A stretch of DNA of 64,000 nt from Bacteroidales bacterium (lineage in GTDB: Bacteria; Bacteroidota; Bacteroidia; Bacteroidales; P3), in the NCBI GenBank assembly GCA_017479385.1, contig JAFVCE010000005.1, positions 111,430 to 175,429 of the forward strand, given 5' to 3'. A program made the position numbers and the translations under genes. Shown one piece after another: positions 1 through 64,000 of this stretch. Below the pieces are notes generated by a model. That model did no database searches. It saw only the letters and a list, made by a program, of their open reading frames with translations, and was not told the origin of the DNA. The first letter of the stretch is position 1; every line of letters starts with the position of its first letter.

Positions 1-93
1 GTTGCTGAAATCAAAAAAAATCTTAAAAATGCTCACTTTTTTCTCAAAAGCCTCGACAAAAAGGCATAATTATAATCTTATTTAAAAGTTTTT

Positions 94-124
94 TTTCGTA
101 ATTGAAAAAAATGTTGTATATTTG
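94..124 (+). promoter_or_regulatory. Bacteroidota-type promoter of the first T9SS gene
   Basis: A TATATTTG box at 117-124 fits the Bacteroidota -7 consensus TAnnTTTG. Nineteen bases upstream, at 94-97, is TTTC, one mismatch from the -33 TTTG. Transcription would start near 131 and leave a leader of about 48 bases before the ATG at 179. The 93 bases before it hold only AT-rich sequence. Confidence 0.55.
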
Positions 125-178
125 CCCATTCAAATGATATTGAACGAAACTGAATATCTAATTAATAGTTAGCACTTT

Positions 179-3100
179 ATGAAAAGAAACAAAGTATTAC
201 TCGGCCTGTTTGTAGGTGTTTTGGCCCTCGTAGCTGGAGCTTCGCAGGCCCAAACCAAGGCAAATTACCGTTCGGGAAGAATCACCGAGGTGGGTCCTGA
301 CAATTTGGGAGGTCGCGTGCGCTGCCTCGTAGTCGACCAAGCCGATACTACGCAGTCTACCATCTTTGCAGGTGTGGCCAATGGCGGTCTTTATGTCCGT
401 ACTGGCGACACCAACCGCCTCAACCAAATCTACACCAAGCTTCAAGTATCCAACGTTGTAAAGAACGTCAACACTTGGCATTATATACCTATGTATGAAG
501 AAGGCGGCTCGCAGTTGACCCTCCCAATCAGCAGCATGGTGCAAGTCAACGACTCTACCATCGTCATTGCTACTGGCGAGAGTTACTACCCCGTTGGCAA
601 TCGCCACCGCGCTTTCACTGCCATTGGTCGTGGCTTATTCCTCTTCAATACCAACTCCTTACGCTTCACTCCCATCGAAGGAACAGCTCCCACCTCCACG
701 AGCAGTGTCTTTGCCACAGTCAACAACATGGAGACTATGCAGCGCAACGGCGTTACCTACCTCTTGGTGGCTACCAACCAGGGCCTCTATCGTTGGGAGG
801 TGAGAACCAATGCCGACTGGGCAACCTACACCACAGTCTCTACCGAAAAGGTTGACCAGGTGATGGTTATCGGACGCCGCAACTTGGCTATGTTCTCGTC
901 TGGCAACCGCCTGTTCAAGATTGGTAATGTTGTTGACAACTCTCAACCGGTCGACATCTCATCGTCGAACTCTGCTTTCGGTGGAACCAACACTCGCATC
1001 TACTTGGCATACGCCCCGACCGACAATAACTACATCTACGCTATGGTCGCCAACCAGTATGGTCTGTTCGAGAATGTTTACCTCACCACCAACCAGCAAA
1101 CCTGGCAGCCTTTGGCCACCTCTACCGTAGTCCCGTTCAGCTATAACACAACAGCTACATGTGGAGCTCTCTATGTCGACCCCACCGACTGCCAAAAAAT
1201 CTACATCGGCGGTACTTCTGTTTTCGTCGGCAAGGGCTATACCGAGGGCTATTACCAGTGGACCCAGACCTCATATGACGAGAACTCCCTCAACGGTGGA
1301 GATTTCATGGCCAATGTTTTCTCCTCGACAGCCTATGTCCACTCTGGCATCAATCAGATTGTTTCTTCCTATTCGCCGGACCGCGGTGTTTACTATTATG
1401 TAGCTACCGATGGCGGTGTGTTCCTTTCCTACACCAACTGCCAGAGTTTTGTAAATATTAGTCGCGGACTTAATGGCATTCAGGTCAACGGCTTGGCCGT
1501 TTCGCCCGACGGCGCCCTCACCATTGGTGCAAACCAATATGCAGTGCCTTATATTGCTTCGCGTTTTGCTCACAGCAAGGGCGACACCGTGGTAACTTGG
1601 TATGACGACGGCGAACTCGGCAACATGAACCACCTTGCCAGCGTTCTTTGGTATGGTAATGGCGGGCAGACTGCTGCCTCGATGTTCCAGCAGGTAAAAC
1701 CCACTCCTCGCCGCACTATCTTCACCTCGGCTCAGAATGGCGCATACGGCCGCTCCTATGCCGACTACTCTAACTACACCAACACCCAAACTTGGACAAC
1801 ATCAGAGACCTTCTACTCTAATGCCGTTACTGGTGGTCCTGCTGTTGGTGTTATGGCTCTTTGGGAGACCCTCAACGACACTATATATAATGATACCATA
1901 TTTGTACCGTTCGATACTTTGGGAGTTATCTATCGTGGCAACGACACTATCAACCTCTCCGACAGCAATGGCTCGAGATATATCATGAAGAACTTTACCA
2001 TCAACCAAGGCGACCGTATGTACTTAAGCAGCGCTGCCCAGGCTGGCTACCCATTCGAATATGTCTTCCCAAAAACTGTTCCGGCTTTGTCTATCATTAA
2101 CGATACCACTACTTACCTCAACACCAGATATGTTGGCAACATCAAGGTTAAGAATCCGTTCCAGGCCCGTATGTTCATCGTTGCCCAATCGGCCACCAAC
2201 CTCGGCGGTGTCGACAACACTTCTGTCCTTATGTCGTGGATGCCTACCGACTTCCGTAAAGCATGGAGCGCCGAGGCTAACACTTTCGCCGACCAACAAG
2301 AACTCATGCGCTGGAGCACCGTATACACTGCTCGCGACATCAACAATGAGTTCATCCAAGCTATCGCCGTTTCCGACGACGGTCTGAATCTCTATATCGC
2401 CGTCAACAACCCCGTCGAAGACAAGTCTTATATTGTCCGTATCTCCGATTTCGACAAAGTTGACTATAGTCTCCCCAACGACGAAATCATGCTCCAGCTT
2501 GGTAACGGTGGCAGCCGTCGCCTCAGCACCTTCACCTACCTTGCCGATGGCAACGATAAATGGTTTGGCCGTCAGATTTCGAGCCTCGCCGTGAGTCATA
2601 GCAAAGACGAGGTCGTAGTGACTTTCCAGGGCTTCTCTGACAACTGTGGCAACGTCATGGCAATAGGCAATGCTTCGTCCGACACTACCTACAGCATCAA
2701 CTACCGTCCGCTCCCCGACGCCTCCATACCAGTTTACTCTTCGATGGTCGAGTTCACTACTGGCGACGTGTATGTTGGAACCGAGTACGGTGTCTTCCGC
2801 TGCAAAGCCAACAACTTTACCGACGGCGCTGTGTGGAACACCTATGGCGAATTCAACGGTGTGCCCGTAACCTCTATCATCCAGCAAACCCACAATATGC
2901 CTGTTGTTCACTTCATATCGCACACCGGTATCAACGCCGACACCATGATTTTTGCCAAAACCAAATGGCCCTATGCCATCTACTTTGGCACCTACGGTCG
3001 TGGCGTCTTTGTAGACCTCTCTCACGTTACCGATAGTGTCAACGAGATTGTCGATTCGACCGACTGGCTCGATATTCCTCGCGTTACCAGCGTTGGCAGA

Positions 3101-3352
3101 AACAGCATGCGCCTCTATCCTAACCCCGCAGTCGACAACGTCAACATCGAGCTCGAACTCGCCACTGCTGGCAACGCCTCCTTGGTGGTCTACGACCTCG
3201 CTGGCCGCAAGGTCCTGGCCCAGAGCCTTGGCACCGTGCCCGAAGGCCGTCACCTCTGCAACCTCGACTGCTCCAAACTTGCTCCGGGTATGTATCTTGT
3301 CAACCTCAAGGTGGGCAACAGTGTCTCGGCAGCCAAAATGGTAGTGAAATAA
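179..3352 (+). CDS. Secreted BNR/beta-propeller-like protein with T9SS type A sorting domain
   Basis: This 1057-residue protein starts with a clear signal peptide (residues 1-24, ending at ASQAQ). The body opens with a GGRVRCLVVD/IFAGVANGGLYV pattern typical of sortilin/BNR-type propeller proteins of this phylum. Later segments (YVATDGGVF, DVYVGTEYGVFRC) repeat the blade-like pattern. The last 80 residues start LYPNPAVDNV and end with GMYLVNL and KMVVK, a type A type IX sorting signal. It should cross the outer membrane by T9SS and be anchored or released. Ligand and role are unknown. It has its own promoter upstream and a strong terminator downstream, so it is probably monocistronic. Confidence 0.85.
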   Translation: MKRNKVLLGLFVGVLALVAGASQAQTKANYRSGRITEVGPDNLGGRVRCLVVDQADTTQSTIFAGVANGGLYVRTGDTNRLNQIYTKLQVSNVVKNVNTWHYIPMYEEGGSQLTLPISSMVQVNDSTIVIATGESYYPVGNRHRAFTAIGRGLFLFNTNSLRFTPIEGTAPTSTSSVFATVNNMETMQRNGVTYLLVATNQGLYRWEVRTNADWATYTTVSTEKVDQVMVIGRRNLAMFSSGNRLFKIGNVVDNSQPVDISSSNSAFGGTNTRIYLAYAPTDNNYIYAMVANQYGLFENVYLTTNQQTWQPLATSTVVPFSYNTTATCGALYVDPTDCQKIYIGGTSVFVGKGYTEGYYQWTQTSYDENSLNGGDFMANVFSSTAYVHSGINQIVSSYSPDRGVYYYVATDGGVFLSYTNCQSFVNISRGLNGIQVNGLAVSPDGALTIGANQYAVPYIASRFAHSKGDTVVTWYDDGELGNMNHLASVLWYGNGGQTAASMFQQVKPTPRRTIFTSAQNGAYGRSYADYSNYTNTQTWTTSETFYSNAVTGGPAVGVMALWETLNDTIYNDTIFVPFDTLGVIYRGNDTINLSDSNGSRYIMKNFTINQGDRMYLSSAAQAGYPFEYVFPKTVPALSIINDTTTYLNTRYVGNIKVKNPFQARMFIVAQSATNLGGVDNTSVLMSWMPTDFRKAWSAEANTFADQQELMRWSTVYTARDINNEFIQAIAVSDDGLNLYIAVNNPVEDKSYIVRISDFDKVDYSLPNDEIMLQLGNGGSRRLSTFTYLADGNDKWFGRQISSLAVSHSKDEVVVTFQGFSDNCGNVMAIGNASSDTTYSINYRPLPDASIPVYSSMVEFTTGDVYVGTEYGVFRCKANNFTDGAVWNTYGEFNGVPVTSIIQQTHNMPVVHFISHTGINADTMIFAKTKWPYAIYFGTYGRGVFVDLSHVTDSVNEIVDSTDWLDIPRVTSVGRNSMRLYPNPAVDNVNIELELATAGNASLVVYDLAGRKVLAQSLGTVPEGRHLCNLDCSKLAPGMYLVNLKVGNSVSAAKMVVK

Positions 3353-3367
3353 CATTAATTAGATAGC

Positions 3368-3412
3368 AAAAGAGGTACTTGCCCACACAAGGGGCACGTA
3401 CCTCTTTTTTTT
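3368..3412 (+). terminator. Intrinsic terminator after the first T9SS gene
   Basis: A 17-base stem (AAAAGAGGTAC then TGCCC, paired with GGGCA then GTACCTCTTTT, one mismatch) with a six-base loop is followed by eight T. It separates the T9SS gene from tyrS. Confidence 0.85.
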
Positions 3413-3441
3413 AACAGTAACAGCAAAACAACAACATACCG

Positions 3442-4722
3442 ATGAACCAAAATCTTGTTAATGAACTCAAATGGCGTGGCATGATTCACGACATGATGCC
3501 CGGGACCGAAGAACAGCTCACTCGCGAAGTGACAACCGCCTATGTTGGTATCGACCCCACGGCCGACTCGCTGCACATTGGCCACCTCGTTTCGGTAATG
3601 CTCCTCAAACACCTCCAGATGGCTGGCCACAAGCCACTCGCCGTTGTGGGTGGCGCCACCGGTATGATTGGCGACCCCTCGTTCAAGGCAGCAGAACGCA
3701 AACTGCTCACTGCCGACGAGGTGCAGCACAACGTGGCCTGCATTAAGAAGCAGTTGGCCAAGTTTCTCGATTTCGACAACCCCGTCAATGGGGCCGAAAT
3801 ACTGAACAACTACGACTGGATGAAGGATTACCTCTTTCTCGATTTCATTCGCGATGTGGGCAAACACATCACCGTGAACTACATGATGACCAAAGACTCG
3901 GTCAAGAAGCGCCTCGAAACGGGCCTCTCGTTCACCGAGTTCAGCTACCAACTGTTGCAGGCCTACGACTTCCTAACCCTCTATCGTACCAAGGGTTGCA
4001 AACTGCAGATGGGAGGCTCAGACCAGTGGGGCAACATCACCACCGGCACCGAACTAATTCGCCGCATGGAAGGTGGCGAAGCATACGCACTTACCTGTCC
4101 GCTCATTACCAAAGCCGACGGCACCAAGTTTGGCAAGACCGAAGGCGGCAACGTGTGGCTCGACCCAACCAAGACCTCGCCCTACAAGTTCTACCAGTTC
4201 TGGCTCAACTGCTCCGATGTCGACACCGCGCGCTATATCCGCATCTTCACCCTCCTTTCGCAGGACGAGATAGCCGCCTTGCAAACCGAGCATGAGGCCG
4301 CTCCCGAGCGTCGCGTGCTGCAGAAAGCGCTGGCCAAAGACATCACCGTGCGTGTGCACAGCCAGCGCGACTATGAAGCCGCTGTGGCTGCCTCGGAGTT
4401 ACTCTTTGGCAAAGGCACAGCCGAGCAGCTGGCTGCACTCGACCGCGACACTATTCTCTCTGTGTTCGAGGGCGTGCCACAGTTCGCCGTGTCGCGCAGC
4501 ACAATCGAGCAGAGCAAGTCGCTCATCGACCTCGCTGCCGAGACTGGTATGTTTGCCTCGAAGGGCGAAATTCGCCGCGAGCTGAAGCAGAATTCTATCT
4601 CGGTCAACAAGACCAAGGTTGGCGAGGACTGCACACTCAGCGTCGCCGACATATTGCCCTGCGGCAGTATCCTCGTTCAGAAGGGTAAGAAGAATTACTA
4701 TCTTCTCAATGTGGAGGATTAA
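3442..4722 (+). CDS. tyrS: Tyrosine--tRNA ligase
   Basis: Class I aminoacyl-tRNA synthetase of 426 residues that charges tRNA-Tyr in the cytoplasm. The HIGH signature is at residues 45-48 (LHIGH), and the KMSKS loop appears as KFGKT near residue 229. A bacterial-type C-terminal S4 RNA-binding domain follows ([19 protein letters not shown], about residue 370 onward). Length and order match the bacterial TyrS family. It stands alone between a terminator and a long non-coding gap, with no T-box evident, as expected in Bacteroidota. Confidence 0.97.
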
Positions 4723-4974
4723 AAATTATGGATTGAAAAATCAGCAATAGTGTGGTTCCATGCCGGAACTGCAAATATTGATTAGCTAAGCTGAGTGGCA
4801 GTGTGTTGTCGCTGCCCTTCAGTTTTAGTCAAAACAGGGCTTCAAAGCGTGCGAATGGTATTGTGGTGATGTGCGAACCAGAGTGCGGGTTGTAGTGGCG
4901 TTATCAGTACCAACTGTGACTGCGGTGGCAGTGGGGCGAGAAAAGTGGGAGATAAAAAAAATTGAAAAAAAATA
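4723..4974. other. Non-coding gap after tyrS
   Basis: This stretch contains no open frame of note, tRNA or clear hairpin terminator. It becomes strongly A-rich from about 4950, just before the promoter of the next gene. Confidence 0.5.
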
Positions 4975-5005
4975 TTTGTTAATGCAACAAAAAGTTGTAT
5001 ATTTG
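4975..5005 (+). promoter_or_regulatory. Promoter of the T9SS type B gene
   Basis: TTTG at 4975-4978, exactly 19 bases, then TATATTTG at 4998-5005 is a full match to the Bacteroidota sigma-ABfr consensus. The start codon lies 54 bases downstream at 5059, which supports the long N-terminus chosen for that protein. Confidence 0.8.
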
Positions 5006-5058
5006 TGTCATAAAGATATATGTAAATTGTGACGTAAAACGCTTAATATCATCGTAAT

Positions 5059-8000
5059 ATGAAAAATATAGCTACTCGAAACGGCTTTTTAGGGCTGATA
5101 AAAGCGTCCGAAATCTCGCGTCAATGGGGCTTTGCGCGAGGTTTAGCCAATAGTTCATCGTGTGGTGCCAAAGGCGCCACTGTCACCGGTTTTTGGCCTT
5201 TTTTGACCGCTGGGCTATTGTTTTTAGCCATCGTTGCACCAACCACCATCAAGGCGCAAACGCCAGGCTTGACCAATCCCCTCAGTTTCGAAACCTATAG
5301 CTCCGAATATTTCTATACCGCTCGTGTTGGTATAAAACTTGGGGTTATTCCCAGCGCCATCACTGGCGAGACAGGTAGCTGTTTTGTAGACAGTTGTGTC
5401 GTTCCAAGCAGTTGGGGAGGCAGCCCATCTGTAACACGTCCCAAGCGCCCGCAGCCAATCATGGCCGACTCGATTGCTCTTTGGGATACGTGTATCAATG
5501 CTACATATGTCAGTTTCGACGGCGACACGTCGCTTCAGATAAAGCCGAAGAACCATTTCGTGATAATGCACAACACCGACAGTCGCACTCCCGACATTGA
5601 TTCTACTATAGGTTACGACCCCTACACACAGTATCGTCTGCCTTATTGCCCCGAGGGCTACACCAGTTCTATACGTATTGGCAACCTCGGCGGCGGCACC
5701 GAGTCTGACGCCCTTTACTATACCATGAGGGTAACCAGCGAAAACTCGCTCCTCACTTTCAAGTATGCCTGCGTTATCGAAGACCCAGGTGCAGGTGGTC
5801 ATGGTCCGGCCGACGACCCTGTGTTCATTATCCGCGTGATGAAGGAGGACTACCGTAACCCCGGAACATGGTACCAGATTAGCGATACACTGTGCTATAT
5901 GCAGCCCAGCACAGCCTGCAACAATTCGCAAGCCATCCCAGGGCAGTGTATAGACACCGCCGACCACTCGACCGGTTGGCACAACAACCCTTTGCCAAGC
6001 AGTTCTGGCTATGGGTCTTATTATAGAACCTACTGGAAAGACTGGACACCAGTGGCCGTAAGCCTTGCCCAATTTATTGGAGAGAATGTGCGTGTCGAAA
6101 TCATTGTGGGCGATTGTGCCTATTCGCAACACTTTGGCTATGCTTACATCGTTGGCGAAAGCCAGCCCATGGTTATGGTTGGCCAAGGCTGCCCTGTAGG
6201 CGAATCGACCTCGGTCGATACGCTCAACGCTCCTCACGGTCTCGACCGCTATGCTTTCTACAAAAAGATTAGTGGCCCCGACGACGTGCAAGGCTTAGAC
6301 CAAAAGTTCTACAGCATGACGCCCGACTCGAGCATTATCCGCACCCGCAACCCTAATGGCGACATTTATCAGTGGGAGCGCATAGACCGCCCATCGGTCT
6401 ATGGCCAACCCAACCGCTTCGCTCTCGAGCAGGAAGACTTCTACAACGCAGCCGAGAACAAATATGACGGCATTAAGTACTTCATGTGCCGCATGACCTC
6501 CTATATGGACCCCATCAAGCCCATCTACTCTTACGTCTTTACAGACATCCAGTATAACAAGCCGGTTGTTATGATAGACTCTATGCCGTCGTGCGACAAG
6601 AGCATAAAACTCATCAACAAGAGCGAGTCGCCCAACAAAGGCTCTAACCCCGAAGCTACCTACTGGCTGGTCTACGACAACCCGCTCTGCGTGGGCCAAC
6701 CACAAGACACCATTAATGGCGATACGGTCGATATTACCTTCGAGCATGGCGGCATGAACGGCCTGCTGCTCTATGTGCAGAACATCACTGAGCCCGGCGT
6801 GCCGATGTGTTACAGCACACGCCGCCTGCCGATGAAGGTGCTCGAAAGCCCACAAACCACAATCGAAATTGCCGACCGCAACCCCTGTCAAGGCTCTGCG
6901 GCGGTGCTCAACGACGCCACCTACAGGCTCGACTATTCCGACACTACAACCTATCGCCGCATTTGGCGCTTCGAAGGGATAGACACCCTGACCTACAACC
7001 GCTACCTCTATGTCGAAGATTCGGCCGGAAACATCGACACCGTGCTCAACAGCAGTGCCGACAAATACAAGCGCGTCAGCCAGGTGTTCGAGCAGAGCAT
7101 AGTGCCGGTCGAACTCGACGTCTATAATGGCGACTTCTATGTGCTCGAAGGCGATACCACATGGTGCCATACGGTGGCCTACGACACCATTCACGTCTTT
7201 GTCAACCCCAAACTCAACGTAACGGGCGACCGCGTGGTCTGCAAGGGCCAACGAACCGATATGCACGTCGAGGTAGAGGTCGAAGACCCCAGCAACACCG
7301 ATACCTACAGCTACCAGTGGTCGACCACTCGTGGCTCCATAGGCGGCGGCCTGCCGCCAGGACCCGACCTGGCCGTCGAACCCACCCGCGACACGACTGT
7401 ATATTATGTTCTGGTTACCAACAACAGCTCTCACTGCCAAGCTTGGAGCCAAGACACCGCTTTCCTCGTCTCGCCACGCATTAGCATCATCCCGGCCGAC
7501 GGCCTCATCTGCCCTGGCGATACGGCCATCCTCTATGGCTCGGCGGCCCACAGCTACAGCTGGTCGGCTTCGCCAATCGACATCTCGCTCGATGGCCAGC
7601 AGGAGAAAGATACCATCCGCATTGTGCCCACCCAAACCACACGCTACACCATGGTGGGCCACGGCAGCAACGGCTGCAACGCCACTGCCCTCAACAAAAC
7701 GGTGACCATAGTGCCCAAACCCGCCCTGGCTGTGCAGACCAATCCTGGCATTATCGACTCTGAAGACCCCACCGTGGTCTTTCGCGACGTCTCCGATGGC
7801 CGCGCCTACACCGTGTGGGATATGGGCGACGGCTCCGACCCCATCGGCGGCCAGGAGGTGACCTATACCTTCGACGAGACCTACGTCGACACCGTTTTTG
7901 TGCGCATGACCTCGTCGAACAATCTGGGCCAGCGCGACCACTGCTCGGCCGACACGGTGCTGGCCATGCCGGTGGTTCAGTTCACGGCTTGGACGCCCAA

Positions 8001-8259
8001 CATCTTCACCCCCAGCCTCGAAACCAATAACCGCTTCAGGCTCTACACCATCAACGCATACGAGTATTTCACCATCTACATCTACGACCGTCGCGGACGC
8101 CTCATCTACGAGGCCAACGACGCCAACTTCGAGTGGGATGGGCGCGACATCAATGGCCGCGAGGTGCCTCAAGGTGCCTACGCCTGGATTATGCGCTACC
8201 GTCGCCCTGGCACGCCCGACATCGTTACCCGCAAAGGCTCCATCACCGTGGTGAGGTAG
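5059..8259 (+). CDS. Secreted PKD-containing protein with gliding-type (T9SS type B) C-terminal domain
   Basis: A 1066-residue surface protein. The C-terminal 90 residues (WTPNIFTPS, YDRRGRLIYEAND, WDGRDINGREVPQGAYAW) are the gliding-motility-associated CHU_C/type B sorting domain. A PKD-like segment with DMGDGSDP lies near residue 920. The N-terminus is unusual: about 45 polar residues precede the hydrophobic stretch FWPFLTAGLLFLAIVAP, which ends at KAQ, giving an extended signal peptide. No better internal ATG exists before the hydrophobic segment, and a good promoter lies upstream. The rest is likely adhesin-like beta structure; its ligand is unknown. Confidence 0.85.
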   Translation: MKNIATRNGFLGLIKASEISRQWGFARGLANSSSCGAKGATVTGFWPFLTAGLLFLAIVAPTTIKAQTPGLTNPLSFETYSSEYFYTARVGIKLGVIPSAITGETGSCFVDSCVVPSSWGGSPSVTRPKRPQPIMADSIALWDTCINATYVSFDGDTSLQIKPKNHFVIMHNTDSRTPDIDSTIGYDPYTQYRLPYCPEGYTSSIRIGNLGGGTESDALYYTMRVTSENSLLTFKYACVIEDPGAGGHGPADDPVFIIRVMKEDYRNPGTWYQISDTLCYMQPSTACNNSQAIPGQCIDTADHSTGWHNNPLPSSSGYGSYYRTYWKDWTPVAVSLAQFIGENVRVEIIVGDCAYSQHFGYAYIVGESQPMVMVGQGCPVGESTSVDTLNAPHGLDRYAFYKKISGPDDVQGLDQKFYSMTPDSSIIRTRNPNGDIYQWERIDRPSVYGQPNRFALEQEDFYNAAENKYDGIKYFMCRMTSYMDPIKPIYSYVFTDIQYNKPVVMIDSMPSCDKSIKLINKSESPNKGSNPEATYWLVYDNPLCVGQPQDTINGDTVDITFEHGGMNGLLLYVQNITEPGVPMCYSTRRLPMKVLESPQTTIEIADRNPCQGSAAVLNDATYRLDYSDTTTYRRIWRFEGIDTLTYNRYLYVEDSAGNIDTVLNSSADKYKRVSQVFEQSIVPVELDVYNGDFYVLEGDTTWCHTVAYDTIHVFVNPKLNVTGDRVVCKGQRTDMHVEVEVEDPSNTDTYSYQWSTTRGSIGGGLPPGPDLAVEPTRDTTVYYVLVTNNSSHCQAWSQDTAFLVSPRISIIPADGLICPGDTAILYGSAAHSYSWSASPIDISLDGQQEKDTIRIVPTQTTRYTMVGHGSNGCNATALNKTVTIVPKPALAVQTNPGIIDSEDPTVVFRDVSDGRAYTVWDMGDGSDPIGGQEVTYTFDETYVDTVFVRMTSSNNLGQRDHCSADTVLAMPVVQFTAWTPNIFTPSLETNNRFRLYTINAYEYFTIYIYDRRGRLIYEANDANFEWDGRDINGREVPQGAYAWIMRYRRPGTPDIVTRKGSITVVR

Positions 8260-8291
8260 GGGCTCGATAGGGTCAACAATAGCAAAACATC

Positions 8292-8317
8292 GAGGGCGGA
8301 CCGCAAGGTCCGCCCTC
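8292..8317. terminator. Convergent hairpin terminator
   Basis: Perfect 11-bp stem GAGGGCGGACC / GGTCCGCCCTC with loop GCAA, followed by AAATTTT. It sits between the converging T9SS type B gene and tex and can serve the plus strand best. Confidence 0.75.
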
Positions 8318-8329
8318 AAATTTTATGGT

Positions 8330-8417
8330 CTAACTGTCTGATTGTCAAGCCTTGTTCGACCTCAATACGACCCTAACCCCTCTTTAACAGGTCTGAAGTG
8401 CTAATTTTGAGGCAGTT
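8330..8417 (-). repeat. 11-bp phased intergenic element, copy A
   Basis: Read on the minus strand, four consecutive 11-base units end the core (8384-8394, 8373-8383, 8362-8372, 8351-8361; the last two read GGTCGTATTGA and GGTCGAACAAG). They are followed by a TTGACAATCAGACAGTTAG end at 8330-8348. The distal end reads GTAACTGCCTC. It lies in the gap between the converging T9SS type B gene and tex. Confidence 0.8.
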
Positions 8418-10545
8418 ACACACCCTTCATGCTGAGGCTTATGCGGTGTCGGCGCAGGTCGACCTCGAGCACCTTCACGTGTACATATTGGTGCAGGTGT
8501 ACCACCTCGGCAGGGTCGCTCACGCGGCGGTTCGAGAGCTGGCTGATGTGTACCAACCCATCTTGGTGCACACCCACGTCTACAAAAGCGCCAAAGGCCG
8601 TGATGTTGGTCACAATGCCGGGCAGCACCATGCCCTCGCGCAGGTCTTCGAGGCGCGACACGTTTTTGTCGAATTCGAACACTTCGAACTTGGCGCGTGG
8701 GTCCAGACCGGGCTTGTCTAACTCCTTCATTATGTCTTGCAGGGTGGGCAGGCCGCAGTCGTCGGTCGCGAAAGCGGCTATATCAATCTTACGGCGCTTC
8801 TCGGCGCTGGCCATCAGGGTAGCCACGTCGGTGCCAATAGAGCGGGCCATACGCTCCACAAGGGCGTAGCGTTCGGGGTGAACGGCACTGCGGTCGAGCG
8901 GGTCGGTCGATTCGCGCACGCGCAAAAATCCGGCACATTGCTCAAAAGCTTTGGCACCCAGGCCTTTAACGTCGTTCAGAGCCATGCGCGAGCCGAAGGC
9001 GCCATTGCGGTTGCGGTGAGCCACAATCTTGTCGGCCAAGGCAGGCCCAATGCCGCTCACGTAGCTCAACAGCTCGCGCGAGGCGGTGTTCAGCTCCACT
9101 CCCACCGAGTTGACGCAGCTCTCAACCACGTCGGCCAGGCTGTGTTGCAGCATGGTTTGGTCCACGTCGTGCTGGTATTGGCCCACGCCAATGCTTTTGG
9201 GGTCAATCTTCACCAACTCGCTCAAGGGGTCCATCAGGCGACGCCCAATCGATACCGCGCCACGCACTGTGACGTCGTAGTCCGGAAACTCGCGGCGTGC
9301 CGCGTCGCTGGCGCTGTAGACCGAGGCGCCGGCTTCGCTCACCATGACGGCTATCAGCTTCTGTTTGAAGTGGCAACGCTGCACAACCTCCTCGGTTTCG
9401 CGGCCAGCAGTGCCGTTACCAATGGCAATGGCTTGAATGTGGAATGCCTCGGCCAGTGCTTCGAGTTTGGCAATGGCAGCGCGCTCTTCGCGCACCGAGC
9501 TGAAGGGGTAGATTGTCTCGTTGTGTAGCAATGCACCCTGTGCGTCGAGACACACAATCTTGCATCCGGTGCGAAATCCAGGGTCTATGGCCATTACGCG
9601 CTTCTGCCCCAGAGGCGGGGCCAGCAGCAGCTGGCGCAGGTTCTCGGCAAACACGCGTATGGCTTCGCGGTCGGCTTTCTCTTTAAGCAGGTTGTATTGC
9701 TCGTTTTCGATAGAGGGTTCGATTAGTCGTTTGTACCCATCGCGAATGGCCATGGCCACCTGGGCGGTGGCTGGGCTGTTGCCGCGCAGGTATTGGCGGT
9801 CGATGGCGGCGAGGGCGTCGTCGCTGGTTTCGGGGCGCACGTGTACGGTGAGCAGCCCCTCGTTTTGGCCGCGGAAGAGGGCCAGAATGCGGTGCGACGG
9901 GGCTTTGGCGGCCGGCTCGTTCCAGTCGAACCACGACTCGTATTTGCCAGCCTCCTCGGCTTTGTTGGTAGCAACCTTCGAAGTGAGGCGCGCAGTGCGG
10001 CCAAAAATGTTGCGCACGCGGTTGCGCACTCGGGTGTCCATACTTACGCGCTCGGCAATAATGTCGCGCGCGCCGGCAAGGGCCTCGTCGGTGTTGTTCA
10101 CCCCCTTTTCGCTGTTCACAAAACTGGCAGCCCATTGCTCCACATCGCCGGCGGCTTGTTCCAACAGCCTGTCGGCCAGTGGCGTGAGGCCTCGCTCGGC
10201 GGCCACGCTGGCACGCGTCTTGCGCTTGGGCCTGTAGGGTAGGTAGAGGTCCTCGAGCTCGGTCATGGTGCGAGCTTCGGCAATGGCTCGGCGCAGGTCG
10301 TCGGTCATTTTGCCTTGCTGTTCGATAGAGGCCACGATGGCTTCGCGACGCTTGTCTACCTCTTTCAGACGCAGCAACAGGTCGCGTATGGCGGCAATCT
10401 GCACCTCGTTGAGCGAGCCGGTGGCTTCCTTGCGGTAGCGGGCTATGAAAGGCACCGTGGCGCCCGATTCGAGCAGTTCGATGGTGCGGCTCACCTGGTG
10501 TTGGCCCAGGTTCAGTTCTTCGGCGATGATGGTTGCATAATTCAT
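8416..10545 (-). CDS. tex: Tex-family RNA-binding transcription accessory protein
   Basis: A 709-residue Tex/YhgF homologue, close to the usual 720-780 residues. Domains in order: N-terminal helical Tex region, YqgF/RNase H-like domain beginning at VMAIDPGFRTG (Asp321), helix-hairpin-helix region (LSYVSGIGPALADKIVAHR), and C-terminal S1 RNA-binding domain at residues 637-709. The family binds nucleic acid and RNA polymerase-associated complexes; its exact role here is inferred from homology. Its stop lies beside an intergenic repeat, and the next minus-strand gene upstream ends in its own terminator, so it is probably transcribed alone. Confidence 0.95.
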   Translation of the reverse strand: MNYATIIAEELNLGQHQVSRTIELLESGATVPFIARYRKEATGSLNEVQIAAIRDLLLRLKEVDKRREAIVASIEQQGKMTDDLRRAIAEARTMTELEDLYLPYRPKRKTRASVAAERGLTPLADRLLEQAAGDVEQWAASFVNSEKGVNNTDEALAGARDIIAERVSMDTRVRNRVRNIFGRTARLTSKVATNKAEEAGKYESWFDWNEPAAKAPSHRILALFRGQNEGLLTVHVRPETSDDALAAIDRQYLRGNSPATAQVAMAIRDGYKRLIEPSIENEQYNLLKEKADREAIRVFAENLRQLLLAPPLGQKRVMAIDPGFRTGCKIVCLDAQGALLHNETIYPFSSVREERAAIAKLEALAEAFHIQAIAIGNGTAGRETEEVVQRCHFKQKLIAVMVSEAGASVYSASDAARREFPDYDVTVRGAVSIGRRLMDPLSELVKIDPKSIGVGQYQHDVDQTMLQHSLADVVESCVNSVGVELNTASRELLSYVSGIGPALADKIVAHRNRNGAFGSRMALNDVKGLGAKAFEQCAGFLRVRESTDPLDRSAVHPERYALVERMARSIGTDVATLMASAEKRRKIDIAAFATDDCGLPTLQDIMKELDKPGLDPRAKFEVFEFDKNVSRLEDLREGMVLPGIVTNITAFGAFVDVGVHQDGLVHISQLSNRRVSDPAEVVHLHQYVHVKVLEVDLRRHRISLSMKGV

Positions 10546-10578
10546 GCTGCAAATTTACGAATTATTTTCCGATTGGCC

Positions 10579-10615
10579 AAAAAAAACTGGTGGCCACACT
10601 CCGGTGCGGCCACCA
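10579..10615 (-). terminator. Terminator of the Omp28-like gene
   Basis: On the minus strand the stem TGGTGGCC / GGCCACCA (10608-10615 with 10588-10595) is followed by eight T (10586-10579). It ends transcription from the gene at 10646-12565 before tex. Confidence 0.8.
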
Positions 10616-10645
10616 ATGGGGGCTGTTTGCCTGATGTACAGGACG

Positions 10646-12565
10646 TTATTTCTTGACGAATTTCTGAACGCTAATGCCACTTTCGGTGGTCACACGCAGG
10701 ATGTACATACCAGCGGTCAGGTTCTTGGTGCCGATGGTGTTGGTGGCCTGCTTGGTGTCGATAACGGTGCGGCCGGCGAGGTCCATAATCTCAAGGCGGT
10801 TCACTGTTTCGCCACAATCAATGCGCAACTCGTCGCACACTGGGTTGGGGTAGACGCTCAGCGTCGTGGCGTTGGCAGCAGCCTCAATGCCATCCATACG
10901 GCCAGTGCCGTTGGTGGTCACGTTGAGGTAGTAGGTGGCCTCGCTGCCAAAATTGCCGCTGTTGGTGAAGATGTAGTTACCTTCGCCGTCGCGCAGGCGG
11001 AAGCCCTTGTTGCCGTCGCCATACGAGTCGTAGACCGAAAGGATGTAGAGGCCAGCCTCGGCGGGGTCGAAGTTGAAGTAGATGGCTTTCGAGTTGCGGT
11101 TCTCGTCGTTGTCGAATGGGCCGTCTTCGAATATCACCGAGCAGTCGCTCTGTTTGCGGAACTTGACGGTGGTTTCGGCACCATATTGGTCGAGCACGAG
11201 GTGCAGGTAGAAGGGGCCGGGGGCTGTATAGACGTTGATGAGGTCGACTTTGGTGCGGCCGCCTTCGTTCTCGATGTAGGAGAACTCGTTGGTGTCGATG
11301 GTCATGCTGTAAATGCCGTAACTGGAGTCGATAACGGTAATCGAGGCTATCTCAGAGCTGTCGGCAGTGGCGGGGATGGTGGCCGAGGTGTAGCTCGTGT
11401 CGCCTTCGTAGATGGTGTAGAGGGTGTCGATACGCAGGGTGTCGGTGATGGTGGTATCGAGGGTGTAGGTGGTGTCGTATTGCGGAGCGTTGAAGAGGCG
11501 GGTCATTTTGGTGATGGCAGCCTCGGCATAGTAGTTGGCGCTGCCAGTGGGAGCTGTCTCGACGGCGTAGTTGGGCAGGTAGATGGTGTCTGTCGTGTTG
11601 GGTTCGAGGGTGTCGGTAACAAGCAGCGTATCTGCAACTCCGGTATAGGTGTAGGGGATGGTGATGTCGGTTACGCGTTCGTTAGACATATTGGAAACCA
11701 CGAAGTAGGGGGCGAAGCTGATGTCGCAGTCGCTCTTTTCGACCTTCAGCTCGTCGGCGTAGCAGCCGTAGTAGGTCATTTCGGCGTTGCAGCCGGTGAG
11801 GATTTCTTGTTTGCCTTGGGCAATGAAAGCGACCACTTTGAGGTCGGGAGCCTTCATTGCGACGTTGCTAATCTTGTCGGGGATTTCGTAGCTGTAGTGG
11901 CGCGAGACGAAGGTGCCAGCGGTGGTTTGGTGGATGGTGTCGCCCCACTGTCCGGTGACGAGGTCGCGCAGCATGTGGTTGTGGCGGTAGAGGTTGCCAA
12001 CCATCATTTCGGGGTAGAAGTTGGTGGCTCCAACCTGCGGGCCGAGGATGTTGTCTTGCAGAATGGCCACGTTGAGCATATTGGGGCTGGTGGCCGAGTT
12101 GCTGGTGTAGTAGACCTCGACGTCGATTTCTATCGTGCGGGTGAAGAAGTCGACGTAGGCTTTGGCGGCCACGTTGACGGGCGAGTCGAGGCCCATAATG
12201 GTGTTGGCCGACGAGCGGAACTGGTTGCGTTGCAGTGCGGTCTTGCTGCCGCTGAAGACGTGGCGGTTCACCGTGCCGGCGGGGTAGCCGGTGAGGCCGG
12301 TTTGGTTGGCAATGGCGTCGCCCCAACGAGTGGTGTAGGCGGCGGCGTAGCTACCTTGGTGGATGTTGATGGCCGAAATGCGACCTGGGAAGTCGGCAAT
12401 GATTTGGTTCACAATTTTGTGACCGTCGGGGCAGTAGGTGCAGTTAACGCCCGTGAACTCTTCGATAACCACATTGCGCTTTTGTGCTGTGGTGTCGACA
12501 AAGGTCTGCGCCATACCCATGGTGGCGAGGGCCAGTGTGGTGGCAAAGAATAGGATTTTCTTCAT
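10646..12565 (-). CDS. Omp28-related thioredoxin-fold secreted protein, T9SS type A
   Basis: A 639-residue secreted protein. The signal peptide begins MKKILFFATTLALATMGMAQ. Next comes an Omp28-like domain with EEFTGVNCTYCPDGHK, a thioredoxin-fold CxxC (CTYC), and GYPAGTVNRH. The end carries LSVYPNPVCDEL and GMYILRV, a type A sorting signal. The frame is open 26 codons further upstream, but that ATG (12643) lies inside a -7 box on this strand (TATATTTG, 12648-12641). The start at 12565 is therefore chosen. Omp28 relatives are outer-surface proteins in Porphyromonas; disulfide activity is possible but not shown. Confidence 0.85.
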   Translation of the reverse strand: MKKILFFATTLALATMGMAQTFVDTTAQKRNVVIEEFTGVNCTYCPDGHKIVNQIIADFPGRISAINIHQGSYAAAYTTRWGDAIANQTGLTGYPAGTVNRHVFSGSKTALQRNQFRSSANTIMGLDSPVNVAAKAYVDFFTRTIEIDVEVYYTSNSATSPNMLNVAILQDNILGPQVGATNFYPEMMVGNLYRHNHMLRDLVTGQWGDTIHQTTAGTFVSRHYSYEIPDKISNVAMKAPDLKVVAFIAQGKQEILTGCNAEMTYYGCYADELKVEKSDCDISFAPYFVVSNMSNERVTDITIPYTYTGVADTLLVTDTLEPNTTDTIYLPNYAVETAPTGSANYYAEAAITKMTRLFNAPQYDTTYTLDTTITDTLRIDTLYTIYEGDTSYTSATIPATADSSEIASITVIDSSYGIYSMTIDTNEFSYIENEGGRTKVDLINVYTAPGPFYLHLVLDQYGAETTVKFRKQSDCSVIFEDGPFDNDENRNSKAIYFNFDPAEAGLYILSVYDSYGDGNKGFRLRDGEGNYIFTNSGNFGSEATYYLNVTTNGTGRMDGIEAAANATTLSVYPNPVCDELRIDCGETVNRLEIMDLAGRTVIDTKQATNTIGTKNLTAGMYILRVTTESGISVQKFVKK

Positions 12566-12640
12566 AATTGAATTGTTGTTTTTGTTTAACATCTTGTTAT
12601 TCTGTGCTTTGCAGATTTTAGGTTTCTCTTTTATCCAATG

Positions 12641-12648
12641 CAAATATA
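12641..12648 (-). promoter_or_regulatory. -7 box for the Omp28-like gene
   Basis: TATATTTG on the minus strand, 76 bases upstream of the ATG at 12565. No clean TTTG is found 19 bases further upstream, so only the -7 element is claimed. Confidence 0.5.
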
Positions 12649-12738
12649 CTCATTTTTTATTATTTTTTTACTTTTTTTTGTTTTTTTTACAATATTTTTC
12701 ATTTTGTTGCGTTATTAATGCTGAAAATGATTTTGAAA

Positions 12739-13335
12739 ATGAAGAAGTTTGCGATTGTTGCCTTGATGGCATGTTTAACCTCGGTCGGTTTCGCCCAGCA
12801 GGTGAGTTCGCGCGCCAAAGCTATGCGCATGATGACCTACAGCCGCCCCGAGTATCAGGTTAAGGACATTAAAGTTTATACCGATACGATGACGGTCTAC
12901 ACTTTGGCCGACTATGTTATTTACCCCGTTGGCAAGTGGAGCTCGATTGAGCAGTATATTACTGACAATCAACTGCAATGGTACCGTGAGGTGGGCTACA
13001 AGGCCTACTTCGATTCGATGTCGGTCTCGGTCAACACCATGAAGCGCCTCGACGGCAGTTTTCTTGATATGTATTACAGCATTTGGACCAAGCGCGTCGA
13101 GCTGCTTGGCGGCAAGATTACCGACCCCGAGGTGGTGCTCGACAATGGGGTGCACGTCGGTATGCGTAAAGACGACGTGTTCAAGGTCTTCTTCAAACGT
13201 TACCCCAAGTCCTACACGGCCGACGTGGCGGTGCTCAAGGTGATGTCGGCTGCCGGCGAGGTGGCCGAGATTTACACCTTTAAGGGCGACAAGCTGCGCC
13301 ATGTCCAAATCGTTACGCGATACAAATATTATTAG
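12739..13335 (+). CDS. Secreted protein of unknown function upstream of nadD
   Basis: I do not recognise this protein. It has about 198 residues and opens with a signal peptide (MKKFAIVALMACLTSVGFAQ). The frame is open seven codons further up, but the ATG at 12739 gives the best signal peptide. The mature part is charged and compact, with no cysteine-rich or repeat region. It ends 16 bases before nadD on the same strand, suggesting co-transcription. Confidence 0.75.
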   Translation: MKKFAIVALMACLTSVGFAQQVSSRAKAMRMMTYSRPEYQVKDIKVYTDTMTVYTLADYVIYPVGKWSSIEQYITDNQLQWYREVGYKAYFDSMSVSVNTMKRLDGSFLDMYYSIWTKRVELLGGKITDPEVVLDNGVHVGMRKDDVFKVFFKRYPKSYTADVAVLKVMSAAGEVAEIYTFKGDKLRHVQIVTRYKYY

Positions 13336-13351
13336 CAGCCGCTCACAGCTG

Positions 13352-13951
13352 ATGAAGCTCACAGGCCTCTTCTTCGGCTCGTTCAACCCCATACACGTGG
13401 GGCACATGATAATAGCCAACACCATGCTCGCCACCGGTGGGCTCGACGAGGTTTGGCTCGTGGTCTCGCCCCAAAACCCATTCAAACAGCGCGCCACGCT
13501 TTTGGCCGACCATCACCGCCTCGAGATGGTGCGCCGTGCAGTCGACGACAACTACCGCCTGCGTGCTTGCGACGTCGAGATGCGCCTCCCACGACCCTCC
13601 TACACTTCGCTCACCCTCGCCCACCTCTCCGAACTTTACCCAACGCGCAGCTTTTGCCTCATTATGGGCGAAGACAACCTGGCCTCGTTCGACCGTTGGC
13701 GCAATGCCGACCACATTCTGGCCAACTATCGCCTCATGGTCTATCCGCGCCCCGGCAGCCACAATTGCCCGCTCGCTTCTCACCCCAACGTCACCATGGT
13801 CCAGACCCCGATGATGGACATCTCGTCCAGCTACATCCGCGCCCAGATTGCCGCCGGCCACGACGTGCGTTACCTGCTCACCGAGCCGGTCTATACCTAC
13901 CTCACCGAAATGCACTTCTACGAGCCAAAAAAGCCGCTCCTAAATGCTTGA
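13352..13951 (+). CDS. nadD: Nicotinate-nucleotide adenylyltransferase
   Basis: NAD biosynthesis enzyme that joins nicotinate mononucleotide and ATP to give deamido-NAD. It has 199 residues, the normal NadD length. The nucleotidyltransferase signature GSFNPIHVGHM is at residues 7-17 and the second motif ISSSYIR near residue 165. An upstream ATG at 13301 would overlap the previous gene and add residues before the core strand, so 13352 is preferred. It converges with murF-alr across an intergenic repeat. Confidence 0.95.
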   Translation: MKLTGLFFGSFNPIHVGHMIIANTMLATGGLDEVWLVVSPQNPFKQRATLLADHHRLEMVRRAVDDNYRLRACDVEMRLPRPSYTSLTLAHLSELYPTRSFCLIMGEDNLASFDRWRNADHILANYRLMVYPRPGSHNCPLASHPNVTMVQTPMMDISSSYIRAQIAAGHDVRYLLTEPVYTYLTEMHFYEPKKPLLNA

Positions 13952-14033
13952 AAATCAGGACTTGGGTCGTGTTAAAGAGGGGTTAAGGTCGTATTGAGGT
14001 CGAACAGGCATTGATATTCAGACAGTTAGCACC
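13950..14033 (+). repeat. 11-bp phased intergenic element, copy B
   Basis: Four consecutive 11-mers at 13965-14008 (GGTCGTGTTAA, AGAGGGGTTAA, GGTCGTATTGA, GGTCGAACAGG) are followed by TTGATATTCAGACAGTTAG. A related TGAAAATCAGG lies on the other side. It lies in the gap between converging nadD and murF-alr. Confidence 0.85.
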
Positions 14034-14112
14034 CCAAAAAATACCCTCCCCAGGCCGACTTCCACTCGATGGTGAGCCGACCCGTGGGCCTGTCGTCAGC
14101 CTCTTTTGGGGG

Positions 14113-16605
14113 TTACGATTCTTGGTAGTAGACTCGTTTGACGCGTGGCGATACGGCCGTTAGCAGTTCGTAGGGAATGGTGCCGGCAGCTTCGGCCATG
14201 AGTTTTAGGTGCTCGGCCGAGCCGAAGACCTCGACCGTGTCGCCTTCGGCGCAGGCAATGCCCGTCACGTCTACAAACGACATATCCATACACACGCTGC
14301 CAATGAGCGGCGCCATCTCGCCGCCCACCATCACGCGGCCGCGGCCGTAGCCCAGTTGGCGATGAATGCCGTCGGCGTAGCCAATGGGGATGATGGCGAT
14401 GGTGGTGTCGCGTTGGGCCACAAAGCGGCGGTTGTAGCCCACCGAGTGGCCGGCCGGCACGGTCTTGATTTGCGAAATGCGCGTCAGCAGGCGGCTCACT
14501 GGGTGCAGGTGTTGCTGGGTCTCGTCGTCGGGCGCAATGCCGTAGAGCCCCAGCCCGAGGCGCACCATGTCGAACTGCGCTTCGGGAAAGCGCACAATGC
14601 CCGACGAGTTAAGTATGTGGCGCATCACGGCCTCGTCGCCCAGGGCTTGTTTGAGTTGTGCGCTCCATTGGTCGAAGAGTGCAATCTGGCCACGCGTAAA
14701 ATCGTCCATCGCGGGGTCCTCGCTGCAGGCCAAGTGGGCAAAAATCGACTTCACCTTGAGCGAGCATCCGTCGGCCGAAAGCGTCTCGGATAGGCGTTCC
14801 ACGTCGGCCCCGTCGAAGCCCAATCGGTGCATACCGGTGTCGAACTCGATGTGTATTGGCAGTTGCTGGCCGCGAGCGTAGAGGCGGGCAGCGTCGGCAA
14901 AAAGTTCCAGTATGCGGAAGCTGTAGATGTCGGGCTCGAGCCCAAAGCGTATTATGTCGGCAAAACTCTCCTCTTCGGGGTTCATCACCATGATGGGGAG
15001 GTTAATGCCGTTGCGGCGCAGCTCGACCCCCTCGTCGCTGTAGGCCACGGTCAGGTAGTCGGCGTGGTTGTATTGCAGGGTCGAGGCTACCTCAACCTTG
15101 CCAGCGCCATACGACGAGGCTTTGACCATAGCCATGAGTTTGGTAGAGCTCTTGATGAGCGACCGGTAGTAGTTCAGGTTAGCCACCATGGCGTCGAGGT
15201 TCACCTCCATCACCGTTTCGTGCGACTTGCGTTGCAGGGCTTTGGCAATGGCCTCGAAGCCAAACGAGCGAGCCCCTTTGACCAGTATCGTCTCGCTTTG
15301 GAACGAGTTGAGGTCGCATCGGTTCAGAAAATCCTCTACCGTGGGGTAGAAATCGGCCTCTACGTTGGCAAACACGTCGCGGTTGCGCCACAGGGCGTCG
15401 CCAATGCCCACAAAGCGGCTCACCGAGCGCTGCTCCATGAGGGCTGCCACTTGGTGGTAGAGCTCGCCCTCGGGTATGCCCGATTGCAGTATGTCGCTCA
15501 TTATCAGGGTGCGACGGTAGTGGTGGTTGTCGTATTGCATAAAGTCGAGGGCTATGGCCAGCGAGTTTAGGTCGAGGCTGTAGCTGTCGTTAACCAGCAG
15601 GCAGTTGTTTACCCCCTCGTTCATCTCGAGGCGCATGGCCACTGGCGTTAGCTTGTGGCAGCGGTTGGCAATTTCGGCCGCCGAGTAGCCTAAGTAGAAC
15701 ATGAGCGTTATGCAGTGCATGGCGTTTTCGGCCGAAGCGCGGTCAACAAACGGAATTGTTATGTCGCTTTCCTGCCCGTTGTGGCAAATGCGCAGGCGTG
15801 TGTTCTTGCCCTCGAGCTGCAGGTCTACAAGCCGCACCTCGTTGTTCTCGCCGTGCCCCCAGGTGTAGAGGCGGTGATGGCGGAAGAGTTCTTTTTCGGC
15901 CACCACGCCCACAATGTCCTTATGGTCAGAGCAATAGATTAGTGTTTCGCAATGGGTAAAGAGTTGCAGCTTCTCGGCAATCTTCTGGTTGCGGGTAAGG
16001 AAATTCTCGTCGTGGGCCTGCCCGATGTTGGTAAAAATGCCAATGGTGGGCTCTATGACGCGTTGCAGGGCTGTCATCTCGCCCGACTCCGAAATGCCGG
16101 CTTCGAACACCGCTATGTCGCACTCTGGTACCAACTGCCACACCGAGAGCGGCACACCAATTTGCGAGTTGTAGCTCTTGGGGCTGGCCACCACGCGGCG
16201 GTCGTGGCCGAGCAGTTGCACTATCCAGTCTTTGACAATGGTCTTGCCGTTGCTGCCCGTTATGCCTACCACAGGTATGTCGAACAGAGCGCGCTTGGCA
16301 GCGGCAATGCTCTGCAAGGCGCGCACCACGTTGTCCACAAACCACACGTTGGCCCCGTCGAGGGCGGCAATCGTGTCGCGCTGTGGGTCGTCGGCCGGCA
16401 CCACAAAGTTGCGCACCCCTTTCGAGTACAGCTCGCCAATATAGTGCGAGCCGCTGTTGCGCTTGGTGGCAATGGCAAAGAAAAGCGTGTTGGCAGCGTT
16501 GCCCAGTTTGCGGCTGTCGGTGAGCAGTAGCGAGCAGTCGCCTTCGGGCTGGTTAAGCACGTAGTCGGTAGTTTTCAGTAGTGGTGCCAGTTGGTCGGCG
16601 TTCAT
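14113..16605 (-). CDS. murF-alr: Bifunctional MurF ligase / alanine racemase
   Basis: An 830-residue fusion that adds D-Ala-D-Ala to UDP-MurNAc-tripeptide (MurF half) and makes D-alanine (Alr half). The ATP-binding loop GITGSNGKT is at residues 114-122, followed by Mur ligase central and C-terminal domains. The racemase half begins near residue 465 with MEVNLDAMVANLNYYR; the pyridoxal-phosphate lysine is K495 in MAMVKASSYG. The second catalytic region VGYNRRF and the C-terminal beta domain are present. This fusion is known in Bacteroidota and puts D-alanine supply and use on one chain. Confidence 0.96.
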   Translation of the reverse strand: MNADQLAPLLKTTDYVLNQPEGDCSLLLTDSRKLGNAANTLFFAIATKRNSGSHYIGELYSKGVRNFVVPADDPQRDTIAALDGANVWFVDNVVRALQSIAAAKRALFDIPVVGITGSNGKTIVKDWIVQLLGHDRRVVASPKSYNSQIGVPLSVWQLVPECDIAVFEAGISESGEMTALQRVIEPTIGIFTNIGQAHDENFLTRNQKIAEKLQLFTHCETLIYCSDHKDIVGVVAEKELFRHHRLYTWGHGENNEVRLVDLQLEGKNTRLRICHNGQESDITIPFVDRASAENAMHCITLMFYLGYSAAEIANRCHKLTPVAMRLEMNEGVNNCLLVNDSYSLDLNSLAIALDFMQYDNHHYRRTLIMSDILQSGIPEGELYHQVAALMEQRSVSRFVGIGDALWRNRDVFANVEADFYPTVEDFLNRCDLNSFQSETILVKGARSFGFEAIAKALQRKSHETVMEVNLDAMVANLNYYRSLIKSSTKLMAMVKASSYGAGKVEVASTLQYNHADYLTVAYSDEGVELRRNGINLPIMVMNPEEESFADIIRFGLEPDIYSFRILELFADAARLYARGQQLPIHIEFDTGMHRLGFDGADVERLSETLSADGCSLKVKSIFAHLACSEDPAMDDFTRGQIALFDQWSAQLKQALGDEAVMRHILNSSGIVRFPEAQFDMVRLGLGLYGIAPDDETQQHLHPVSRLLTRISQIKTVPAGHSVGYNRRFVAQRDTTIAIIPIGYADGIHRQLGYGRGRVMVGGEMAPLIGSVCMDMSFVDVTGIACAEGDTVEVFGSAEHLKLMAEAAGTIPYELLTAVSPRVKRVYYQES

Positions 16606-16775
16606 GGTCAGTACTTTTTTATAGTATACATTTATTTATAGTGTCGAGCTTGCGCCACCTGTGGGCACAAACTCTTCAAAACAATAACGTAAATTCGACG
16701 TAAATATTACGCGTCGAGGCACATTTTTTTTGCGACTTTTATCGCCCCTTAGCCTAAACGCCTCTGGTTCAGTGC

Positions 16776-17147
16776 TCACATCGGGTTGTGAATCAGCCAG
16801 CGACCGTCGCGGCGACGCAACGCCAAGCTGTCGGTAAAATTCTTCAGTGGGGTACGCTTGTGGTAGCACACCGTTGCCGTCGTGTCGTCTGTTATCGTTG
16901 TGCGCAGCAAGCTCAATTGGGCGGGCCTGTCGCTCGCCGTGTAGGTGCTGTCTACATCAACCATCAAATTCCGTGCCACAACCATAGTTGTGCTGTCGGT
17001 TTCGGGTGTTACGTAGTGCCTGGCAGCCTCGATGTCGTAGGCCGAAGTGTGCACAAGATACTGGTAGGCGCTTCGCTCCACCGCGGCGCGGTTGCTACAC
17101 GAGGCCATTGTCAGCCCCACGGCTACTACTATCAGGCTCTTTTTCAT
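16776..17147 (-). CDS. Small lipoprotein, left copy of duplicated gene 3
   Basis: A 123-residue lipoprotein with lipobox TMASC near residue 17. The upstream open frame adds only 12 residues and spoils the signal peptide, so 17147 is used. The mature part (YQYLVHTSAYDIEAARHYV, then VCYHKRTPLK and DGRWLIHNPM) matches the plus-strand gene at 19593-20072 (RGYLEAVANYHFEEAAAYA, VPYHKSTPIV, EGQWLARV). The fold resembles small NTF2-like/DUF4878 lipoproteins, which is an inference. It is the outermost gene of the left arm of an inverted duplication and is preceded by a terminator. Confidence 0.75.
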   Translation of the reverse strand: MKKSLIVVAVGLTMASCSNRAAVERSAYQYLVHTSAYDIEAARHYVTPETDSTTMVVARNLMVDVDSTYTASDRPAQLSLLRTTITDDTTATVCYHKRTPLKNFTDSLALRRRDGRWLIHNPM

Positions 17148-17162
17148 TCTTTGATTGGGGTC

Positions 17163-17201
17163 TAAAAATAGGAGAGCGCTCACTGGTTGGCAGCGCTCTC
17201 C
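17163..17201 (-). terminator. Terminator in the left arm of the inverted duplication
   Basis: Stem GGAGAGCGCT / AGCGCTCTCC (17171-17180 with 17192-17201), followed on the minus strand by TATTTTTAGA. It lies between genes 2 and 3 of the cassette, as does its counterpart at 19546-19578 in the right arm. Confidence 0.7.
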
Positions 17202-17224
17202 GTTTGGCGTTTCTTAAAAAAAGG

Positions 17225-17632
17225 TTATCGTCTTTGTATCTTGCCGCCGGTTTTGACGGTAGTGGTGCCGTCGCTGCTCACTGTCACTGTGGGCTCGGCC
17301 TGTTTGGTCTCGCTCTTTTCGGGTTCGGCAGTGGGTTTGCGGGTAATCTTGCCACCGGTCTTGACGGTAGTGGTGCCGTCGCTGTTCACCTCGACGCTAA
17401 CGGCGGGTTTTTCGTCGACCTTCTTGGCGGCGGGTTTGGCGGCAGGTTTCTTCACAGTCACCTCCTCAACCACGGCGGTGGTATCGGTAGCCTCTTCGGC
17501 CACCACTTCTTCAATCTGGGTTGTGTCGCAGCAGGCGGCGCTGTCGGCAGTGGCGTCGGTCGTCTTGTTCTTGTGGGTGCAAGCGGCCATGCACATCACG
17601 GCAACAGCAAGGGTAAGAATTTTTATTTTCAT
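17225..17632 (-). CDS. Small repeat lipoprotein, left copy of duplicated gene 2
   Basis: A 135-residue lipoprotein (lipobox CMAAC, then THK). After a Thr/Glu-rich stretch with ACCDTT it becomes Lys/Ala/Pro-rich and ends with two near-identical 13-residue units, SDGTTTVKTGGKI. The units are separated by a PEKSETK linker (DNA about 17339-17401 and 17228-17290). The start of the mature part (ACTHK, ACCDTT, VV.E) matches the gene at 19126-19515, which lacks the repeated units. Probably a periplasm-facing low-complexity lipoprotein; function unknown. Confidence 0.75.
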   Translation of the reverse strand: MKIKILTLAVAVMCMAACTHKNKTTDATADSAACCDTTQIEEVVAEEATDTTAVVEEVTVKKPAAKPAAKKVDEKPAVSVEVNSDGTTTVKTGGKITRKPTAEPEKSETKQAEPTVTVSSDGTTTVKTGGKIQRR

Positions 17633-17644
17633 GGTTTAGGTTGC

Positions 17645-18223
17645 TTACTTGTTAAGTTGTATGGTGCGCCACTTGGCGTTCTCGAGGTTAATGTTGACGT
17701 CGGTAATCATTGATTCATTAATGTTGCTGTCGTTATCAAGATAGGCTTGACGGTCGTAGACTTGAGCCTCGACAGTTGCGCTGATGGTGCTGTTCGAGAG
17801 GTCTATAGCGCTGATGGTATGTTTCGTGCTGTAGGGCTGGTGGCGAGGATAATATTTATAAGTTGCCGGATCGAGTATGTAGTCGTTAGTGTCGGCAATG
17901 TAGAGCAGGTAGTATCCGTTGTTGTTATAGGTGTAGGTACCGATGGAGGTGCCGAAATTCATTTCGACCATGGGGTCATTGTCGTTGTCGCTTTTGTAAA
18001 GAAGGCCAGTCAGAACGCCATTCTTCGCGGCTGCGCCAAAGTCGGTAACATTCCATGTGTCCAAACCGTAGGTAACGGTAGCTACACTTTTGGCGGGGGT
18101 GGGGTTGTTGCCACTGTTGTCGCCGTTGTCATTGTTGTCATCATTACCTTCTTTGCCACAAGAGGCGAGAAGCATGGTGCTTGCAATCAGGGCTACGCCC
18201 ATGAGTTTAAAGATGTTTTTCAT
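17645..18223 (-). CDS. Secreted lipoprotein, left copy of duplicated gene 1
   Basis: A 192-residue lipoprotein with lipobox LLASC followed by GKEG and an Asp/Asn-rich linker. Its first 18 residues (MKNIFKLMGVALIASTML) are identical to those of the gene at 18517, and so is the DNA around both starts. The rest has diverged (weak match STISATVEAQVYD / TMRFSANIACSMF). The open frame continues 21 codons upstream, but the shared start region fixes the ATG at 18223. It ends 12 bases before gene 2 on the same strand. Confidence 0.75.
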   Translation of the reverse strand: MKNIFKLMGVALIASTMLLASCGKEGNDDNNDNGDNSGNNPTPAKSVATVTYGLDTWNVTDFGAAAKNGVLTGLLYKSDNDNDPMVEMNFGTSIGTYTYNNNGYYLLYIADTNDYILDPATYKYYPRHQPYSTKHTISAIDLSNSTISATVEAQVYDRQAYLDNDSNINESMITDVNINLENAKWRTIQLNK

Positions 18224-18292
18224 TGTGTTTTTTGTTTTGGTTAATAAAATATTGTTTCGTTTTAAAGTTGTACTTTTCAGGCTCAAAATTAC
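18171..18292 (-). repeat. Left arm of inverted repeat at the divergent centre
   Basis: Read on the minus strand, this arm runs from ATTTTGAGCCTGAAAAG through TTATTAACCAAAAC, the start codon, and on to GCAAGCACCATGCT. It is nearly base-for-base the same as 18445-18569 on the plus strand. It covers leader, start and signal-peptide codons of gene 1. Confidence 0.85.
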
Positions 18293-18444
18293 AGTTTTTT
18301 GCTTCGTTATTCTGTGTTAAGTAGCTATTAATCAATGTCTTTACCGTAAAGTGTGATTTTGCACACAATTGGTTGTTGAAACATTTATTTTTAAAAAATC
18401 TTAAAAAATGTTGATATTTCGAAAATTATGTGTACTTTTGCACA

Positions 18445-18569
18445 AATTTTGAGCCTGAAAAGCACAACTTAAGAAAATTGAATAAAAATATTTATTAACC
18501 AAAAACAAAAAACACAATGAAAAACATTTTCAAACTTATGGGCGTAGCCCTGATTGCAAGCACCATGCT
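18445..18569 (+). repeat. Right arm of inverted repeat at the divergent centre
   Basis: Plus-strand partner of 18171-18292, with the same GAGCCTGAAAAG start, the same A-rich leader and the same first 18 codons. The 152-base spacer between the arms is AT-rich and holds a plus-strand -7 box TACTTTTG at 18433-18440, with GTTG 19 bases upstream. Confidence 0.85.
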
Positions 18570-19104
18570 TTTCGTCGCTTGTGGCAAAGAAGGTGAAGAA
18601 GAAAACACTGGTGATGACAACACCACTGGTGGCAACGACACCCCGACTTACACCCTCTCTGTGGCTGCTACTCTCGGCACTGCCACTCTCGATGTAAACG
18701 AGTACGACTATATGGGTGCTGCTGGCGACACAAACGTCGGTATGATTGCCAAGCGTTTCGAGGGCGAAAACTTCTACTTCCCCGGATTCTACTTCTACGT
18801 TGCCGGTCTTTCGAAAGAAACAGCTACCTGTACCAATATCGACCTCTATGTTGAGACATATTATACAGTAGGTAGCTATTCTTATGGCGACTGGCAATAC
18901 AACGATGGTATGAACACAGAGGTGACAGTGCTCGACCCCACCACCATGCGCTTCTCGGCCAACATTGCTTGCTCGATGTTCAGTCTTACTGATTACAGGA
19001 ATTTCTACCAAGAGCATGATGAGGACGAAGACCCCGTAATGGGTACAGACGTTGAGGTCAGAAACTTCAGCACCTCTATTGCCAATGTTTATCTGAAAAA
19101 ATAA
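18517..19104 (+). CDS. Secreted lipoprotein, right copy of duplicated gene 1
   Basis: A 195-residue lipoprotein (lipobox LFVAC, then GKEG, then a Glu/Asp/Thr-rich linker). Its N-terminus is identical to that of the divergent gene at 18223. The C-terminal part is Tyr/Phe-rich and beta-like, without a family I recognise. It is first of three plus-strand genes that mirror the three minus-strand genes on the other side; the next gene follows after 21 bases. Probably transcribed from the box at 18433-18440. Confidence 0.75.
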   Translation: MKNIFKLMGVALIASTMLFVACGKEGEEENTGDDNTTGGNDTPTYTLSVAATLGTATLDVNEYDYMGAAGDTNVGMIAKRFEGENFYFPGFYFYVAGLSKETATCTNIDLYVETYYTVGSYSYGDWQYNDGMNTEVTVLDPTTMRFSANIACSMFSLTDYRNFYQEHDEDEDPVMGTDVEVRNFSTSIANVYLKK

Positions 19105-19125
19105 TAAGTAACTCGTAGAATAATC

Positions 19126-19515
19126 ATGAAAACCGCATTCAAACTTGCTTTAGTTGCCGTTTGCGCCACCACCGTCATGGCTGCCTGCACCCACAAGCAG
19201 CCGGCCACTACCGACAGCGTTCAAGACACCACCGAAGTGGTTGCCTGCTGCGACACCACCGTCGAGTGCACCGCCGTCGACTCGGTTGTGAACGAAGTGG
19301 TTGCCGAGGCTCCCAAGAAACCTGCCGTCAAGAAGGCTGCCCCTGCCGAACAACCCGCTTCGGCACAAGTCAAGACCGTTGAGAAAACTTCTGCTGTCGA
19401 AGCTGCCAAGTCTGGCAAACTCGTTCAGGGTGAAGGCGATGCTACTAATGTTCAAAACCCCACCAGCTCTCCCGCCAGCAAGCCCAGCGCAAAAGATGCT
19501 TTCAAAAGAAACTAA
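19126..19515 (+). CDS. Small low-complexity lipoprotein, right copy of duplicated gene 2
   Basis: A 129-residue lipoprotein (lipobox VMAAC, then THKQ). It shares ACTHK, CCDTT and a VVNEVV-type Val/Glu stretch with the gene at 17225-17632, then becomes Lys/Ala/Pro/Ser-rich to the end (SKPSAKDAFKRN). It lacks the SDGTTTVKTGGKI units of its partner. No enzymatic motif is visible. Confidence 0.7.
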   Translation: MKTAFKLALVAVCATTVMAACTHKQPATTDSVQDTTEVVACCDTTVECTAVDSVVNEVVAEAPKKPAVKKAAPAEQPASAQVKTVEKTSAVEAAKSGKLVQGEGDATNVQNPTSSPASKPSAKDAFKRN

Positions 19516-19545
19516 TAGTTAAATTTGTTAACGTCAAAAAAAACG

Positions 19546-19578
19546 GAGAGTGTGCACCCTGTGGCACACTCTCTTTTT
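19546..19578 (+). terminator. Terminator in the right arm of the inverted duplication
   Basis: Stem GAGAGTGTGC / GCACACTCTC with an eight-base loop, followed by TTTTT. It occupies the same place (between genes 2 and 3) as the minus-strand terminator at 17163-17201. Confidence 0.85.
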
Positions 19579-19592
19579 ACCCCATACAGCCG

Positions 19593-20072
19593 ATGAAAAC
19601 CAAGTTCCCAGTCATTCTCCTTGCCTTGCCGCTGCTTATGGCAGGCTGCCAGCAACAGCAGCGCACTATTGCCTCGCAGGCTCGCGGCTACCTCGAAGCT
19701 GTGGCCAACTACCACTTTGAAGAGGCCGCAGCCTACGCCTCGCGCGAAACGCGCGAAGTAACCCTCGGCTTCTTCGAAAGCGTGCTGCCCAATTTAGATA
19801 CCGCTTTTATAGCCAGCAACACGCCTGCCAAAATCACGCTGGGCCGTGTCGCCATCACTTCGGATAGCACCGCGCTGGTGCCCTACCACAAGTCGACTCC
19901 TATCGTCGAGCAGGACGACACGCTGACCATGGTGTTCGAAGAAGGGCAGTGGCTGGCACGCGTGGTTGTTGCCATTCCGCCCATGCTGAACCCAAATGTG
20001 GAGCGGCGAACCTTCACTCGCGAGGAGGTTCTGCAGATGAAGCAAGTCGACGCTCCCAAGGCCAAGAAATAG
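19593..20072 (+). CDS. Small lipoprotein, right copy of duplicated gene 3
   Basis: A 159-residue lipoprotein (lipobox LMAGC, then QQQQ). The mature part has a helix RGYLEAVANYHFEEAAAYA and strands ending VPYHKSTPIV and EGQWLARV. These match the minus-strand gene at 16776-17147. It has a longer charged tail ending KAKK. A small NTF2-like fold is a reasonable guess but not shown. It lies just after a terminator, so it may depend on read-through or its own weak promoter. Confidence 0.75.
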   Translation: MKTKFPVILLALPLLMAGCQQQQRTIASQARGYLEAVANYHFEEAAAYASRETREVTLGFFESVLPNLDTAFIASNTPAKITLGRVAITSDSTALVPYHKSTPIVEQDDTLTMVFEEGQWLARVVVAIPPMLNPNVERRTFTREEVLQMKQVDAPKAKK

Positions 20073-20145
20073 TTTCTGCACCGTCCCTCGCCCAAGACGG
20101 GCTTGGTGGAGGAACGGAAATTGTTAATAACTTCATAAGATATTG

Positions 20146-20177
20146 AAAATCAGTTATTTGTGTAAATAACTGATTTT
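20146..20177. terminator. AT-rich perfect hairpin
   Basis: Perfect 14-bp stem AAAATCAGTTATTT / AAATAACTGATTTT with loop GTGT. The T-run within the right arm suits a terminator for the plus-strand genes. It overlaps the border of intergenic element copy C, whose end is itself TGATTnnTCAG-like. Confidence 0.6.
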
Positions 20178-20252
20178 TAGTGTGTTAAATGGGTTGTGGT
20201 CGTATTAAGGTCGTATTAACATCGGGTTGACATCGAACCCTGTTCGAACGCC
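20162..20252 (+). repeat. 11-bp phased intergenic element, copy C
   Basis: Five consecutive 11-mers at 20198-20252 carry TCG at the same phase: GGTCGTATTAA twice, CATCGGGTTGA, CATCGAACCCT, GTTCGAACGCC. The left border GTAAATAACTGATTTTTAG matches that of copy F. It sits between converging genes. Confidence 0.8.
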
Positions 20253-20273
20253 ATTCGAGGGTGGGGTATGCAT

Positions 20274-20316
20274 ACGGTGAGGTGCGGCCGACTGCAAGTC
20301 GGCCGCACCTCACCGT
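20274..20316. terminator. GC-rich convergent hairpin next to mpl
   Basis: Perfect 19-bp stem ACGGTGAGGTGCGGCCGAC with its complement and a five-base loop (TGCAA). It is placed to end mpl transcription on the minus strand. No long T-run is present on either side. Confidence 0.6.
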
Positions 20317-20340
20317 AGATGTTGATTTACAGACGTTTGA

Positions 20341-21711
20341 CTAAATTCCCAACTCCTCGGCAAGGCGGTCGAAGTCTATGCCGTCGAAGTTGCCGCTGCT
20401 CATCATGAGCAGGTTGGCATTGTGCCACCCCATCTGCCGCAGGCGGGCAACCAGGGCGCTGCTATCGGTAAACACCTCGACGTTGCCGCCAAAGGCTTGG
20501 CGCACCTGTTCGGGGTAGAGAGGGGGCAGGTTCTTGAGTTGCAGGGCGTGGTGGCTGTAGTAGACGAGGGCGGTGTGGGCGAGGTCCATAGTGTGGCGAT
20601 ATTGGTCGAGAAACTGCTGCGAGAGCGAACTGTAGGTGTGAAGCTCGATACAGGCCACAAGTTGGCGTTCGGGGTACTGTTGGCGCATGGCCTGGATGGT
20701 GGCGCGGAGCTTTGAGGGCGCGTGTGCAAAATCTTTATAGAGAGCGCAGTCGGCCTTGTGGTGAACCAGTTCGAGGCGTTTGGCAGCCCCTTCGAAGTTG
20801 CTCACGGCCTGCATGAAGAGCTCGTCGGTTACGCCAACCTGGCGGCAAGCGAGGCGGGCTGCCTCGAGGTTGAGCAGGTTGTGGTGACCAAAGACACGCA
20901 GTGGGGTGTTGCCGAGCCACGTGGTGCCACCCTCGACGCGGTGGTCGGGGCAGCTGTAGGGCAGTTGCACGAGGCCTTGGTGGCGGCCTTCTTGGGCCAC
21001 GAGGCGCACGTTGGGGTCCTCGTTGCAGTAGATGAGCGTGGGCGGTACGGGATAGGCGCTGCAAGCCGAGGGCTCTATGAGCTGCACAAAGCGAGCAAAC
21101 TGGTCGCGATAGATGTCGAAAGTGGGGAAGACGTTGATGTGGTCCCACTCGATGCCGGTAACAATGGCCACATTGGGGTGGTAGAGGTGGAACTTGGGTC
21201 GGCGGTCGATGGGTGAGGTAAGGTATTCGTCGCCCTCGATGACCATGATTTTGGCCGTGTTTGAGAGGCGCACCATAACGTCGAACCCTTTGAGTTGTGC
21301 GCCAACCATGAAGTCGGCCTCTATGCCGCAATGTTGCAGCACGTGGAGAATGATGGCGGTAGTTGTAGTTTTGCCGTGGCTGCCGCCAACCACAATGCGC
21401 AGTTTGTCTTTGGATTGCTCGTAGAGGTATTCGGGGTAGGAGTAGATTTTTAGTCCCAGCTCCTGGGCGCGGAGCAGCTCGGGATTGTCCTTGTGGGCGT
21501 GCATACCGAGCACAATGGCGTCGAGGTCGGGGGTTATGCGCTCTGGGTGCCAGCCCTCGGCGGGTGGCAGCAGGCCGTGTTGTTGCAACCGGCTGCGTGC
21601 TGGGTCGAAAATTTCGTCGTCGCTGCCGCTGACGTTTATTCCTTTTTGGTGGAGGGCAATGGCCAGGTTGTGCATTGCCGAGCCACCGATGGCTATGAAG
21701 TGGACTTTCAT
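20341..21711 (-). CDS. mpl: UDP-MurNAc:L-Ala-gamma-D-Glu-meso-DAP ligase
   Basis: A Mur ligase of 456 residues. Mpl attaches recycled tripeptide to UDP-MurNAc, returning cell-wall peptides to peptidoglycan synthesis. The N-terminal nucleotide-like motif HFIAIGGSAMHNLA is at residues 4-17, the ATP loop GGSHGKTTTTA starts at residue 109, and DFAHAPSK lies in the C-terminal third. GGSAMHNLA in place of the GGxGMSGIA of MurC, together with the length, favours Mpl over MurC. It follows the HD hydrolase after 12 bases, so the two share a promoter at 22905-22934. Confidence 0.9.
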   Translation of the reverse strand: MKVHFIAIGGSAMHNLAIALHQKGINVSGSDDEIFDPARSRLQQHGLLPPAEGWHPERITPDLDAIVLGMHAHKDNPELLRAQELGLKIYSYPEYLYEQSKDKLRIVVGGSHGKTTTTAIILHVLQHCGIEADFMVGAQLKGFDVMVRLSNTAKIMVIEGDEYLTSPIDRRPKFHLYHPNVAIVTGIEWDHINVFPTFDIYRDQFARFVQLIEPSACSAYPVPPTLIYCNEDPNVRLVAQEGRHQGLVQLPYSCPDHRVEGGTTWLGNTPLRVFGHHNLLNLEAARLACRQVGVTDELFMQAVSNFEGAAKRLELVHHKADCALYKDFAHAPSKLRATIQAMRQQYPERQLVACIELHTYSSLSQQFLDQYRHTMDLAHTALVYYSHHALQLKNLPPLYPEQVRQAFGGNVEVFTDSSALVARLRQMGWHNANLLMMSSGNFDGIDFDRLAEELGI

Positions 21712-21723
21712 GGTGGCGGTGGT

Positions 21724-22881
21724 TTAATGTTTTTCGGATTTTGGGAAGAAGTGGAAATATTTGGTCACCTGCTTTTCGAGGAAGTGGCGGTCGAGTTGGT
21801 CGCTGGCTTCGCCAATGCCCACGCATCGGCCGTCTTTGAAAAGCACCTTGATTTCGTGGTCAGAGAAATCGTAGGAGCGGTTGCGGAGCGTGCCGGTGCC
21901 GTGTAGGGGGTCGCGCTGGGTTTCGGTCAGCGGGGTATTGCTGAACCTGATGGCAGGCAGGCGGCGGTCTACGAGGTCGGCGCAGAGGCGCGCGAGCATG
22001 GGGTCGGGGTGTTTGCGCCACTGCTTGATGGCAACCATTATGTCGTCGTCGTCGAGTTCGGCAAAGAGGTCGAGCAGCGAAGGGTTGGCCTTGAAGTCGG
22101 CTTCGGTGTAGTGCTGCGCGAGGAAGTGCTGCAAGGCTGGGCTGGGGCAGGAGGGGTGCAGCTGTCGGGCCAGGTGCAGGATGTTGAGCAGCAGCTGGTC
22201 GGCGGCGATAACGGTTTTGTGCATATAGACCTGCCAGTACATGAGGCGGCGGCTGACGATGAACTTCTCGACGCTGTAGATGCCCTTTTCGTCGACCACC
22301 AGCTCGTCGTTGTGGACGTTGAGCATACTGATAATGCGGTCGGTGCCGACAATGCCCTCGCTCACACCTGTAAAGAAACTGTCGCGCCCAAGATAGTCCA
22401 GTCGGTCCATATCGAGCTGGCTGCTCACCAGCTGGTGGAGGAAATGCTTGGGGTAGCGGTCGAGAAAGATGTCGATAGCCGTGTCGAGCGACGAGTCGAC
22501 GTTCATTCGCTGCATAAACATCGAGGTGAGCGTTTCGTGAGGCACATCGACCAGTACCCCCTCGCTGGTGTGCGAAAAGGGGCCGTGGCCAATATCGTGA
22601 AGCAGGATGGCCATCTTGGCCCCACGACATTCGTCGTCGGTGATGAGGGTGCCTTTTTGTTGCAGCACCTCGAGGGCGCGGCCCATGAGGTTGAGGGCTC
22701 CCAGCATGTGGCTAAAACGGGTGTGCATGGCGCCAGGATAGACGAGGTAGGTAAGGCCAAGTTGTTTTATGCGGCGTTGGCGCTGGAAGTAGGGGTGCTC
22801 GACGAGGGCGAGGATGGCCTCATCGTCGATGGCAAGGAAACCGTCGTAGACTGGGTCGTTGATTATCTTGCGTTTGGCCAT
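21724..22881 (-). CDS. HD-domain phosphohydrolase
   Basis: A 385-residue HD-superfamily protein. The metal-binding motifs are H in TRFSHMLGAL near residue 57 and the HD pair in LLHDIGHGPFSHTSEG near residues 94-108. Further conserved segments LDYLGRDSFFTG and a helical C-terminus are typical of the dNTPase-like HD family (COG1078). Hydrolysis of a nucleotide triphosphate is likely; the substrate cannot be read from sequence. It heads a two-gene unit with mpl. Confidence 0.88.
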   Translation of the reverse strand: MAKRKIINDPVYDGFLAIDDEAILALVEHPYFQRQRRIKQLGLTYLVYPGAMHTRFSHMLGALNLMGRALEVLQQKGTLITDDECRGAKMAILLHDIGHGPFSHTSEGVLVDVPHETLTSMFMQRMNVDSSLDTAIDIFLDRYPKHFLHQLVSSQLDMDRLDYLGRDSFFTGVSEGIVGTDRIISMLNVHNDELVVDEKGIYSVEKFIVSRRLMYWQVYMHKTVIAADQLLLNILHLARQLHPSCPSPALQHFLAQHYTEADFKANPSLLDLFAELDDDDIMVAIKQWRKHPDPMLARLCADLVDRRLPAIRFSNTPLTETQRDPLHGTGTLRNRSYDFSDHEIKVLFKDGRCVGIGEASDQLDRHFLEKQVTKYFHFFPKSEKH

Positions 22882-22904
22882 GTTACGAGTGTTGTTAGCG
22901 AGTG

Positions 22905-22934
22905 CAAAGATACTTAAAAAAACTCATATACAAC
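22905..22934 (-). promoter_or_regulatory. Promoter of the HD hydrolase-mpl unit
   Basis: On the minus strand GTTG (22934-22931), 18 bases, then TATCTTTG (22912-22905), 24 bases before the start codon. It lies just downstream of the terminator of the preceding operon. Confidence 0.6.
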
Positions 22935-22946
22935 TTTTTTTTCGAC

Positions 22947-22984
22947 AAAAAAATGCAACGCCGCCAACTGTTGTGGCGGCGTTG
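22947..22984 (-). terminator. Terminator after the pyrBI-membrane protein operon
   Basis: Perfect 11-bp stem CAACGCCGCCA / TGGCGGCGTTG with a seven-base loop. On the minus strand it is followed by a T-rich run (22955-22947). Confidence 0.85.
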
Positions 22985-23010
22985 TGTGGTGTGGAGTGTT
23001 GAATGTGGCG

Positions 23011-23403
23011 TCAATCCTGCTTCTTGCGCGCGTTGCGCACAAAGAGGATGAGAGCTACGGTTTCGAATACGAGGTAGGCCGCGTAGCCAATGCAGAAGCC
23101 CACCACAAAAATCTTGGCTTGCGCCATGTGGGTGAACATATAGGTGGCCATGACCACAAGGTGCAGAAAGAGCACGCCGATGGTGGCACCGAGGAAGTTG
23201 CGAATAAAGGTTCGAGGGTCTTTCTTGGTGCTGTTGACCACAAACCAGTGTTGTAACCCGGTGACGATGGCAAAATAGAGCGCCGTGAGCGGCAGGGCCA
23301 CTATGAAGTTTTGCGGGGCTTGCTTCTGGACTACGAACGAGGCCACGACGAGCAAGGCCGTGAGGGCTACCAGAAGGGCGTAGTATTTGCGGAAGTGTGA
23401 CAT
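23011..23403 (-). CDS. Four-helix integral membrane protein, unknown
   Basis: A 130-residue protein with four hydrophobic segments (about residues 8-27, 33-57, 70-90 and 97-120), short loops and a Lys/Arg-rich C-terminus (NARKKQD). I recognise no catalytic motif. It starts 13 bases after pyrI and precedes the operon terminator, so it is the last gene of the pyrBI unit. A link to pyrimidine metabolism is only suggested by position. Confidence 0.75.
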   Translation of the reverse strand: MSHFRKYYALLVALTALLVVASFVVQKQAPQNFIVALPLTALYFAIVTGLQHWFVVNSTKKDPRTFIRNFLGATIGVLFLHLVVMATYMFTHMAQAKIFVVGFCIGYAAYLVFETVALILFVRNARKKQD

Positions 23404-23416
23404 CGGGGGTGTGGTT

Positions 23417-23878
23417 TTATTCGGTGAAGCGGAGGGTTTCCTTGGTGGTGAATTTCTCGCAGTAGTGGCACTTTAGTTTCAGGTTCTCTTTGTCGACCAC
23501 GTAGAACTTGGTTGGCACCACCTCGGCATTGGTTATGCACTTGGGGTTGGCACAGCGAATAAAGTTCTCGATACTGTCGGGAATTTCGGCCTGGAACTTA
23601 TCGGTAACAATGTAGTTCTCGATGTTGATGATGGAGGCAAATGGGGCCACGAGGGCTATTTTGCTCACCTCGTCTTTGGTGAAGTGTTTGTTTTTGATTT
23701 TGATAATGCCTTTGCGGCCCAGTTTGTTGCTGGCCAGGTAGTTGCCAATGAGCACTTCGTCTTTATATTTTTCGAGGCCGAGAATGCGGATTACTTGGTA
23801 GACGGCTTCGGTGGGAATGTGGTCTATCACGGTGCCGTCCTGTATGGCTGATACTACTAATTCTTTCTTGGTTTCCAT
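23417..23878 (-). CDS. pyrI: Aspartate carbamoyltransferase regulatory chain
   Basis: A 153-residue regulatory subunit, the same length as in E. coli, binding nucleotide effectors and holding the catalytic trimers together. The N-terminal allosteric domain has the pattern DGTVIDHIPTEAVYQVIRIL. The zinc site has four cysteines in CANPKC and CHYC near residues 108-142. It follows pyrB by 24 bases. Confidence 0.96.
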   Translation of the reverse strand: METKKELVVSAIQDGTVIDHIPTEAVYQVIRILGLEKYKDEVLIGNYLASNKLGRKGIIKIKNKHFTKDEVSKIALVAPFASIINIENYIVTDKFQAEIPDSIENFIRCANPKCITNAEVVPTKFYVVDKENLKLKCHYCEKFTTKETLRFTE

Positions 23879-23902
23879 GGTTTTGGTATTAAATGTTGGT
23901 TG

Positions 23903-24820
23903 TTATTTTGCTCCGAGAATGGCAGCCATGAGGGCTTGGCGCACGTAGACGCCGTTTTGAGCCTGCTGGAAGTAGTAGGCGTGGGTCGTTTTGTCGACGT
24001 CGGTGGTAATCTCGTTGACGCGTGGCAGGGGATGGAGCACACGCATATTGGGCTTGCAGCCTTTGAGCATATCGGCAGTGAGAATGCAGCTATCCTTAAC
24101 GCGCTCGTATTCCATCTGGTCGGGGAAGCGTTCGCGCTGCACGCGAGTCATATATATAATGTCGGCGGTGGGCACGATGTCCTTGATGTCGGTGTATTGA
24201 TAGTATTTCAGGCCGGCGTTTTTGATGCTCATTTTAACGCTCGAGGGGAGCTTTAGCTCTTGTGGCGAGACGAGGTGGAAGGTGGCGTTGAAGTTGCACA
24301 TGGCCTGGACGAGCGAGTGCACAGTGCGGCCATATTTGAGGTCGCCAACGCAGGCAATCTGTAGGTTTTCGAGGGTGCCCTGTGTTTTGCGGATAGAGTA
24401 GAGGTCGAGCATACATTGGGTGGGGTGCTGGTTGGCGCCGTCGCCAGCGTTGATGACGGGGACCGAAGAGACCTCGGAGGCGTAGCGCGACGAGCCTTCT
24501 TTGGGGTTGCGCATAACGATAAGGTCGCTGTATGACGATACCATGACGATGGTGTCGTGGAGCGATTCGCCTTTCTGGACGCTGGTTCCGCCAGGGTCGC
24601 TGAAACCAATGATGCGAGCGCCCAACTGGTTGGCGGCACTTTCGAAACTCAGGCGTGTGCGCGTCGAAGGTTCGAAGAAGAGGGTAGCGACCACTTTGTC
24701 GCTAAGAATTTTTTGTTTCGGATTCTTTTCGAATCCCTCGGCGATGTCCAGCACCTCCAAGTACTCGGCTTTGTTGAAGTCGGTGATGGAGATTAGGTTG
24801 CGTCCTTTTAATGTGCTCAT
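23903..24820 (-). CDS. pyrB: Aspartate carbamoyltransferase catalytic chain
   Basis: Second step of pyrimidine synthesis: carbamoyl phosphate plus aspartate to carbamoyl aspartate. It has 305 residues with the carbamoyl-phosphate motif FEPSTRTRLSFESA near residue 50, the PVINAGDGANQHPTQ segment near residue 125, and the aspartate-loop HPLPRVNEI near residue 265. It is paired with pyrI. No attenuator or PyrR site is visible before it; the TPR lipoprotein gene ends 27 bases upstream. Confidence 0.97.
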   Translation of the reverse strand: MSTLKGRNLISITDFNKAEYLEVLDIAEGFEKNPKQKILSDKVVATLFFEPSTRTRLSFESAANQLGARIIGFSDPGGTSVQKGESLHDTIVMVSSYSDLIVMRNPKEGSSRYASEVSSVPVINAGDGANQHPTQCMLDLYSIRKTQGTLENLQIACVGDLKYGRTVHSLVQAMCNFNATFHLVSPQELKLPSSVKMSIKNAGLKYYQYTDIKDIVPTADIIYMTRVQRERFPDQMEYERVKDSCILTADMLKGCKPNMRVLHPLPRVNEITTDVDKTTHAYYFQQAQNGVYVRQALMAAILGAK

Positions 24821-24847
24821 GGTTAGTAGTATTTATGTTGGTTTGTT

Positions 24848-25843
24848 TTATTTCAGTTTCTTTAGTTGGTCGGTGGCGGGCTGGTAGTTGGGGTCTATGT
24901 CCAGTGCGGCCTGGTAGTCGTTGCGCGCCAGCGAGCGTTCGCCCATCAGTTCGTGTGCAAGGCCGCGGTGGAAGAGGGCCAGTGTGTAGTTTGGGGCGAT
25001 TGTGAGGGCGTGGTCGAAGTATTCGATGGCGAGCTCGTAGTCGTTGTAGTACATCATTGCAATGTATCCGCGATTGTGCCATGCGTCGTAGTTGCGGTCG
25101 TCGATGTCGAGAATGCGCTTATAGATTTCTTCGGCTTGCGACATCTCTTCGCGGTCTTGGTAGTACATTGCGAGTGCGTAAAGAGCGTGGGTGTTGGTAG
25201 GGTCTAGGGTGATGGCGGTGTTCAGGTACTCTACAGCCAGCGGGTTGAGGCGGTTGGCATAGAGCACCCCAAGGTGCTCGAAGGCCGGCCCGAACTCGGG
25301 GTTGAGGTCGCAGATGCGTCTCAGCAAGCCCACAGCGTTAACGGTGTCGCCCTTTTCGGTGTAGACAATACTCTTCATAAATAGGGCTGTGATATTGTCT
25401 GGTTCCTCGGCAGTGACTTTCGAGAGGTGGTCTATGGCGCGGTCGTAGTCGTTGCTGTAGAGGGCTACTTCGCCCATCTTGAGCAGGATAGAGGTGTTGT
25501 TTGGGGTCAGTTCGTTGGCTCGGTTCAAGTTTTGGTAGCTTTGTTCGATATTGCCGTTCATCAACTGGGCGTCGGCCATAAGGGCGTAGTATTTGGCCTC
25601 CTTGCCGTTGAGCGAGATGGCGCGGCCGAGGTCGTTGATGGCATTGTTGGCTTGGCGTTCGTCGACATATATTTTGGCGCGTGCGTAGAGCAGTTCGGGG
25701 TCTTTGGGGTTGTGGCGAATTTGTATGTCGAGTTGCTGCAAGGCCTCGTCGGGGGGCAGCTGCGACAGGTCGATACGGTGATGGCAGGCCGTTGTTGTCA
25801 CAACCAAGATTAGGGTTAGGAGTATGATTCTTGTTCGGTTCAT
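24848..25843 (-). CDS. TPR-repeat lipoprotein
   Basis: A 331-residue lipoprotein (TTTAC lipobox near residue 19) made of about eight tetratricopeptide repeats, with typical patterns such as LLYARAKIYVD, ALYALAMYYQD and ALFHRGLAHELMG. TPR proteins of this kind act as scaffolds in the envelope; the partner is unknown. It is in series with the dus gene upstream (34 bases) and pyrB downstream. Confidence 0.88.
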   Translation of the reverse strand: MNRTRIILLTLILVVTTTACHHRIDLSQLPPDEALQQLDIQIRHNPKDPELLYARAKIYVDERQANNAINDLGRAISLNGKEAKYYALMADAQLMNGNIEQSYQNLNRANELTPNNTSILLKMGEVALYSNDYDRAIDHLSKVTAEEPDNITALFMKSIVYTEKGDTVNAVGLLRRICDLNPEFGPAFEHLGVLYANRLNPLAVEYLNTAITLDPTNTHALYALAMYYQDREEMSQAEEIYKRILDIDDRNYDAWHNRGYIAMMYYNDYELAIEYFDHALTIAPNYTLALFHRGLAHELMGERSLARNDYQAALDIDPNYQPATDQLKKLK

Positions 25844-25877
25844 AGGCGTTTTTATATATTACGCAAAAAAGCGATTT

Positions 25878-26813
25878 TTATTGTATGAAATTTGAAATAA
25901 GTTGTTGTACATCGTTGAGTGTGGTGGCGTGGAGCACGGTTCGTGCTTGTTGTTCGGTGATGTTGAGCGAGCGTCCCAAGAGACACCAGTATTCTTTGGT
26001 TTTGCGCAGTTTAGCCTCGTCGGAGGGTAGTTCTTCGTCGATGGTTCTGACGAGGTCGGCAAGAAAACTGGTTGTTGATAACTTTTTTTCGTCAGGGTCG
26101 AGATGATGGCCTTTTCTTATCTCGACCGGCAGGGTGGGGCAGTAGAGTGTGCCGCGGCCAATCATTATGTCGTGCAGGTTCGGAAATCGTTTGACGAGGG
26201 TCTGGTATTGCTCGAGCGTGCAGATGTCGCCGTTATATATTATGGGGTGCTTTATGAGTGGCAGTGTTTGCTCGAAAGTGTCGAGGTCGACATGGCCCGA
26301 GTACTGCTGGCGACCAAGTCGTGGGTGAATGGTTACGCTCTTAAGCGGATAGTTGTTGAGTATGGGGATGAGCCGGAAAATCTCGTCGCGCGAAGTGAGC
26401 CCCAGTCGTACCTTGACGCTAAGTTGCGGTTTGAGTTGCGGCACGATGGTGGCAAGAATGTGGTCTACCTCGTTTGGGTAGGGTAGCAGGCCACTGCCAC
26501 GGTGCTTGGCAGCCACTTTGCGCATTGGGCAGCCGAGATTCCAGTTCACCTCGGTGTATCCAAATTCGTAGAGCCGGTTGGCAAGTACTATGAATTCTTC
26601 AGGCTCTTTGCCAAGTATTTGTGGCACAACAGCCATCGAGTTGTGGTTTTCTTCTGGTAGAACGTCGTCTATTTTCTTATAAGCGTCGGAAAGGTTGCCG
26701 TGTGTTAGCGAGAGGAATGGCGAGACAGCGTAGTCGAACGCCATGGGGAAGTGGCGATGATAGGTCCGGCGGAAGAGTACCTCGGTCAATCCTTGCATTG
26801 GGGCGAGTATCAT
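25878..26813 (-). CDS. tRNA-dihydrouridine synthase
   Basis: Flavoprotein of 311 residues that reduces uridines in tRNA D-loops. The FMN-barrel start is MILAPMQGLTEVLFR; the catalytic cysteine lies in NWNLGCPMRKVAAKHRGSGL near residue 95; VKVRLGL and IYNGDI follow as barrel strands; and the C-terminal helical domain is present. I cannot assign the DusA/B/C subtype. Its start overlaps the stop of the cvpA-like gene as ATGA. Confidence 0.93.
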   Translation of the reverse strand: MILAPMQGLTEVLFRRTYHRHFPMAFDYAVSPFLSLTHGNLSDAYKKIDDVLPEENHNSMAVVPQILGKEPEEFIVLANRLYEFGYTEVNWNLGCPMRKVAAKHRGSGLLPYPNEVDHILATIVPQLKPQLSVKVRLGLTSRDEIFRLIPILNNYPLKSVTIHPRLGRQQYSGHVDLDTFEQTLPLIKHPIIYNGDICTLEQYQTLVKRFPNLHDIMIGRGTLYCPTLPVEIRKGHHLDPDEKKLSTTSFLADLVRTIDEELPSDEAKLRKTKEYWCLLGRSLNITEQQARTVLHATTLNDVQQLISNFIQ

Positions 26814-27310
26814 CGTGTTATGTTTTTGTAGTGAGTGTTTATGTAGTGGCGGAGTTCGGCCGTGAGGCGGTTGCCAGTTTTGTGTATTGGGTTGAACAGT
26901 AGACTCTTTGCCTTAGTGTCGGCGCTGATGACCATCTGGTGCCGGTCTACCATGACAACCAGATTGAGCAACACGGCCAGAATACATACGCACTTAACCA
27001 TACCAAGCAGTGCGCCCGCAATTTTGTTAAGTATCCCAGCGTGGACAAGTTTTACGACTCCTTCGAGGCATTTGCCAAGAAAGAACGAGAGTGCCACGAC
27101 CCCTACAAAGGTGATGAAGAACGCTATTAGGATGGTGCTTTCGCCCTCGATTTTGAGCCATTGGGCAACCGATTCGGAGAGGTGTGTGGCAGCCCAGCAG
27201 CCAGCCACTATGCCAATAAGTGCTCCCAGTTCGAAGATGAGGCCTCGTTTCCATCCTTTGTAGATGAAGAAGATGAGTGGTATGGCGAGTATGATGTCGA
27301 GTATGGTCAT
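26810..27310 (-). CDS. CvpA-family membrane protein
   Basis: A 166-residue membrane protein with four predicted helices and the family opening MTILDIILAIPLIFFIYKGWKRGL. In E. coli, CvpA is needed for colicin V export and envelope homeostasis; a general envelope role is inferred here. It overlaps dus by four bases (ATGA). A hairpin at 27340-27370 lies just upstream, separating it from the PAP2 gene. Confidence 0.88.
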   Translation of the reverse strand: MTILDIILAIPLIFFIYKGWKRGLIFELGALIGIVAGCWAATHLSESVAQWLKIEGESTILIAFFITFVGVVALSFFLGKCLEGVVKLVHAGILNKIAGALLGMVKCVCILAVLLNLVVMVDRHQMVISADTKAKSLLFNPIHKTGNRLTAELRHYINTHYKNITR

Positions 27311-27339
27311 TCTGTGTGTTGGCTGTTTTTTTTAGATAA

Positions 27340-27370
27340 AATAAGACGCCTCTCAGCGAGACGTCTTATT
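27340..27370. other. Hairpin between the PAP2 and cvpA-like genes
   Basis: Stem AATAAGACG ... TCT with AGA ... CGTCTTATT and a small bulge. On the minus strand it is not followed by a proper T-run, so it may be a processing site or weak attenuator rather than a full terminator. Confidence 0.45.
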
Positions 27371-27438
27371 CTTAAATACATCTTTTGAAATAAGTAAGCA
27401 CGCTTTGTTTTACGCAAGTTTGTGTTTTTTGTTTCATT

Positions 27439-28020
27439 TCAGTGTGTTTTTTTCAAAAGATTTTTTTCAAGCGCAGTTATAGCAAGTTTCACAAGCACTC
27501 CTATCAGCAGCCCAAGGATGGCTCCACAAAGCACGTCGCCAGGGTAGTGCTTGCCAAGATAGACTCGGCTGTAGCATACTGCCACAACCCAGATGGTTAT
27601 AGCTGCCACAAAAAGTACTTGTTTGACAGGAGCGTTGCGGTAGCGCAGCAATATAAATGTGGCTACAGCAAGAATGTTGGCTGCGTGAGACGAGACAAAG
27701 CCGTACTGCCCACCACACTTGGTGCGAAACATTGTTACATCGGGCAGCACGTGGCATGGTCGTGGCCGCATAACAATATTTTTTATCAGAACCGAGGTCT
27801 GGTCGGCCAACAAAAAGCATAGGGCAACGCCTACTACCACAATCCACCACCGTTTGCTGTCGGCGCGCAGTGTTACCAATGCGAATACAGCGGTTAGGAC
27901 TATTGCCCACATCCAGTGCTGGCTGAAAGCCCACATAACCCAGTCGAACCACGGAGTGTGGTGGCCGTTAATCCACAGAAAGCATTCTGTGTCGAGTTGT
28001 GTTAGGCTGTCGAGTGTCAT
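27439..28020 (-). CDS. PAP2-family membrane phosphatase
   Basis: A 193-residue integral membrane phosphatase. The three acid-phosphatase motifs are visible: [10 protein letters not shown] near residue 85, FVSSHAANI near residue 108, and [16 protein letters not shown] near residue 155 with the catalytic histidine. About six membrane segments are present. It could act on undecaprenyl pyrophosphate or a phosphatidyl phosphate; the sequence does not decide. The start overlaps the stop of obg as ATGA. Confidence 0.92.
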
Positions 28021-29006
28021 TGCGTTAGTAGTGCTACTATCTTGTCTTTGAGACTTTGGATGTTCATTCCGCTAACCGAACTGATAAAGATGCTGTCGAC
28101 GCCTTTGGGTAGGTGACGCTTGAGTTGCTTTATCATTGTCTCGTCAAGCATATCGCACTTGGTTATGGCCAACAGGCGTTGCTTGTCGAGTAGTTCTGGA
28201 TTGTAGCGTCGCAGTTCGTCGAGCAGGACGTGATATTCGTGCGCTATGTCGAGTTGCTCGCAACTAACCATGAATAGTAGTACCGAGTTGCGCTCAATGT
28301 GGCGCAAGAAGCGCAGCCCCAAGCCTTTACCCTCGCTGGCACCTTCGATAATGCCAGGAATATCTGCCATGCAGAATGACATATTGTCATGATAGCTCAC
28401 TATGCCCAAGTTTGGCACGATAGTTGTGAAAGGATAGTCGGCTATCTCGGGACGAGCTGCGCTGATGGCGCTCAAGAGGGTGGATTTTCCAGCGTTTGGA
28501 AATCCCACCAGTCCAACGTCGGCAAGTACTTTGAGCTCTATGATTACCCATCGCTCTACAGCAGGCTCGCCTGGTTGAGCATAGCGAGGTGTTTGATTTG
28601 TTGCGGATTTGAAATGGTCGTTGCCCAGGCCTCCACGTCCACCACGGGCAATGACGAGGGTTTGTCCATCTTCAGTTACTTCGCCAAGTACTTCGCCAGT
28701 TTCGGCGTCGCGGCACACGCACCCCAACGGCACATCGAGCACTTGGTCCTTACCTTCTCGACCTGTGCAGAGGTTTTCGCCTCCGTTTTGGCCATTTTCG
28801 GCAAACACGTGTTTTGTATATTTTAGGTGGAGTAGAGTCCATCGTTGGCTGTTGCCACGCAGTATTACGTGGCCACCACGCCCGCCGTCGCCGCCGTCGG
28901 GACCTGCTTTGGCGTTATATTTCACTCGGAGAAGGTGAGCCGAGCCGGCCCCACCTTTCCCCGAGCGAACAAAGATTTTAACGTAGTCAACAAAGTTGCT
29001 TGTCAC
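28017..29006 (-). CDS. obg: GTPase Obg
   Basis: Ribosome-associated GTPase of 329 residues. The glycine-rich N-terminal Obg domain ([25 protein letters not shown]) covers about residues 1-158. The G domain has GFPNAGKST near residue 165, DIPGII as G3 and TKCD as G4. The extra C-terminal domain of some Obg proteins is absent. It lies between adk and the PAP2 gene. Confidence 0.97.
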
Positions 29007-29019
29007 TTGACGTAGTAAT

Positions 29020-29583
29020 TCAGAGTTTTTCGATTGCAGTTATGATTGCTGCCGAGATGTCTTCGATTTTGCCCATGCCGTCGATTTGCAGCCGTTTGCC
29101 CTGTTTGGCGTAGTATTCGGACACAGGGAGGGTTTTGCTCTCGTATTCCAGCAAACGACCTTTGACGGTTTGCTCGTTGTCGTCGCTTCGGCCACTCACT
29201 TTGGCGCGTTCGAGAATTCGGCGAATGAGTTCTTCGCGAGGCACGTCGAGCTGAACCATGCAGGTGAGCGAGCGCCCGTGGGAGGCAAGCATACGGTCGA
29301 GGTTCTCGGCTTGAGCCACGTTGCGAGGATAGCCATCGAAGAGTGTGCCGTTAGGACTTTCGGCAATGGCGCGGTCTATCATTTGGTCTACGATGTCGTC
29401 GCTCACCAAGTGGCCAGCGTCCATTATCGATTTGATTTTGAGGCCCAACTCAGTTTGGTCGGCAATTTCTTTGCGCAGCAGGTCGCCGGTCGAAACGTGA
29501 CGCAGCCCAAAGTGGTTCACTATGAAATCGCTTTGAGTTCCTTTGCCGGCACCAGGTGCTCCGAAAATAACGATGTTCATCAT
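29020..29583 (-). CDS. adk: Adenylate kinase
   Basis: Balances ATP, ADP and AMP. A 187-residue short-lid form: the P-loop [10 protein letters not shown] is at residues 8-17, the AMP-binding segment [13 protein letters not shown] follows, and the lid ([14 protein letters not shown]) lacks the four-cysteine zinc site of long forms. Two ATGs are adjacent; the first (29583) forms an ATGA overlap with the FKBP lipoprotein gene upstream and is chosen. Confidence 0.97.
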
Positions 29584-30503
29584 TGTACACTAACTATTTG
29601 AATGTCGAACACAAGTGGCGAGAACGGAGGGATGAGTTCGCCAGCGCCACGCGAACCGTAGGCCAGCGCCGAGGGGATGACGAGGGTGAGCTCGGTGCCT
29701 TGTGCTTCGCCCATAATGCCATCTTCCCAACCTTTGATGAGTTGCATTTGGCCAACCACATAGTCCATTGGCTCGTAGGGGCGTTGTGGGTTGTAGATAC
29801 CACCAGCCACGGCGTCTTGCTCAACGCTCGAGTCGAAGATGGTGCCATCGGTAAGGCGGCCGGTGTAGTTGATGGCCACGTGCTTGCCAGCAGCCACGCG
29901 AGGACCGTTGCCAGCTTTGCGTATGATTTTGTAGAGGCCGTCGGCGTTGGGTTTGGCGGTGATGTTGTTGTCGCTGATATATTTGGCAATGGTGGCCGGC
30001 TCTTCGGTCTGGCGGCGCTGCATCTCTTCCATGTAGTTAGCTTGCTCTTCGGCCAACTCGTCTTTGGTGACAATGTCTTGGAGGGTGATGTCATAGTAGA
30101 GTTTCATGCCAGTGCCCTCTTGATAGAATGGTGGCATTTGGCCTGGACCCATATACTTGGCCACAGAGTCGGCCTCGACTGCAAATACGGCGTGTTCGCC
30201 AACGTGCATCATTTTGAGGCCTTCGTTGATGTCGCCTGCAAAAGTACCGTTTTCGTAGACCATCATAATGCGGTTCGGATTGCCCATGTTGTTGAACAGC
30301 TCGACGGTGTCGAAACGGAACACCATTTCGCCAACGAGCACATCGCCCGATTGGGGTTGAGCTCCGCTCTTGTCGGTCTTTTCGAACTTGTAGTACAAAC
30401 CGGTGTCGGTTTTTTTGAACCCTTTGAGGTCGCTGCTGTTGCAGGCTGCCAGCAGTATGGAGGCGGCGAGCATGGCGGTTGCCAATTTTGTTGTGTGTTT
30501 CAT
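29580..30503 (-). CDS. Two-domain FKBP-type peptidyl-prolyl isomerase lipoprotein
   Basis: A 307-residue lipoprotein (lipobox LLAAC). An N-terminal degenerate FKBP-like domain spans about residues 35-155. A helical linker rich in Glu/Gln follows, then a full C-terminal FKBP domain with VAINYTGRLTDGTIFDSS and IPSALAYGSRGAGELIPPFSPLVFD. It probably assists folding of exported proteins at the membrane. It is overlapped by adk and is the second of two FKBP genes in this operon; a third lies at 40574. Confidence 0.92.
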   Translation of the reverse strand: MKHTTKLATAMLAASILLAACNSSDLKGFKKTDTGLYYKFEKTDKSGAQPQSGDVLVGEMVFRFDTVELFNNMGNPNRIMMVYENGTFAGDINEGLKMMHVGEHAVFAVEADSVAKYMGPGQMPPFYQEGTGMKLYYDITLQDIVTKDELAEEQANYMEEMQRRQTEEPATIAKYISDNNITAKPNADGLYKIIRKAGNGPRVAAGKHVAINYTGRLTDGTIFDSSVEQDAVAGGIYNPQRPYEPMDYVVGQMQLIKGWEDGIMGEAQGTELTLVIPSALAYGSRGAGELIPPFSPLVFDIQIVSVQ

Positions 30504-30553
30504 CGTTTTTTGTTGTGAATGTTATAATATTATTTCGTTTTTTTGCGTTATTG

Positions 30554-31069
30554 TTATTGTACCGTGAGATAATATATAAGTATAGCGCGCGTGGGCACAC
30601 GGTCGCCGTCGCCAACAACGCCATAGGCTTGCTCCGAGGGCAGAATTATTGTGGCTTGGCTGCCGTGGCGCAGGTGCCGTACGGCTACATCGAGCCCCCT
30701 TACCGTTTGGCCACGGCCTGCAACGAATGTCTCGCTGTGTTGGTCGTAGATGACGACACCGTTGATGGCCTCGAGTCGGTAACTGACGCTGACGGTATCT
30801 TCGTAGTCAATGGCGCCGCCGGTGCCGCGTTTGGTTTCGAGTAGCCTAACGCCACTTCCGAGGGTTTGCATGGTCCAGCCGCGACGTTCGATATACGACA
30901 CAATCTGTTGCTCCTCGCTCTTGGCCATGTAGCGGTTGGCGTTGATGAGGTTCTCTTTGAGCGAGGGTTCGGCCGTGCGCTCGGTGTCGATGACTGGAGT
31001 TTGGTGGCAGGCCGCAAAGAGCAGGGCGATTGCAGTTGCAGTGAGGAGTATGATAATGGGTCTTCTCAT
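30554..31069 (-). CDS. GldI-like FKBP lipoprotein
   Basis: A 171-residue lipoprotein (lipobox LFAAC) with one FKBP-like domain: DTVSVSYRLEAINGVVIYD, RGLDVAVRHLRHGSQATIILPSEQAYG, and PTRAILIYYLTV. The small size and N-terminal arrangement resemble GldI, a lipoprotein needed for gliding and T9SS function in flavobacteria; this subfamily call is tentative. It overlaps the DHH phosphoesterase as ATGA and lies 50 bases from the next FKBP gene. Confidence 0.85.
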   Translation of the reverse strand: MRRPIIILLTATAIALLFAACHQTPVIDTERTAEPSLKENLINANRYMAKSEEQQIVSYIERRGWTMQTLGSGVRLLETKRGTGGAIDYEDTVSVSYRLEAINGVVIYDQHSETFVAGRGQTVRGLDVAVRHLRHGSQATIILPSEQAYGVVGDGDRVPTRAILIYYLTVQ

Positions 31070-32118
31070 CGGCTGGCGACGTATTGGGTTAGTTTCTCGA
31101 CGGTTTCGGCAAGGGGTAGGGTGGAGGTGGCACCCGCGGCTTTGCGATGACCACCGCCACCAAAAAGTTGGCGCGCAATGCTCTCTACGTCAGTATGTTT
31201 GGAGCGGAGTGAGACCTTGCAACGCTGCTTCTCTTCGCGGATGAGGGCGCCAAACTCGATGTCGGACATCAAGGTGGTGTAGTTCACCAGTCCATCCATG
31301 TCCTCATACCCAACGCCAAAGTGGCGCTGAACATCGAGCGAGATAGCAAAATAGGCAAAGTGCTGTTCGGCCATAACTGTTAGGCAATTGCTTATGGCGT
31401 AGCCGTAGAAGCGCAAGCGGCGTTCGCTAAAGATGTTGACTATGCGGTTATTGATTTCGGCGGGGTCTATGCCTGTGCCTATGAGCATAGCCGCAGCGTG
31501 GTAGAGCGACGGCTGAGTGTTGCTGTAGGCAAAGCCACCAGTGTCGGTTCGCATACCAGTATAGAAGCAGGTGGCAGCTTCGCTGCCGATGGCTTGGGCA
31601 CCCCAAAGAGCTTCGACCAGCCAGGTGGCCAACTCGCAGGTGCTCGAAATAGTGTGGTCTGAAATGATGGTCTGGAATGCGGCCTGGTCTGGCGAGATGT
31701 GGTGGTCGACCAGGATTTTGTGCCCAGTGGCCTGCGTAAAGGGCTGAGCCAGATTGTCGAGTCGCGATGGGGTGTTTAGGTCGAGCACAAAAATCATGTC
31801 GGCCTCGGCCAGCGCCTGGCAGCAACGTTCGCGCTCGCTCTCGCCGCTCAAAATCAGTGCCGCGCCGGGCATCCATTCAAATTGACGTGGGCATCCTTGA
31901 GGCAGCATTGGGGTGAGGTTAAGGTCGGGATAAAGTCGACCAAGTACTGACATCAAGCCCGTTACGGCCCCAACCGCGTCGCCGTCGGCGTGGGTGTGAG
32001 CCGTCAGCACAACTCGCTTGGCATTGTCTACCATAGCCTTAATGTGGCATAGCAAACCAACTGCAAATTCGGGTTTGCTGCTGAGAGCCAATGATTTATG
32101 TTGCATTTCGGTTGTCAT
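31066..32118 (-). CDS. DHH-family phosphoesterase (NrnA-like)
   Basis: A 350-residue DHH/DHHA1 phosphoesterase, most like NrnA, which degrades short oligoribonucleotides and dephosphorylates pAp. Metal-binding motifs: TAHTHADGDAVGA near residue 40, FVLDLN, and the DHH triad in ILVDHHISPD near residue 135. The DHHA1 end carries GGGHRKAAGA. The open frame begins with a TTG at 32130, but ATG 32118 is a better start. It heads the minus-strand operon with the two FKBP genes and adk. Confidence 0.93.
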   Translation of the reverse strand: MTTEMQHKSLALSSKPEFAVGLLCHIKAMVDNAKRVVLTAHTHADGDAVGAVTGLMSVLGRLYPDLNLTPMLPQGCPRQFEWMPGAALILSGESERERCCQALAEADMIFVLDLNTPSRLDNLAQPFTQATGHKILVDHHISPDQAAFQTIISDHTISSTCELATWLVEALWGAQAIGSEAATCFYTGMRTDTGGFAYSNTQPSLYHAAAMLIGTGIDPAEINNRIVNIFSERRLRFYGYAISNCLTVMAEQHFAYFAISLDVQRHFGVGYEDMDGLVNYTTLMSDIEFGALIREEKQRCKVSLRSKHTDVESIARQLFGGGGHRKAAGATSTLPLAETVEKLTQYVASR

Positions 32119-32309
32119 ACAAATTTGCAAAGTTACACAAAAATCTTAAATTGTGCGCGAATATGTAAAAATATTTCTTCCGTCAGAGGGTATTATCGCG
32201 CCTGCAAAAATATTTTTTTATATAGTCACGCCGAAATCAGAAAAATTGTGTAACTTTGCATTTTCGCTCCCAGTAGAGCGAGGAAGTTAACGAATTGTAT
32301 ATTAATGAA

Positions 32310-33245
32310 ATGAGAAAACTTGCAGTAGTCGCATTTGGCGGCAATGCGCTCCTCCGGAGCGGTCAAAAAGGCACATACGCCGAACAATTGGCCAACGTAG
32401 AGCAAACGTGTGAAAGTCTCTGTAACCTGCTCAAACGCAACTATAATATCGTCATAGGCCATGGCAATGGCCCCCAAGTTGGCAACGTTATGTTGCAGCA
32501 CGAAGCCGGTCGCGCCAAAGGCATTGAAGCTATGCCAATGGATTTTTGTGTGGCCGAAACGCAGGGCTCGATAGCCTATATGATAGAACTCGGTTTGCGC
32601 AACGTTATGGCTCGCAACGATATACAGCGCGATGTGGTTACGCTCGTTACCCAGGTGGCTGTGAACCAGTTAGACCCCATGTTCCAGAACCCAACCAAGC
32701 CTGTAGGCCCATACTACACCAAAGAACAAGCCGAGGAATTTGCCTCGCAAACTGGTGCTGTCTATAAAGAAGACCCCAAAGGCAATGGTTGGCGCAAGGT
32801 GGTGGCTTCGCCCAAACCCACCCGAATCAACAACATCAAGATTGTGCAACAACTGGCCACTGCTGGCAACATCGTCGTCACCGTTGGCGGAGGCGGCATA
32901 CCGGTGGTCGAAGAGAGCGACTATGTGCGTGGTGTCGAGGCCGTTATCGACAAAGATTTGGCCAGTGCTCTCTGTGCTGTTCAGATTGGTGCCGACGAGT
33001 TCTACATCCTTACCGATGTGCCCAAGGTCTACATCAACTTCCGCAAGGAGAACGAGCAGGCCCTCGACGTCATAACCGTGGCCCAGGCCAAGCAATACCT
33101 TGCCGAAGGCCAGTTTGCCGAAGGCTCTATGGCGCCCAAAGTGCGTGCCGCAATCATGTTTGTTGAACATGGTGGCAAAGAGTGCATCATCACCGAGGCT
33201 GGCCAGTTGGGCAACCCCAACTGCGGCACTCGCATTGTGCGTTAA
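32310..33245 (+). CDS. arcC: Carbamate kinase
   Basis: Transfers phosphate between carbamoyl phosphate and ADP, normally making ATP in the arginine deiminase pathway. It has 311 residues with the amino-acid kinase start VVAFGGNALLRSG, GHGNGPQVGN near residue 50, VTVGGGGIPVV near residue 190 and a C-terminal MAPKVRAAI. A TTG at 32295 extends the frame by five codons but is unlikely. A -7-like TAACTTTG is at 32251-32258. argF follows after 69 bases; arcA is not present nearby. Confidence 0.96.
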   Translation: MRKLAVVAFGGNALLRSGQKGTYAEQLANVEQTCESLCNLLKRNYNIVIGHGNGPQVGNVMLQHEAGRAKGIEAMPMDFCVAETQGSIAYMIELGLRNVMARNDIQRDVVTLVTQVAVNQLDPMFQNPTKPVGPYYTKEQAEEFASQTGAVYKEDPKGNGWRKVVASPKPTRINNIKIVQQLATAGNIVVTVGGGGIPVVEESDYVRGVEAVIDKDLASALCAVQIGADEFYILTDVPKVYINFRKENEQALDVITVAQAKQYLAEGQFAEGSMAPKVRAAIMFVEHGGKECIITEAGQLGNPNCGTRIVR

Positions 33246-33314
33246 ACCGCGGCGCAATTGGCAAATCGAAGAGAAATTACGTCAAAAAAAATCAAAATAA
33301 AAACTTAAAAAGAA

Positions 33315-34316
33315 ATGGCTTACAATTTAAGAAACCGCAATTTTCTGAAGATTCTCGACTTCAGCCCGAAAGAACTTAACTACCTGCTCGACCTGGCTCG
33401 CGACCTGAAGCGCGCCAAATATGCCGGTACCGAGCAACCCACCCTCACCGGTAAAAACATAGCCCTCATTTTCGAGAAAACCTCGACCCGCACCCGTTGC
33501 GCTTTCGAGGTCGGCGCCAAAGACCAGGGTGCCCACGTCACCTACCTCGGCCCCAGCGGCAGCCAGATTGGCGTTAAGGAGAGCATGAAAGACACCGCTC
33601 GCGTCCTCGGCCGTATGTTCGATGGTATCGAGTATCGTGGCTTCAAGCAAGAAACCGTCGAAGAACTCGCCAAATATGCCGGCGTGCCCGTTTGGAATGG
33701 CCTCACCAACGAGAGTCACCCCACCCAAATTCTTGCCGACTTCCTCACTATGCAGGAACACGTCGACAAACCCCTCAGCCAAGTGACCTTTGCCTATGTT
33801 GGCGACGCTCGCTTCAACATGGGTAACAGCCTCATGGTTGGCGGTGCCAAGATGGGTATGGATGTCCGCATCATCGCCCCCAAGGCTCTGCAACCCGAGA
33901 AATGGCTGGTCGAAAAATGCCAAGAGATTGCCAAAGAAACCGGCGCCACAGTTACCGTTACCGACGACCCCGTGGCCGGCGTCAAAGGCTGCGACTTTAT
34001 CTACACCGACGTGTGGGTCTCGATGGGTGAGCCCGCCGAGGTTTGGAAAGAGCGCATCGACCTGCTCATGCCCTACCAAGTCAACGCCCAGATGATGAAG
34101 AACACCGGCAACCCCCGTTGCAAGTTCATGCACTGCCTGCCCGCCTACCACAACCTCGAAACCCAGGTTGGTCGCGACGTCAACAAGCAGTTCGGTATCG
34201 ATGGCATTGAGGTGACCGAAGAGGTCTTCGAGAGCGAGAACAGCATCGTTTTCGACGAGGCCGAGAACCGTATGCACACCATCAAAGCCGTCATGGTTGC
34301 CACACTCGGCGACTAA
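33315..34316 (+). CDS. argF: Ornithine carbamoyltransferase
   Basis: Interconverts ornithine plus carbamoyl phosphate and citrulline. It has 333 residues. The carbamoyl-phosphate site [15 protein letters not shown] is near residue 55, [12 protein letters not shown] near residue 135, the ornithine loop DVWVSMGEP near residue 233, and the catalytic HCLPAYH near residue 272. Coupled to carbamate kinase, the likely direction is citrulline breakdown (catabolic type, arcB), although the sequence alone cannot exclude a biosynthetic role. Confidence 0.95.
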
Positions 34317-34339
34317 GAATAGCCAACCGAAATCGAAAA

Positions 34340-34385
34340 AAAATTGAAAGTTTGGCTGGCTCTGTCATGCCAGACTTTCAATTTT
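34340..34385 (+). terminator. Terminator after argF
   Basis: A 17-base stem beginning AAAATTGAAAGT and ending ACTTTCAATTTT, with one G-U type mismatch and a 12-base loop. The right arm ends in TTTT. Confidence 0.8.
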
Positions 34386-34643
34386 AAGAAGTCGTTAAAA
34401 TTTGGTTGATGGACTTTAGTTATGCAGACCAACGAGCAGCTTTCCAGGCTTTATGATGGAGCAATGTTGCTTTGTTGTAACCCAAAAAAAAAGCCGTATA
34501 TCTGTCTGCCGAGGCCCGTCGGATAAAGTCTTAACATCTTCTGCAAAAACGATTTCGCAACAGGAGAAAAACGATTAGGGTATTGAATAACATTATTGAG
34601 ATTTCAGTCTTCAATTTTCAAATTCTAATTTCCGATTCGAACT
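34386..34643. other. Non-coding gap before the AAEX carrier
   Basis: AT-rich sequence with no open frame, tRNA or repeat seen, and no full Bacteroidota promoter box found before the gene at 34644. Confidence 0.4.
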
Positions 34644-35822
34644 ATGTGGCTGACTAATTTACTTACCAGTGGCGGAGTAGGCACCACGGTTCTGATGCTC
34701 TCCGTCTCGATATTTGCTGGCCTACTGCTCGGCAAATTCAAAATCAAAGGCATCACCCTTGGCATTACCTGGGTGCTCTTTGTGGGCATACTGCTCAGTG
34801 CGCTTGGGATAACGTGCAACCACGATATGCTCCACATTATCAAGGAGTTTGGACTTATACTCTTTGTTACCGCAGTCGGCCTGCAAGTGGGTCCGGGCTT
34901 CTTTAGCTCGTTCAAGAAAGGCGGCTTGGCCATGAACCTCATGGCCGTTGTCAACGTTGCCCTGGGTGTGGTTATTACAGTTATTATTGCCAAAGTAGCC
35001 AACCAGAGTATGACCGACATGGCCGGCGTCTACACCGGAGCCATAACCAACACCCCCGGCCTCTCGGCCGCACAGCAGGCGGTGCGCGATTTAGGCATGG
35101 AAGGTGCTGCCGACCAGTTGGCCGCTGGCTATGCTGTGGCCTACCCGCTGGCAGTGGTGGGCATGATTGCCTGCTGCTTGCTGCTGCGCCCCATTTGCCG
35201 TATAGACCTCAAGAACGAGCCCGTAGTGGCCGATGTGCCAGCTGTTCAGCCAGCTGCCAAGAAGGGCAAAGGTGGTTTCCTGCTTATCCCCATTTTCGTC
35301 GTCATAGCCATTGGCATTTTGCTTGGCTCTATCCCCATACCCGTGGGCATGAAGGCCCCCGTCAAGCTGGGATTGGCTGGCGGACCGCTGGTAGTGGCTC
35401 TGGTGGCCGGATGGCTCGGAGTTAGCAAAGGATGGTTCAGCACCGACTTCACCGAAGGCCAGGGCGTACACGCCATGCGCGAGGTGGGCATAGCCCTCTT
35501 CCTGGCCGGTGTGGGCCTAAGTGCTGGTGGCAGTTTTGTCGAGACAGTGGCCGGCGGTGGCTATATGTGGATTCTCTACGGCGTTATCATCACTATGGTT
35601 CCGCCGCTGCTGGTGACCGTCTTTGGGCGCTTGGTGCTCAAGATGAACTACTACACGCTTATGGGCTTCATTGGCGGCTCCCACACCGACCCGCCAACAC
35701 TGGCTTTTGCCAACAACGTAGCCCCCGAGGGCTGCAAATTGCCCAACATTGGCTATGCAACAGTGTATCCACTCACCATGTTTTTGCGCATTTTCACAGC
35801 TCAACTGTTGGTACTGATGTAG
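34644..35822 (+). CDS. AAEX/YidE-type transporter lacking the RCK domains
   Basis: A 392-residue membrane protein with two copies of the AspT/YidE half-domain. The first (about residues 1-185) contains EFGLILFVTAVGLQVGPGFF and GAITNTPGLSAAQQAV; the second (about 215-392) contains REVGIALFLAGVGLSAGG and GFIGGSHTDPPTLAFAN. Full-length relatives (about 550 residues) carry two RCK_C/TrkA-C domains between the halves. Here only a short Val/Lys-rich linker (VADVPAVQPAAKKGKGG) is present. It probably exchanges a carboxylate or amino acid; substrate unknown. Confidence 0.85.
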   Translation: MWLTNLLTSGGVGTTVLMLSVSIFAGLLLGKFKIKGITLGITWVLFVGILLSALGITCNHDMLHIIKEFGLILFVTAVGLQVGPGFFSSFKKGGLAMNLMAVVNVALGVVITVIIAKVANQSMTDMAGVYTGAITNTPGLSAAQQAVRDLGMEGAADQLAAGYAVAYPLAVVGMIACCLLLRPICRIDLKNEPVVADVPAVQPAAKKGKGGFLLIPIFVVIAIGILLGSIPIPVGMKAPVKLGLAGGPLVVALVAGWLGVSKGWFSTDFTEGQGVHAMREVGIALFLAGVGLSAGGSFVETVAGGGYMWILYGVIITMVPPLLVTVFGRLVLKMNYYTLMGFIGGSHTDPPTLAFANNVAPEGCKLPNIGYATVYPLTMFLRIFTAQLLVLM

Positions 35823-35885
35823 GCCCACGGCTTGCAATACAGCAACCCCACGATGGCGACCCTCGACGGCCGCCATCAATTTTTT

Positions 35886-35916
35886 TTTGCAGTTTCATTT
35901 ATTTTTCGTAATTTTG
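35886..35916 (+). promoter_or_regulatory. Promoter of the YD-like secreted protein
   Basis: TTTG at 35886-35889, 19 bases, then TAATTTTG at 35909-35916. Full consensus match, 24 bases before the ATG at 35941. It rules out the upstream frame start at 35887. Confidence 0.8.
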
Positions 35917-35940
35917 CAGTTCGAAAATAATGTTCAACAA

Positions 35941-36744
35941 ATGAAGAAAATAGTATTACTCATCGCAACGTGCCTGCCAGTGTTGGCTATGGCTCAGTAC
36001 GACCTTGTTCGCTCGCAAAAACGCGCCGACGTAAATCTTAAAGGCCCTGTTTATCAGGTTGTTAGTAATATGCATTCGGTCGACGACGACTCGTGCTGGT
36101 CTATCGCCTCGTCGGCCACCTACTCGTTTGGAGGCCTCAAGGTGGCTTCGCTCGACGTGACGCTCGACGGCACCGTTACCGAACAATACTACTACGCCGG
36201 AACCCGCATGACGGCTTGCGAAATAGTGGGTGCAACCACCGAGAGCTACAAATTCGAGTATAACGACCTCGGCCAGTTGCGCAAAATGGTGACCTATTTC
36301 CCATACGATGGCGAGTTCGACTCGGTGGTGTCTAACATCGTGTGCGACCCCAAGGGCCGCCCAGCCACCCTCAACAGTGCAACCGACAGCTACTCATATG
36401 TTTACACCCGCGATGGCCACCTCGACGCCACCTACCATTCTGCCAAAGATGGGGCTAACCTCTCTACCGCCATCAGCTACGACAGCGAGGGGCGCATTGT
36501 GCGTGTGCTCGAAAACACCGCCAACGGTCCGGTTCGGGCAACCATCACCTCCTACAACAAAGAGGGCAACCCCACCGATGTGAGCACAACTACCTGGGAC
36601 CCAGCTTCGAAGGTGACCTACCACTACGACTATCCCTCCGAGCCCGACGAACATGGCAACTGGACCATCCGTTTGGTTACCATCACCACCAACGGCAAGG
36701 CCGTCCATTGCATCGAGCGTCGCAGCCTGCTTTACTTTAAATAG
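35941..36744 (+). CDS. Secreted protein with YD/RHS-like strand repeats
   Basis: A 267-residue exported protein (signal peptide MKKIVLLIATCLPVLAMAQ). The mature part is a run of short beta units of the type Y.YN..GQL, FEYNDLGQLRKMV, YDSEGRIVRVL, SYNKEGNPTDV, like the YD repeats of RHS proteins but short and without a toxin tail. Such small proteins are common and uncharacterised in Bacteroidales. It is monocistronic, with its own promoter, and is followed by a GC-rich hairpin. Confidence 0.78.
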   Translation: MKKIVLLIATCLPVLAMAQYDLVRSQKRADVNLKGPVYQVVSNMHSVDDDSCWSIASSATYSFGGLKVASLDVTLDGTVTEQYYYAGTRMTACEIVGATTESYKFEYNDLGQLRKMVTYFPYDGEFDSVVSNIVCDPKGRPATLNSATDSYSYVYTRDGHLDATYHSAKDGANLSTAISYDSEGRIVRVLENTANGPVRATITSYNKEGNPTDVSTTTWDPASKVTYHYDYPSEPDEHGNWTIRLVTITTNGKAVHCIERRSLLYFK

Positions 36745-36757
36745 AGAAATGTCCGTT

Positions 36758-36780
36758 GCGCGGGCGCGAAGCGCCCGCGC
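36758..36780. terminator. GC-rich hairpin after the YD-like gene
   Basis: Perfect 10-bp stem GCGCGGGCGC / GCGCCCGCGC with loop GAA. No T-run follows directly, so its terminator role is probable rather than certain. Confidence 0.5.
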
Positions 36781-36842
36781 TACGCTTAAGAGTCGCCCTC
36801 TCGTCGTCGCGCAGTCGATGCCGAAAGGGCTTTTTTTAGTCT

Positions 36843-36934
36843 CCTAACTGTCTGATTATCAATGCCTGTTCGACCTCAATACGACCCAAACCCCTCCTTA
36901 ATACGACTTCAACCTTGATAATCAGGTTGTTACA
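36843..36934 (-). repeat. 11-bp phased intergenic element, copy D
   Basis: The most complete copy. Read on the minus strand it starts GTAACAACCTGATTATCAA and has four 11-base units (36908-36865, including GGTCGTATTGA and GGTCGAACAGG). It ends TTGATAATCAGACAGTTAG. The two ends are imperfect inverted repeats of each other. It lies in the gap between converging genes. Confidence 0.85.
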
Positions 36935-37091
36935 AACGCCATTTTGAGGCAAAAATTCTCCCCAATGGCAACTTTTTTATCGACACAAAACAGTCCAAGC
37001 AGGGGGTGGCTTTTGGGGGCTGCAAGCGTCGGGCGACGACGGCGCGTTGGCAACTAATCGGTCTGGTCGGTTCTGCGCGCAGGCACACCTC
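36935..37091. other. Non-coding remainder of the convergent gap
   Basis: No gene, repeat or clear hairpin seen. GC-rich from about 37000. Confidence 0.4.
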
Positions 37092-37592
37092 TCACTCGGC
37101 CGAGGTGGCAAATTTGGGAAATTCGAGAATTTGGGCGTTGCGCGGAGTCCCATCAATATCGAACCTCACGAGGGTCGAAAAGCGATGAATGCCATAGCAG
37201 CCAGCTGCCCCAGGGTTGATGTGGAGCAGTTGCAACTGCTTGTCGTACATTATTTTGAGTATGTGGCTGTGTCCGCAGACAAAAATGTCGGGCCTTTCGG
37301 TGGACAGAAGCCTCCCTATGGCAGGTTGGTAGTGGCCTGGATAGCCGCCAATGTGGGTCATAACCACCTTTAGGCCGCCGACGCTAAAGATGGCAGTGCG
37401 CGGCAGTTCGAGGCGCAGGTCGCCGCCATCGATATTGCCGTAGACGGCTCGCGTGGGCTTAAACTGGCGCAACTCGTCGAACACCCCGGGGCCAATGTCG
37501 CCACAGTGCCAAACCTCGTCGCACTGGTCGAAAAAGCTGTACACCTGTCGCGGCAGTGTGCCGTGAGTGTCCGATATAACCCCTATCTTCAT
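37092..37592 (-). CDS. YfcE/MJ0936-type metallophosphoesterase
   Basis: A 166-residue calcineurin-like phosphoesterase. Metal ligands appear in MKIGVISDTHG (residues 1-11), WHCGDIG near residue 30, VYGNIDGG near residue 53, THIGGYPG near residue 80 and CGHSHILK near residue 108. It is the size of a phosphodiesterase of the YfcE class; the natural substrate is unknown. It overlaps the GHKL ATPase gene by four bases (ATGA). Confidence 0.92.
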   Translation of the reverse strand: MKIGVISDTHGTLPRQVYSFFDQCDEVWHCGDIGPGVFDELRQFKPTRAVYGNIDGGDLRLELPRTAIFSVGGLKVVMTHIGGYPGHYQPAIGRLLSTERPDIFVCGHSHILKIMYDKQLQLLHINPGAAGCYGIHRFSTLVRFDIDGTPRNAQILEFPKFATSAE

Positions 37593-38137
37593 TCGTTGGC
37601 GTGGATTTCGGCCAAGTTTTCGGCCACCATCTCTTTCAGGTAGCGAATAATGGTCAGGTCGTTCATCGACATACCGCCAAGGGCATCCTTCAGCTCGTTA
37701 GTGTCGAGCGTAAACTCGCCGTCGTCGGTAGTGTAATTTATAACAAAGTGAATATCTTCGTGTTGCGATATAAGCATGACCAGCGTGCCAGTGAGGTCGC
37801 CCATCGGCGGACGGTCCCAGTGGTTGTGCTCGAACCAGAACTCGAGGCGTGTGCCCTTGCCGAGGGTACTATTCAACTTCATGCCACCGCCACAGTTTTC
37901 GGTATTCATCTTAATCAATGGCAATCCGAGCCCCACTTTGCGAGTGGTACGGCTGGTGGTGTAGGGGTCGGTCACCTTGGCCAGAAAATCGGCCGACATC
38001 CCCTTGCCGTTATCCTCGATAGTGAAGTGGAAGTCGTTGTCTTTCAGGCTGTCGCGAATGGTGAGGACGATGGCCGTGGCATTGGCGGCAGTCGAATTTT
38101 CCATCAAGTCGTAGACGTGCATGGCGAGTTCTTTCAT
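37589..38137 (-). CDS. Stand-alone GHKL ATP-binding protein
   Basis: A 182-residue protein whose first 110 residues form a histidine-kinase-like ATPase fold: N box MENSTAANA, G1 box DNGKGMS, and GLGLPLIKMNTE. There is no phospho-acceptor histidine domain, sensor or membrane segment. The C-terminal 70 residues are helical and acidic. Relatives are known beside [FeFe]-hydrogenase genes in anaerobes; none is visible here. The start at 38137 is chosen over 38158 because the earlier codons are Lys-rich and outside the fold. Confidence 0.85.
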   Translation of the reverse strand: MKELAMHVYDLMENSTAANATAIVLTIRDSLKDNDFHFTIEDNGKGMSADFLAKVTDPYTTSRTTRKVGLGLPLIKMNTENCGGGMKLNSTLGKGTRLEFWFEHNHWDRPPMGDLTGTLVMLISQHEDIHFVINYTTDDGEFTLDTNELKDALGGMSMNDLTIIRYLKEMVAENLAEIHANE

Positions 38138-38211
38138 CTTTTTTCGATTTTTTTTCAAAAATTTCAGTCTGCAAAAATACTAAAAATTCTAATATTACGT
38201 TAATATTGGGT

Positions 38212-39135
38212 ATGATTTTTTGTAAAAATAGTCTCAGAGGCCTGATATTAGGCGCGATGGCCCTCCTCACGATGGTGGCCTGCACGCGGTCCGACGACCC
38301 CGAAAAGCCTGCTTTCTTGCACATCGATGCCATCAATGTGGTCAAACCAAGCTCGTCGGCCCCCTCGTCCGAAGCCGGATTCTACAACTCCGAAATCGTT
38401 GCAGCCTATGTTGTGGCCTACTACCCTGGCCGCTCGACGGTCGACACAATAGGCGGTTTCCGACTCCCGTTCACCGTTCCCATCCTCTTCAACGGCGAAG
38501 CCGAGTACCTCGAAATCTATCCCGCAGTAAGGTTCAGTGGCAACAGCACCATGCTCCCACGCTACCCATACTACGAGCCAATAATCATAACCAATGGCTT
38601 GACTTTTAATGAATTAGATACCCTCCATTTCGACACCCTCACCACAACCTATACCCAACTCCTCGACCCCTGCCAGGTCTACGAATTTTTCGAACCCACC
38701 CAGGGCAGCATCATCTTCGACAGCCTCGTCGAGTGGGTCAGCCACGACGCCGAGGCAGCCTGCACCGGATTGGGGTGTGGCCACGTCCATATCGGTGCCG
38801 ACTTGTCGCACCTCGACTTCACCATGACCAAAGGTGTGACCAACCTCGACGACCCGACCAAAGCCCTTTTTCTCGAACTTAACTATCGTGGAACCAAGCG
38901 TTTAGCTGTTCGTATGAGCTCTACCAAAATGGCTGGTGCAAGTACTTCGACCGAAGAGATTATGGTTATCTACCCCACCGACGAGTGGCGCAAACTCTAC
39001 ATCAACCTCGGACGCGTATGGAGGCAATTCTCCTACAGCCCGAACTTCAAAATAGAATTTTCCGTCCTCAACACCGACGGCACCGAGGGCGATATTTGGC
39101 TCGACAACCTAAAAATTGTATCAGTACCATTTTAA
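38212..39135 (+). CDS. Lipoprotein of unknown function upstream of the sugar transferase
   Basis: A 307-residue lipoprotein (lipobox TMVAC, then TRSDD). No known domain is recognised; the sequence is rich in beta-type segments (PAFLHIDAINVV, GDIWLDNLKIVS). The end resembles the carbohydrate-binding-like jelly-roll ending seen in surface proteins, which is only an impression. Its stop is three bases before the polyprenyl sugar transferase, so translation is probably coupled. Confidence 0.75.
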   Translation: MIFCKNSLRGLILGAMALLTMVACTRSDDPEKPAFLHIDAINVVKPSSSAPSSEAGFYNSEIVAAYVVAYYPGRSTVDTIGGFRLPFTVPILFNGEAEYLEIYPAVRFSGNSTMLPRYPYYEPIIITNGLTFNELDTLHFDTLTTTYTQLLDPCQVYEFFEPTQGSIIFDSLVEWVSHDAEAACTGLGCGHVHIGADLSHLDFTMTKGVTNLDDPTKALFLELNYRGTKRLAVRMSSTKMAGASTSTEEIMVIYPTDEWRKLYINLGRVWRQFSYSPNFKIEFSVLNTDGTEGDIWLDNLKIVSVPF

Positions 39136-39138
39136 GAC

Positions 39139-40554
39139 ATGGCTAAAAAGTTGAAAATCAAATATATCTTCTTCGACACCCTTGCCGCTATACTTTCCTG
39201 GACTGCCCTCTTCCTCTTCAGAAAAATCGGAATCGAGGCCAATACCTTCAACGACATCAACCAGGTCTTCTCTGACCAGAATTTCTGGTGGGGGATAGTC
39301 CTCGTCCCGGCTGGGTGGCTCTGTCTCTACGCCATCTTTGGCACCTATCGCAACGTTATGCGGCGTTCTCGCTTGCGCGAACTCATCGAGACCGCCATAG
39401 CCACTGTCATTGGTGTCCTCGTCATCTTCTTCTCCCTCCTGCTTGACGACCACATCAGCACCTACCACAACTACTACGCCTCGTTCCTGTTCCTGCTGTG
39501 CGTCCATTTTGTGCTCACTTATGTGCCACGCCTGCTCATCACCACGGCCACTGTTCGCAAAATCCACACACGGCAGATTGGCTTCCCCTCCATCCTAATC
39601 GGTAGCAAGAAAAAAGCCTTCCAGACCTATATTGACCTCGAAAACCAAGAAATCTACTCGGGCAACAACTTCGTTGGATTTGTAACCGTCAATGGCTCAA
39701 TCGAGCAAGACCTTCAGGCCGTTATGCCACAACTCGGAACGCTCGAAGACCTCGGTCAACTCATCGAAAAATACCACATCGAGGAGGCTATCATTGCCGT
39801 AGAGGACTACGAACAAGACAAAATCCAAGAAATTATCCGAACCCTCGACGGTTGCGATAACCTTATAATCAAGATAACCCCCGACGCGCGCGACCTCATT
39901 CTCGGCACTGTCAAAATCAGTTCCATATTCCATTCGCCACTCATAACCATCAACAACCAACCCATGGAGGAGTGGCAGTATAGCGTAAAGCGTATTGCCG
40001 ACGTGGTTATATCGCTCTTAGCGCTGATAATCCTGTCGCCAGTCTTTTTGGTGACGGCAATCATTGTCAAGTGCACATCGCCCGGCCCCGTTTTCTATGC
40101 CCAAGAGCGCATTGGCCGACACGGTGTGCCATTCATGATGCATAAATTCCGTTCCATGTATGTCGACGCCGAGGCCATGGGTCCAGCTCTTTCGAAAGAC
40201 AACGACCCGCGCATAACCCCGTTCGGCCGCTTCATGCGAAAAGTGCGCCTCGACGAGATTCCACAGTTCTACAATGTCCTTAAAGGAACCATGTCGATTG
40301 TGGGTCCGCGCCCCGAGCGTCAATTCTTCATCGACCAAATAGTGAAACGCGCCCCCGAGTACCTCTTGTTGCAGCGCATCAAACCAGGCATAACCTCATG
40401 GGGGCAAGTGAAGTATGGCTATGCGTCTAATGTCGACGAGATGGTAGAGCGCCTACGCTACGACCTGCTCTACCTCGACAACATGACGCTCGCAACCGAC
40501 ATGAAAATTCTTCTCTACACCGTAATAATAATATTCCAAGGACGAGGAAAATAA
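39139..40554 (+). CDS. Undecaprenyl-phosphate sugar-1-phosphate transferase (WcaJ type)
   Basis: A 471-residue polyisoprenyl-phosphate hexose-1-phosphate transferase that starts exopolysaccharide or O-antigen chains. Four membrane helices lie in the first 130 residues, a nucleotide-binding-like domain (about 150-270) follows, then a re-entrant helix and the catalytic bacterial sugar transferase domain: YAQERIGRHGVPFMMHKFRSM, VRLDEIPQFYNVLKGTMSIVGPRPE, KPGITSWGQV. No other polysaccharide genes are next to it, so the locus is incomplete or scattered. Confidence 0.93.
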   Translation: MAKKLKIKYIFFDTLAAILSWTALFLFRKIGIEANTFNDINQVFSDQNFWWGIVLVPAGWLCLYAIFGTYRNVMRRSRLRELIETAIATVIGVLVIFFSLLLDDHISTYHNYYASFLFLLCVHFVLTYVPRLLITTATVRKIHTRQIGFPSILIGSKKKAFQTYIDLENQEIYSGNNFVGFVTVNGSIEQDLQAVMPQLGTLEDLGQLIEKYHIEEAIIAVEDYEQDKIQEIIRTLDGCDNLIIKITPDARDLILGTVKISSIFHSPLITINNQPMEEWQYSVKRIADVVISLLALIILSPVFLVTAIIVKCTSPGPVFYAQERIGRHGVPFMMHKFRSMYVDAEAMGPALSKDNDPRITPFGRFMRKVRLDEIPQFYNVLKGTMSIVGPRPERQFFIDQIVKRAPEYLLLQRIKPGITSWGQVKYGYASNVDEMVERLRYDLLYLDNMTLATDMKILLYTVIIIFQGRGK

Positions 40555-40573
40555 TACTGAAAAACAACAATTT

Positions 40574-41272
40574 ATGAAACGCTTTTTTATACCACTCTTT
40601 GCGGCCTTGCTGCTTGCGTCGTGTGCTCCCAAGACCCCGAAACTGGCCTCCCAAATCGACACCTTGAGTTGGGCCATGGGCGAAAATCTCGCCATTTCGT
40701 TGCAGAACGATGATATTATGAACTTCGACAAAGAACTTGTTCTGCAAGCAATCCGCCACACCCTCGACGGCAACGAGCAACCTATCAGCGACGATGAGAT
40801 GCAAGAAGCCATGCGCTATATTGCCCAAACGGCAGCCTTGGCGCAAATGCGCGACGCCAACAAGCAACGTGCCGATGTTAAAGACCAGCAGGATGAATTC
40901 TTTGCAAAACTCGAAGCCGAGAACCCTAATGTAAAGAAACACAAATCGGGTTTCTACTACGAGTGCCTACAGGCTGGCAAAGGTCCAAACGCCGAGTTCG
41001 CACGCCGCATAAGCTTTGACTACAAGGGTATACTTATGCTCACTGGCGAAGTCTTCGACCAAACCTACGGGCAACGTCCGCCAATTGTCACCGTGTTGGG
41101 CAACCCCATGTTCCCTGGTCTGCAAGATGCATTGCAGATGATGAATGCTGGTAGCAAATATCGCTTCTATTTTCCCTACCAGTTGGCTTTTGGCGAGCGT
41201 GGAACGACGTCGGTACCGCCCTATTCGCCACTGATTTACGAGGTAGAATTGCACGAAATATTAAAAGACTAA
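40574..41272 (+). CDS. FKBP-type peptidyl-prolyl isomerase lipoprotein (Mip-like)
   Basis: A 232-residue lipoprotein (lipobox LLASC). An N-terminal helical FKBP_N-like dimerisation region spans about residues 25-120; a C-terminal FKBP domain follows with ISFDYKGILMLTGEVFDQT and FYFPYQLAFGERGTTSVPPYSPLIYEVEL. It follows the sugar transferase by 19 bases. Its stop codon overlaps the convergent stop of the EamA gene by four bases. Confidence 0.92.
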   Translation: MKRFFIPLFAALLLASCAPKTPKLASQIDTLSWAMGENLAISLQNDDIMNFDKELVLQAIRHTLDGNEQPISDDEMQEAMRYIAQTAALAQMRDANKQRADVKDQQDEFFAKLEAENPNVKKHKSGFYYECLQAGKGPNAEFARRISFDYKGILMLTGEVFDQTYGQRPPIVTVLGNPMFPGLQDALQMMNAGSKYRFYFPYQLAFGERGTTSVPPYSPLIYEVELHEILKD

Positions 41273-42156
41273 TTCGGCCTTTTCTGAAACTGGGCCACAA
41301 ACACACCACCAATCACAACCACGGCCCCAAGTGCTTTTGTCCACACAAAGGTCTCCTGCCCAATCATGATTGCGGCAATGAGCGAGAACACCGGTATGGC
41401 GTTGTTGAAAATGCAAGCAGCCGAAGCTCCGAACTGACGAATACCATAATTGTAGAACACGTAGGCCAGCGTGCTGCAGCACACGCCGAGAACGAGCAGC
41501 AGAAGTATCATCTTGGGCGAGTAGGAGAGTAGCGGCAGGTGCGAACTGTCGGCAATGAGCATAACCGGCAAGTAGTATATTAGGCCAAACATATTCTGAT
41601 AGGCTGTGATGACTACTGGTCTGTAATGGTCTACAACTTTGACCAAAATCAGGGTATAGACCACGGCAATAACCACCGCTCCACCGAGGAAAATCATACC
41701 ACGGAGCGACCCCTTTAGCTCCTCGCCCCCAATGAGCATGATGCTAATGCCCACCAGCGACATGACGACGCCAACAATGGTACCGATGCCGATACGTTCC
41801 CTGTAGGCCAGTGCCATACCAAACGGCACGAAAAGAGGAATCGTAGCCACTACCACCGAGGCCAGACTGCCGCTAACCAGCTGCACTCCGCTCGTTTCGC
41901 AGAGGTTATATATAAAAGGCTCGGCCAGCGATAGCAACAAGAACCATTTGATGTCTTCGCGCTTGATTTTTTGCAACTTGCCCATCAGGGCCAGCGAGGG
42001 GATGAAAACCAGTGTGGCAACAGCCAGCCGGAACGTGATGAGGATAGTTACAGTCATGTCGGCCTCGGTGTTGAAAAGTTCTTTGGTCATAATAAAACTT
42101 ATGCCCCAAAACACCGTCGAGAGAACCAACATTAAGTATGTCAAAGTCTTTTTCAT
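41269..42156 (-). CDS. EamA/DMT-family transporter
   Basis: A 295-residue ten-helix membrane protein with two EamA repeats (VFWGISFIMTKELF at the start, FYNYGIRQFGASAACIFNNAIPVFSLIAAIMI in the second half). The family exports metabolites such as amino acids or purines; the substrate cannot be predicted. ATG 42156 is preferred to the upstream frame start because a -7-like TATCTTTG lies at 42188-42181 on this strand. Its promoter region overlaps that of the divergent gene at 42264. Confidence 0.9.
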   Translation of the reverse strand: MKKTLTYLMLVLSTVFWGISFIMTKELFNTEADMTVTILITFRLAVATLVFIPSLALMGKLQKIKREDIKWFLLLSLAEPFIYNLCETSGVQLVSGSLASVVVATIPLFVPFGMALAYRERIGIGTIVGVVMSLVGISIMLIGGEELKGSLRGMIFLGGAVVIAVVYTLILVKVVDHYRPVVITAYQNMFGLIYYLPVMLIADSSHLPLLSYSPKMILLLLVLGVCCSTLAYVFYNYGIRQFGASAACIFNNAIPVFSLIAAIMIGQETFVWTKALGAVVVIGGVFVAQFQKRPN

Positions 42157-42176
42157 TAATTTTTTTTCAAAAAAAC

Positions 42177-42207
42177 TTTGCAAAGATACAATTTTTTTTT
42201 AATTTTG
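42177..42207 (+). promoter_or_regulatory. Promoter of the gene at 42264
   Basis: TTTG at 42177-42180, 19 bases, then TAATTTTG at 42200-42207. It overlaps a minus-strand TATCTTTG (42188-42181) that may serve the EamA gene, so the two promoters share DNA. Confidence 0.8.
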
Positions 42208-42263
42208 CAGTTTTTATTATAGTGCATATTATAAAATAAGAAATTTGTAAAAAACTCATAATC

Positions 42264-43019
42264 ATGAAAAAAATTGTTGCTGCAGCTGCCGTGCTGCTAA
42301 TCTCGATGGGCATCAGCATGGCCCAAAACACCTTCAAAGGCACCGTGAAATACAAAGTTGAGTCGACCGGAACGGTTGCTTTTCAAATTCCCGACGAGGC
42401 TGCCAAGGCCGAAATCCGCGTATCGGGCAACGACCTTTTCACCAACAGCGCCATCTTCAAAGACTCGCCTTTCTCGGAGTGCACCCTCGTTCAGAACCTT
42501 ACCGTAACCCAGTGCCAAGATTTTAGCCAATTGCTCGACTATCTGCGCAGCCAGGGCAGCGAGTTCACCTATCAAGGTTCTGGCAAACTCATCGTTAAGC
42601 AGACCTACACCGAGTCCGACTTCGACAGCGTGACCATCAAGGACACCGAGCCTGGCCACTTCTATTTTGAATATGTTGATGGCGAAACCAAAGACATTGC
42701 TGGCTTCACAGCCAAAAAGATGATTCGCCACGCCTACGACGCCGAGGGCGAAGACCACCCCGTCGAGATGTGGTATACCGACGAAATCGGCCCACAAATC
42801 AACGCTCTTTTTGGTGGCATTAAAGGTATGCCCCTGCAGTGTACCACCGACGCTGGCGAAGGTCGCGCCATAACCTACACCGCCATCGAGATTGTAAAAG
42901 GCAAGGTGAAGGATGCCGACTTCCTGCTCCCCGCTGGCTACGACCAACTGAGCGACGAAGAGCTCGAAACCCTCGGCCAAGAACTTCAAGACGAAATTGA
43001 GCTCCTGCAAGGCGAATAA
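42264..43019 (+). CDS. Secreted DUF4412-like protein
   Basis: A 251-residue exported protein with signal peptide MKKIVAAAAVLLISMGISMAQ. The mature protein begins FKGTVKYKVE and has a beta-rich pattern with FTAKKMIRHAYDAEGEDHPVEMWYTDEIG. It resembles GLPGLI/DUF4412-type proteins, which are often near envelope genes; function unknown. It ends in an acidic tail (SDEELETLGQELQDEIELLQGE without the usual domain). ftsK starts 54 bases later. Confidence 0.75.
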   Translation: MKKIVAAAAVLLISMGISMAQNTFKGTVKYKVESTGTVAFQIPDEAAKAEIRVSGNDLFTNSAIFKDSPFSECTLVQNLTVTQCQDFSQLLDYLRSQGSEFTYQGSGKLIVKQTYTESDFDSVTIKDTEPGHFYFEYVDGETKDIAGFTAKKMIRHAYDAEGEDHPVEMWYTDEIGPQINALFGGIKGMPLQCTTDAGEGRAITYTAIEIVKGKVKDADFLLPAGYDQLSDEELETLGQELQDEIELLQGE

Positions 43020-43073
43020 TTCAACCCTAATCATAACCACCGTAACTCAAAACCAAACTGCACCGACTTCGCA

Positions 43074-45569
43074 ATGCCTAAAAAAAAGACAAAACATAAA
43101 AAAACGGTAAAACCCACAACCCGATTCCAGGAGTTTCTGCGTAGCACACGCTTTGCCAAGCTCCGCGGAGCGTTCTACATAATGTTTGCGCTCTTCCTCT
43201 TTGTGGCTATTATTGGCTACTACGCCACCGATGGCGGCCACAACGGCCGTTGGCTCGGCTTGGCAGGCGTGGCCGTGGCCCGTTTCTTCACCCACAACCT
43301 GTTCGGTGTGGCCTCGCTCGGGTTTACATTACTGTTTTTTGTCTACGGTTTGCGACTTTTCAAAATCTATATCATGCCGTGGTGGCGCACCTTTGGCGCG
43401 GTCATATTCTGGATGTTTTGGATTTCGACAACCCTCGGCTACATTGGCGGAGCATGGGTCAAGTCGGTCAGTTTCGAAGATGTGGCTGGTATTGGGCTCG
43501 TCGTGGCTGGATTTTTTGCCAAGTGGCTCAGTTGGTGGACTCTGGTGCTGCTGCTTTTTGTGGCAGGCGTGTTCCTCGTGCTTTACCACAAGGTTAAAAT
43601 CAATCTGCCCGAAGTCGACCTCAGCGCTGCCAATCTGAAAAAAGCTGGCGACTTGCTCGAGAAGGTGGCCACCGACCCCGAGCCTCCGGTCCAACCTGTG
43701 CAGGTGCCCGAGCTGAACCACGTGCCGGTCGAAACCGACGAGTCTGCAGACCCCTTTGCCGAGGACGACAGCCCCGTAGACGAGCACCACGACGAGTTGC
43801 GCCCACTGGTTAAACGCCAACCCAAAGAGAATAAGGAGGTAGAACTCTCTATCGACGAGGAGTTCGAGCGCATTGTGGCTCGCGCTCAAGGCTCGAAAGA
43901 GTCTGCGACCGAACCAGCCGAACCCGAATTTAAGATTGAGGACACTGGCTTGAGCGAAGGCTCCGAGCAACCCACGCCACAGGACGAACACGCAGAGCCC
44001 ACAAATCCGGCCGACGACCTTGCCGATGCCGACGACTACAGCCGCCACTTTACCATCGACGACCTTTACGACCCGCACCTCGACCTCAAGCAGTTCCAGA
44101 TGCCCTCGACCGATATGCTCGAGGATTGGGAGGTTCGCAACGCCAAAGTGACTAACGAGGAGTTGGTGGCCAACAAAGACCGCATTGTCAAGACCTTGCG
44201 CGATTATGGCATAGAGATTGTCGGCATTTCGGCCACCCCTGGCCCCACCGTAACCCTCTACGAAATAAAGCCCGCCCCGGGTATCCGTATTTCGAAAATC
44301 AAGAGCCTCGAAGACGACATTGCGCTCTCGCTTTCGGCCCTCGGCATTCGCATCATCGCCCCCATTCCTGGCAAAGGCACTGTCGGTATTGAGGTGCCAA
44401 ACGCCAAGCCCCAAATTGTGTCGATGAAGAATATGCTCGAGAGCGACGCTTTCCGCAACAACACCAAGATGGAGCTGCCCATAGCCATAGGCCGGACCAT
44501 CAGCAACGAACCCTACGTGACCGACCTCGCCAAAATGCCACACCTGCTCATGGCCGGTGCCACTGGTACAGGTAAGTCGGTGGGTCTCAACGCGGTAATA
44601 GCGTCGTTGCTCTACAAGAAGCACCCCTCCGAGCTCAAGTTTGTCATGGTCGACCCCAAAAAGGTCGAGCTCTCGCTCTACAGCAAAATCGAGCGCCACT
44701 ATCTTGCCAAGTTGCCCGATAGCGACGAAGCCATCATTACCGATGTTAAGAAGGTGGTGCGCACCCTCAACTCGCTCTGTATCGAGATGGACCAGCGCTA
44801 CGACCTGCTCAAGCAGGCCCAGGTGCGCAAGATTACAGAGTATAACGACAAGTTCTGCCACCGCCGCCTCAACCCCGAAAACGGCCACCACTATATGCCC
44901 TATATCGTGCTGGTAATCGACGAGTTTGCCGACCTTATCATGACCGCCGGCAAGGAGGTCGAAATGCCAATCGCACGCTTGGCCCAGTTGGCTCGCGCTG
45001 TGGGGATTCACCTCATCATCGCCACCCAGCGCCCCACAACCAACATCATTACTGGCACCATCAAGGCCAACTTCCCAGCGCGTATAGCCTTCCGTGTTAC
45101 CTCGGGTATCGATTCGCGCACCATTCTCGACACCGGCGGCGCCCAGCAGCTCATTGGCCGAGGCGATATGCTTATCTCGCTCGCCGGCAGCGACATGGTG
45201 CGCCTGCAGTGCGCCCTCATCGAGACCGAAGAGATAGAGCGCTTGGCCGAGTGGATTGGTGGCCAACGAGGCTACCCCGAAGGATTCTTATTGCCCGAAT
45301 ACCTCGACGAGAACGAGGAGCCCAACAAGGAGTTCGACCCCAAGCAGAAAGACGAATTTTTCAACGACGCCGCACGCTTGGTTGTGGCCTCGCAATTCGG
45401 CTCAACCTCGCTCCTGCAGCGCAAGTTGCAGTTGGGCTATAACCGCGCAGGTCGCATTATCGACCAGCTCGAAGCTGCTGGCATTGTGGGCCCCTACAAC
45501 GGCTCGAAACCGCGCGACGTGCTCGTTCACGACGAACAAACCCTCGAAGATTTGCTAAACGACCTTTAA
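43074..45569 (+). CDS. ftsK: DNA translocase FtsK
   Basis: An 831-residue septal DNA pump that moves chromosome ends apart and acts on XerCD/dif. About four membrane helices lie in residues 30-175. An acidic linker of about 180 residues follows. The motor contains MAGATGTGKSVGLNAV with Walker lysine K501, VLVIDEFADL as Walker B, and ATQRPTTNIITG. The C-terminal gamma winged-helix domain (SLLQRKLQLGYNRAGRIID) binds KOPS-like sites. All parts are intact. Confidence 0.97.
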   Translation: MPKKKTKHKKTVKPTTRFQEFLRSTRFAKLRGAFYIMFALFLFVAIIGYYATDGGHNGRWLGLAGVAVARFFTHNLFGVASLGFTLLFFVYGLRLFKIYIMPWWRTFGAVIFWMFWISTTLGYIGGAWVKSVSFEDVAGIGLVVAGFFAKWLSWWTLVLLLFVAGVFLVLYHKVKINLPEVDLSAANLKKAGDLLEKVATDPEPPVQPVQVPELNHVPVETDESADPFAEDDSPVDEHHDELRPLVKRQPKENKEVELSIDEEFERIVARAQGSKESATEPAEPEFKIEDTGLSEGSEQPTPQDEHAEPTNPADDLADADDYSRHFTIDDLYDPHLDLKQFQMPSTDMLEDWEVRNAKVTNEELVANKDRIVKTLRDYGIEIVGISATPGPTVTLYEIKPAPGIRISKIKSLEDDIALSLSALGIRIIAPIPGKGTVGIEVPNAKPQIVSMKNMLESDAFRNNTKMELPIAIGRTISNEPYVTDLAKMPHLLMAGATGTGKSVGLNAVIASLLYKKHPSELKFVMVDPKKVELSLYSKIERHYLAKLPDSDEAIITDVKKVVRTLNSLCIEMDQRYDLLKQAQVRKITEYNDKFCHRRLNPENGHHYMPYIVLVIDEFADLIMTAGKEVEMPIARLAQLARAVGIHLIIATQRPTTNIITGTIKANFPARIAFRVTSGIDSRTILDTGGAQQLIGRGDMLISLAGSDMVRLQCALIETEEIERLAEWIGGQRGYPEGFLLPEYLDENEEPNKEFDPKQKDEFFNDAARLVVASQFGSTSLLQRKLQLGYNRAGRIIDQLEAAGIVGPYNGSKPRDVLVHDEQTLEDLLNDL

Positions 45570-45597
45570 GCACTTACACAATTAAAGATAGTATGCC

Positions 45598-45849
45598 ATG
45601 AGAAAGAAACTCACATTTGCACTGCTCCTTGTAGCCGCTGCCACCGCTCTAACAGGCTGCAGCAAGGAGCGCTCGTGCCGTTGCGCAGTGCGCAACTCGT
45701 CGGTGGTGAGAATTATCGACATCACCTCCGGCACGTGCGATAAACTCAACGTCTATACCTACCACCGCAGCCCGACCGACTCGACCGTTGTCGACTCTAT
45801 TCTCTGCTCCGACTACCACTACGACATCGATTCTCTCTTCACCAAATGA
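45598..45849 (+). CDS. Mini-lipoprotein with CxC motif, first copy
   Basis: An 83-residue lipoprotein (lipobox LTGC). The mature part starts CSKERSCRCAVR and has further cysteines in SGTCDKL and LCSDYHY. It is a paralogue of the next gene, which begins CQKDRLCRCTPD. Its stop overlaps the beginning of the open frame of that gene. Unknown function; the cysteine spacing suggests redox or metal chemistry, which is an inference. Confidence 0.75.
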   Translation: MRKKLTFALLLVAAATALTGCSKERSCRCAVRNSSVVRIIDITSGTCDKLNVYTYHRSPTDSTVVDSILCSDYHYDIDSLFTK

Positions 45850-45857
45850 CCGCAGCC

Positions 45858-46115
45858 ATGAAACACCGCAAAACCATTATCCTTCTTGCTGCCGCCCTGT
45901 GTGGGCTCTGCGCTTCGTGCCAGAAAGACCGCCTCTGCCGTTGCACCCCCGACGCGCCAACCGAGAGCTGGCGCATCATCACCATCGACCGTTCCATGCG
46001 CTGCAGCGCCATCACCCATGTGGCACAGGAGCAACGCGCCGATACCGACGAGGGCTACCAAACCCTCGAGCGTATCGATGAAATCGACGTAAAGTGCATA
46101 GACTATGAAAAGTAG
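45858..46115 (+). CDS. Mini-lipoprotein with CxC motif, second copy
   Basis: An 85-residue lipoprotein (lipobox LCASC) with CQKDRLCRC after the lipid anchor, then RCSAI and VKCIDYE. The ATG at 45858 is better for the signal peptide than the frame start at 45846. Its last 11 bases overlap the start of the MauE-like gene, so the three genes are translated as a unit. Confidence 0.75.
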   Translation: MKHRKTIILLAAALCGLCASCQKDRLCRCTPDAPTESWRIITIDRSMRCSAITHVAQEQRADTDEGYQTLERIDEIDVKCIDYEK

Positions 46116-47049
46116 CGCTGCCCAAGCCCTGACCGTTGCCGGAGGTGTGGCTCGCCTACTGGTGGGCCTGTTCTTCGTGGTCTCGGCTTGTGCCAAAATT
46201 TTTGCGCTCGACACTTTCGAAGTCTACATTTATAGCTACGGCTTCATGCCGCTTGGCCTCGTGCCATGGGCTGCAAGGCTCTGCATTGGGGTCGAACTAT
46301 TAGTTGGCGTGACCCTTGCGGTTGGCTACCGCCCACGCCTCGCGGTGCTGGCAGCCACGCTGCTAACCGTCGCTTTCAGCCTTTTCTTGGGCTACGCAGC
46401 CCTCATTGGCCGCACCGATTCGTGCCACTGCATGGGGCAGTTGGCCCACCTCTCGCCCGTGCAGTCGCTGCTCAAAAACGCGCTGTTGCTCGCACTGCTC
46501 TGCTTGGCTGCCAAAGGGGCACTCTGGCAGCTGCGCCCCACGGCGTGGCTCGCGGTCGTGGTAGCATTGCTCTGCTTGGCCCTCCCGTTCGCCGTCAGGG
46601 TGCCAGACGACTGGATTTTTGGCCCCACCGACGAGCAGTTTGGCCACGAAGCCCTTGCCGCATTGCTCGACGAGCCGGCCGAGGCCGACCTATCGCAGGG
46701 GCACCATGTGCTGGCGCTCGTCACCCCAGGCTGCGCCTACTGCAATATGGCCATCGAGAAGTTGCTCACCATTGAGCGCCGCCACGACCTCGACACCGCT
46801 GCCATAGTATTTCTTGGTCCAAATCCAGACGATGGCTATGCTTCGCGTCGCGACACCACACCCGGCGGCTTTGCCTACACCGTGCGTCAAATGCCCAAAC
46901 CCCACTTCATGGCCATCTGTCGTGGCCAGTGGCCCACTATCTTGCTGCTCGACGGCCGCGAGGTTGTGGCTTCGTGCCACCTGCGCAACATCAGCGAGCG
47001 GCAAATTGCCAACCATCTTTCTTGCCCCGAACCGCGGCGAGAAAGGTAG
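46105..47049 (+). CDS. MauE/DoxX-like membrane protein with C-terminal thioredoxin-like part
   Basis: A 314-residue protein. Residues 1-135 form four helices of the MauE/DoxX type (VVSACAKIFALDTFEVYIYSYGF, GVELLVGVTLAVGYRPRLA). A loop DSCHCMGQL carries a CxC pair. A fifth helix follows at about 150-170, then a periplasm-side region (about 195-300) with LVTPGCAYCNMAIEKLL, a CxxC in thioredoxin-like context, and a cis-proline-like PTILLLDG. Probably a thiol-redox partner in the envelope. It is coupled to two CxC lipoproteins. Confidence 0.8.
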   Translation: MKSSAAQALTVAGGVARLLVGLFFVVSACAKIFALDTFEVYIYSYGFMPLGLVPWAARLCIGVELLVGVTLAVGYRPRLAVLAATLLTVAFSLFLGYAALIGRTDSCHCMGQLAHLSPVQSLLKNALLLALLCLAAKGALWQLRPTAWLAVVVALLCLALPFAVRVPDDWIFGPTDEQFGHEALAALLDEPAEADLSQGHHVLALVTPGCAYCNMAIEKLLTIERRHDLDTAAIVFLGPNPDDGYASRRDTTPGGFAYTVRQMPKPHFMAICRGQWPTILLLDGREVVASCHLRNISERQIANHLSCPEPRRER

Positions 47050-47179
47050 CAAGACCCTGTTTTCGAGCTTCCGGCGGTGCCGGATTTCGGCTTAGGAACG
47101 CTTCAAACCCCAGTCGCAACCCACGAATGATGTGGATATGTACCTATTTTTATCGATAAGGAACCCCTCCGAGGTGGGG

Positions 47180-47262
47180 TGCTAACTGCCTCAACATCAA
47201 GGCTTGTTCGACCTCAATACGACCCTAACCCGACCTTAACACGACCACAGCCCTGTTTTCCA
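47180..47262 (-). repeat. 11-bp phased intergenic element, copy E
   Basis: The clearest phasing. The plus strand reads CTTGTTCGACC, TCAATACGACC, CTAACCCGACC, TTAACACGACC at 47203-47246 with no base between units; on the minus strand each unit starts GGTCG. Border GCTAACTGCCTCAACATCAA. It lies in the gap between converging genes. Confidence 0.85.
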
Positions 47263-47272
47263 ACCACTTATG

Positions 47273-47296
47273 AGGGGCCCGGTGGGCCTGTTTTTT
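47273..47296 (+). terminator. Terminator of the CxC/MauE operon
   Basis: Short GC-rich stem GGCCC / GGGCC with loop GGT, extended by AGG/CCT, followed by TTTTTT. Confidence 0.55.
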
Positions 47297-47335
47297 ATCG
47301 ATTTAGGACTTGTGATTTATCGATTGCCGCATTGC

Positions 47336-48589
47336 TCAAGGCCCTACGACCACGGTAGTGAGGCGGTCGGGGGTTATGGTTTCGGCGGCCAGGGCCTGCA
47401 GTTGGTCGGGTTGCACGTTGTTCATGGCATCGAGCAGGTTGGCCGAAAACTGGTCGTCGATGTTCGAAGTGCGCAGATTGAGGTACCGTTCGCTGCGTTC
47501 GAAAATACCGTCGACCGAGCGCAGGAAGTCGCCCCACATATATTGCCGCACGGTGTCGAGCTCGTCGTGCCCAACGGGCGTTGTGGCCAGAATTTCCAGC
47601 TCGCGGCATATTTCGCCCAGGGCGTCGTCGGCGTGGTCGTTGTCTACCTCGGCTGTGATAAAGAACAGTATGTCGCTCCGAAGCACCAGCATTTGGCTGT
47701 ATATGCCGTAGGTGTAGCCCTTGTCCTCGCGAATGTTGGTCATCAGCCTCGAGCCGAAGTAGCCGCCGAGAATGGTTTTCAGCACCCCAAAGCGAGCGCA
47801 GTCGGCACTCTGCCAGTCGAAAGGCAGAATGCAGCCCACCCTCAACGTGGTTTGTGCTGCTCCGGGCATGTGGTGGCGCAGGGTTTGAGGTGGGCGTTGC
47901 AGCCAGCTTGGCGCGAGGCCACCGGCCAGTGCGGGCTGGGCTGTGGGTTGGGCTTGCCCCAGGTAGCGGTCGAGCAGCTGCAGTGTGTGGTCGTCGTAGT
48001 GGCCAGCGAGGGCTATGGTGGCGTTGCCCAGGTGGTAGTAGTCGTCGTGAAAACGGCGAATGTCGTCGGCGCAGAGGCGGTCGGCATCGTCGGCCGTGGC
48101 GTAGCGCCCCAAGGGGTGATTGGGGCCAAAAAGCGCTTCGTAGAAGAGGTTGCGAGCCACATAGTCGGTTTGCTTGAAACTCGAAAGCAGGTGCTGTTTG
48201 CGGTTGGCAATGTGTTTGGCCACCTCCTCGTCGCTGTAGGCCGGTTGTTGCACCATCTCGGCCACGAGCGGCAGCAGGCTGTCGGCATACTTCGGCATGG
48301 CGTATACGCTCAAGGTCGAGGTGTAGGTGTTGGGACTTTTTTCGACTGTAATGCCGTGGAAGTCAAGATATTCTGCCACCTCTTTGGCCGAGCGGTTGGC
48401 GGTGCCCTCGGTCAGCAGGCGGTTGGCCGCGCCAGCACAGAGTGGGACCGTTTGGTAGGCGCTGCCGGCCTCGAACATCAGGTCGAGTTTGAGCAGCTCT
48501 ATGCTGTCCGACGCGAAGAGGTTGGCCCTGTTGCCGTTGGCGAGCTCGAGGCTGGTGGGTTGCAGTTTCGTTAGGTCGTAGGTGGTCAT
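47336..48589 (-). CDS. M16 peptidase homologue without the zinc motif
   Basis: A 417-residue protein with the two-domain M16B fold (LDLMFEAGSAYQ, RSAKEVAEYLDFHGITVE, NATIALAGHYDD). Where active members have HxxEH, this one reads AANRLLTEGT, so the zinc ligands and catalytic glutamate are missing. It is therefore probably a non-catalytic partner, like the alpha subunits of M16B dimers. No active partner is adjacent. It starts 13 bases after the TonB-dependent receptor and has no signal peptide, so it would be cytoplasmic unless the start is wrong. Confidence 0.88.
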   Translation of the reverse strand: MTTYDLTKLQPTSLELANGNRANLFASDSIELLKLDLMFEAGSAYQTVPLCAGAANRLLTEGTANRSAKEVAEYLDFHGITVEKSPNTYTSTLSVYAMPKYADSLLPLVAEMVQQPAYSDEEVAKHIANRKQHLLSSFKQTDYVARNLFYEALFGPNHPLGRYATADDADRLCADDIRRFHDDYYHLGNATIALAGHYDDHTLQLLDRYLGQAQPTAQPALAGGLAPSWLQRPPQTLRHHMPGAAQTTLRVGCILPFDWQSADCARFGVLKTILGGYFGSRLMTNIREDKGYTYGIYSQMLVLRSDILFFITAEVDNDHADDALGEICRELEILATTPVGHDELDTVRQYMWGDFLRSVDGIFERSERYLNLRTSNIDDQFSANLLDAMNNVQPDQLQALAAETITPDRLTTVVVGP

Positions 48590-48602
48590 GGCTTTGGGGG
48601 GA

Positions 48603-51056
48603 TTAGAAACTAACGGTGAGTTTAACGTTTATTTGGCGGCCGGTGAGGTAGTTCGGCACACCCCAGTACACGCCCGAATAGTCGGCTGCCCAGATGTAGG
48701 AGGCCACGTTGCGGAAGTCGAACAGGTTGAATACCTCGATGCCGAGCTGAATGTCGTCAATGTGGTCGAAGAGCTTCCAGTTGCGAATGGCATCGAACTG
48801 CGAGAGTTGCAGCGTGTTGCCCCAGTCGATACGGAAAAATGGGCGGAATCGGTTGGTCTTGCTGAAATTGGTTTGGTTGGGTACGGTGAAAGGCAGGCCC
48901 GTGGCGTAAATCAAGTTCAAACTCATGCGCCACCACGGCAGTTGCGGCAGGTTGTCCTGCAAAAAGAACTTCAAGGCGAAGCGTTGGTCGGTTGGGCGAG
49001 CCAGCCAGCCGTAGTCGTCGCCCTCAATGTCCTCTTGGGTTTGCATAATCGAGAGGCTGGCCCACGACTCGAGTCCATCGACGAGTTCGCCGTTGAGCCT
49101 CAAACTCAAACCGGTGGCATAGCCCACAGCCGAGTTTTCGGCCGAGTAGCGTATGCGCAAGTTGTCTATGGTGTAGGGTATGAGGTTGGTGATATACTTA
49201 TAATAAATGTCGGTCGTGAGGCGGAATGGGCGGTCCCACATACGGAACGACCAGTCGAATGTGCCAACAGCTTGATACGACGTTTGGGGGTCGAGGTCGG
49301 GGTTGATAGAACCGTCGGGGCGGCGCAATTCGCGGTAGAAATAGGGTTGCTGATACACGCCGGCGGCAGCGCTGAAGGTCATGTCGCGGTGGTCGGCAGG
49401 GCTGTAGCCCATACTTACGCGTGGCGAGACGAGAGGCTTGGCGTTGGTGCCGCTGTCGTTCAGCCCCACAATAACAGAGTGGTAGTATTGTCCGCGCACG
49501 CCGGCAGTAATGCGCAGGTCGCTGCCATCGTTGGTGGTGAGGTTAATTTCGCGCTGCAGGTGGGCCGAAGTGCGCAGTGTGCCCACGTGGTTGTTGGCCA
49601 CAGCAAAGTCCTGAAGCAGCGGAGGGTAGGGGAGGTTGCCTGCCAGGCCGGGGGTGACCCACACCGAGGGGTAGGTGTAGCCCGCCGAGTCTACCCAGCG
49701 CCACTCGCGCAGGCGGTCGGCTATCTGCTCGTATTGCACCTTGAGCCCCATTTTCCAACTGCCGAGCGAGGTGAGCCGCGTGGCGCGCAACTCGGAGGCA
49801 TAGACTTGCGAGAGAATGGTGTTGCGGGCGTGTTCGAGGAAGGTGCCCACGCCGCGGTCCAGTTTCAAAATAGAGTCGCCATTGCTTCCCCCAGTGCCAA
49901 GCATATAAAGAAAATATTGGCTCTGAATGTCGAACCGCTCACTCTCGTCGATGTTCTGGGCCGAGGTGGTCCAACGCACCAGCCAGTCCTCGGTGGTGTA
50001 GTTCAGAGTCAAAGCGCCGAGCGCGGTGCGGTGGCGGTCCACCTCCTGCCCGTCGAAGTAAATGTCGATGGCCATAGGTTTGAAGGTGGTGGTTTGGCTC
50101 ATAGGTACAAGGCCGTAGGCGTTGTCGGTGGCGATAGCTGTAAGCGAGAGGCTAAAGCGGTCGTTAATGCGGTAACCCACAATGGCTTGCAGGTCGGTGT
50201 AGGCGCTGGTGTAGTCGCCTTTGGTGTCGAGGCTGCTAATGATGTAGCGATTGCTGTGGCGGCGCAGTCCGAGGCTGTACGATAGGCGGCTGCCCGCAGT
50301 GCCTTGCACCGAGGCCGAGCCACCCAGCAGGCTGCCACTGATTTTGGCTTTGAATGCAGTGGGGCGGCTGTAGGCTATGTCGAGCACCGACGACATACGG
50401 TCGCCATAAATGGCGTCGAACCCACCTGGCGAGAAGCTAATGCGCTCCACGAGGTCGGGATTGATAATGCTCAACCCCTCCTGCTGGCCGCTGCGGATGA
50501 GCATGGGGCGGTATACCTCAACGCCGTTGATGTAGACCAAATTTTCGTCGAACGAACCTCCGCGAACCGAGTATTGCGACGACATTTCGTTGCTCGAAGC
50601 CACGTCGGGCAAGGTTTTGAGCAGGCTTTCGACACCGCTGTTGGGGCCCACGGCATTTTCGAGTCGCTCGGCCTCGATTTGGGTGTAGACCGTGGCGCTG
50701 TGTTGGCGGTCGTTAATGGCCACTTCGTCGAGCTGGCGCGACTGTTGTTTGAGGCTAAAAACTACCCTCGTGGCTTTGCCGGGCACGACTTCGACGCGCC
50801 GCGTTTGCGCCACGAAGCCGGCGGCCGAGGCGGTGATGGTAACCGAGTCGGCTTGAGAGATGTTGAGCGCGAAGTGGCCACGGCGGTCGGTGAGGGTCGA
50901 GTTTTGGGGCTGCCGGTCGGGCTCGGCCACGGTGGCAAACTCGATGGGCGAGTTGTCTTCGGCCGAGCGCACATAGCCTTCAATCACCCCTTGGGCCTTG
51001 ACTGTCAGCGTGGTGAACGTCAGTAGAACTATCGTTATGAAAAATTTTTTTATCAT
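48603..51056 (-). CDS. TonB-dependent outer-membrane receptor with carboxypeptidase-like N-terminal domain
   Basis: An 817-residue outer-membrane receptor. The signal peptide ends at TVKAQ (about residue 22). A carboxypeptidase D regulatory-like domain (VIEGYVRSAEDNSPIEFATV, about 25-105), a plug domain (NSGVESLLKTLPDVASSNEMSSQYSVRGGSFDENLVYINGVEVYRP) in two parts, and a beta-barrel to the C-terminus follow. No SusD partner is adjacent, so a glycan PUL is unlikely. The frame runs to a TTG at 51065; ATG 51056 gives a proper signal peptide. Confidence 0.93.
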   Translation of the reverse strand: MIKKFFITIVLLTFTTLTVKAQGVIEGYVRSAEDNSPIEFATVAEPDRQPQNSTLTDRRGHFALNISQADSVTITASAAGFVAQTRRVEVVPGKATRVVFSLKQQSRQLDEVAINDRQHSATVYTQIEAERLENAVGPNSGVESLLKTLPDVASSNEMSSQYSVRGGSFDENLVYINGVEVYRPMLIRSGQQEGLSIINPDLVERISFSPGGFDAIYGDRMSSVLDIAYSRPTAFKAKISGSLLGGSASVQGTAGSRLSYSLGLRRHSNRYIISSLDTKGDYTSAYTDLQAIVGYRINDRFSLSLTAIATDNAYGLVPMSQTTTFKPMAIDIYFDGQEVDRHRTALGALTLNYTTEDWLVRWTTSAQNIDESERFDIQSQYFLYMLGTGGSNGDSILKLDRGVGTFLEHARNTILSQVYASELRATRLTSLGSWKMGLKVQYEQIADRLREWRWVDSAGYTYPSVWVTPGLAGNLPYPPLLQDFAVANNHVGTLRTSAHLQREINLTTNDGSDLRITAGVRGQYYHSVIVGLNDSGTNAKPLVSPRVSMGYSPADHRDMTFSAAAGVYQQPYFYRELRRPDGSINPDLDPQTSYQAVGTFDWSFRMWDRPFRLTTDIYYKYITNLIPYTIDNLRIRYSAENSAVGYATGLSLRLNGELVDGLESWASLSIMQTQEDIEGDDYGWLARPTDQRFALKFFLQDNLPQLPWWRMSLNLIYATGLPFTVPNQTNFSKTNRFRPFFRIDWGNTLQLSQFDAIRNWKLFDHIDDIQLGIEVFNLFDFRNVASYIWAADYSGVYWGVPNYLTGRQINVKLTVSF

Positions 51057-51145
51057 TGAATTCAATTTTCAAATACTTTTTACGCAATATTAACGTTATT
51101 TTAGTATAAAAATTGTAGTAAAGTTCGAAAATAATTATAAACAAG

Positions 51146-52174
51146 ATGAAAAAAACGTTATTCTTTCTGCTTTGTAGCCTCGTGGTGCTTGGTGGCGAGG
51201 CTCAGGCTCAGAACACTGTCGACAAGCAAGGTCGCCGTCAAGGCCACTGGCTCAAGACCGACAAAAACGGCGCCAAAATCTACGAAGGCGACTTCCGCGA
51301 CGGCCTCGAAACAGGCACCTTTACCTACTACTACCACGACGGTACGGTGCGTATGCGCAACATCTACTTCGTAGATGGTAAGCGATGCTCGCACGAAGCC
51401 TACGACGACAAAGGGCGTCTCGTGGCCAAAGGTTTCTACAACCAGCATAACCGCGACAGTGTGTGGTCTTTCTTCGACGAGCAAGGCCGTATGGTTAAAA
51501 CTACCTCATACCGTATGGGTATCAAAGAAGGACCGTCGATTATCTTCACCTCGACTGGCGACACGGCCGAAGTCTCTAACTGGGTCGACAATCACCGCCA
51601 CGGCCGTTGGTGGAAGCGCATTGGCCGCAACGGCTATATCACTGGCCGCTACGTCAAAGGTGGCCTCGAAGGTCGCCTTGTAGAATACGACGACTCGTTG
51701 CGTCTGGCTCGCGAGGGCAACTATCGCAATGGCTACAAGCATGGCACCTATCGCTATTATGAAGACGGGGTGCTCGCCATCGACGAGAATTGGATAGATG
51801 GCACCATGACCGACCGCAAGGTGCTTGTGGCTACCCCGAAGCCCGAATATGTCTCGGTGTTCGATATTCTCTGCGTTGCCGGTCAGGGCAAGAATCGCGT
51901 AATGGTCTATACTCGCTACGGCGACAAAATTCAGGGCCGCGAACCGGCCGAGAACATCTTTACTCGTGTGGGCAACGAATACTTTGCTTATGCCAACCGC
52001 AAGAACCGCATATTGGTCTCTATGCGCAGCGTTGTAGACATTGTTAAAGACGCTGAAGGCCGCGACATACTCAAGCTCGACCCTGCTCTCGACCTCGTGA
52101 TATTTCCCGACGAGGACTGCATCAAGATGGTCCGTTCGCGCAAATATGAAGACCACTCACCGCTCGATGACTAA
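51146..52174 (+). CDS. Secreted MORN/YwqK-type repeat protein
   Basis: A 342-residue exported protein (signal peptide ending GEAQA). Residues about 25-220 are MORN-like repeats: YEGDFRDGLETGTFTYYY, GFYNQHNRDSVWSFFDEQGR, YRNGYKHGTYRYYEDG. The last 110 residues differ and are unassigned. Databases often label such proteins as antitoxins of the YwqK type, but no toxin is adjacent here. The role is unknown. Confidence 0.8.
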   Translation: MKKTLFFLLCSLVVLGGEAQAQNTVDKQGRRQGHWLKTDKNGAKIYEGDFRDGLETGTFTYYYHDGTVRMRNIYFVDGKRCSHEAYDDKGRLVAKGFYNQHNRDSVWSFFDEQGRMVKTTSYRMGIKEGPSIIFTSTGDTAEVSNWVDNHRHGRWWKRIGRNGYITGRYVKGGLEGRLVEYDDSLRLAREGNYRNGYKHGTYRYYEDGVLAIDENWIDGTMTDRKVLVATPKPEYVSVFDILCVAGQGKNRVMVYTRYGDKIQGREPAENIFTRVGNEYFAYANRKNRILVSMRSVVDIVKDAEGRDILKLDPALDLVIFPDEDCIKMVRSRKYEDHSPLDD

Positions 52175-52193
52175 CACTCTCTACATAATAAAA

Positions 52194-52229
52194 GAAAACA
52201 GGACCTGTCTCGCGACAAATCCTGTTTTC
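52194..52229. terminator. Hairpin terminator after the MORN-type gene
   Basis: Perfect 10-bp stem GAAAACAGGA / TCCTGTTTTC with a 16-base loop. It can act for the plus-strand gene; on the minus strand it is followed by TTTTATTATG and could end a transcript running the other way. Confidence 0.75.
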
Positions 52230-52340
52230 CCCATTAAACACTATTACAAAATCCAATTATTACCAGCATTCTCTAAAGCCGAACACCCTGAAAGGCAAGC
52301 CTTGAGAGCAATTCTTCTCTGTCGAATGCGAGTGCAAAAT
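52230..52340 (-). ncRNA. Candidate structured RNA between the MORN-type gene and mtaB
   Basis: A closing stem GCATTC (52269-52274) / GAATGC (52324-52329), inner pairing TCTC/GAGA and a minus-strand TAATTTTG box at 52343-52336, together with the bidirectional hairpin at 52194-52229, would allow a minus-strand RNA of about 135 bases. It matches no RNA family I recognise. The alternative is simply the mtaB leader region. Confidence 0.25.
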
Positions 52341-52408
52341 TACAAACTTTTTTCTAATTGAAGAAAAAAATATCGAAATTTAAGTAAATTTTAACATTTA
52401 TAAACTCT

Positions 52409-53677
52409 ATGCTCATCGCTGCCCACACTCTTGGATGTAAACTAAATTTCGCTGAAACAAGTGCCATCGTGCGCCGCTTTACCGACGCTGGCCACACGCT
52501 TGTAGACTTTCATGAACGAGCTGATTTATATATAGTTAATACTTGTACCGTTACGGCCGTGGCCGAAAAAAAATGCCGCAACGCCATTCGCCAAGCCGTG
52601 GCCCAAAACCCTTTGGCAACGGTTGCCGTGGTGGGCTGTTTTGCCCAAAACGCGGCCGACCAGATTTTGAGCATTCCGGGCGTGAAAATCGTCCTCGGAA
52701 ACGATAAAAAACACCTTTTGTACGAAATTTTGACCTCTGACGGAAGCCAATTTCTGCCTATTGTAGACGAGCCCCGCAGCTTTAAACCGCTCTTCTCGAC
52801 CGGCGACCGCACAAGAGTTTTTTTCAAAATTCAAGACGGGTGCGACTATTTTTGCACCTATTGTGCCATACCGTTCGCCCGCGGGCGCTCGCGTAGCGCG
52901 TCGATTGACGAGACCCTGGCTGTGGCTCGCCAGATTGCCGAAACTGGTGCCAAAGAGGTAGTCCTAACAGGCGTCAACACAGGCACCTTCGGCCAGCACA
53001 ACAACGAGCGTTTGATAGACCTCTTGCGTCGCCTCGACGAGGTTGAGGGCATACTGCGCTACCGTATTTCGAGCATCGAACCCAACCTGCTTACCAACGA
53101 GGTGGTCGATTTTGTGGCCTCGTCGCGCGCTTTCTTGCCCCATTTTCACATTCCACTGCAGGCTGGCAGCGACCACGTGCTCGCTATGATGCACCGCCGT
53201 TACACCACCGCCGACTTTGCCGAAAAGTTGGCCTATGTTCGCTCCAAGATGCCCGAAGCCTGCATTGCGGCCGACATCATGGCGGGCTTCAATGGCGAGA
53301 GTGAGGAGGAGTTCGACAAGGTGTGCCGCTATGTTGAGGAATTGCCAATATCTTACCTGCACGTTTTCACCTATAGCGAGCGCCCCAACACAGCCGCCCT
53401 CAAGTTGGGCGAGAAGGTACCTATGGCTACCCGCCGCGCCCACAGCCAAATCCTGCATACCATTTCGGAACGAAAAAGGGCAGCCTTTGTCGCGTCGCAA
53501 ATCGGCACCGAGAGGCCGGTTCTTTGGGAGTCGACCCGTCATGGAGATACCATGCAGGGGTGGACAGACAACTACATTCGCCTCTGCCAACCCTACAATC
53601 CTTTGGCGGTGAACACGATAACAACCGTCAAACTCTCGCCAGCCAACGTCGTGGAACAGCATACCGACGAGGCTTGA
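52409..53677 (+). CDS. mtaB: tRNA t6A37 methylthiotransferase MtaB
   Basis: A radical-SAM enzyme of 422 residues that adds a methylthio group to N6-threonylcarbamoyladenosine-37. The N-terminal UPF0004 domain has HTLGCKLNFAET and VNTCTVTAVAEKKCRN. The radical-SAM cluster is CDYFCTYC near residue 152. FHIPLQAGSDHVL and DIMAGFNGE follow, and the C-terminal TRAM-like region is short. Length and motifs fit MtaB rather than MiaB. It is separated from its neighbours by long gaps. Confidence 0.93.
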   Translation: MLIAAHTLGCKLNFAETSAIVRRFTDAGHTLVDFHERADLYIVNTCTVTAVAEKKCRNAIRQAVAQNPLATVAVVGCFAQNAADQILSIPGVKIVLGNDKKHLLYEILTSDGSQFLPIVDEPRSFKPLFSTGDRTRVFFKIQDGCDYFCTYCAIPFARGRSRSASIDETLAVARQIAETGAKEVVLTGVNTGTFGQHNNERLIDLLRRLDEVEGILRYRISSIEPNLLTNEVVDFVASSRAFLPHFHIPLQAGSDHVLAMMHRRYTTADFAEKLAYVRSKMPEACIAADIMAGFNGESEEEFDKVCRYVEELPISYLHVFTYSERPNTAALKLGEKVPMATRRAHSQILHTISERKRAAFVASQIGTERPVLWESTRHGDTMQGWTDNYIRLCQPYNPLAVNTITTVKLSPANVVEQHTDEA

Positions 53678-53833
53678 ACCACAAAAAAAACGATATTTAT
53701 GCCAAAAAAAATGAAGTTGTGACCGATATTCCATTTTTTTTGTGTAAATTTGCAATGCGATTATTTTTGACAGTTTATTGAAATTAATTACAAATCAATA
53801 TATTAAAATTATCATCTTAAAACAACAAACACC

Positions 53834-55240
53834 ATGAGCGGATTTTTCGGAGTCGTTTCTGACAAACCTTGTATTACCGATTTGTTCTACGGAACAGATT
53901 ATCATTCTCATCTCGGCACTCGCCGTGCCGGTATGGCCACTTTCGACAATGGCCAGCCGCACCAGAACATCCATTCTATAGAAAACTCTTATTTTCGCAC
54001 CAAGTTCACCGACGATTTGGCCGAGATGACCGGCAACGTCGGCGTTGGCGTAATCAGCGACACCGAGTCGCAACCCATGATGGTCAACTCTCACATGGGT
54101 CGCTTTGCGCTGGCTACCGTGTCGCGCATAAACAACCTCGACGAGCTGGAACGCGACTGCCTGCAGCGCCACCAACAGTTTGCCGACCTCTCGCTTTCGC
54201 GCACCAACCCCACCGAGCTCGTGGCTTTGATGATTACGCAGGGCAAAAACTTCGTCGATGGCATTAATAATGTGTACCGCCAAGTCAAAGGCAGTTGCAA
54301 TATGCTCATTCTCGTGCCCGACGGCATAATCGCTGCGCGCGACCGCTATGGCCGCACCCCCATCGTCATCGGCCGCCGTGGCAACGACTACGCCGTGGCC
54401 TCTGAGAGCCACAGCTACGTTAACCTCGGCTACGAAACCTGCCGCTTTGTCGGTCCTGGCGAAATTGTAAAAATAACTACCGCCGGCATTGAGCAGCTCA
54501 AAGCTCCCGAAGAGAAGATGCAGATTTGCTCATTTTTGTGGATATACTACGGTTTCCCCTGCGTGGAGTACGAAAACGTCAACGCCGAAGAGGTTCGCTA
54601 CCGTTTGGGGCAAGCCATGGGTGCCGCCGACGACGTCGAGGCCGACTTCGTGTCGCCCATCCCAGATTCTGGCATTGGCATGGCCCTCGGCTACTCGGCC
54701 GGCCGCGGCATTCCCTACAAGCGTGCCATGTTGAAATACACCCCCACCTGGTCGCGCAGCTTCATGCCAGTCAACCAGGAGGCGCGCAACCTTGTGGCCC
54801 GCATGAAGCTCATTCCCTCGCGCGCTGTGCTCGAAGGCAAGAGTGTCGTTTTCTGCGACGACTCTATAGTCCGCGGCACCCAGCTGCGCGACCAAGTGCG
54901 TATGCTCTACGCCTATGGTGCCAAGTCGGTCCACGTCCGCATTAGCTGTCCGCCACTCGTCCACGGCTGCACTTTCCTCAATTTTTCAGCCTCGAAAACT
55001 GATAACGAACTTATTACCCGTCGCGTGATAGCCGAACTCGAAGGCGGTCAGGTGCGCAACCTCGAAGCCTACCACGACGAAACAACGCCTCAATATGCCG
55101 CCATGGTGGAGCGTATTCGTCAGCATGTGGGCGTCGATAGTTTGAAATTCAACTCGTTACAAACAGTCTGCGACGCCATCGGTATCGAAAAACAGAGCAT
55201 CTGCACACACTGCTTCGACAGCTCTTCGTATGGCGACTGA
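53834..55240 (+). CDS. PurF-like amidophosphoribosyltransferase with serine in place of the glutaminase cysteine
   Basis: A 468-residue homologue of PurF. The C-terminal phosphoribosyltransferase half is intact, with the PRPP loop VVFCDDSIVRGTQLRD near residue 340 and FeS-type cysteines (QICSFLW, ISCPP, CTHCFD at the end) as in the Bacillus enzyme. The N-terminal glutaminase half starts MSGFFGVVSD: Ser2 stands where all active enzymes have the nucleophile cysteine. A promoter-like TAAATTTG lies at 53745-53752. It may use ammonia, pair with another glutaminase, or have a different role; a second, canonical purF may exist elsewhere. Confidence 0.88.
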   Translation: MSGFFGVVSDKPCITDLFYGTDYHSHLGTRRAGMATFDNGQPHQNIHSIENSYFRTKFTDDLAEMTGNVGVGVISDTESQPMMVNSHMGRFALATVSRINNLDELERDCLQRHQQFADLSLSRTNPTELVALMITQGKNFVDGINNVYRQVKGSCNMLILVPDGIIAARDRYGRTPIVIGRRGNDYAVASESHSYVNLGYETCRFVGPGEIVKITTAGIEQLKAPEEKMQICSFLWIYYGFPCVEYENVNAEEVRYRLGQAMGAADDVEADFVSPIPDSGIGMALGYSAGRGIPYKRAMLKYTPTWSRSFMPVNQEARNLVARMKLIPSRAVLEGKSVVFCDDSIVRGTQLRDQVRMLYAYGAKSVHVRISCPPLVHGCTFLNFSASKTDNELITRRVIAELEGGQVRNLEAYHDETTPQYAAMVERIRQHVGVDSLKFNSLQTVCDAIGIEKQSICTHCFDSSSYGD

Positions 55241-55282
55241 AAATAATTTATTAGTAGTATAAAATAACCATAACAAACAACG

Positions 55283-57100
55283 ATGAAGACTTTACGTTTC
55301 GCTATTCTGCTGGGTCTCATGATATTAGGGTCGGGTTTGGTCAAAGCCCAACACGTCATCATGCTCTCTGTGCGCGATTTGGCTGCTAACTACAAGCTCG
55401 ACAGCGCATATTTTAGCGACACAACGCCAATCATAAACTACCTCAACTCGCTGCCCAACGCCGACTATCCTACGCTTTCGGCCGAGTGTAACGAAATCCG
55501 CAACAGGGTTCAAAGCCTGCTCACCTCGCTCAGCACCGAATACGAGCGCCGCGACAGCCTGGTGTGGCTCGACACCAATATAGCAGTGTCTGACTTTGGC
55601 GTTTACGAATTGCGACTACGTAACCTTGTCGACTACCTTTCGGGCCTCTCGGCGCGCTACGTCAACCTCGAAAAAGAGCGAATCGAAACCGAGAAGCGCA
55701 TAGCGCGCGAGCGTGCCGAAGCCGAGTTGCGCCGTCAGCAGCAAGCTCGCAACACGCGTGCCGCCAACCTGCGCGAGGAGATTGATATGCACCACCGCTC
55801 AATTGGTGCAGCCTGCGACGGTATTGGCGAGACAAACAAGGCTAAAGTGAAGGAACTCAAAGATTTATACTACGCATATCTTATTGTATATAATAAGTAT
55901 GACCTCTCAGAGGGGCAGGCAACCGACGAGTCGATAGCCCAACTCGAAGAGCTCTCTAACTTCCAAAACGACCTGCTGGTCAATTGTCTGGGGTCCGACT
56001 CGTACACTTCGCAGATTGATAACTTCAAGAACGTGCTCAAAGCCCGTTGCAGCAAGCAAAATAACGACATCTATAAGTCCTATTCGCGCGTCTTCAAGCA
56101 AACCCGCGTGCCCATCTCGTTTGCCAACGTCGAGGAGTACGAGTCCTACACCAACCGCCTCAAGGCCGTTATCGCCATCCAAAACCGCTACCTGCAAACC
56201 ATCGAGCTGCGCGAACAAATCCAGTCTGGCGAGGCCGCCATCAACGCCGCCTACGGCAAAAAATATCGCGATGTGGTCAAGTCATACGCCGAGGCCGCCT
56301 CTAACGTAGATATGGTACCCTCCTTTACCGGCAGCACCGAGAGCCTCCAGTTCATCGGCAACCTCGAGGAATTTATAGAGGTGCAACAAATCTACGTCGA
56401 CAACTTCCAGCGCCTCGACGACATTCGTATGCGCCACGATTCAATCCTTAAAGGCCACCCCGAGCGCTTTGCCGATGTGGTTTCTGCCTACCGCGAAATC
56501 CTGCCTTCGCTCAACACCACTCCCTCGTTTGTCAACCTCGTCGGTGCTCGCAACTACGACGACCGCCTTTCCGAAGTCGAACTCATTCAACAATGCTATA
56601 TCGACGTGGCCGAACGCCGCTCCACCATTGCTCGCAACGACAAGACCATAACCGACGGCAAGAAGCTCGACGGCCGCCTCTACAGTGGCTATCGCTCCAT
56701 ACGCAAAGTCACCAACCTCTCGCCCTCTTTCTCCAGCTACGAGCGCGGCCGAGTCTTCCTCGGACAGCTCGACGAGTATATCTCCATTCAAGACCGTTGC
56801 ATTAATGTTCTCGACATCCAAGACAGCATTCGCGCCGGCGAAACCGCCATCAACGGCCACGACCACAAGTATCGCAACATAACCAAAGCCTACAGCCGCG
56901 TGGCCAAAAGCTACCGCGCTATTACCGAGATAGCCAGTACCGAAGACCTGCGTCGCTACGAGCGCGAATGTCAGTTGCTTCTCCGCATCCAGAACTACTT
57001 TGTCGAAGCCATCTCATCGCCAGCTGGGGCCGACATCGACTCGCGTCTTAACAAAGTTAAGGATGTCGACAAAATACTCCTCATAGTAGGCGTTCAGTAG
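55283..57100 (+). CDS. Secreted helical protein with five internal repeats
   Basis: A 605-residue exported protein of unknown function (signal peptide ending LVKAQ). After a charged coiled-coil part (about residues 125-165) it has a helical region with about five repeats of 65-70 residues between about 270 and 590. Each repeat shows an SYSRV/SYAEA/AYREI-type start, a PSF or PIS turn, a Q..Y/C.....R.....R.. helix and an SGEAAI/AGETAI-like end. It is likely an elongated helical periplasmic or surface protein. It begins 43 bases after the PurF-like gene, so co-transcription is possible. Confidence 0.8.
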   Translation: MKTLRFAILLGLMILGSGLVKAQHVIMLSVRDLAANYKLDSAYFSDTTPIINYLNSLPNADYPTLSAECNEIRNRVQSLLTSLSTEYERRDSLVWLDTNIAVSDFGVYELRLRNLVDYLSGLSARYVNLEKERIETEKRIARERAEAELRRQQQARNTRAANLREEIDMHHRSIGAACDGIGETNKAKVKELKDLYYAYLIVYNKYDLSEGQATDESIAQLEELSNFQNDLLVNCLGSDSYTSQIDNFKNVLKARCSKQNNDIYKSYSRVFKQTRVPISFANVEEYESYTNRLKAVIAIQNRYLQTIELREQIQSGEAAINAAYGKKYRDVVKSYAEAASNVDMVPSFTGSTESLQFIGNLEEFIEVQQIYVDNFQRLDDIRMRHDSILKGHPERFADVVSAYREILPSLNTTPSFVNLVGARNYDDRLSEVELIQQCYIDVAERRSTIARNDKTITDGKKLDGRLYSGYRSIRKVTNLSPSFSSYERGRVFLGQLDEYISIQDRCINVLDIQDSIRAGETAINGHDHKYRNITKAYSRVAKSYRAITEIASTEDLRRYERECQLLLRIQNYFVEAISSPAGADIDSRLNKVKDVDKILLIVGVQ

Positions 57101-57320
57101 TCTGCCGAGTTCCGCAAGGGTTCGGTTCGTATTCGTTCGCAAAGAAACCGTTGCTGCGTGCGCCGATATTTGGCTGGTCCAGCAAAAGCAGGGCTCAAGT
57201 GGTTAATGTTGCCAGACTAAGACCAAAAGGCTGCGTGCTGTAGAGCCTCGTAGTATTAAGATTTCTATAATTGTTAACAAAGTTGTTAATAACCCGATGT
57301 GAGGTTCGCTTGTCAATGCT
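57101..57320. other. Non-coding gap before intergenic element F
   Basis: No open frame, tRNA or strong terminator seen. A palindromic TTGTTAACAA followed by TTGTTAATAAC lies at about 57272-57294; a similar TTGTTAATAAC stands just before element C (20121). Confidence 0.4.
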
Positions 57321-57439
57321 CGTAACTCGCTGATTATCAGCACCTATTCGGTGAATTTTGTAACTATTTGATTATCAGTGTTGTAGATGGGTTGTGGTCG
57401 TATTAAGGTCGTATTAACATCGTCCTAACATCGAGTACC
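57321..57439 (+). repeat. 11-bp phased intergenic element, copy F
   Basis: Two border sequences in tandem (GTAACTCGCTGATTATCAG and GTAACTATTTGATTATCAG) precede four 11-mers at 57396-57439: GGTCGTATTAA twice, CATCGTCCTAA, CATCGAGTACC. It resembles copy C in the core. It lies in the gap between converging genes. Confidence 0.85.
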
Positions 57440-57480
57440 CCCAATTCTACCCCCCAGCAAATGCAGTCCTCGCCCTCGTC

Positions 57481-58347
57481 TCAGTCCCCTTGTCGGGTGC
57501 CGAAACAGGCTGCTTGGCACATCCGAGCCGCCTCATCGTCTGGTCGGCAACCCATGGCGAATACGCCGCAAAGCCTCGTCAGCCGCGCAATCATAGTCAG
57601 CCTGTGGTCGGTCATAGCCTCGTCGTAGCGCAGGGCGGGGGGGAGCGAAGGTTCGATGGCTGCTATCGCGTGCAGCATATTGAGCGGCTCTATGCTGTTC
57701 GTGGCGCGCTGGTTAAGCCGCACCAGTGCGCGCAGGGGTAGGCCTATATTGCTGTAGCAGTGTGTTTTGCCGCTCCATGGCGACCCGAACAACTCGGCCC
57801 TGTTTTGGCCAACGCGAAGTATCGGGCTGTCGTCGTTAAGAAGTTTTGTGCCTGCCACATTTTTTAACCATAGCTGTGCGTGCGTACTTTTGCCGGTCCC
57901 CGACTCGCCAAGAAACGCAACAGCTTGGTTCTCAAAGCTAATGCAGGCAGCGTGAACCGGTGCTAACCCTCGCGGAGTGCCGTAGATGCTCATTGCCATC
58001 CATATCAAGAAGCGCAATGCCGAAGGTTCGTCGACGCTGCTTGCCCACGCGTGGCTGTCTGCCTGCCGCAGGGCGTAGAGTTTTCCACCATCGCGCTCCA
58101 TAACGAACACCCTTTCCGTGCCCGTACCATAGTATCGGCAGCTGTATCCACTCTCCTCGAAATCAAACCGATGCAGCGGTTCCTGTTGGGGTATCTCCAC
58201 CGTGTGGCCAAAACTGACCACGAGGTCTGGCTCGCCCGCGGCGACGGCAAAAACGCCGAACCCAGGCAGTCTTGCGAGCAATTCCAGTTCGTGCTCTCCT
58301 TCCACCCCAATGGTGCAACGTGCAATATTGTAGTACCTTACCGTCAT
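57481..58347 (-). CDS. HPr-kinase-like P-loop protein
   Basis: A 288-residue protein related to the C-terminal catalytic part of HPr kinase/phosphorylase. The P-loop GESGTGKSTHAQLW is near residue 151, LLNDDSPIL near residue 178 and GSPWSGK near residue 195. The N-terminal 110 residues are a different beta-rich domain. No PTS HPr gene is nearby. Relatives are often found with peptide-modification genes, but none are visible here. The frame is open to 58428, but a promoter lies between, so 58347 is chosen. Confidence 0.82.
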   Translation of the reverse strand: MTVRYYNIARCTIGVEGEHELELLARLPGFGVFAVAAGEPDLVVSFGHTVEIPQQEPLHRFDFEESGYSCRYYGTGTERVFVMERDGGKLYALRQADSHAWASSVDEPSALRFLIWMAMSIYGTPRGLAPVHAACISFENQAVAFLGESGTGKSTHAQLWLKNVAGTKLLNDDSPILRVGQNRAELFGSPWSGKTHCYSNIGLPLRALVRLNQRATNSIEPLNMLHAIAAIEPSLPPALRYDEAMTDHRLTMIARLTRLCGVFAMGCRPDDEAARMCQAACFGTRQGD

Positions 58348-58370
58348 AGCGTGGCGAAAAAATCCAATTG

Positions 58371-58402
58371 CAAAGATACAAAAAATAATTCGTCCCAGCA
58401 AA
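58371..58402 (-). promoter_or_regulatory. Promoter of the HPr-kinase-like gene
   Basis: On the minus strand TTTG (58402-58399), 20 bases, then TATCTTTG (58378-58371), 23 bases before the ATG at 58347. Confidence 0.7.
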
Positions 58403-58584
58403 AAATTCTCTTCGCCAGACAAAACCATCAGTCCTTAGCGCAAGGTTTCGTCGTTTCGTTTTCGCTCATCGGTTTGAACACTGAGTTTTCCGAATGCTTA
58501 AAATTTTTTTCGCTCATTCGATAAAAAAGTGTATCTTTGTATTTTTATAAAGAACAGGAACAATTATATAAACAGTTGAAAACC

Positions 58585-59454
58585 ATGGATAAACTGATTA
58601 TTACCGCCGCAATTTGTGGCGCAGAAGTAACCAAAGAACAAAACCCCAACGTGCCCTACACCGTCGAGGAAATTGTGCGCGAAGCCAAGTCGGCAGTCGA
58701 TGCAGGCGCCGCCATTGTGCACCTCCATGTGCGCGAGGACGACGGCACCCCGACCCAAAGCCACGTGCGCTTCCAAGAGTGCACCGAGGCCATCCTCAAA
58801 GAGTGCCCCAACGTGATTCTTATTCCCTCGACTGGCGGCGCGGTTGGTATGACCCCCGACGAGCGCCTCGACAGCACCAATACCACCCCCGTGCCCGAAA
58901 TGGCCACCCTCGACTGCGGTACTTGCAACTTTGGCGACGATATTTTCGACAACACCATGCCCACCATGCGCGCTTTTGGCAAACGCATGATTGAGAAAGG
59001 AATCAAGCCCGAATACGAGTGCTTCGAGATGGGGCACCTCGAGACCATTGTCCACATGGCCAAGAAGGGCCAGGTGCCATCTGCTTTCGGCGTGGCCGGC
59101 CCCGACGGCAACCCGCTGCCAATCGTCCCCATGCAGTTCAACTTCGTGCTCGGCGTGCTGGGTTGCGCCACCGCCACGGTCGACAACCTGGTTTGGATGG
59201 TCAACCACATCCCCGCCGGCTCTACCTGGACAGCCACCGGCATCGGCCGCAACGCCTTCACGCTGGCTGCTCCTGCCATCGTGATGGGTGGCAATGTGAG
59301 AGTTGGTTTCGAAGACAACCTCTACCTCGAGCGCGGCGTGCTCGCCAAGAGCAACGGCGAACTGGTCGACAAGGTGGTCCGTATGGCCAAACTGCTTGGT
59401 CGCCCCATCGCCACCAGCGACGAAGCTCGCGAAATTCTCAGTCTGAAACGTTAA
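58585..59454 (+). CDS. kce: 3-keto-5-aminohexanoate cleavage enzyme-like protein
   Basis: A 289-residue BKACE-family protein. Kce converts 3-keto-5-aminohexanoate plus acetyl-CoA to acetoacetate and aminobutyryl-CoA in lysine fermentation. The zinc histidines are in VHLHVRE near residue 48, with GAEVTKEQNPNVPYT at the N-terminus, IPSTGGAVGMT near residue 90, EMGHL near residue 150 and NFVLGVLG near residue 190. Other lysine-fermentation genes are absent here, so the substrate may be another beta-keto acid. A TATCTTTG box at 58532-58539 precedes it and excludes the longer frame from 58537. Confidence 0.85.
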   Translation: MDKLIITAAICGAEVTKEQNPNVPYTVEEIVREAKSAVDAGAAIVHLHVREDDGTPTQSHVRFQECTEAILKECPNVILIPSTGGAVGMTPDERLDSTNTTPVPEMATLDCGTCNFGDDIFDNTMPTMRAFGKRMIEKGIKPEYECFEMGHLETIVHMAKKGQVPSAFGVAGPDGNPLPIVPMQFNFVLGVLGCATATVDNLVWMVNHIPAGSTWTATGIGRNAFTLAAPAIVMGGNVRVGFEDNLYLERGVLAKSNGELVDKVVRMAKLLGRPIATSDEAREILSLKR

Positions 59455-59480
59455 CCCCTCTAACTGAAAAAACTAACACC

Positions 59481-61823
59481 ATGAAAATCAAATCGATAAT
59501 ACTCACCGCGGCAGTGGCCATGCTCGCCACTATGGCCTCGGCTCAAGAACTCTCGCTGTCGCCCGAAATGCGCTCCGCCTACCGCCAACAGTTCCACCAG
59601 CGCGAGCCCGAACAGCAACTCAAGAGCAACATTCCACTCTCTGCCACCGTGCAGAAACCCGGCGTGAAGAGCGTGGCTCAGAAAAATCTCCCCACCGACC
59701 GTGTCTGGTTCCCCGGCGAGTGGGAGGAGGTGAAAGCCATTGTGGTTACACCTTCTTATTATTTCATACCGTGGCCCCAAACAGCCGAGAACCAAAACTA
59801 CATTGCCGACCCAATAGTGTCTCACTACGCTGAATATCAGACCTATAGTCGCTTCACCGGCTGGCAAAGCACTGGCCAATATGGCGACTATTATGGCATT
59901 ATGGACACTACCGACAACCTGGTGCCTTTCTACCTGATGGACGCCATCCAGCAAGGCAACGCCGAGGCTTGGGTGCATGTGGAGCGCAAAGCCGACAGTC
60001 TTATCGTTCTCCGCACGCTCGAACGCAACAACCTGCGCCACGACAATGTGCGTTTTCTTGTTGGCCCGAGCAACTCGTTCTGGTATCGCGACTGCGGCCC
60101 GATTTGCTTCTACTACGGCTCTGAAGACAGCGTGGCTATGCTCGATTTCGAATACTACACCGGTCGTGCCCTCGACGACAGCCTGCCCTCGCTCATTCAT
60201 CACACCATGGGTATTCCCAACTACATCACCACCATCGAGTGGGAGGGTGGCAACTGCCTTGTCGACGGCGTAGGCATGGTCCTTTCGAGCGACCAAATCT
60301 ATGTCGGCAACCGCGACCAATATGGCCAGTACACTTGGGATGGACGCGACTACAACACCCTTTCCTATACCCGCAAGACCCCTCTCTCGGATGTTCAAGT
60401 CAAGAACGCCCTGAAGTCGCTCCTCGGCCAGCGTGTCACCTACATCCTGCCGGCCTATAGAAACGACGGCGGCACCGGCCACATAGACCTCTACGTCGAT
60501 ATGTGGGACGAGAACTCGTTCGTTTTCAGTAAGATGCCTTCGACGTATAGTTCGTGGGTCGACTACCGCACTGGCAATCGCAACATCGATTCGCTCTGCT
60601 CCTACAGCTCGTTCTTCGGCCGCAAATATGGCAAAAGCTATATCCCGTTCCCCTCGAAAAACAACGGTCAGAACTTCAGCAGCGCCTCCGATTATGAGAA
60701 CTACACTCGTACCTACTCGAACCACACATTCGTCAACAACCTCATCATCCAGCCCTGCTTCTCGCGTGTGGATGAATCCGGTATGCCTACCGCTGCGTGG
60801 GACAAGGCCAATATCGAAAAACTAAAGGAGGCCTATCCTGGCTACACCATCTATTGCGTCGACGTTACCTCCTTCGACGGCTATGGCGGCGCCATCCACT
60901 GCATCACCAAGCAGATACCGGCCGACAACCCCATCCGCATTCTGCACAAAAACGTCAACGGTTGCGCCAACGACCTCAACGCCCTGGGCGAGGATGTGCC
61001 CGTGAGCGCCATCATCACCAACAAGAGCGGCATCGATACCGCTACCTGCACCTACCGCGTGGCTGGCGGCGCGTGGCAAACCGTGGGCCTGACCGCCAAC
61101 GGCAACCGTTTCTTTGGCGCTATCCCACACGTCGAGTCCAACTTCCCCCACACGGTTATCGACTCCGTCCCCGTCTATACCCCCATCGATACACTGATGA
61201 CTGTCGATACCGCCTACAACGCTGATTCGTCGGTTGTTACCTACGACACTACCTACACCTATACCTACGACACTACCTTCACATTCGACACCAATACTGT
61301 CCTCGCAGACACCACTATCACAATCGAATACTACCTCACTGCCACCAGCAACAACGGCAAAACCATCACCAAGCCAATGACCGCTTCTCAAGGCGGCTAT
61401 TTCAGCTACTACGTGACCAACTATGCCGACACCATCCAGACCGTCGATAGCACGCTCTACGATTTCGACACCACCGCCATACCAATGGAGGACATCACCT
61501 TCCTCTTCAGCACAGATTGGACCGAGACCGACAACAGCGAGCCTGTGGGCATCGACCAAGTGGCCGCCACCGACGATAACTTCGGTCAGTTCTTCCCCAA
61601 CCCCAGCAACGACAAGGCCAACCTCCAAATCGACCTCGGCAACGGCGCCAACTACGTCGTGACCATTGTCGACATCAACGGCCGCACTGTCCATACCAGC
61701 TCGCTCCAAGCTGAGGGGCAAATAACCTACACAATCAACACCTCTAAGCTCGCTGCGGGTGTCTACCACGTCATCTTTGCCAACGAGGGCAGCAACGTTG
61801 TTCGCCGCCTCGTGGTTCGCTAA
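59481..61823 (+). CDS. Secreted PPAD-like arginine deiminase with T9SS type A domain
   Basis: A 780-residue exported enzyme of the agmatine/peptidyl-arginine deiminase family. Signal peptide MKIKSIILTAAVAMLATMASAQ; a propeptide-like region to about residue 80; the catalytic domain to about residue 490; an Ig-like domain with Thr/Asp-rich insert (about 500-690); and a type A sorting domain (FFPNPSNDKANLQIDL to the end). The active-site set matches Porphyromonas PPAD by motif: Asp204 in WYRDCG, His334 and Asp336 in TGHIDLY, Asn419 in VNNLII, Cys474 in AIHCITK. The frame is open far upstream but that part overlaps kce in another frame. It follows kce after 26 bases. Confidence 0.9.
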   Translation: MKIKSIILTAAVAMLATMASAQELSLSPEMRSAYRQQFHQREPEQQLKSNIPLSATVQKPGVKSVAQKNLPTDRVWFPGEWEEVKAIVVTPSYYFIPWPQTAENQNYIADPIVSHYAEYQTYSRFTGWQSTGQYGDYYGIMDTTDNLVPFYLMDAIQQGNAEAWVHVERKADSLIVLRTLERNNLRHDNVRFLVGPSNSFWYRDCGPICFYYGSEDSVAMLDFEYYTGRALDDSLPSLIHHTMGIPNYITTIEWEGGNCLVDGVGMVLSSDQIYVGNRDQYGQYTWDGRDYNTLSYTRKTPLSDVQVKNALKSLLGQRVTYILPAYRNDGGTGHIDLYVDMWDENSFVFSKMPSTYSSWVDYRTGNRNIDSLCSYSSFFGRKYGKSYIPFPSKNNGQNFSSASDYENYTRTYSNHTFVNNLIIQPCFSRVDESGMPTAAWDKANIEKLKEAYPGYTIYCVDVTSFDGYGGAIHCITKQIPADNPIRILHKNVNGCANDLNALGEDVPVSAIITNKSGIDTATCTYRVAGGAWQTVGLTANGNRFFGAIPHVESNFPHTVIDSVPVYTPIDTLMTVDTAYNADSSVVTYDTTYTYTYDTTFTFDTNTVLADTTITIEYYLTATSNNGKTITKPMTASQGGYFSYYVTNYADTIQTVDSTLYDFDTTAIPMEDITFLFSTDWTETDNSEPVGIDQVAATDDNFGQFFPNPSNDKANLQIDLGNGANYVVTIVDINGRTVHTSSLQAEGQITYTINTSKLAAGVYHVIFANEGSNVVRRLVVR

Positions 61824-61845
61824 ACAATTGCAAAAAACAACATTC

Positions 61846-61884
61846 AAATCGGCGTTACCAATCATGGCGACGCCGATTTTTTTT
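61846..61884 (+). terminator. Terminator of the deiminase gene
   Basis: Ten-base stem AAATCGGCGT / ACGCCGATTT with a 14-base loop, followed by a run of T. Confidence 0.85.
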
Positions 61885-61899
61885 CTCCCGTTAACCCAC

Positions 61900-61985
61900 T
61901 CAAAATGAGCATTAAGCACGGGTTAAAGTGGGGTTAAGGTCGTATTGAGGTCGAACAAGGCCTGATATTGAGGCGATTAGACACC
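61900..61985 (+). repeat. 11-bp phased intergenic element, copy G
   Basis: Four 11-mers at 61916-61959 (GCACGGGTTAA, AGTGGGGTTAA, GGTCGTATTGA, GGTCGAACAAG) followed by CTGATATTGAGGCGATTAG. The only copy between two genes in the same direction. Confidence 0.8.
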
Positions 61986-62524
61986 GTTTTGACCCAATCT
62001 ATGCTGCTCTTTTCTTTTTCGCTTTGTTCGCAAAAAAGTGTCAATTAGTTTCCGTTCACGCCATCCGTGTAATGCACCAACTCAAATTTGTGACACATTT
62101 GTTTTGTATAAAGTCACAAACAAACTCATCCATCATCTAATTTTATTAAATTGATTTTCAGTATATTAAACAGAACCTTATCAAAAAAAGGCGTTGGTAT
62201 TGAAAAAAATGCGTATATTTGCACACTAAAATCGACGCGAGTTACGTCGATATGCGAAGAAAGCATTTGTATTGGTCCACTCATTAAAGTTCGCCAAATT
62301 TTACACAAGGACTACGATACTGATGCCTTATGTTTTTGCCTATGTAATGGCTTCGCGCCACTACATATAGGAGCATAGGATAAGGTTCAAAGTTAGTTTT
62401 ACTTGTGGAAGGCGTTTGGCGACGCCCAATGAGTGTAGAACAAACAACACGAGTTCTATGCTTTTTTGTTTATTGCCACAAACTGAGAACTCATAGTGGC
62501 ATCAATCAAAACACATCTACAACG
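61986..62524 (+). other. Long AT-rich leader region of the BspA-like gene
   Basis: No open frame seen. A TATATTTG box is at 62214-62221, giving a leader of about 300 bases. Within it, 62326-62385 folds into a long interrupted hairpin (CCTTAT/ATAAGG outer pair, CCTATGTA..ATGGC with GCCACTACATATAGG around a TTCGC tip). This may be a regulatory leader; no known riboswitch is recognised. Confidence 0.4.
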
Positions 62525-64000
62525 ATGAGGAACAAACTATTAATCTCAACCCTGCTGATGGTATTATCAGCAACAGTATCGGTGGCGCAAACTACACCTC
62601 TGTTCTCTGCAGTTTCGCCAAGTGGCCACAGAATCAATTACCAATGGAACTATGACGATTCTTACTATAGAAACGGTTATCCGGAGTACAACTCTGTAAT
62701 GGTTTGGCAAAGTAACTATGTTATGTTTGACACACAACGGTACCGTTCTGGAGATACCACATTGCATGGTGCTGTGGTAATCCCAGACAGCGTAACGTAC
62801 GGTAATAAAACCTATGCCGTGACACGCATCCATAGTTTTATGGCACCCTACATAACAGACATCACCATTCCAAATACGGTTACAAAGATTGACGAAGATG
62901 CATTGTCTAATTGCGGTTTTTCCACTCTCACCATTCCAGAAAATGTAACGTCATTTGGTGGCGGCATAGCGATGGATTGCGACAGCCTCACCACCGTTTA
63001 CTACAATGCAAAACATGCCTCACTTCCGAGTGGCTACGGTGGAAGACTGTTTTCTTGGACAGTCAGGAATATTGTATTCGGCGAAAGCGTGGAAGAAATT
63101 CCCCACCACATCTGCAAAAGTCAAGATAGTCTTCGCACAGTAACGATATTGGGAAACGTAAAGAAGATTGGGGAATACGCATTTGCCTATTGCAGAAAAC
63201 TAAAGTCGGTAACCATTCCTGCATCGGTGGAACAAATCGGGACATATGCATTCGTAAGTTGTTCGAATTTAGATACGGTTTACTACAATGCAACATATTG
63301 CACAACGAGGTATAGAGACATATGGGAGGATCCTTTTTATCTTACAAACATAAAACAATTGGTTATTGGTGAGAATGTGCAACAAATTCATCTTTACATG
63401 TTCGACACAGTGCAAACCGCGATATGTAAAGCACAAGTTGCGCCGATAGTAGACAACCTTGTGAATAATAGCCGTGGTTTCCTAACCGTAGTAAATGGAG
63501 GAAAGCTTTTCACAGGCACAGGTACACAGGTGATTGTACCATGCGGACACACAGAATCATATCAAAGCATAAGTGAATGGAGTCGAAACACAATCTCCGA
63601 CGATTGTGTTACAGTTGACACCAAAAGTAATGATGCCAACCTCGGAATAGCCGTAGGTGGACAGATCTGCTCGCCCTATACACCCTTGACCCTTTATGCA
63701 CTGCCATTTGCAGGAAATACTTTTGTCGGGTGGACGGACGGCAATACAGACAATCCAAGAGATGTCATCTCACTCACTGAGAATGTATCATTTACTGCAA
63801 TCTTCTCTACAAAAGACACGGTAACTTTACATGATACTACCATTATAGTAGACACGCTGACGGAGTATGTGCCAGTGCACGACACGACGTATATCGATGT
63901 CCACGACACGACCTACGTTGACGTGCCTTACGCTGTGCATGACACTACGATTGTGGTTGATATCCTAACCCTTACGGAGTATGTACCAGTGCATGACACA
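62525..64000 (+). CDS. BspA-like leucine-rich repeat surface protein (partial, runs off the window)
   Basis: At least 492 residues with no stop before the window end. A signal peptide (MRNKLLISTLLMVLSATVSVAQ) is followed by BspA/LRR_5 repeats (ITDITIPNTVTKIDEDALSNC, SVTIPASVEQIGTYAFVSCSNL). Next comes a Listeria-Bacteroides-type repeat (FAGNTFVGWTDGNTD), then a tandem of HDTTYVD-type units rich in Thr/Val/Asp. It is visibly more A+T-rich than the rest of the window, with AAA/ACA/GTA codons preferred, which suggests acquisition. BspA proteins act in adhesion; a T9SS end would lie outside the window. Confidence 0.85.
   Translation, partial: MRNKLLISTLLMVLSATVSVAQTTPLFSAVSPSGHRINYQWNYDDSYYRNGYPEYNSVMVWQSNYVMFDTQRYRSGDTTLHGAVVIPDSVTYGNKTYAVTRIHSFMAPYITDITIPNTVTKIDEDALSNCGFSTLTIPENVTSFGGGIAMDCDSLTTVYYNAKHASLPSGYGGRLFSWTVRNIVFGESVEEIPHHICKSQDSLRTVTILGNVKKIGEYAFAYCRKLKSVTIPASVEQIGTYAFVSCSNLDTVYYNATYCTTRYRDIWEDPFYLTNIKQLVIGENVQQIHLYMFDTVQTAICKAQVAPIVDNLVNNSRGFLTVVNGGKLFTGTGTQVIVPCGHTESYQSISEWSRNTISDDCVTVDTKSNDANLGIAVGGQICSPYTPLTLYALPFAGNTFVGWTDGNTDNPRDVISLTENVSFTAIFSTKDTVTLHDTTIIVDTLTEYVPVHDTTYIDVHDTTYVDVPYAVHDTTIVVDILTLTEYVPVHDT

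Follow-up and report, generated by a model that had tools for sequence, protein, structure and literature searches.

What would place the same short array of 11-bp units in one gap after another between converging genes? The question is raised by the window, the whole stretch of 64,000 nucleotides of a Bacteroidales genome that was analysed here. An earlier note on this DNA had described seven copies of a dispersed element, and had considered insulation of converging transcription, chromosome structure, termination and a REP/MITE-like mobile origin. The copies were followed through the window's genome (G000) and through relatives labelled G157, G176, G002, G035 and so on. The main new result is a spacing rule: there is about one site per 9 kb, and sites are seldom closer together than about 4.5 kb. 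Similar sites with other unit sequences in some related species hint that bacterial chromosomes may be marked or organised in a manner not yet described.

Architecture of the copies in the window

All seven copies were recovered where they had been reported. They aligned in register and scored 75-87 bits (Table 1) against nhmmer profiles trained on copies from a sample of the same genome, the window's seven included; the best matches in a reversed-sequence control had E values of 1.3 and 4.7. Each of the six convergent gaps in the window whose genes do not overlap holds one copy, the seventh copy lies in a tandem gap and no full copy is found in divergent or short tandem gaps. The earlier description stands in these respects, but it had missed a weak array inside a DHH-family gene (31066-32118, minus strand). 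Rfam gave no match in the window at the gathering threshold, and literature searches, covering titles and the beginnings of abstracts, returned no published description that we recognised as this element.

Table 1. Copies and weak array in the window, with positions, strand and profile score.
Feature	Type	Positions	Strand	Location	Score (bits)	Remark
Copy A	1	8330..8417	-	convergent gap	79.7	
Copy B	1	13945..14030	+	convergent gap	87.0	
Copy C	2	20150..20250	+	convergent gap	77.2	
Weak array GGTTAA-GGTCGGGATAA-AGTCGACCAAG		31897..31969	+	in gene	20.2	
Copy D	1	36843..36934	-	convergent gap	78.8	
Copy E	1	47180..47268	-	convergent gap	78.1	
Copy F	2	57321..57439	+	convergent gap	79.0	extra left arm
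Copy G	1	61896..61985	+	tandem gap	75.2	

The window copies have two architectures in one 11-bp register, which is continuous through each element and made up of GGTCGTATTRA and its variants, usually with inverted ends. Type 1 (the copies first reported at 8330, 13950, 36843, 47180 and 61900) covers about 88 bp, or eight units, running from an end TAACTGCCTGAAAATCAG through the units to an inverted end. Its unit kinds are GGTCGTATTAA, AGAGGGGTTAA, GGTCGTATTGA and GGTCGAACAAG, as given by column counts over 29 copies which were selected by the exact core GGTCGTATTGAGGTCGA, so that those columns are fixed by the selection. Type 2 (first reported at 20162 and 57321) carries inverted arms in its left part, followed by an array finishing in CATCG units; in copy C two inverted arms are followed by the array GGTCGTATTAA-GGTCGTATTAA-CATCGGGTTGA-CATCGAACCCT. 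The first TAA of copy A is the stop codon of a tex-like gene (8416-10545), and copy G begins, by its profile match, 69 bp past the stop of the upstream gene. The 11-bp phase is also kept in copies beyond the window.

The direct array is the most conserved part of the element (its central columns being fixed by the selection of copies). The inverted ends are imperfect, and TA stands at each edge of the element. Pairing between the type 1 ends over 49 copies equals the prediction from independent columns. Since there is no covariation, these ends look like conserved inverted motifs and not like a selected stem, and an RNA hairpin formed by them was rejected on the same grounds. In G157, 20 of 50 left parts fold at z below -3 (median -1.73, mononucleotide shuffles). 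Ordinary hairpins adjoin copies A and C of the window, as judged by eye.

Placement and spacing along the chromosome

The genome to which the window belongs (2.28 Mb) contains 216 exact matches to the core GGTCGTATTRANRTCG and none to its reversed pattern. Placement and synteny were counted in 838 kb of this genome (including 38 kb of contig C3 that were later excluded) and in 602 kb of the sister species G157. Gene gaps were taken from a home-made ORF caller, with approximate gene calls, and matches above 40 bits were counted as full copies. This threshold and the others used (15 bits, gap lengths of 80 and 150 bp, distances of 4.4-4.5 kb) were set after a first look. Convergent gaps of at least 80 bp held a full copy in 43 of 61 cases (33/44 in G157), tandem gaps of at least 150 bp in 22 of 113 (13/64) and divergent gaps in 3 of 69 (1/56). 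Full copies were absent from tandem gaps below 150 bp (0/388 and 0/277) and from convergent gaps below 80 bp (0/6 and 0/8), and two full copies never shared a gap in either sample. The enrichment at convergent junctions proposed from the window holds in both samples. One tandem gap below 150 bp in the window's genome carries a weak array.

Full copies in tandem gaps begin 13-326 bp past the upstream stop (48-130 bp in G157). Their G-rich strand is the sense strand in 15 of 22 cases in the window's genome and in 2 of 13 in G157, and the idea of a Rho site (a C-rich strand with an 11-nt phase) was dropped, since it is not the same strand that faces the transcript in the two species. The orientations of neighbouring sites are random (51/96 alike), which led us to reject a polar chromosome motif of the KOPS or Chi kind. 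Where orthologous 3′ ends face a convergent gap in the window's genome and a tandem gap in G157, 13/16 have a full site in the former and 4/16 in the latter; for ends with the opposite arrangement the counts are 2/16 and 11/16. Therefore, the site tracks the geometry of the gap more than the gene. Gene adjacency was retained at 2 of 40 gene sides facing gaps that bear the element, against 58 of 139 sides facing element-free convergent, divergent or tandem gaps of at least 80 bp (Fisher's test with sides treated as independent, p = 3.0e-6). This may reflect recombination at the sites, or simply the breaking of genomes at operon ends.

Spacing was analysed in 877.6 kb of clean sequence from the window's genome (38.5% of the genome), using sites of at least 15 bits and merging matches less than 500 bp apart into one site. 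The part of contig C3 below 98 kb was left out of this set after its lack of sites had been noticed. It also has a lower GC content and second copies of core genes present in contig C5 (which we take, from their translated starts, to be typA- and serA-like); by these two criteria alone it is judged a very likely contaminant. A 44-bp minisatellite lies at C3:98100-98440.

The clean set holds 101 sites: 53 in convergent, 27 in tandem and 4 in divergent gaps, 15 in genes and 2 at contig edges. Their mean spacing is 8.7 kb with a coefficient of variation (CV) of 0.478, compared with a null CV of 0.862 (minimum of 5000 draws, 0.601) when the same numbers were redrawn from the same gap classes and the in-gene and edge sites were placed at random. 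Spacings below 4.4 kb make up 5 of the 96, against a null mean of 35.3 and a minimum of 22 in 5000 draws; 6 of the 96 exceed 15 kb. The 62 sites of G157 have a CV of 0.432 (uniform null 0.916). Moreover, convergent gaps without a site tend to lie beside one. Nine of the 11 empty convergent gaps are within 4.5 kb of another site, compared with 3 of the 53 occupied gaps (Fisher's test, p = 4.0e-7), and in G157 the corresponding counts are 6/7 and 5/34. An intrinsic terminator that marks each end of transcription regardless of its neighbours was rejected on these counts. A set with C3 60-98 kb included and C2 left out gave 92 sites with a CV of 0.45; in it, 7 of 12 empty convergent gaps lay near a site, compared with 2 of 49 occupied gaps. 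These two species, the window's own and G157, are the ones in which the spacing rule was tested well. Control DNA (G002, G035 and the contaminant stretch) gave no profile match of at least 12 bits in 495 kb; weak matches are therefore not a product of genus-wide codon bias.

All 15 in-gene sites are weak (under 40 bits), being arrays without full-length matches. None lies within 4 kb of a strong site, compared with 59% of random positions (p = 1.3e-6), and three have a different weak site less than 4 kb away. After the control scan and this analysis of positions, the view that in-gene arrays, including the one at 31.9 kb in the window, are chance matches was dropped; the array at 31.9 kb agrees with the spacing rule. 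The earlier note had held that copies inside genes would speak against a tie to convergent junctions; such arrays do exist, and the enrichment at convergent junctions stands beside them. That the element exists primarily because of convergent transcription is not supported, in view of the closeness of empty convergent gaps to other sites and the 15/101 sites in genes.

Comparison of individual genes between species shows arrays kept at the same codons. In a gene which we take to be folC-like from its Mur-ligase-like start, the window's genome, G157 and G176 carry arrays at one coding position, each in its own variant and longest in the window's genome; a protein alignment shows no array in nine other members of the genus. 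In a presumably GH2-like gene, identified by recognition only, GGTCGTATCAACATCG in the window's genome corresponds to GGTCGGGTCAACATCG in G157 at the same codons and without an indel, and the TA/GG difference in dialect turns SYQHR into SGQHR. The array of a glycosyltransferase-like gene is a 22-aa in-frame insertion relative to G157. The DHH array of the window has no counterpart in the DNA of G157 and G176, to which it aligns without an indel. One of the three in-gene sites of G157 could be compared with the window's genome, where the array is absent. These comparisons show that some genes keep their arrays as DNA sequence, and that arrays arise both by substitution and by local duplication.

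Unit dialects in related genomes

A looser pattern, GGTCGNNTTRANNTCG, was found 310 times in the window's genome, 99 times in G157 and 37 times in G176, where about one third of the matches looked coding by eye. The remaining 117 of the 120 genus genomes gave 0-4 matches (reversed control 0-3), and among 295 genomes of the order the window's genome alone stood out from background, with 0-5 matches in the others and at most 6 in the reversed control. By Tex identity among full-length matches, the nearest two genomes are again G176 and G157 (82% and 81%). The main unit of G157 is GGTCGGGTTRA. Of the 29 stretches listed as matching in the genome collection, 27 came from G157, the MAG 'Bacteroidales bacterium isolate RUI415', and two from unrelated bacteria. 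A viral origin was set aside after a search with one pattern gave no exact match in viral contigs.

Other members of the genus carry arrays of other units. Exact 7-mer repeats at lag 11 number 102.5 per 100 kb in G002 and 95.8 in the contaminant stretch, compared with 6.5-12.6 at lag 10 or 13; in the 200 kb of G035 examined, the lag-11 enrichment is absent (11.5 per 100 kb). Two unit families taken from G002 and the contaminant stretch, dissimilar in sequence to GGTCGTATTRA, were counted across the genus. Pairs of TTCTTCAGTNG were found in 11 of 120 genus genomes, with 237 in G128, 293 in G136, 199 in G025, 32 in G161 and 11 in G137; all seven in G000 belong to the contaminant stretch. Pairs of TTGTTGTCCGN were likewise found in 11 of 120 genomes (G002 66, G166 37, G083 21, G061 8, G142 7). 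These are counts of matches and not of sites, with several matches per site, and the reversed controls of both patterns gave none. GGTCGTATTRA, TTCTTCAGTNG and TTGTTGTCCGN have no common core. The sequence of the unit changes between clades and the period of 11 is kept.

Spacing was also analysed in these dialects. Among the TTCTTCAGTNG matches listed for G128, G136, G025 and G161, the smallest of 28 neighbour distances is 7.1 kb (p = 2e-5 under exponential spacing, with only sites of two exact units visible). The seven sites of the contaminant stretch are evenly spaced (CV 0.20, 5/5000). In G002 evenness by itself is not significant (871/5000) and the minimum distance is unusual (171/5000). 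The G002 evenness and the missing 11-bp enrichment of G035 count against extending the rule to other species. In the stretches examined, arrays of the other dialects are often inverted pairs, and only 1/11 and 1/7 lie in convergent gaps. Several unit families coexist in G002. Units of 7, 8 and 10 bp also form arrays in the genus, so that 11 bp is not its sole period, and several 20-kb stretches from the genus lack an 11-bp array.

Possible role of the sites and comparison with known systems

A density of one in ~9 kb, few distances below ~4.5 kb, and placement where no harm is done or, if needed, within a gene indicate that each site serves its neighbourhood. The 11-bp register and the clade-wise change of units suggest that something reads the units and co-evolves with them; we infer that this is a protein, that it binds as an oligomer and that the sites have a function. 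The reading we favour, with a probability of about 0.4, is that the arrays are bound across the chromosome by a putative oligomeric protein that co-evolves with them, and that the range of each site is a few kb. They would form a kind of chromosome ruler with a mark every ~10 kb and a minimum of ~4.5 kb, whose units are replaced wholesale between clades along with the protein and which overrides coding sequence where needed. Each marker would be a short array with one 11-bp unit per helical turn, on which the predicted sequence-specific DNA-binding protein would sit head to tail over several units. Contact with one unit per turn, as the earlier note had it, is still the most natural reading. 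Each site would serve roughly 4-7 kb of DNA on both sides; a second site nearby would be superfluous, and a long site-free stretch would be filled, if necessary inside a gene. Gaps between converging genes would be preferred because an array there breaks neither promoters nor operons. The lack of an orientation rule among neighbouring sites is what a non-polar site would give. The likeliest job would be chromosome organisation, in which the sites would tether or delimit supercoil domains of ~10 kb or deal with the supercoils that transcription generates. The several unit families of G002 fit a single reader protein badly. Further points against the favoured reading are the few spacings below 4.4 kb or above 15 kb, the three in-gene sites with a weak neighbour, the results for G002 and G035, and the arrays with other periods. 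Evenly spaced sites that differ in sequence from species to species but keep their period and spacing would make domain borders, or an equally broad system of long-fragment exchange, directly testable, as such sites can be listed, deleted and used for pull-down, and the dialects would be natural replicates of a DNA site and its recognising protein in rapid evolution.

DNA uptake or transfer would account for most of these observations; we rank it second, as the main competitor, and consider it unlikely. The arrays would be 'self' tags by which long fragments are taken up, or packaged into transfer particles, more often, and they would spread by biased transfer; since one tag per fragment suffices, even spacing and exclusion would follow. 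The clade-specific variants, the presence in genes, the preference for gene ends and the absence from the contaminant stretch all resemble uptake sequences. However, the sites are ~9 kb apart instead of the 0.4-1.1 kb given in PMC7371117, and where an uptake sequence is one 12-mer, each site here is an array of several units. The dialects are without a common core, whereas the eight neisserial dialects described share CTG, and the several unit families of G002 count against such tags as well. Three further explanations, namely termination, simple transposition and neutral minisatellites, are each contradicted by one test or more. The placement in convergent gaps, the position of tandem copies shortly after a stop and the folding of left parts in G157 would suit a bidirectional terminator or an insulator of converging transcription, an improbable explanation given that empty convergent gaps cluster near other sites, that sites occur in genes and that the type 1 ends lack covariation. 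The difference in transcript-facing strand between the species and the hairpins already beside copies A and C argue in the same direction.

A mobile element with target immunity, that is, a transposase avoiding ~4.5 kb around an existing copy, has a comparably small chance of being correct. Transposition of Mu and Tn7 shows such exclusion near existing copies, which the spacing here resembles, and the inverted ends with flanking TA, the dispersal and the restriction to one clade are as expected of it. Against it, the DHH and GH2-like coding arrays align to their sister genes without an indel, the folC-like position is common to three species and none of the 15 in-gene matches is full-length. 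A search restricted to the Y1_Tnp family (PF01797) found none in G000 (complete by the tool's estimate) or G157, one match in G176 and matches in 7 of the 10 genomes searched. A RAYT-type REP was rejected on this result and on the type 1 ends, whose lack of covariation speaks against a stem-loop palindrome as the conserved core. A simple MITE was likewise rejected on the coding arrays without indels, and the mobile origin suggested in the earlier note is further opposed by the single copy per gap, the ends without covariation and the missing Y1_Tnp. The 22-aa insertion in the glycosyltransferase-like gene and the longer folC-like array of the window's genome run counter to this rejection. The same insertion, the arrays with units of 7, 8, 10 or 11 bp in several members of the genus and the 44-bp minisatellite on C3 are what neutral minisatellites growing by slippage and drift would leave. 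Such repeats would not account for a single sequence family spread over 101 sites in 878 kb, nor for the even spacing, the exclusion and the arrays kept at coding positions common to several species, and as an explanation they are very improbable.

To our knowledge, neither a sequence-marked even spacing along a chromosome nor a fixed, sequence-marked set of supercoil-domain borders has a precedent. The DUS and USS of Neisseriaceae and Pasteurellaceae are alike in being hundreds to thousands of dispersed sites, some in genes, with clade dialects (PMC7371117) and with hairpin pairs at gene ends (PMC7811141). They differ from the 11-bp arrays, which have ~1 site per 9 kb, a minimum of ~4.5 kb and no core common to the dialects. 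REP/BIME elements with their RAYT (Y1) are described in PMC3733652 as dispersed, mainly in convergent or unidirectional gaps and partly in genes, and are there proposed as gyrase targets; they are palindromes of 20-40 bp, in contrast to direct 11-bp arrays, one per gap and evenly spaced. The BrickBuilt MITE of Porphyromonas gingivalis shares the order Bacteroidales, a limitation to a species, tandem short units and small inverted-repeat ends. However, PMC4596501 gives it 23-nt units and 19 copies, always intergenic, whereas the arrays here have 11-bp units and 101 evenly spaced sites in 878 kb, 15 of them in genes. The same 11-bp period is known as a genome-wide periodicity or as phased A-tracts, which some have linked to supercoiled packaging (PMC4132750 and PMC1242344), a link disputed in PMC7537859. 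That periodicity is a genome-wide statistical bias, whereas the arrays are discrete and stand at spaced sites. The strong gyrase site of phage Mu, according to PMC3820752, is like the sites proposed here in acting on kilobases of neighbouring DNA. There is one such site per Mu prophage. PMC3820752 also gives E. coli 400-500 supercoiled domains, and therefore about 10 kb for each.

A probable foreign stretch in contig C3

Contig C3 of the window's own genome (G000) begins with a long stretch that is very likely derived from a contaminating species or a chimeric join. The GC content is lowered (0.44-0.51) and no arrays of 11-bp units in the dialect of this genome, i.e. its clade's own unit sequence, were found there. 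Moreover, the stretch carries second copies of typA-like and serA-like genes, the others being found in contig C5, together with 11-bp arrays of another dialect (unit TTCTTCAGTYG).

Near the border of this stretch lies a large minisatellite of ~340 bp (C3:98100-98440). Each of its 44-bp repeats is composed of four 11-mers: GGTCGTATTAA, GGTGCTGTTAA, CATCGGGTCAA and GGAGTGGTTAA.

Features of the window and of contig C3
Feature	Location	Details
Inverted repeat	window 18096-18256 and 18484-18644	arms 161 nt, 81% complementary; spacer 227 nt
Protein with Porphyromonas-type peptidyl-arginine deiminase domain (PF04371) and type IX secretion tail	window 59019-61823	
Low-GC stretch	G000 C3:1-~95000	loci L238-L240, L125-L126

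Arrays and other repeats in the genus

One array is present, with shared flanking sequence, in both of the sister species G157 (C7:47100-47139) and G176 (locus L212); the genes on either side of the G157 copy resemble rplJ and rplL.

Long hairpins whose arms are built of 11-bp repeats with TGTAC-type units (e.g. TTGTACAATAT, TGTACGGTATT) were observed at loci L060, L064, L075, L079 and L269, and are similar across several species of the genus other than that of the window. Many tandem arrays with units of 7, 8 or 10 bp (e.g. GTGAATT, GGGAGTGAAA) were also seen in 20-kb samples from three genus members (L265 of G052, L272 of G057 and L269 of G116), some of them less than 2 kb apart.
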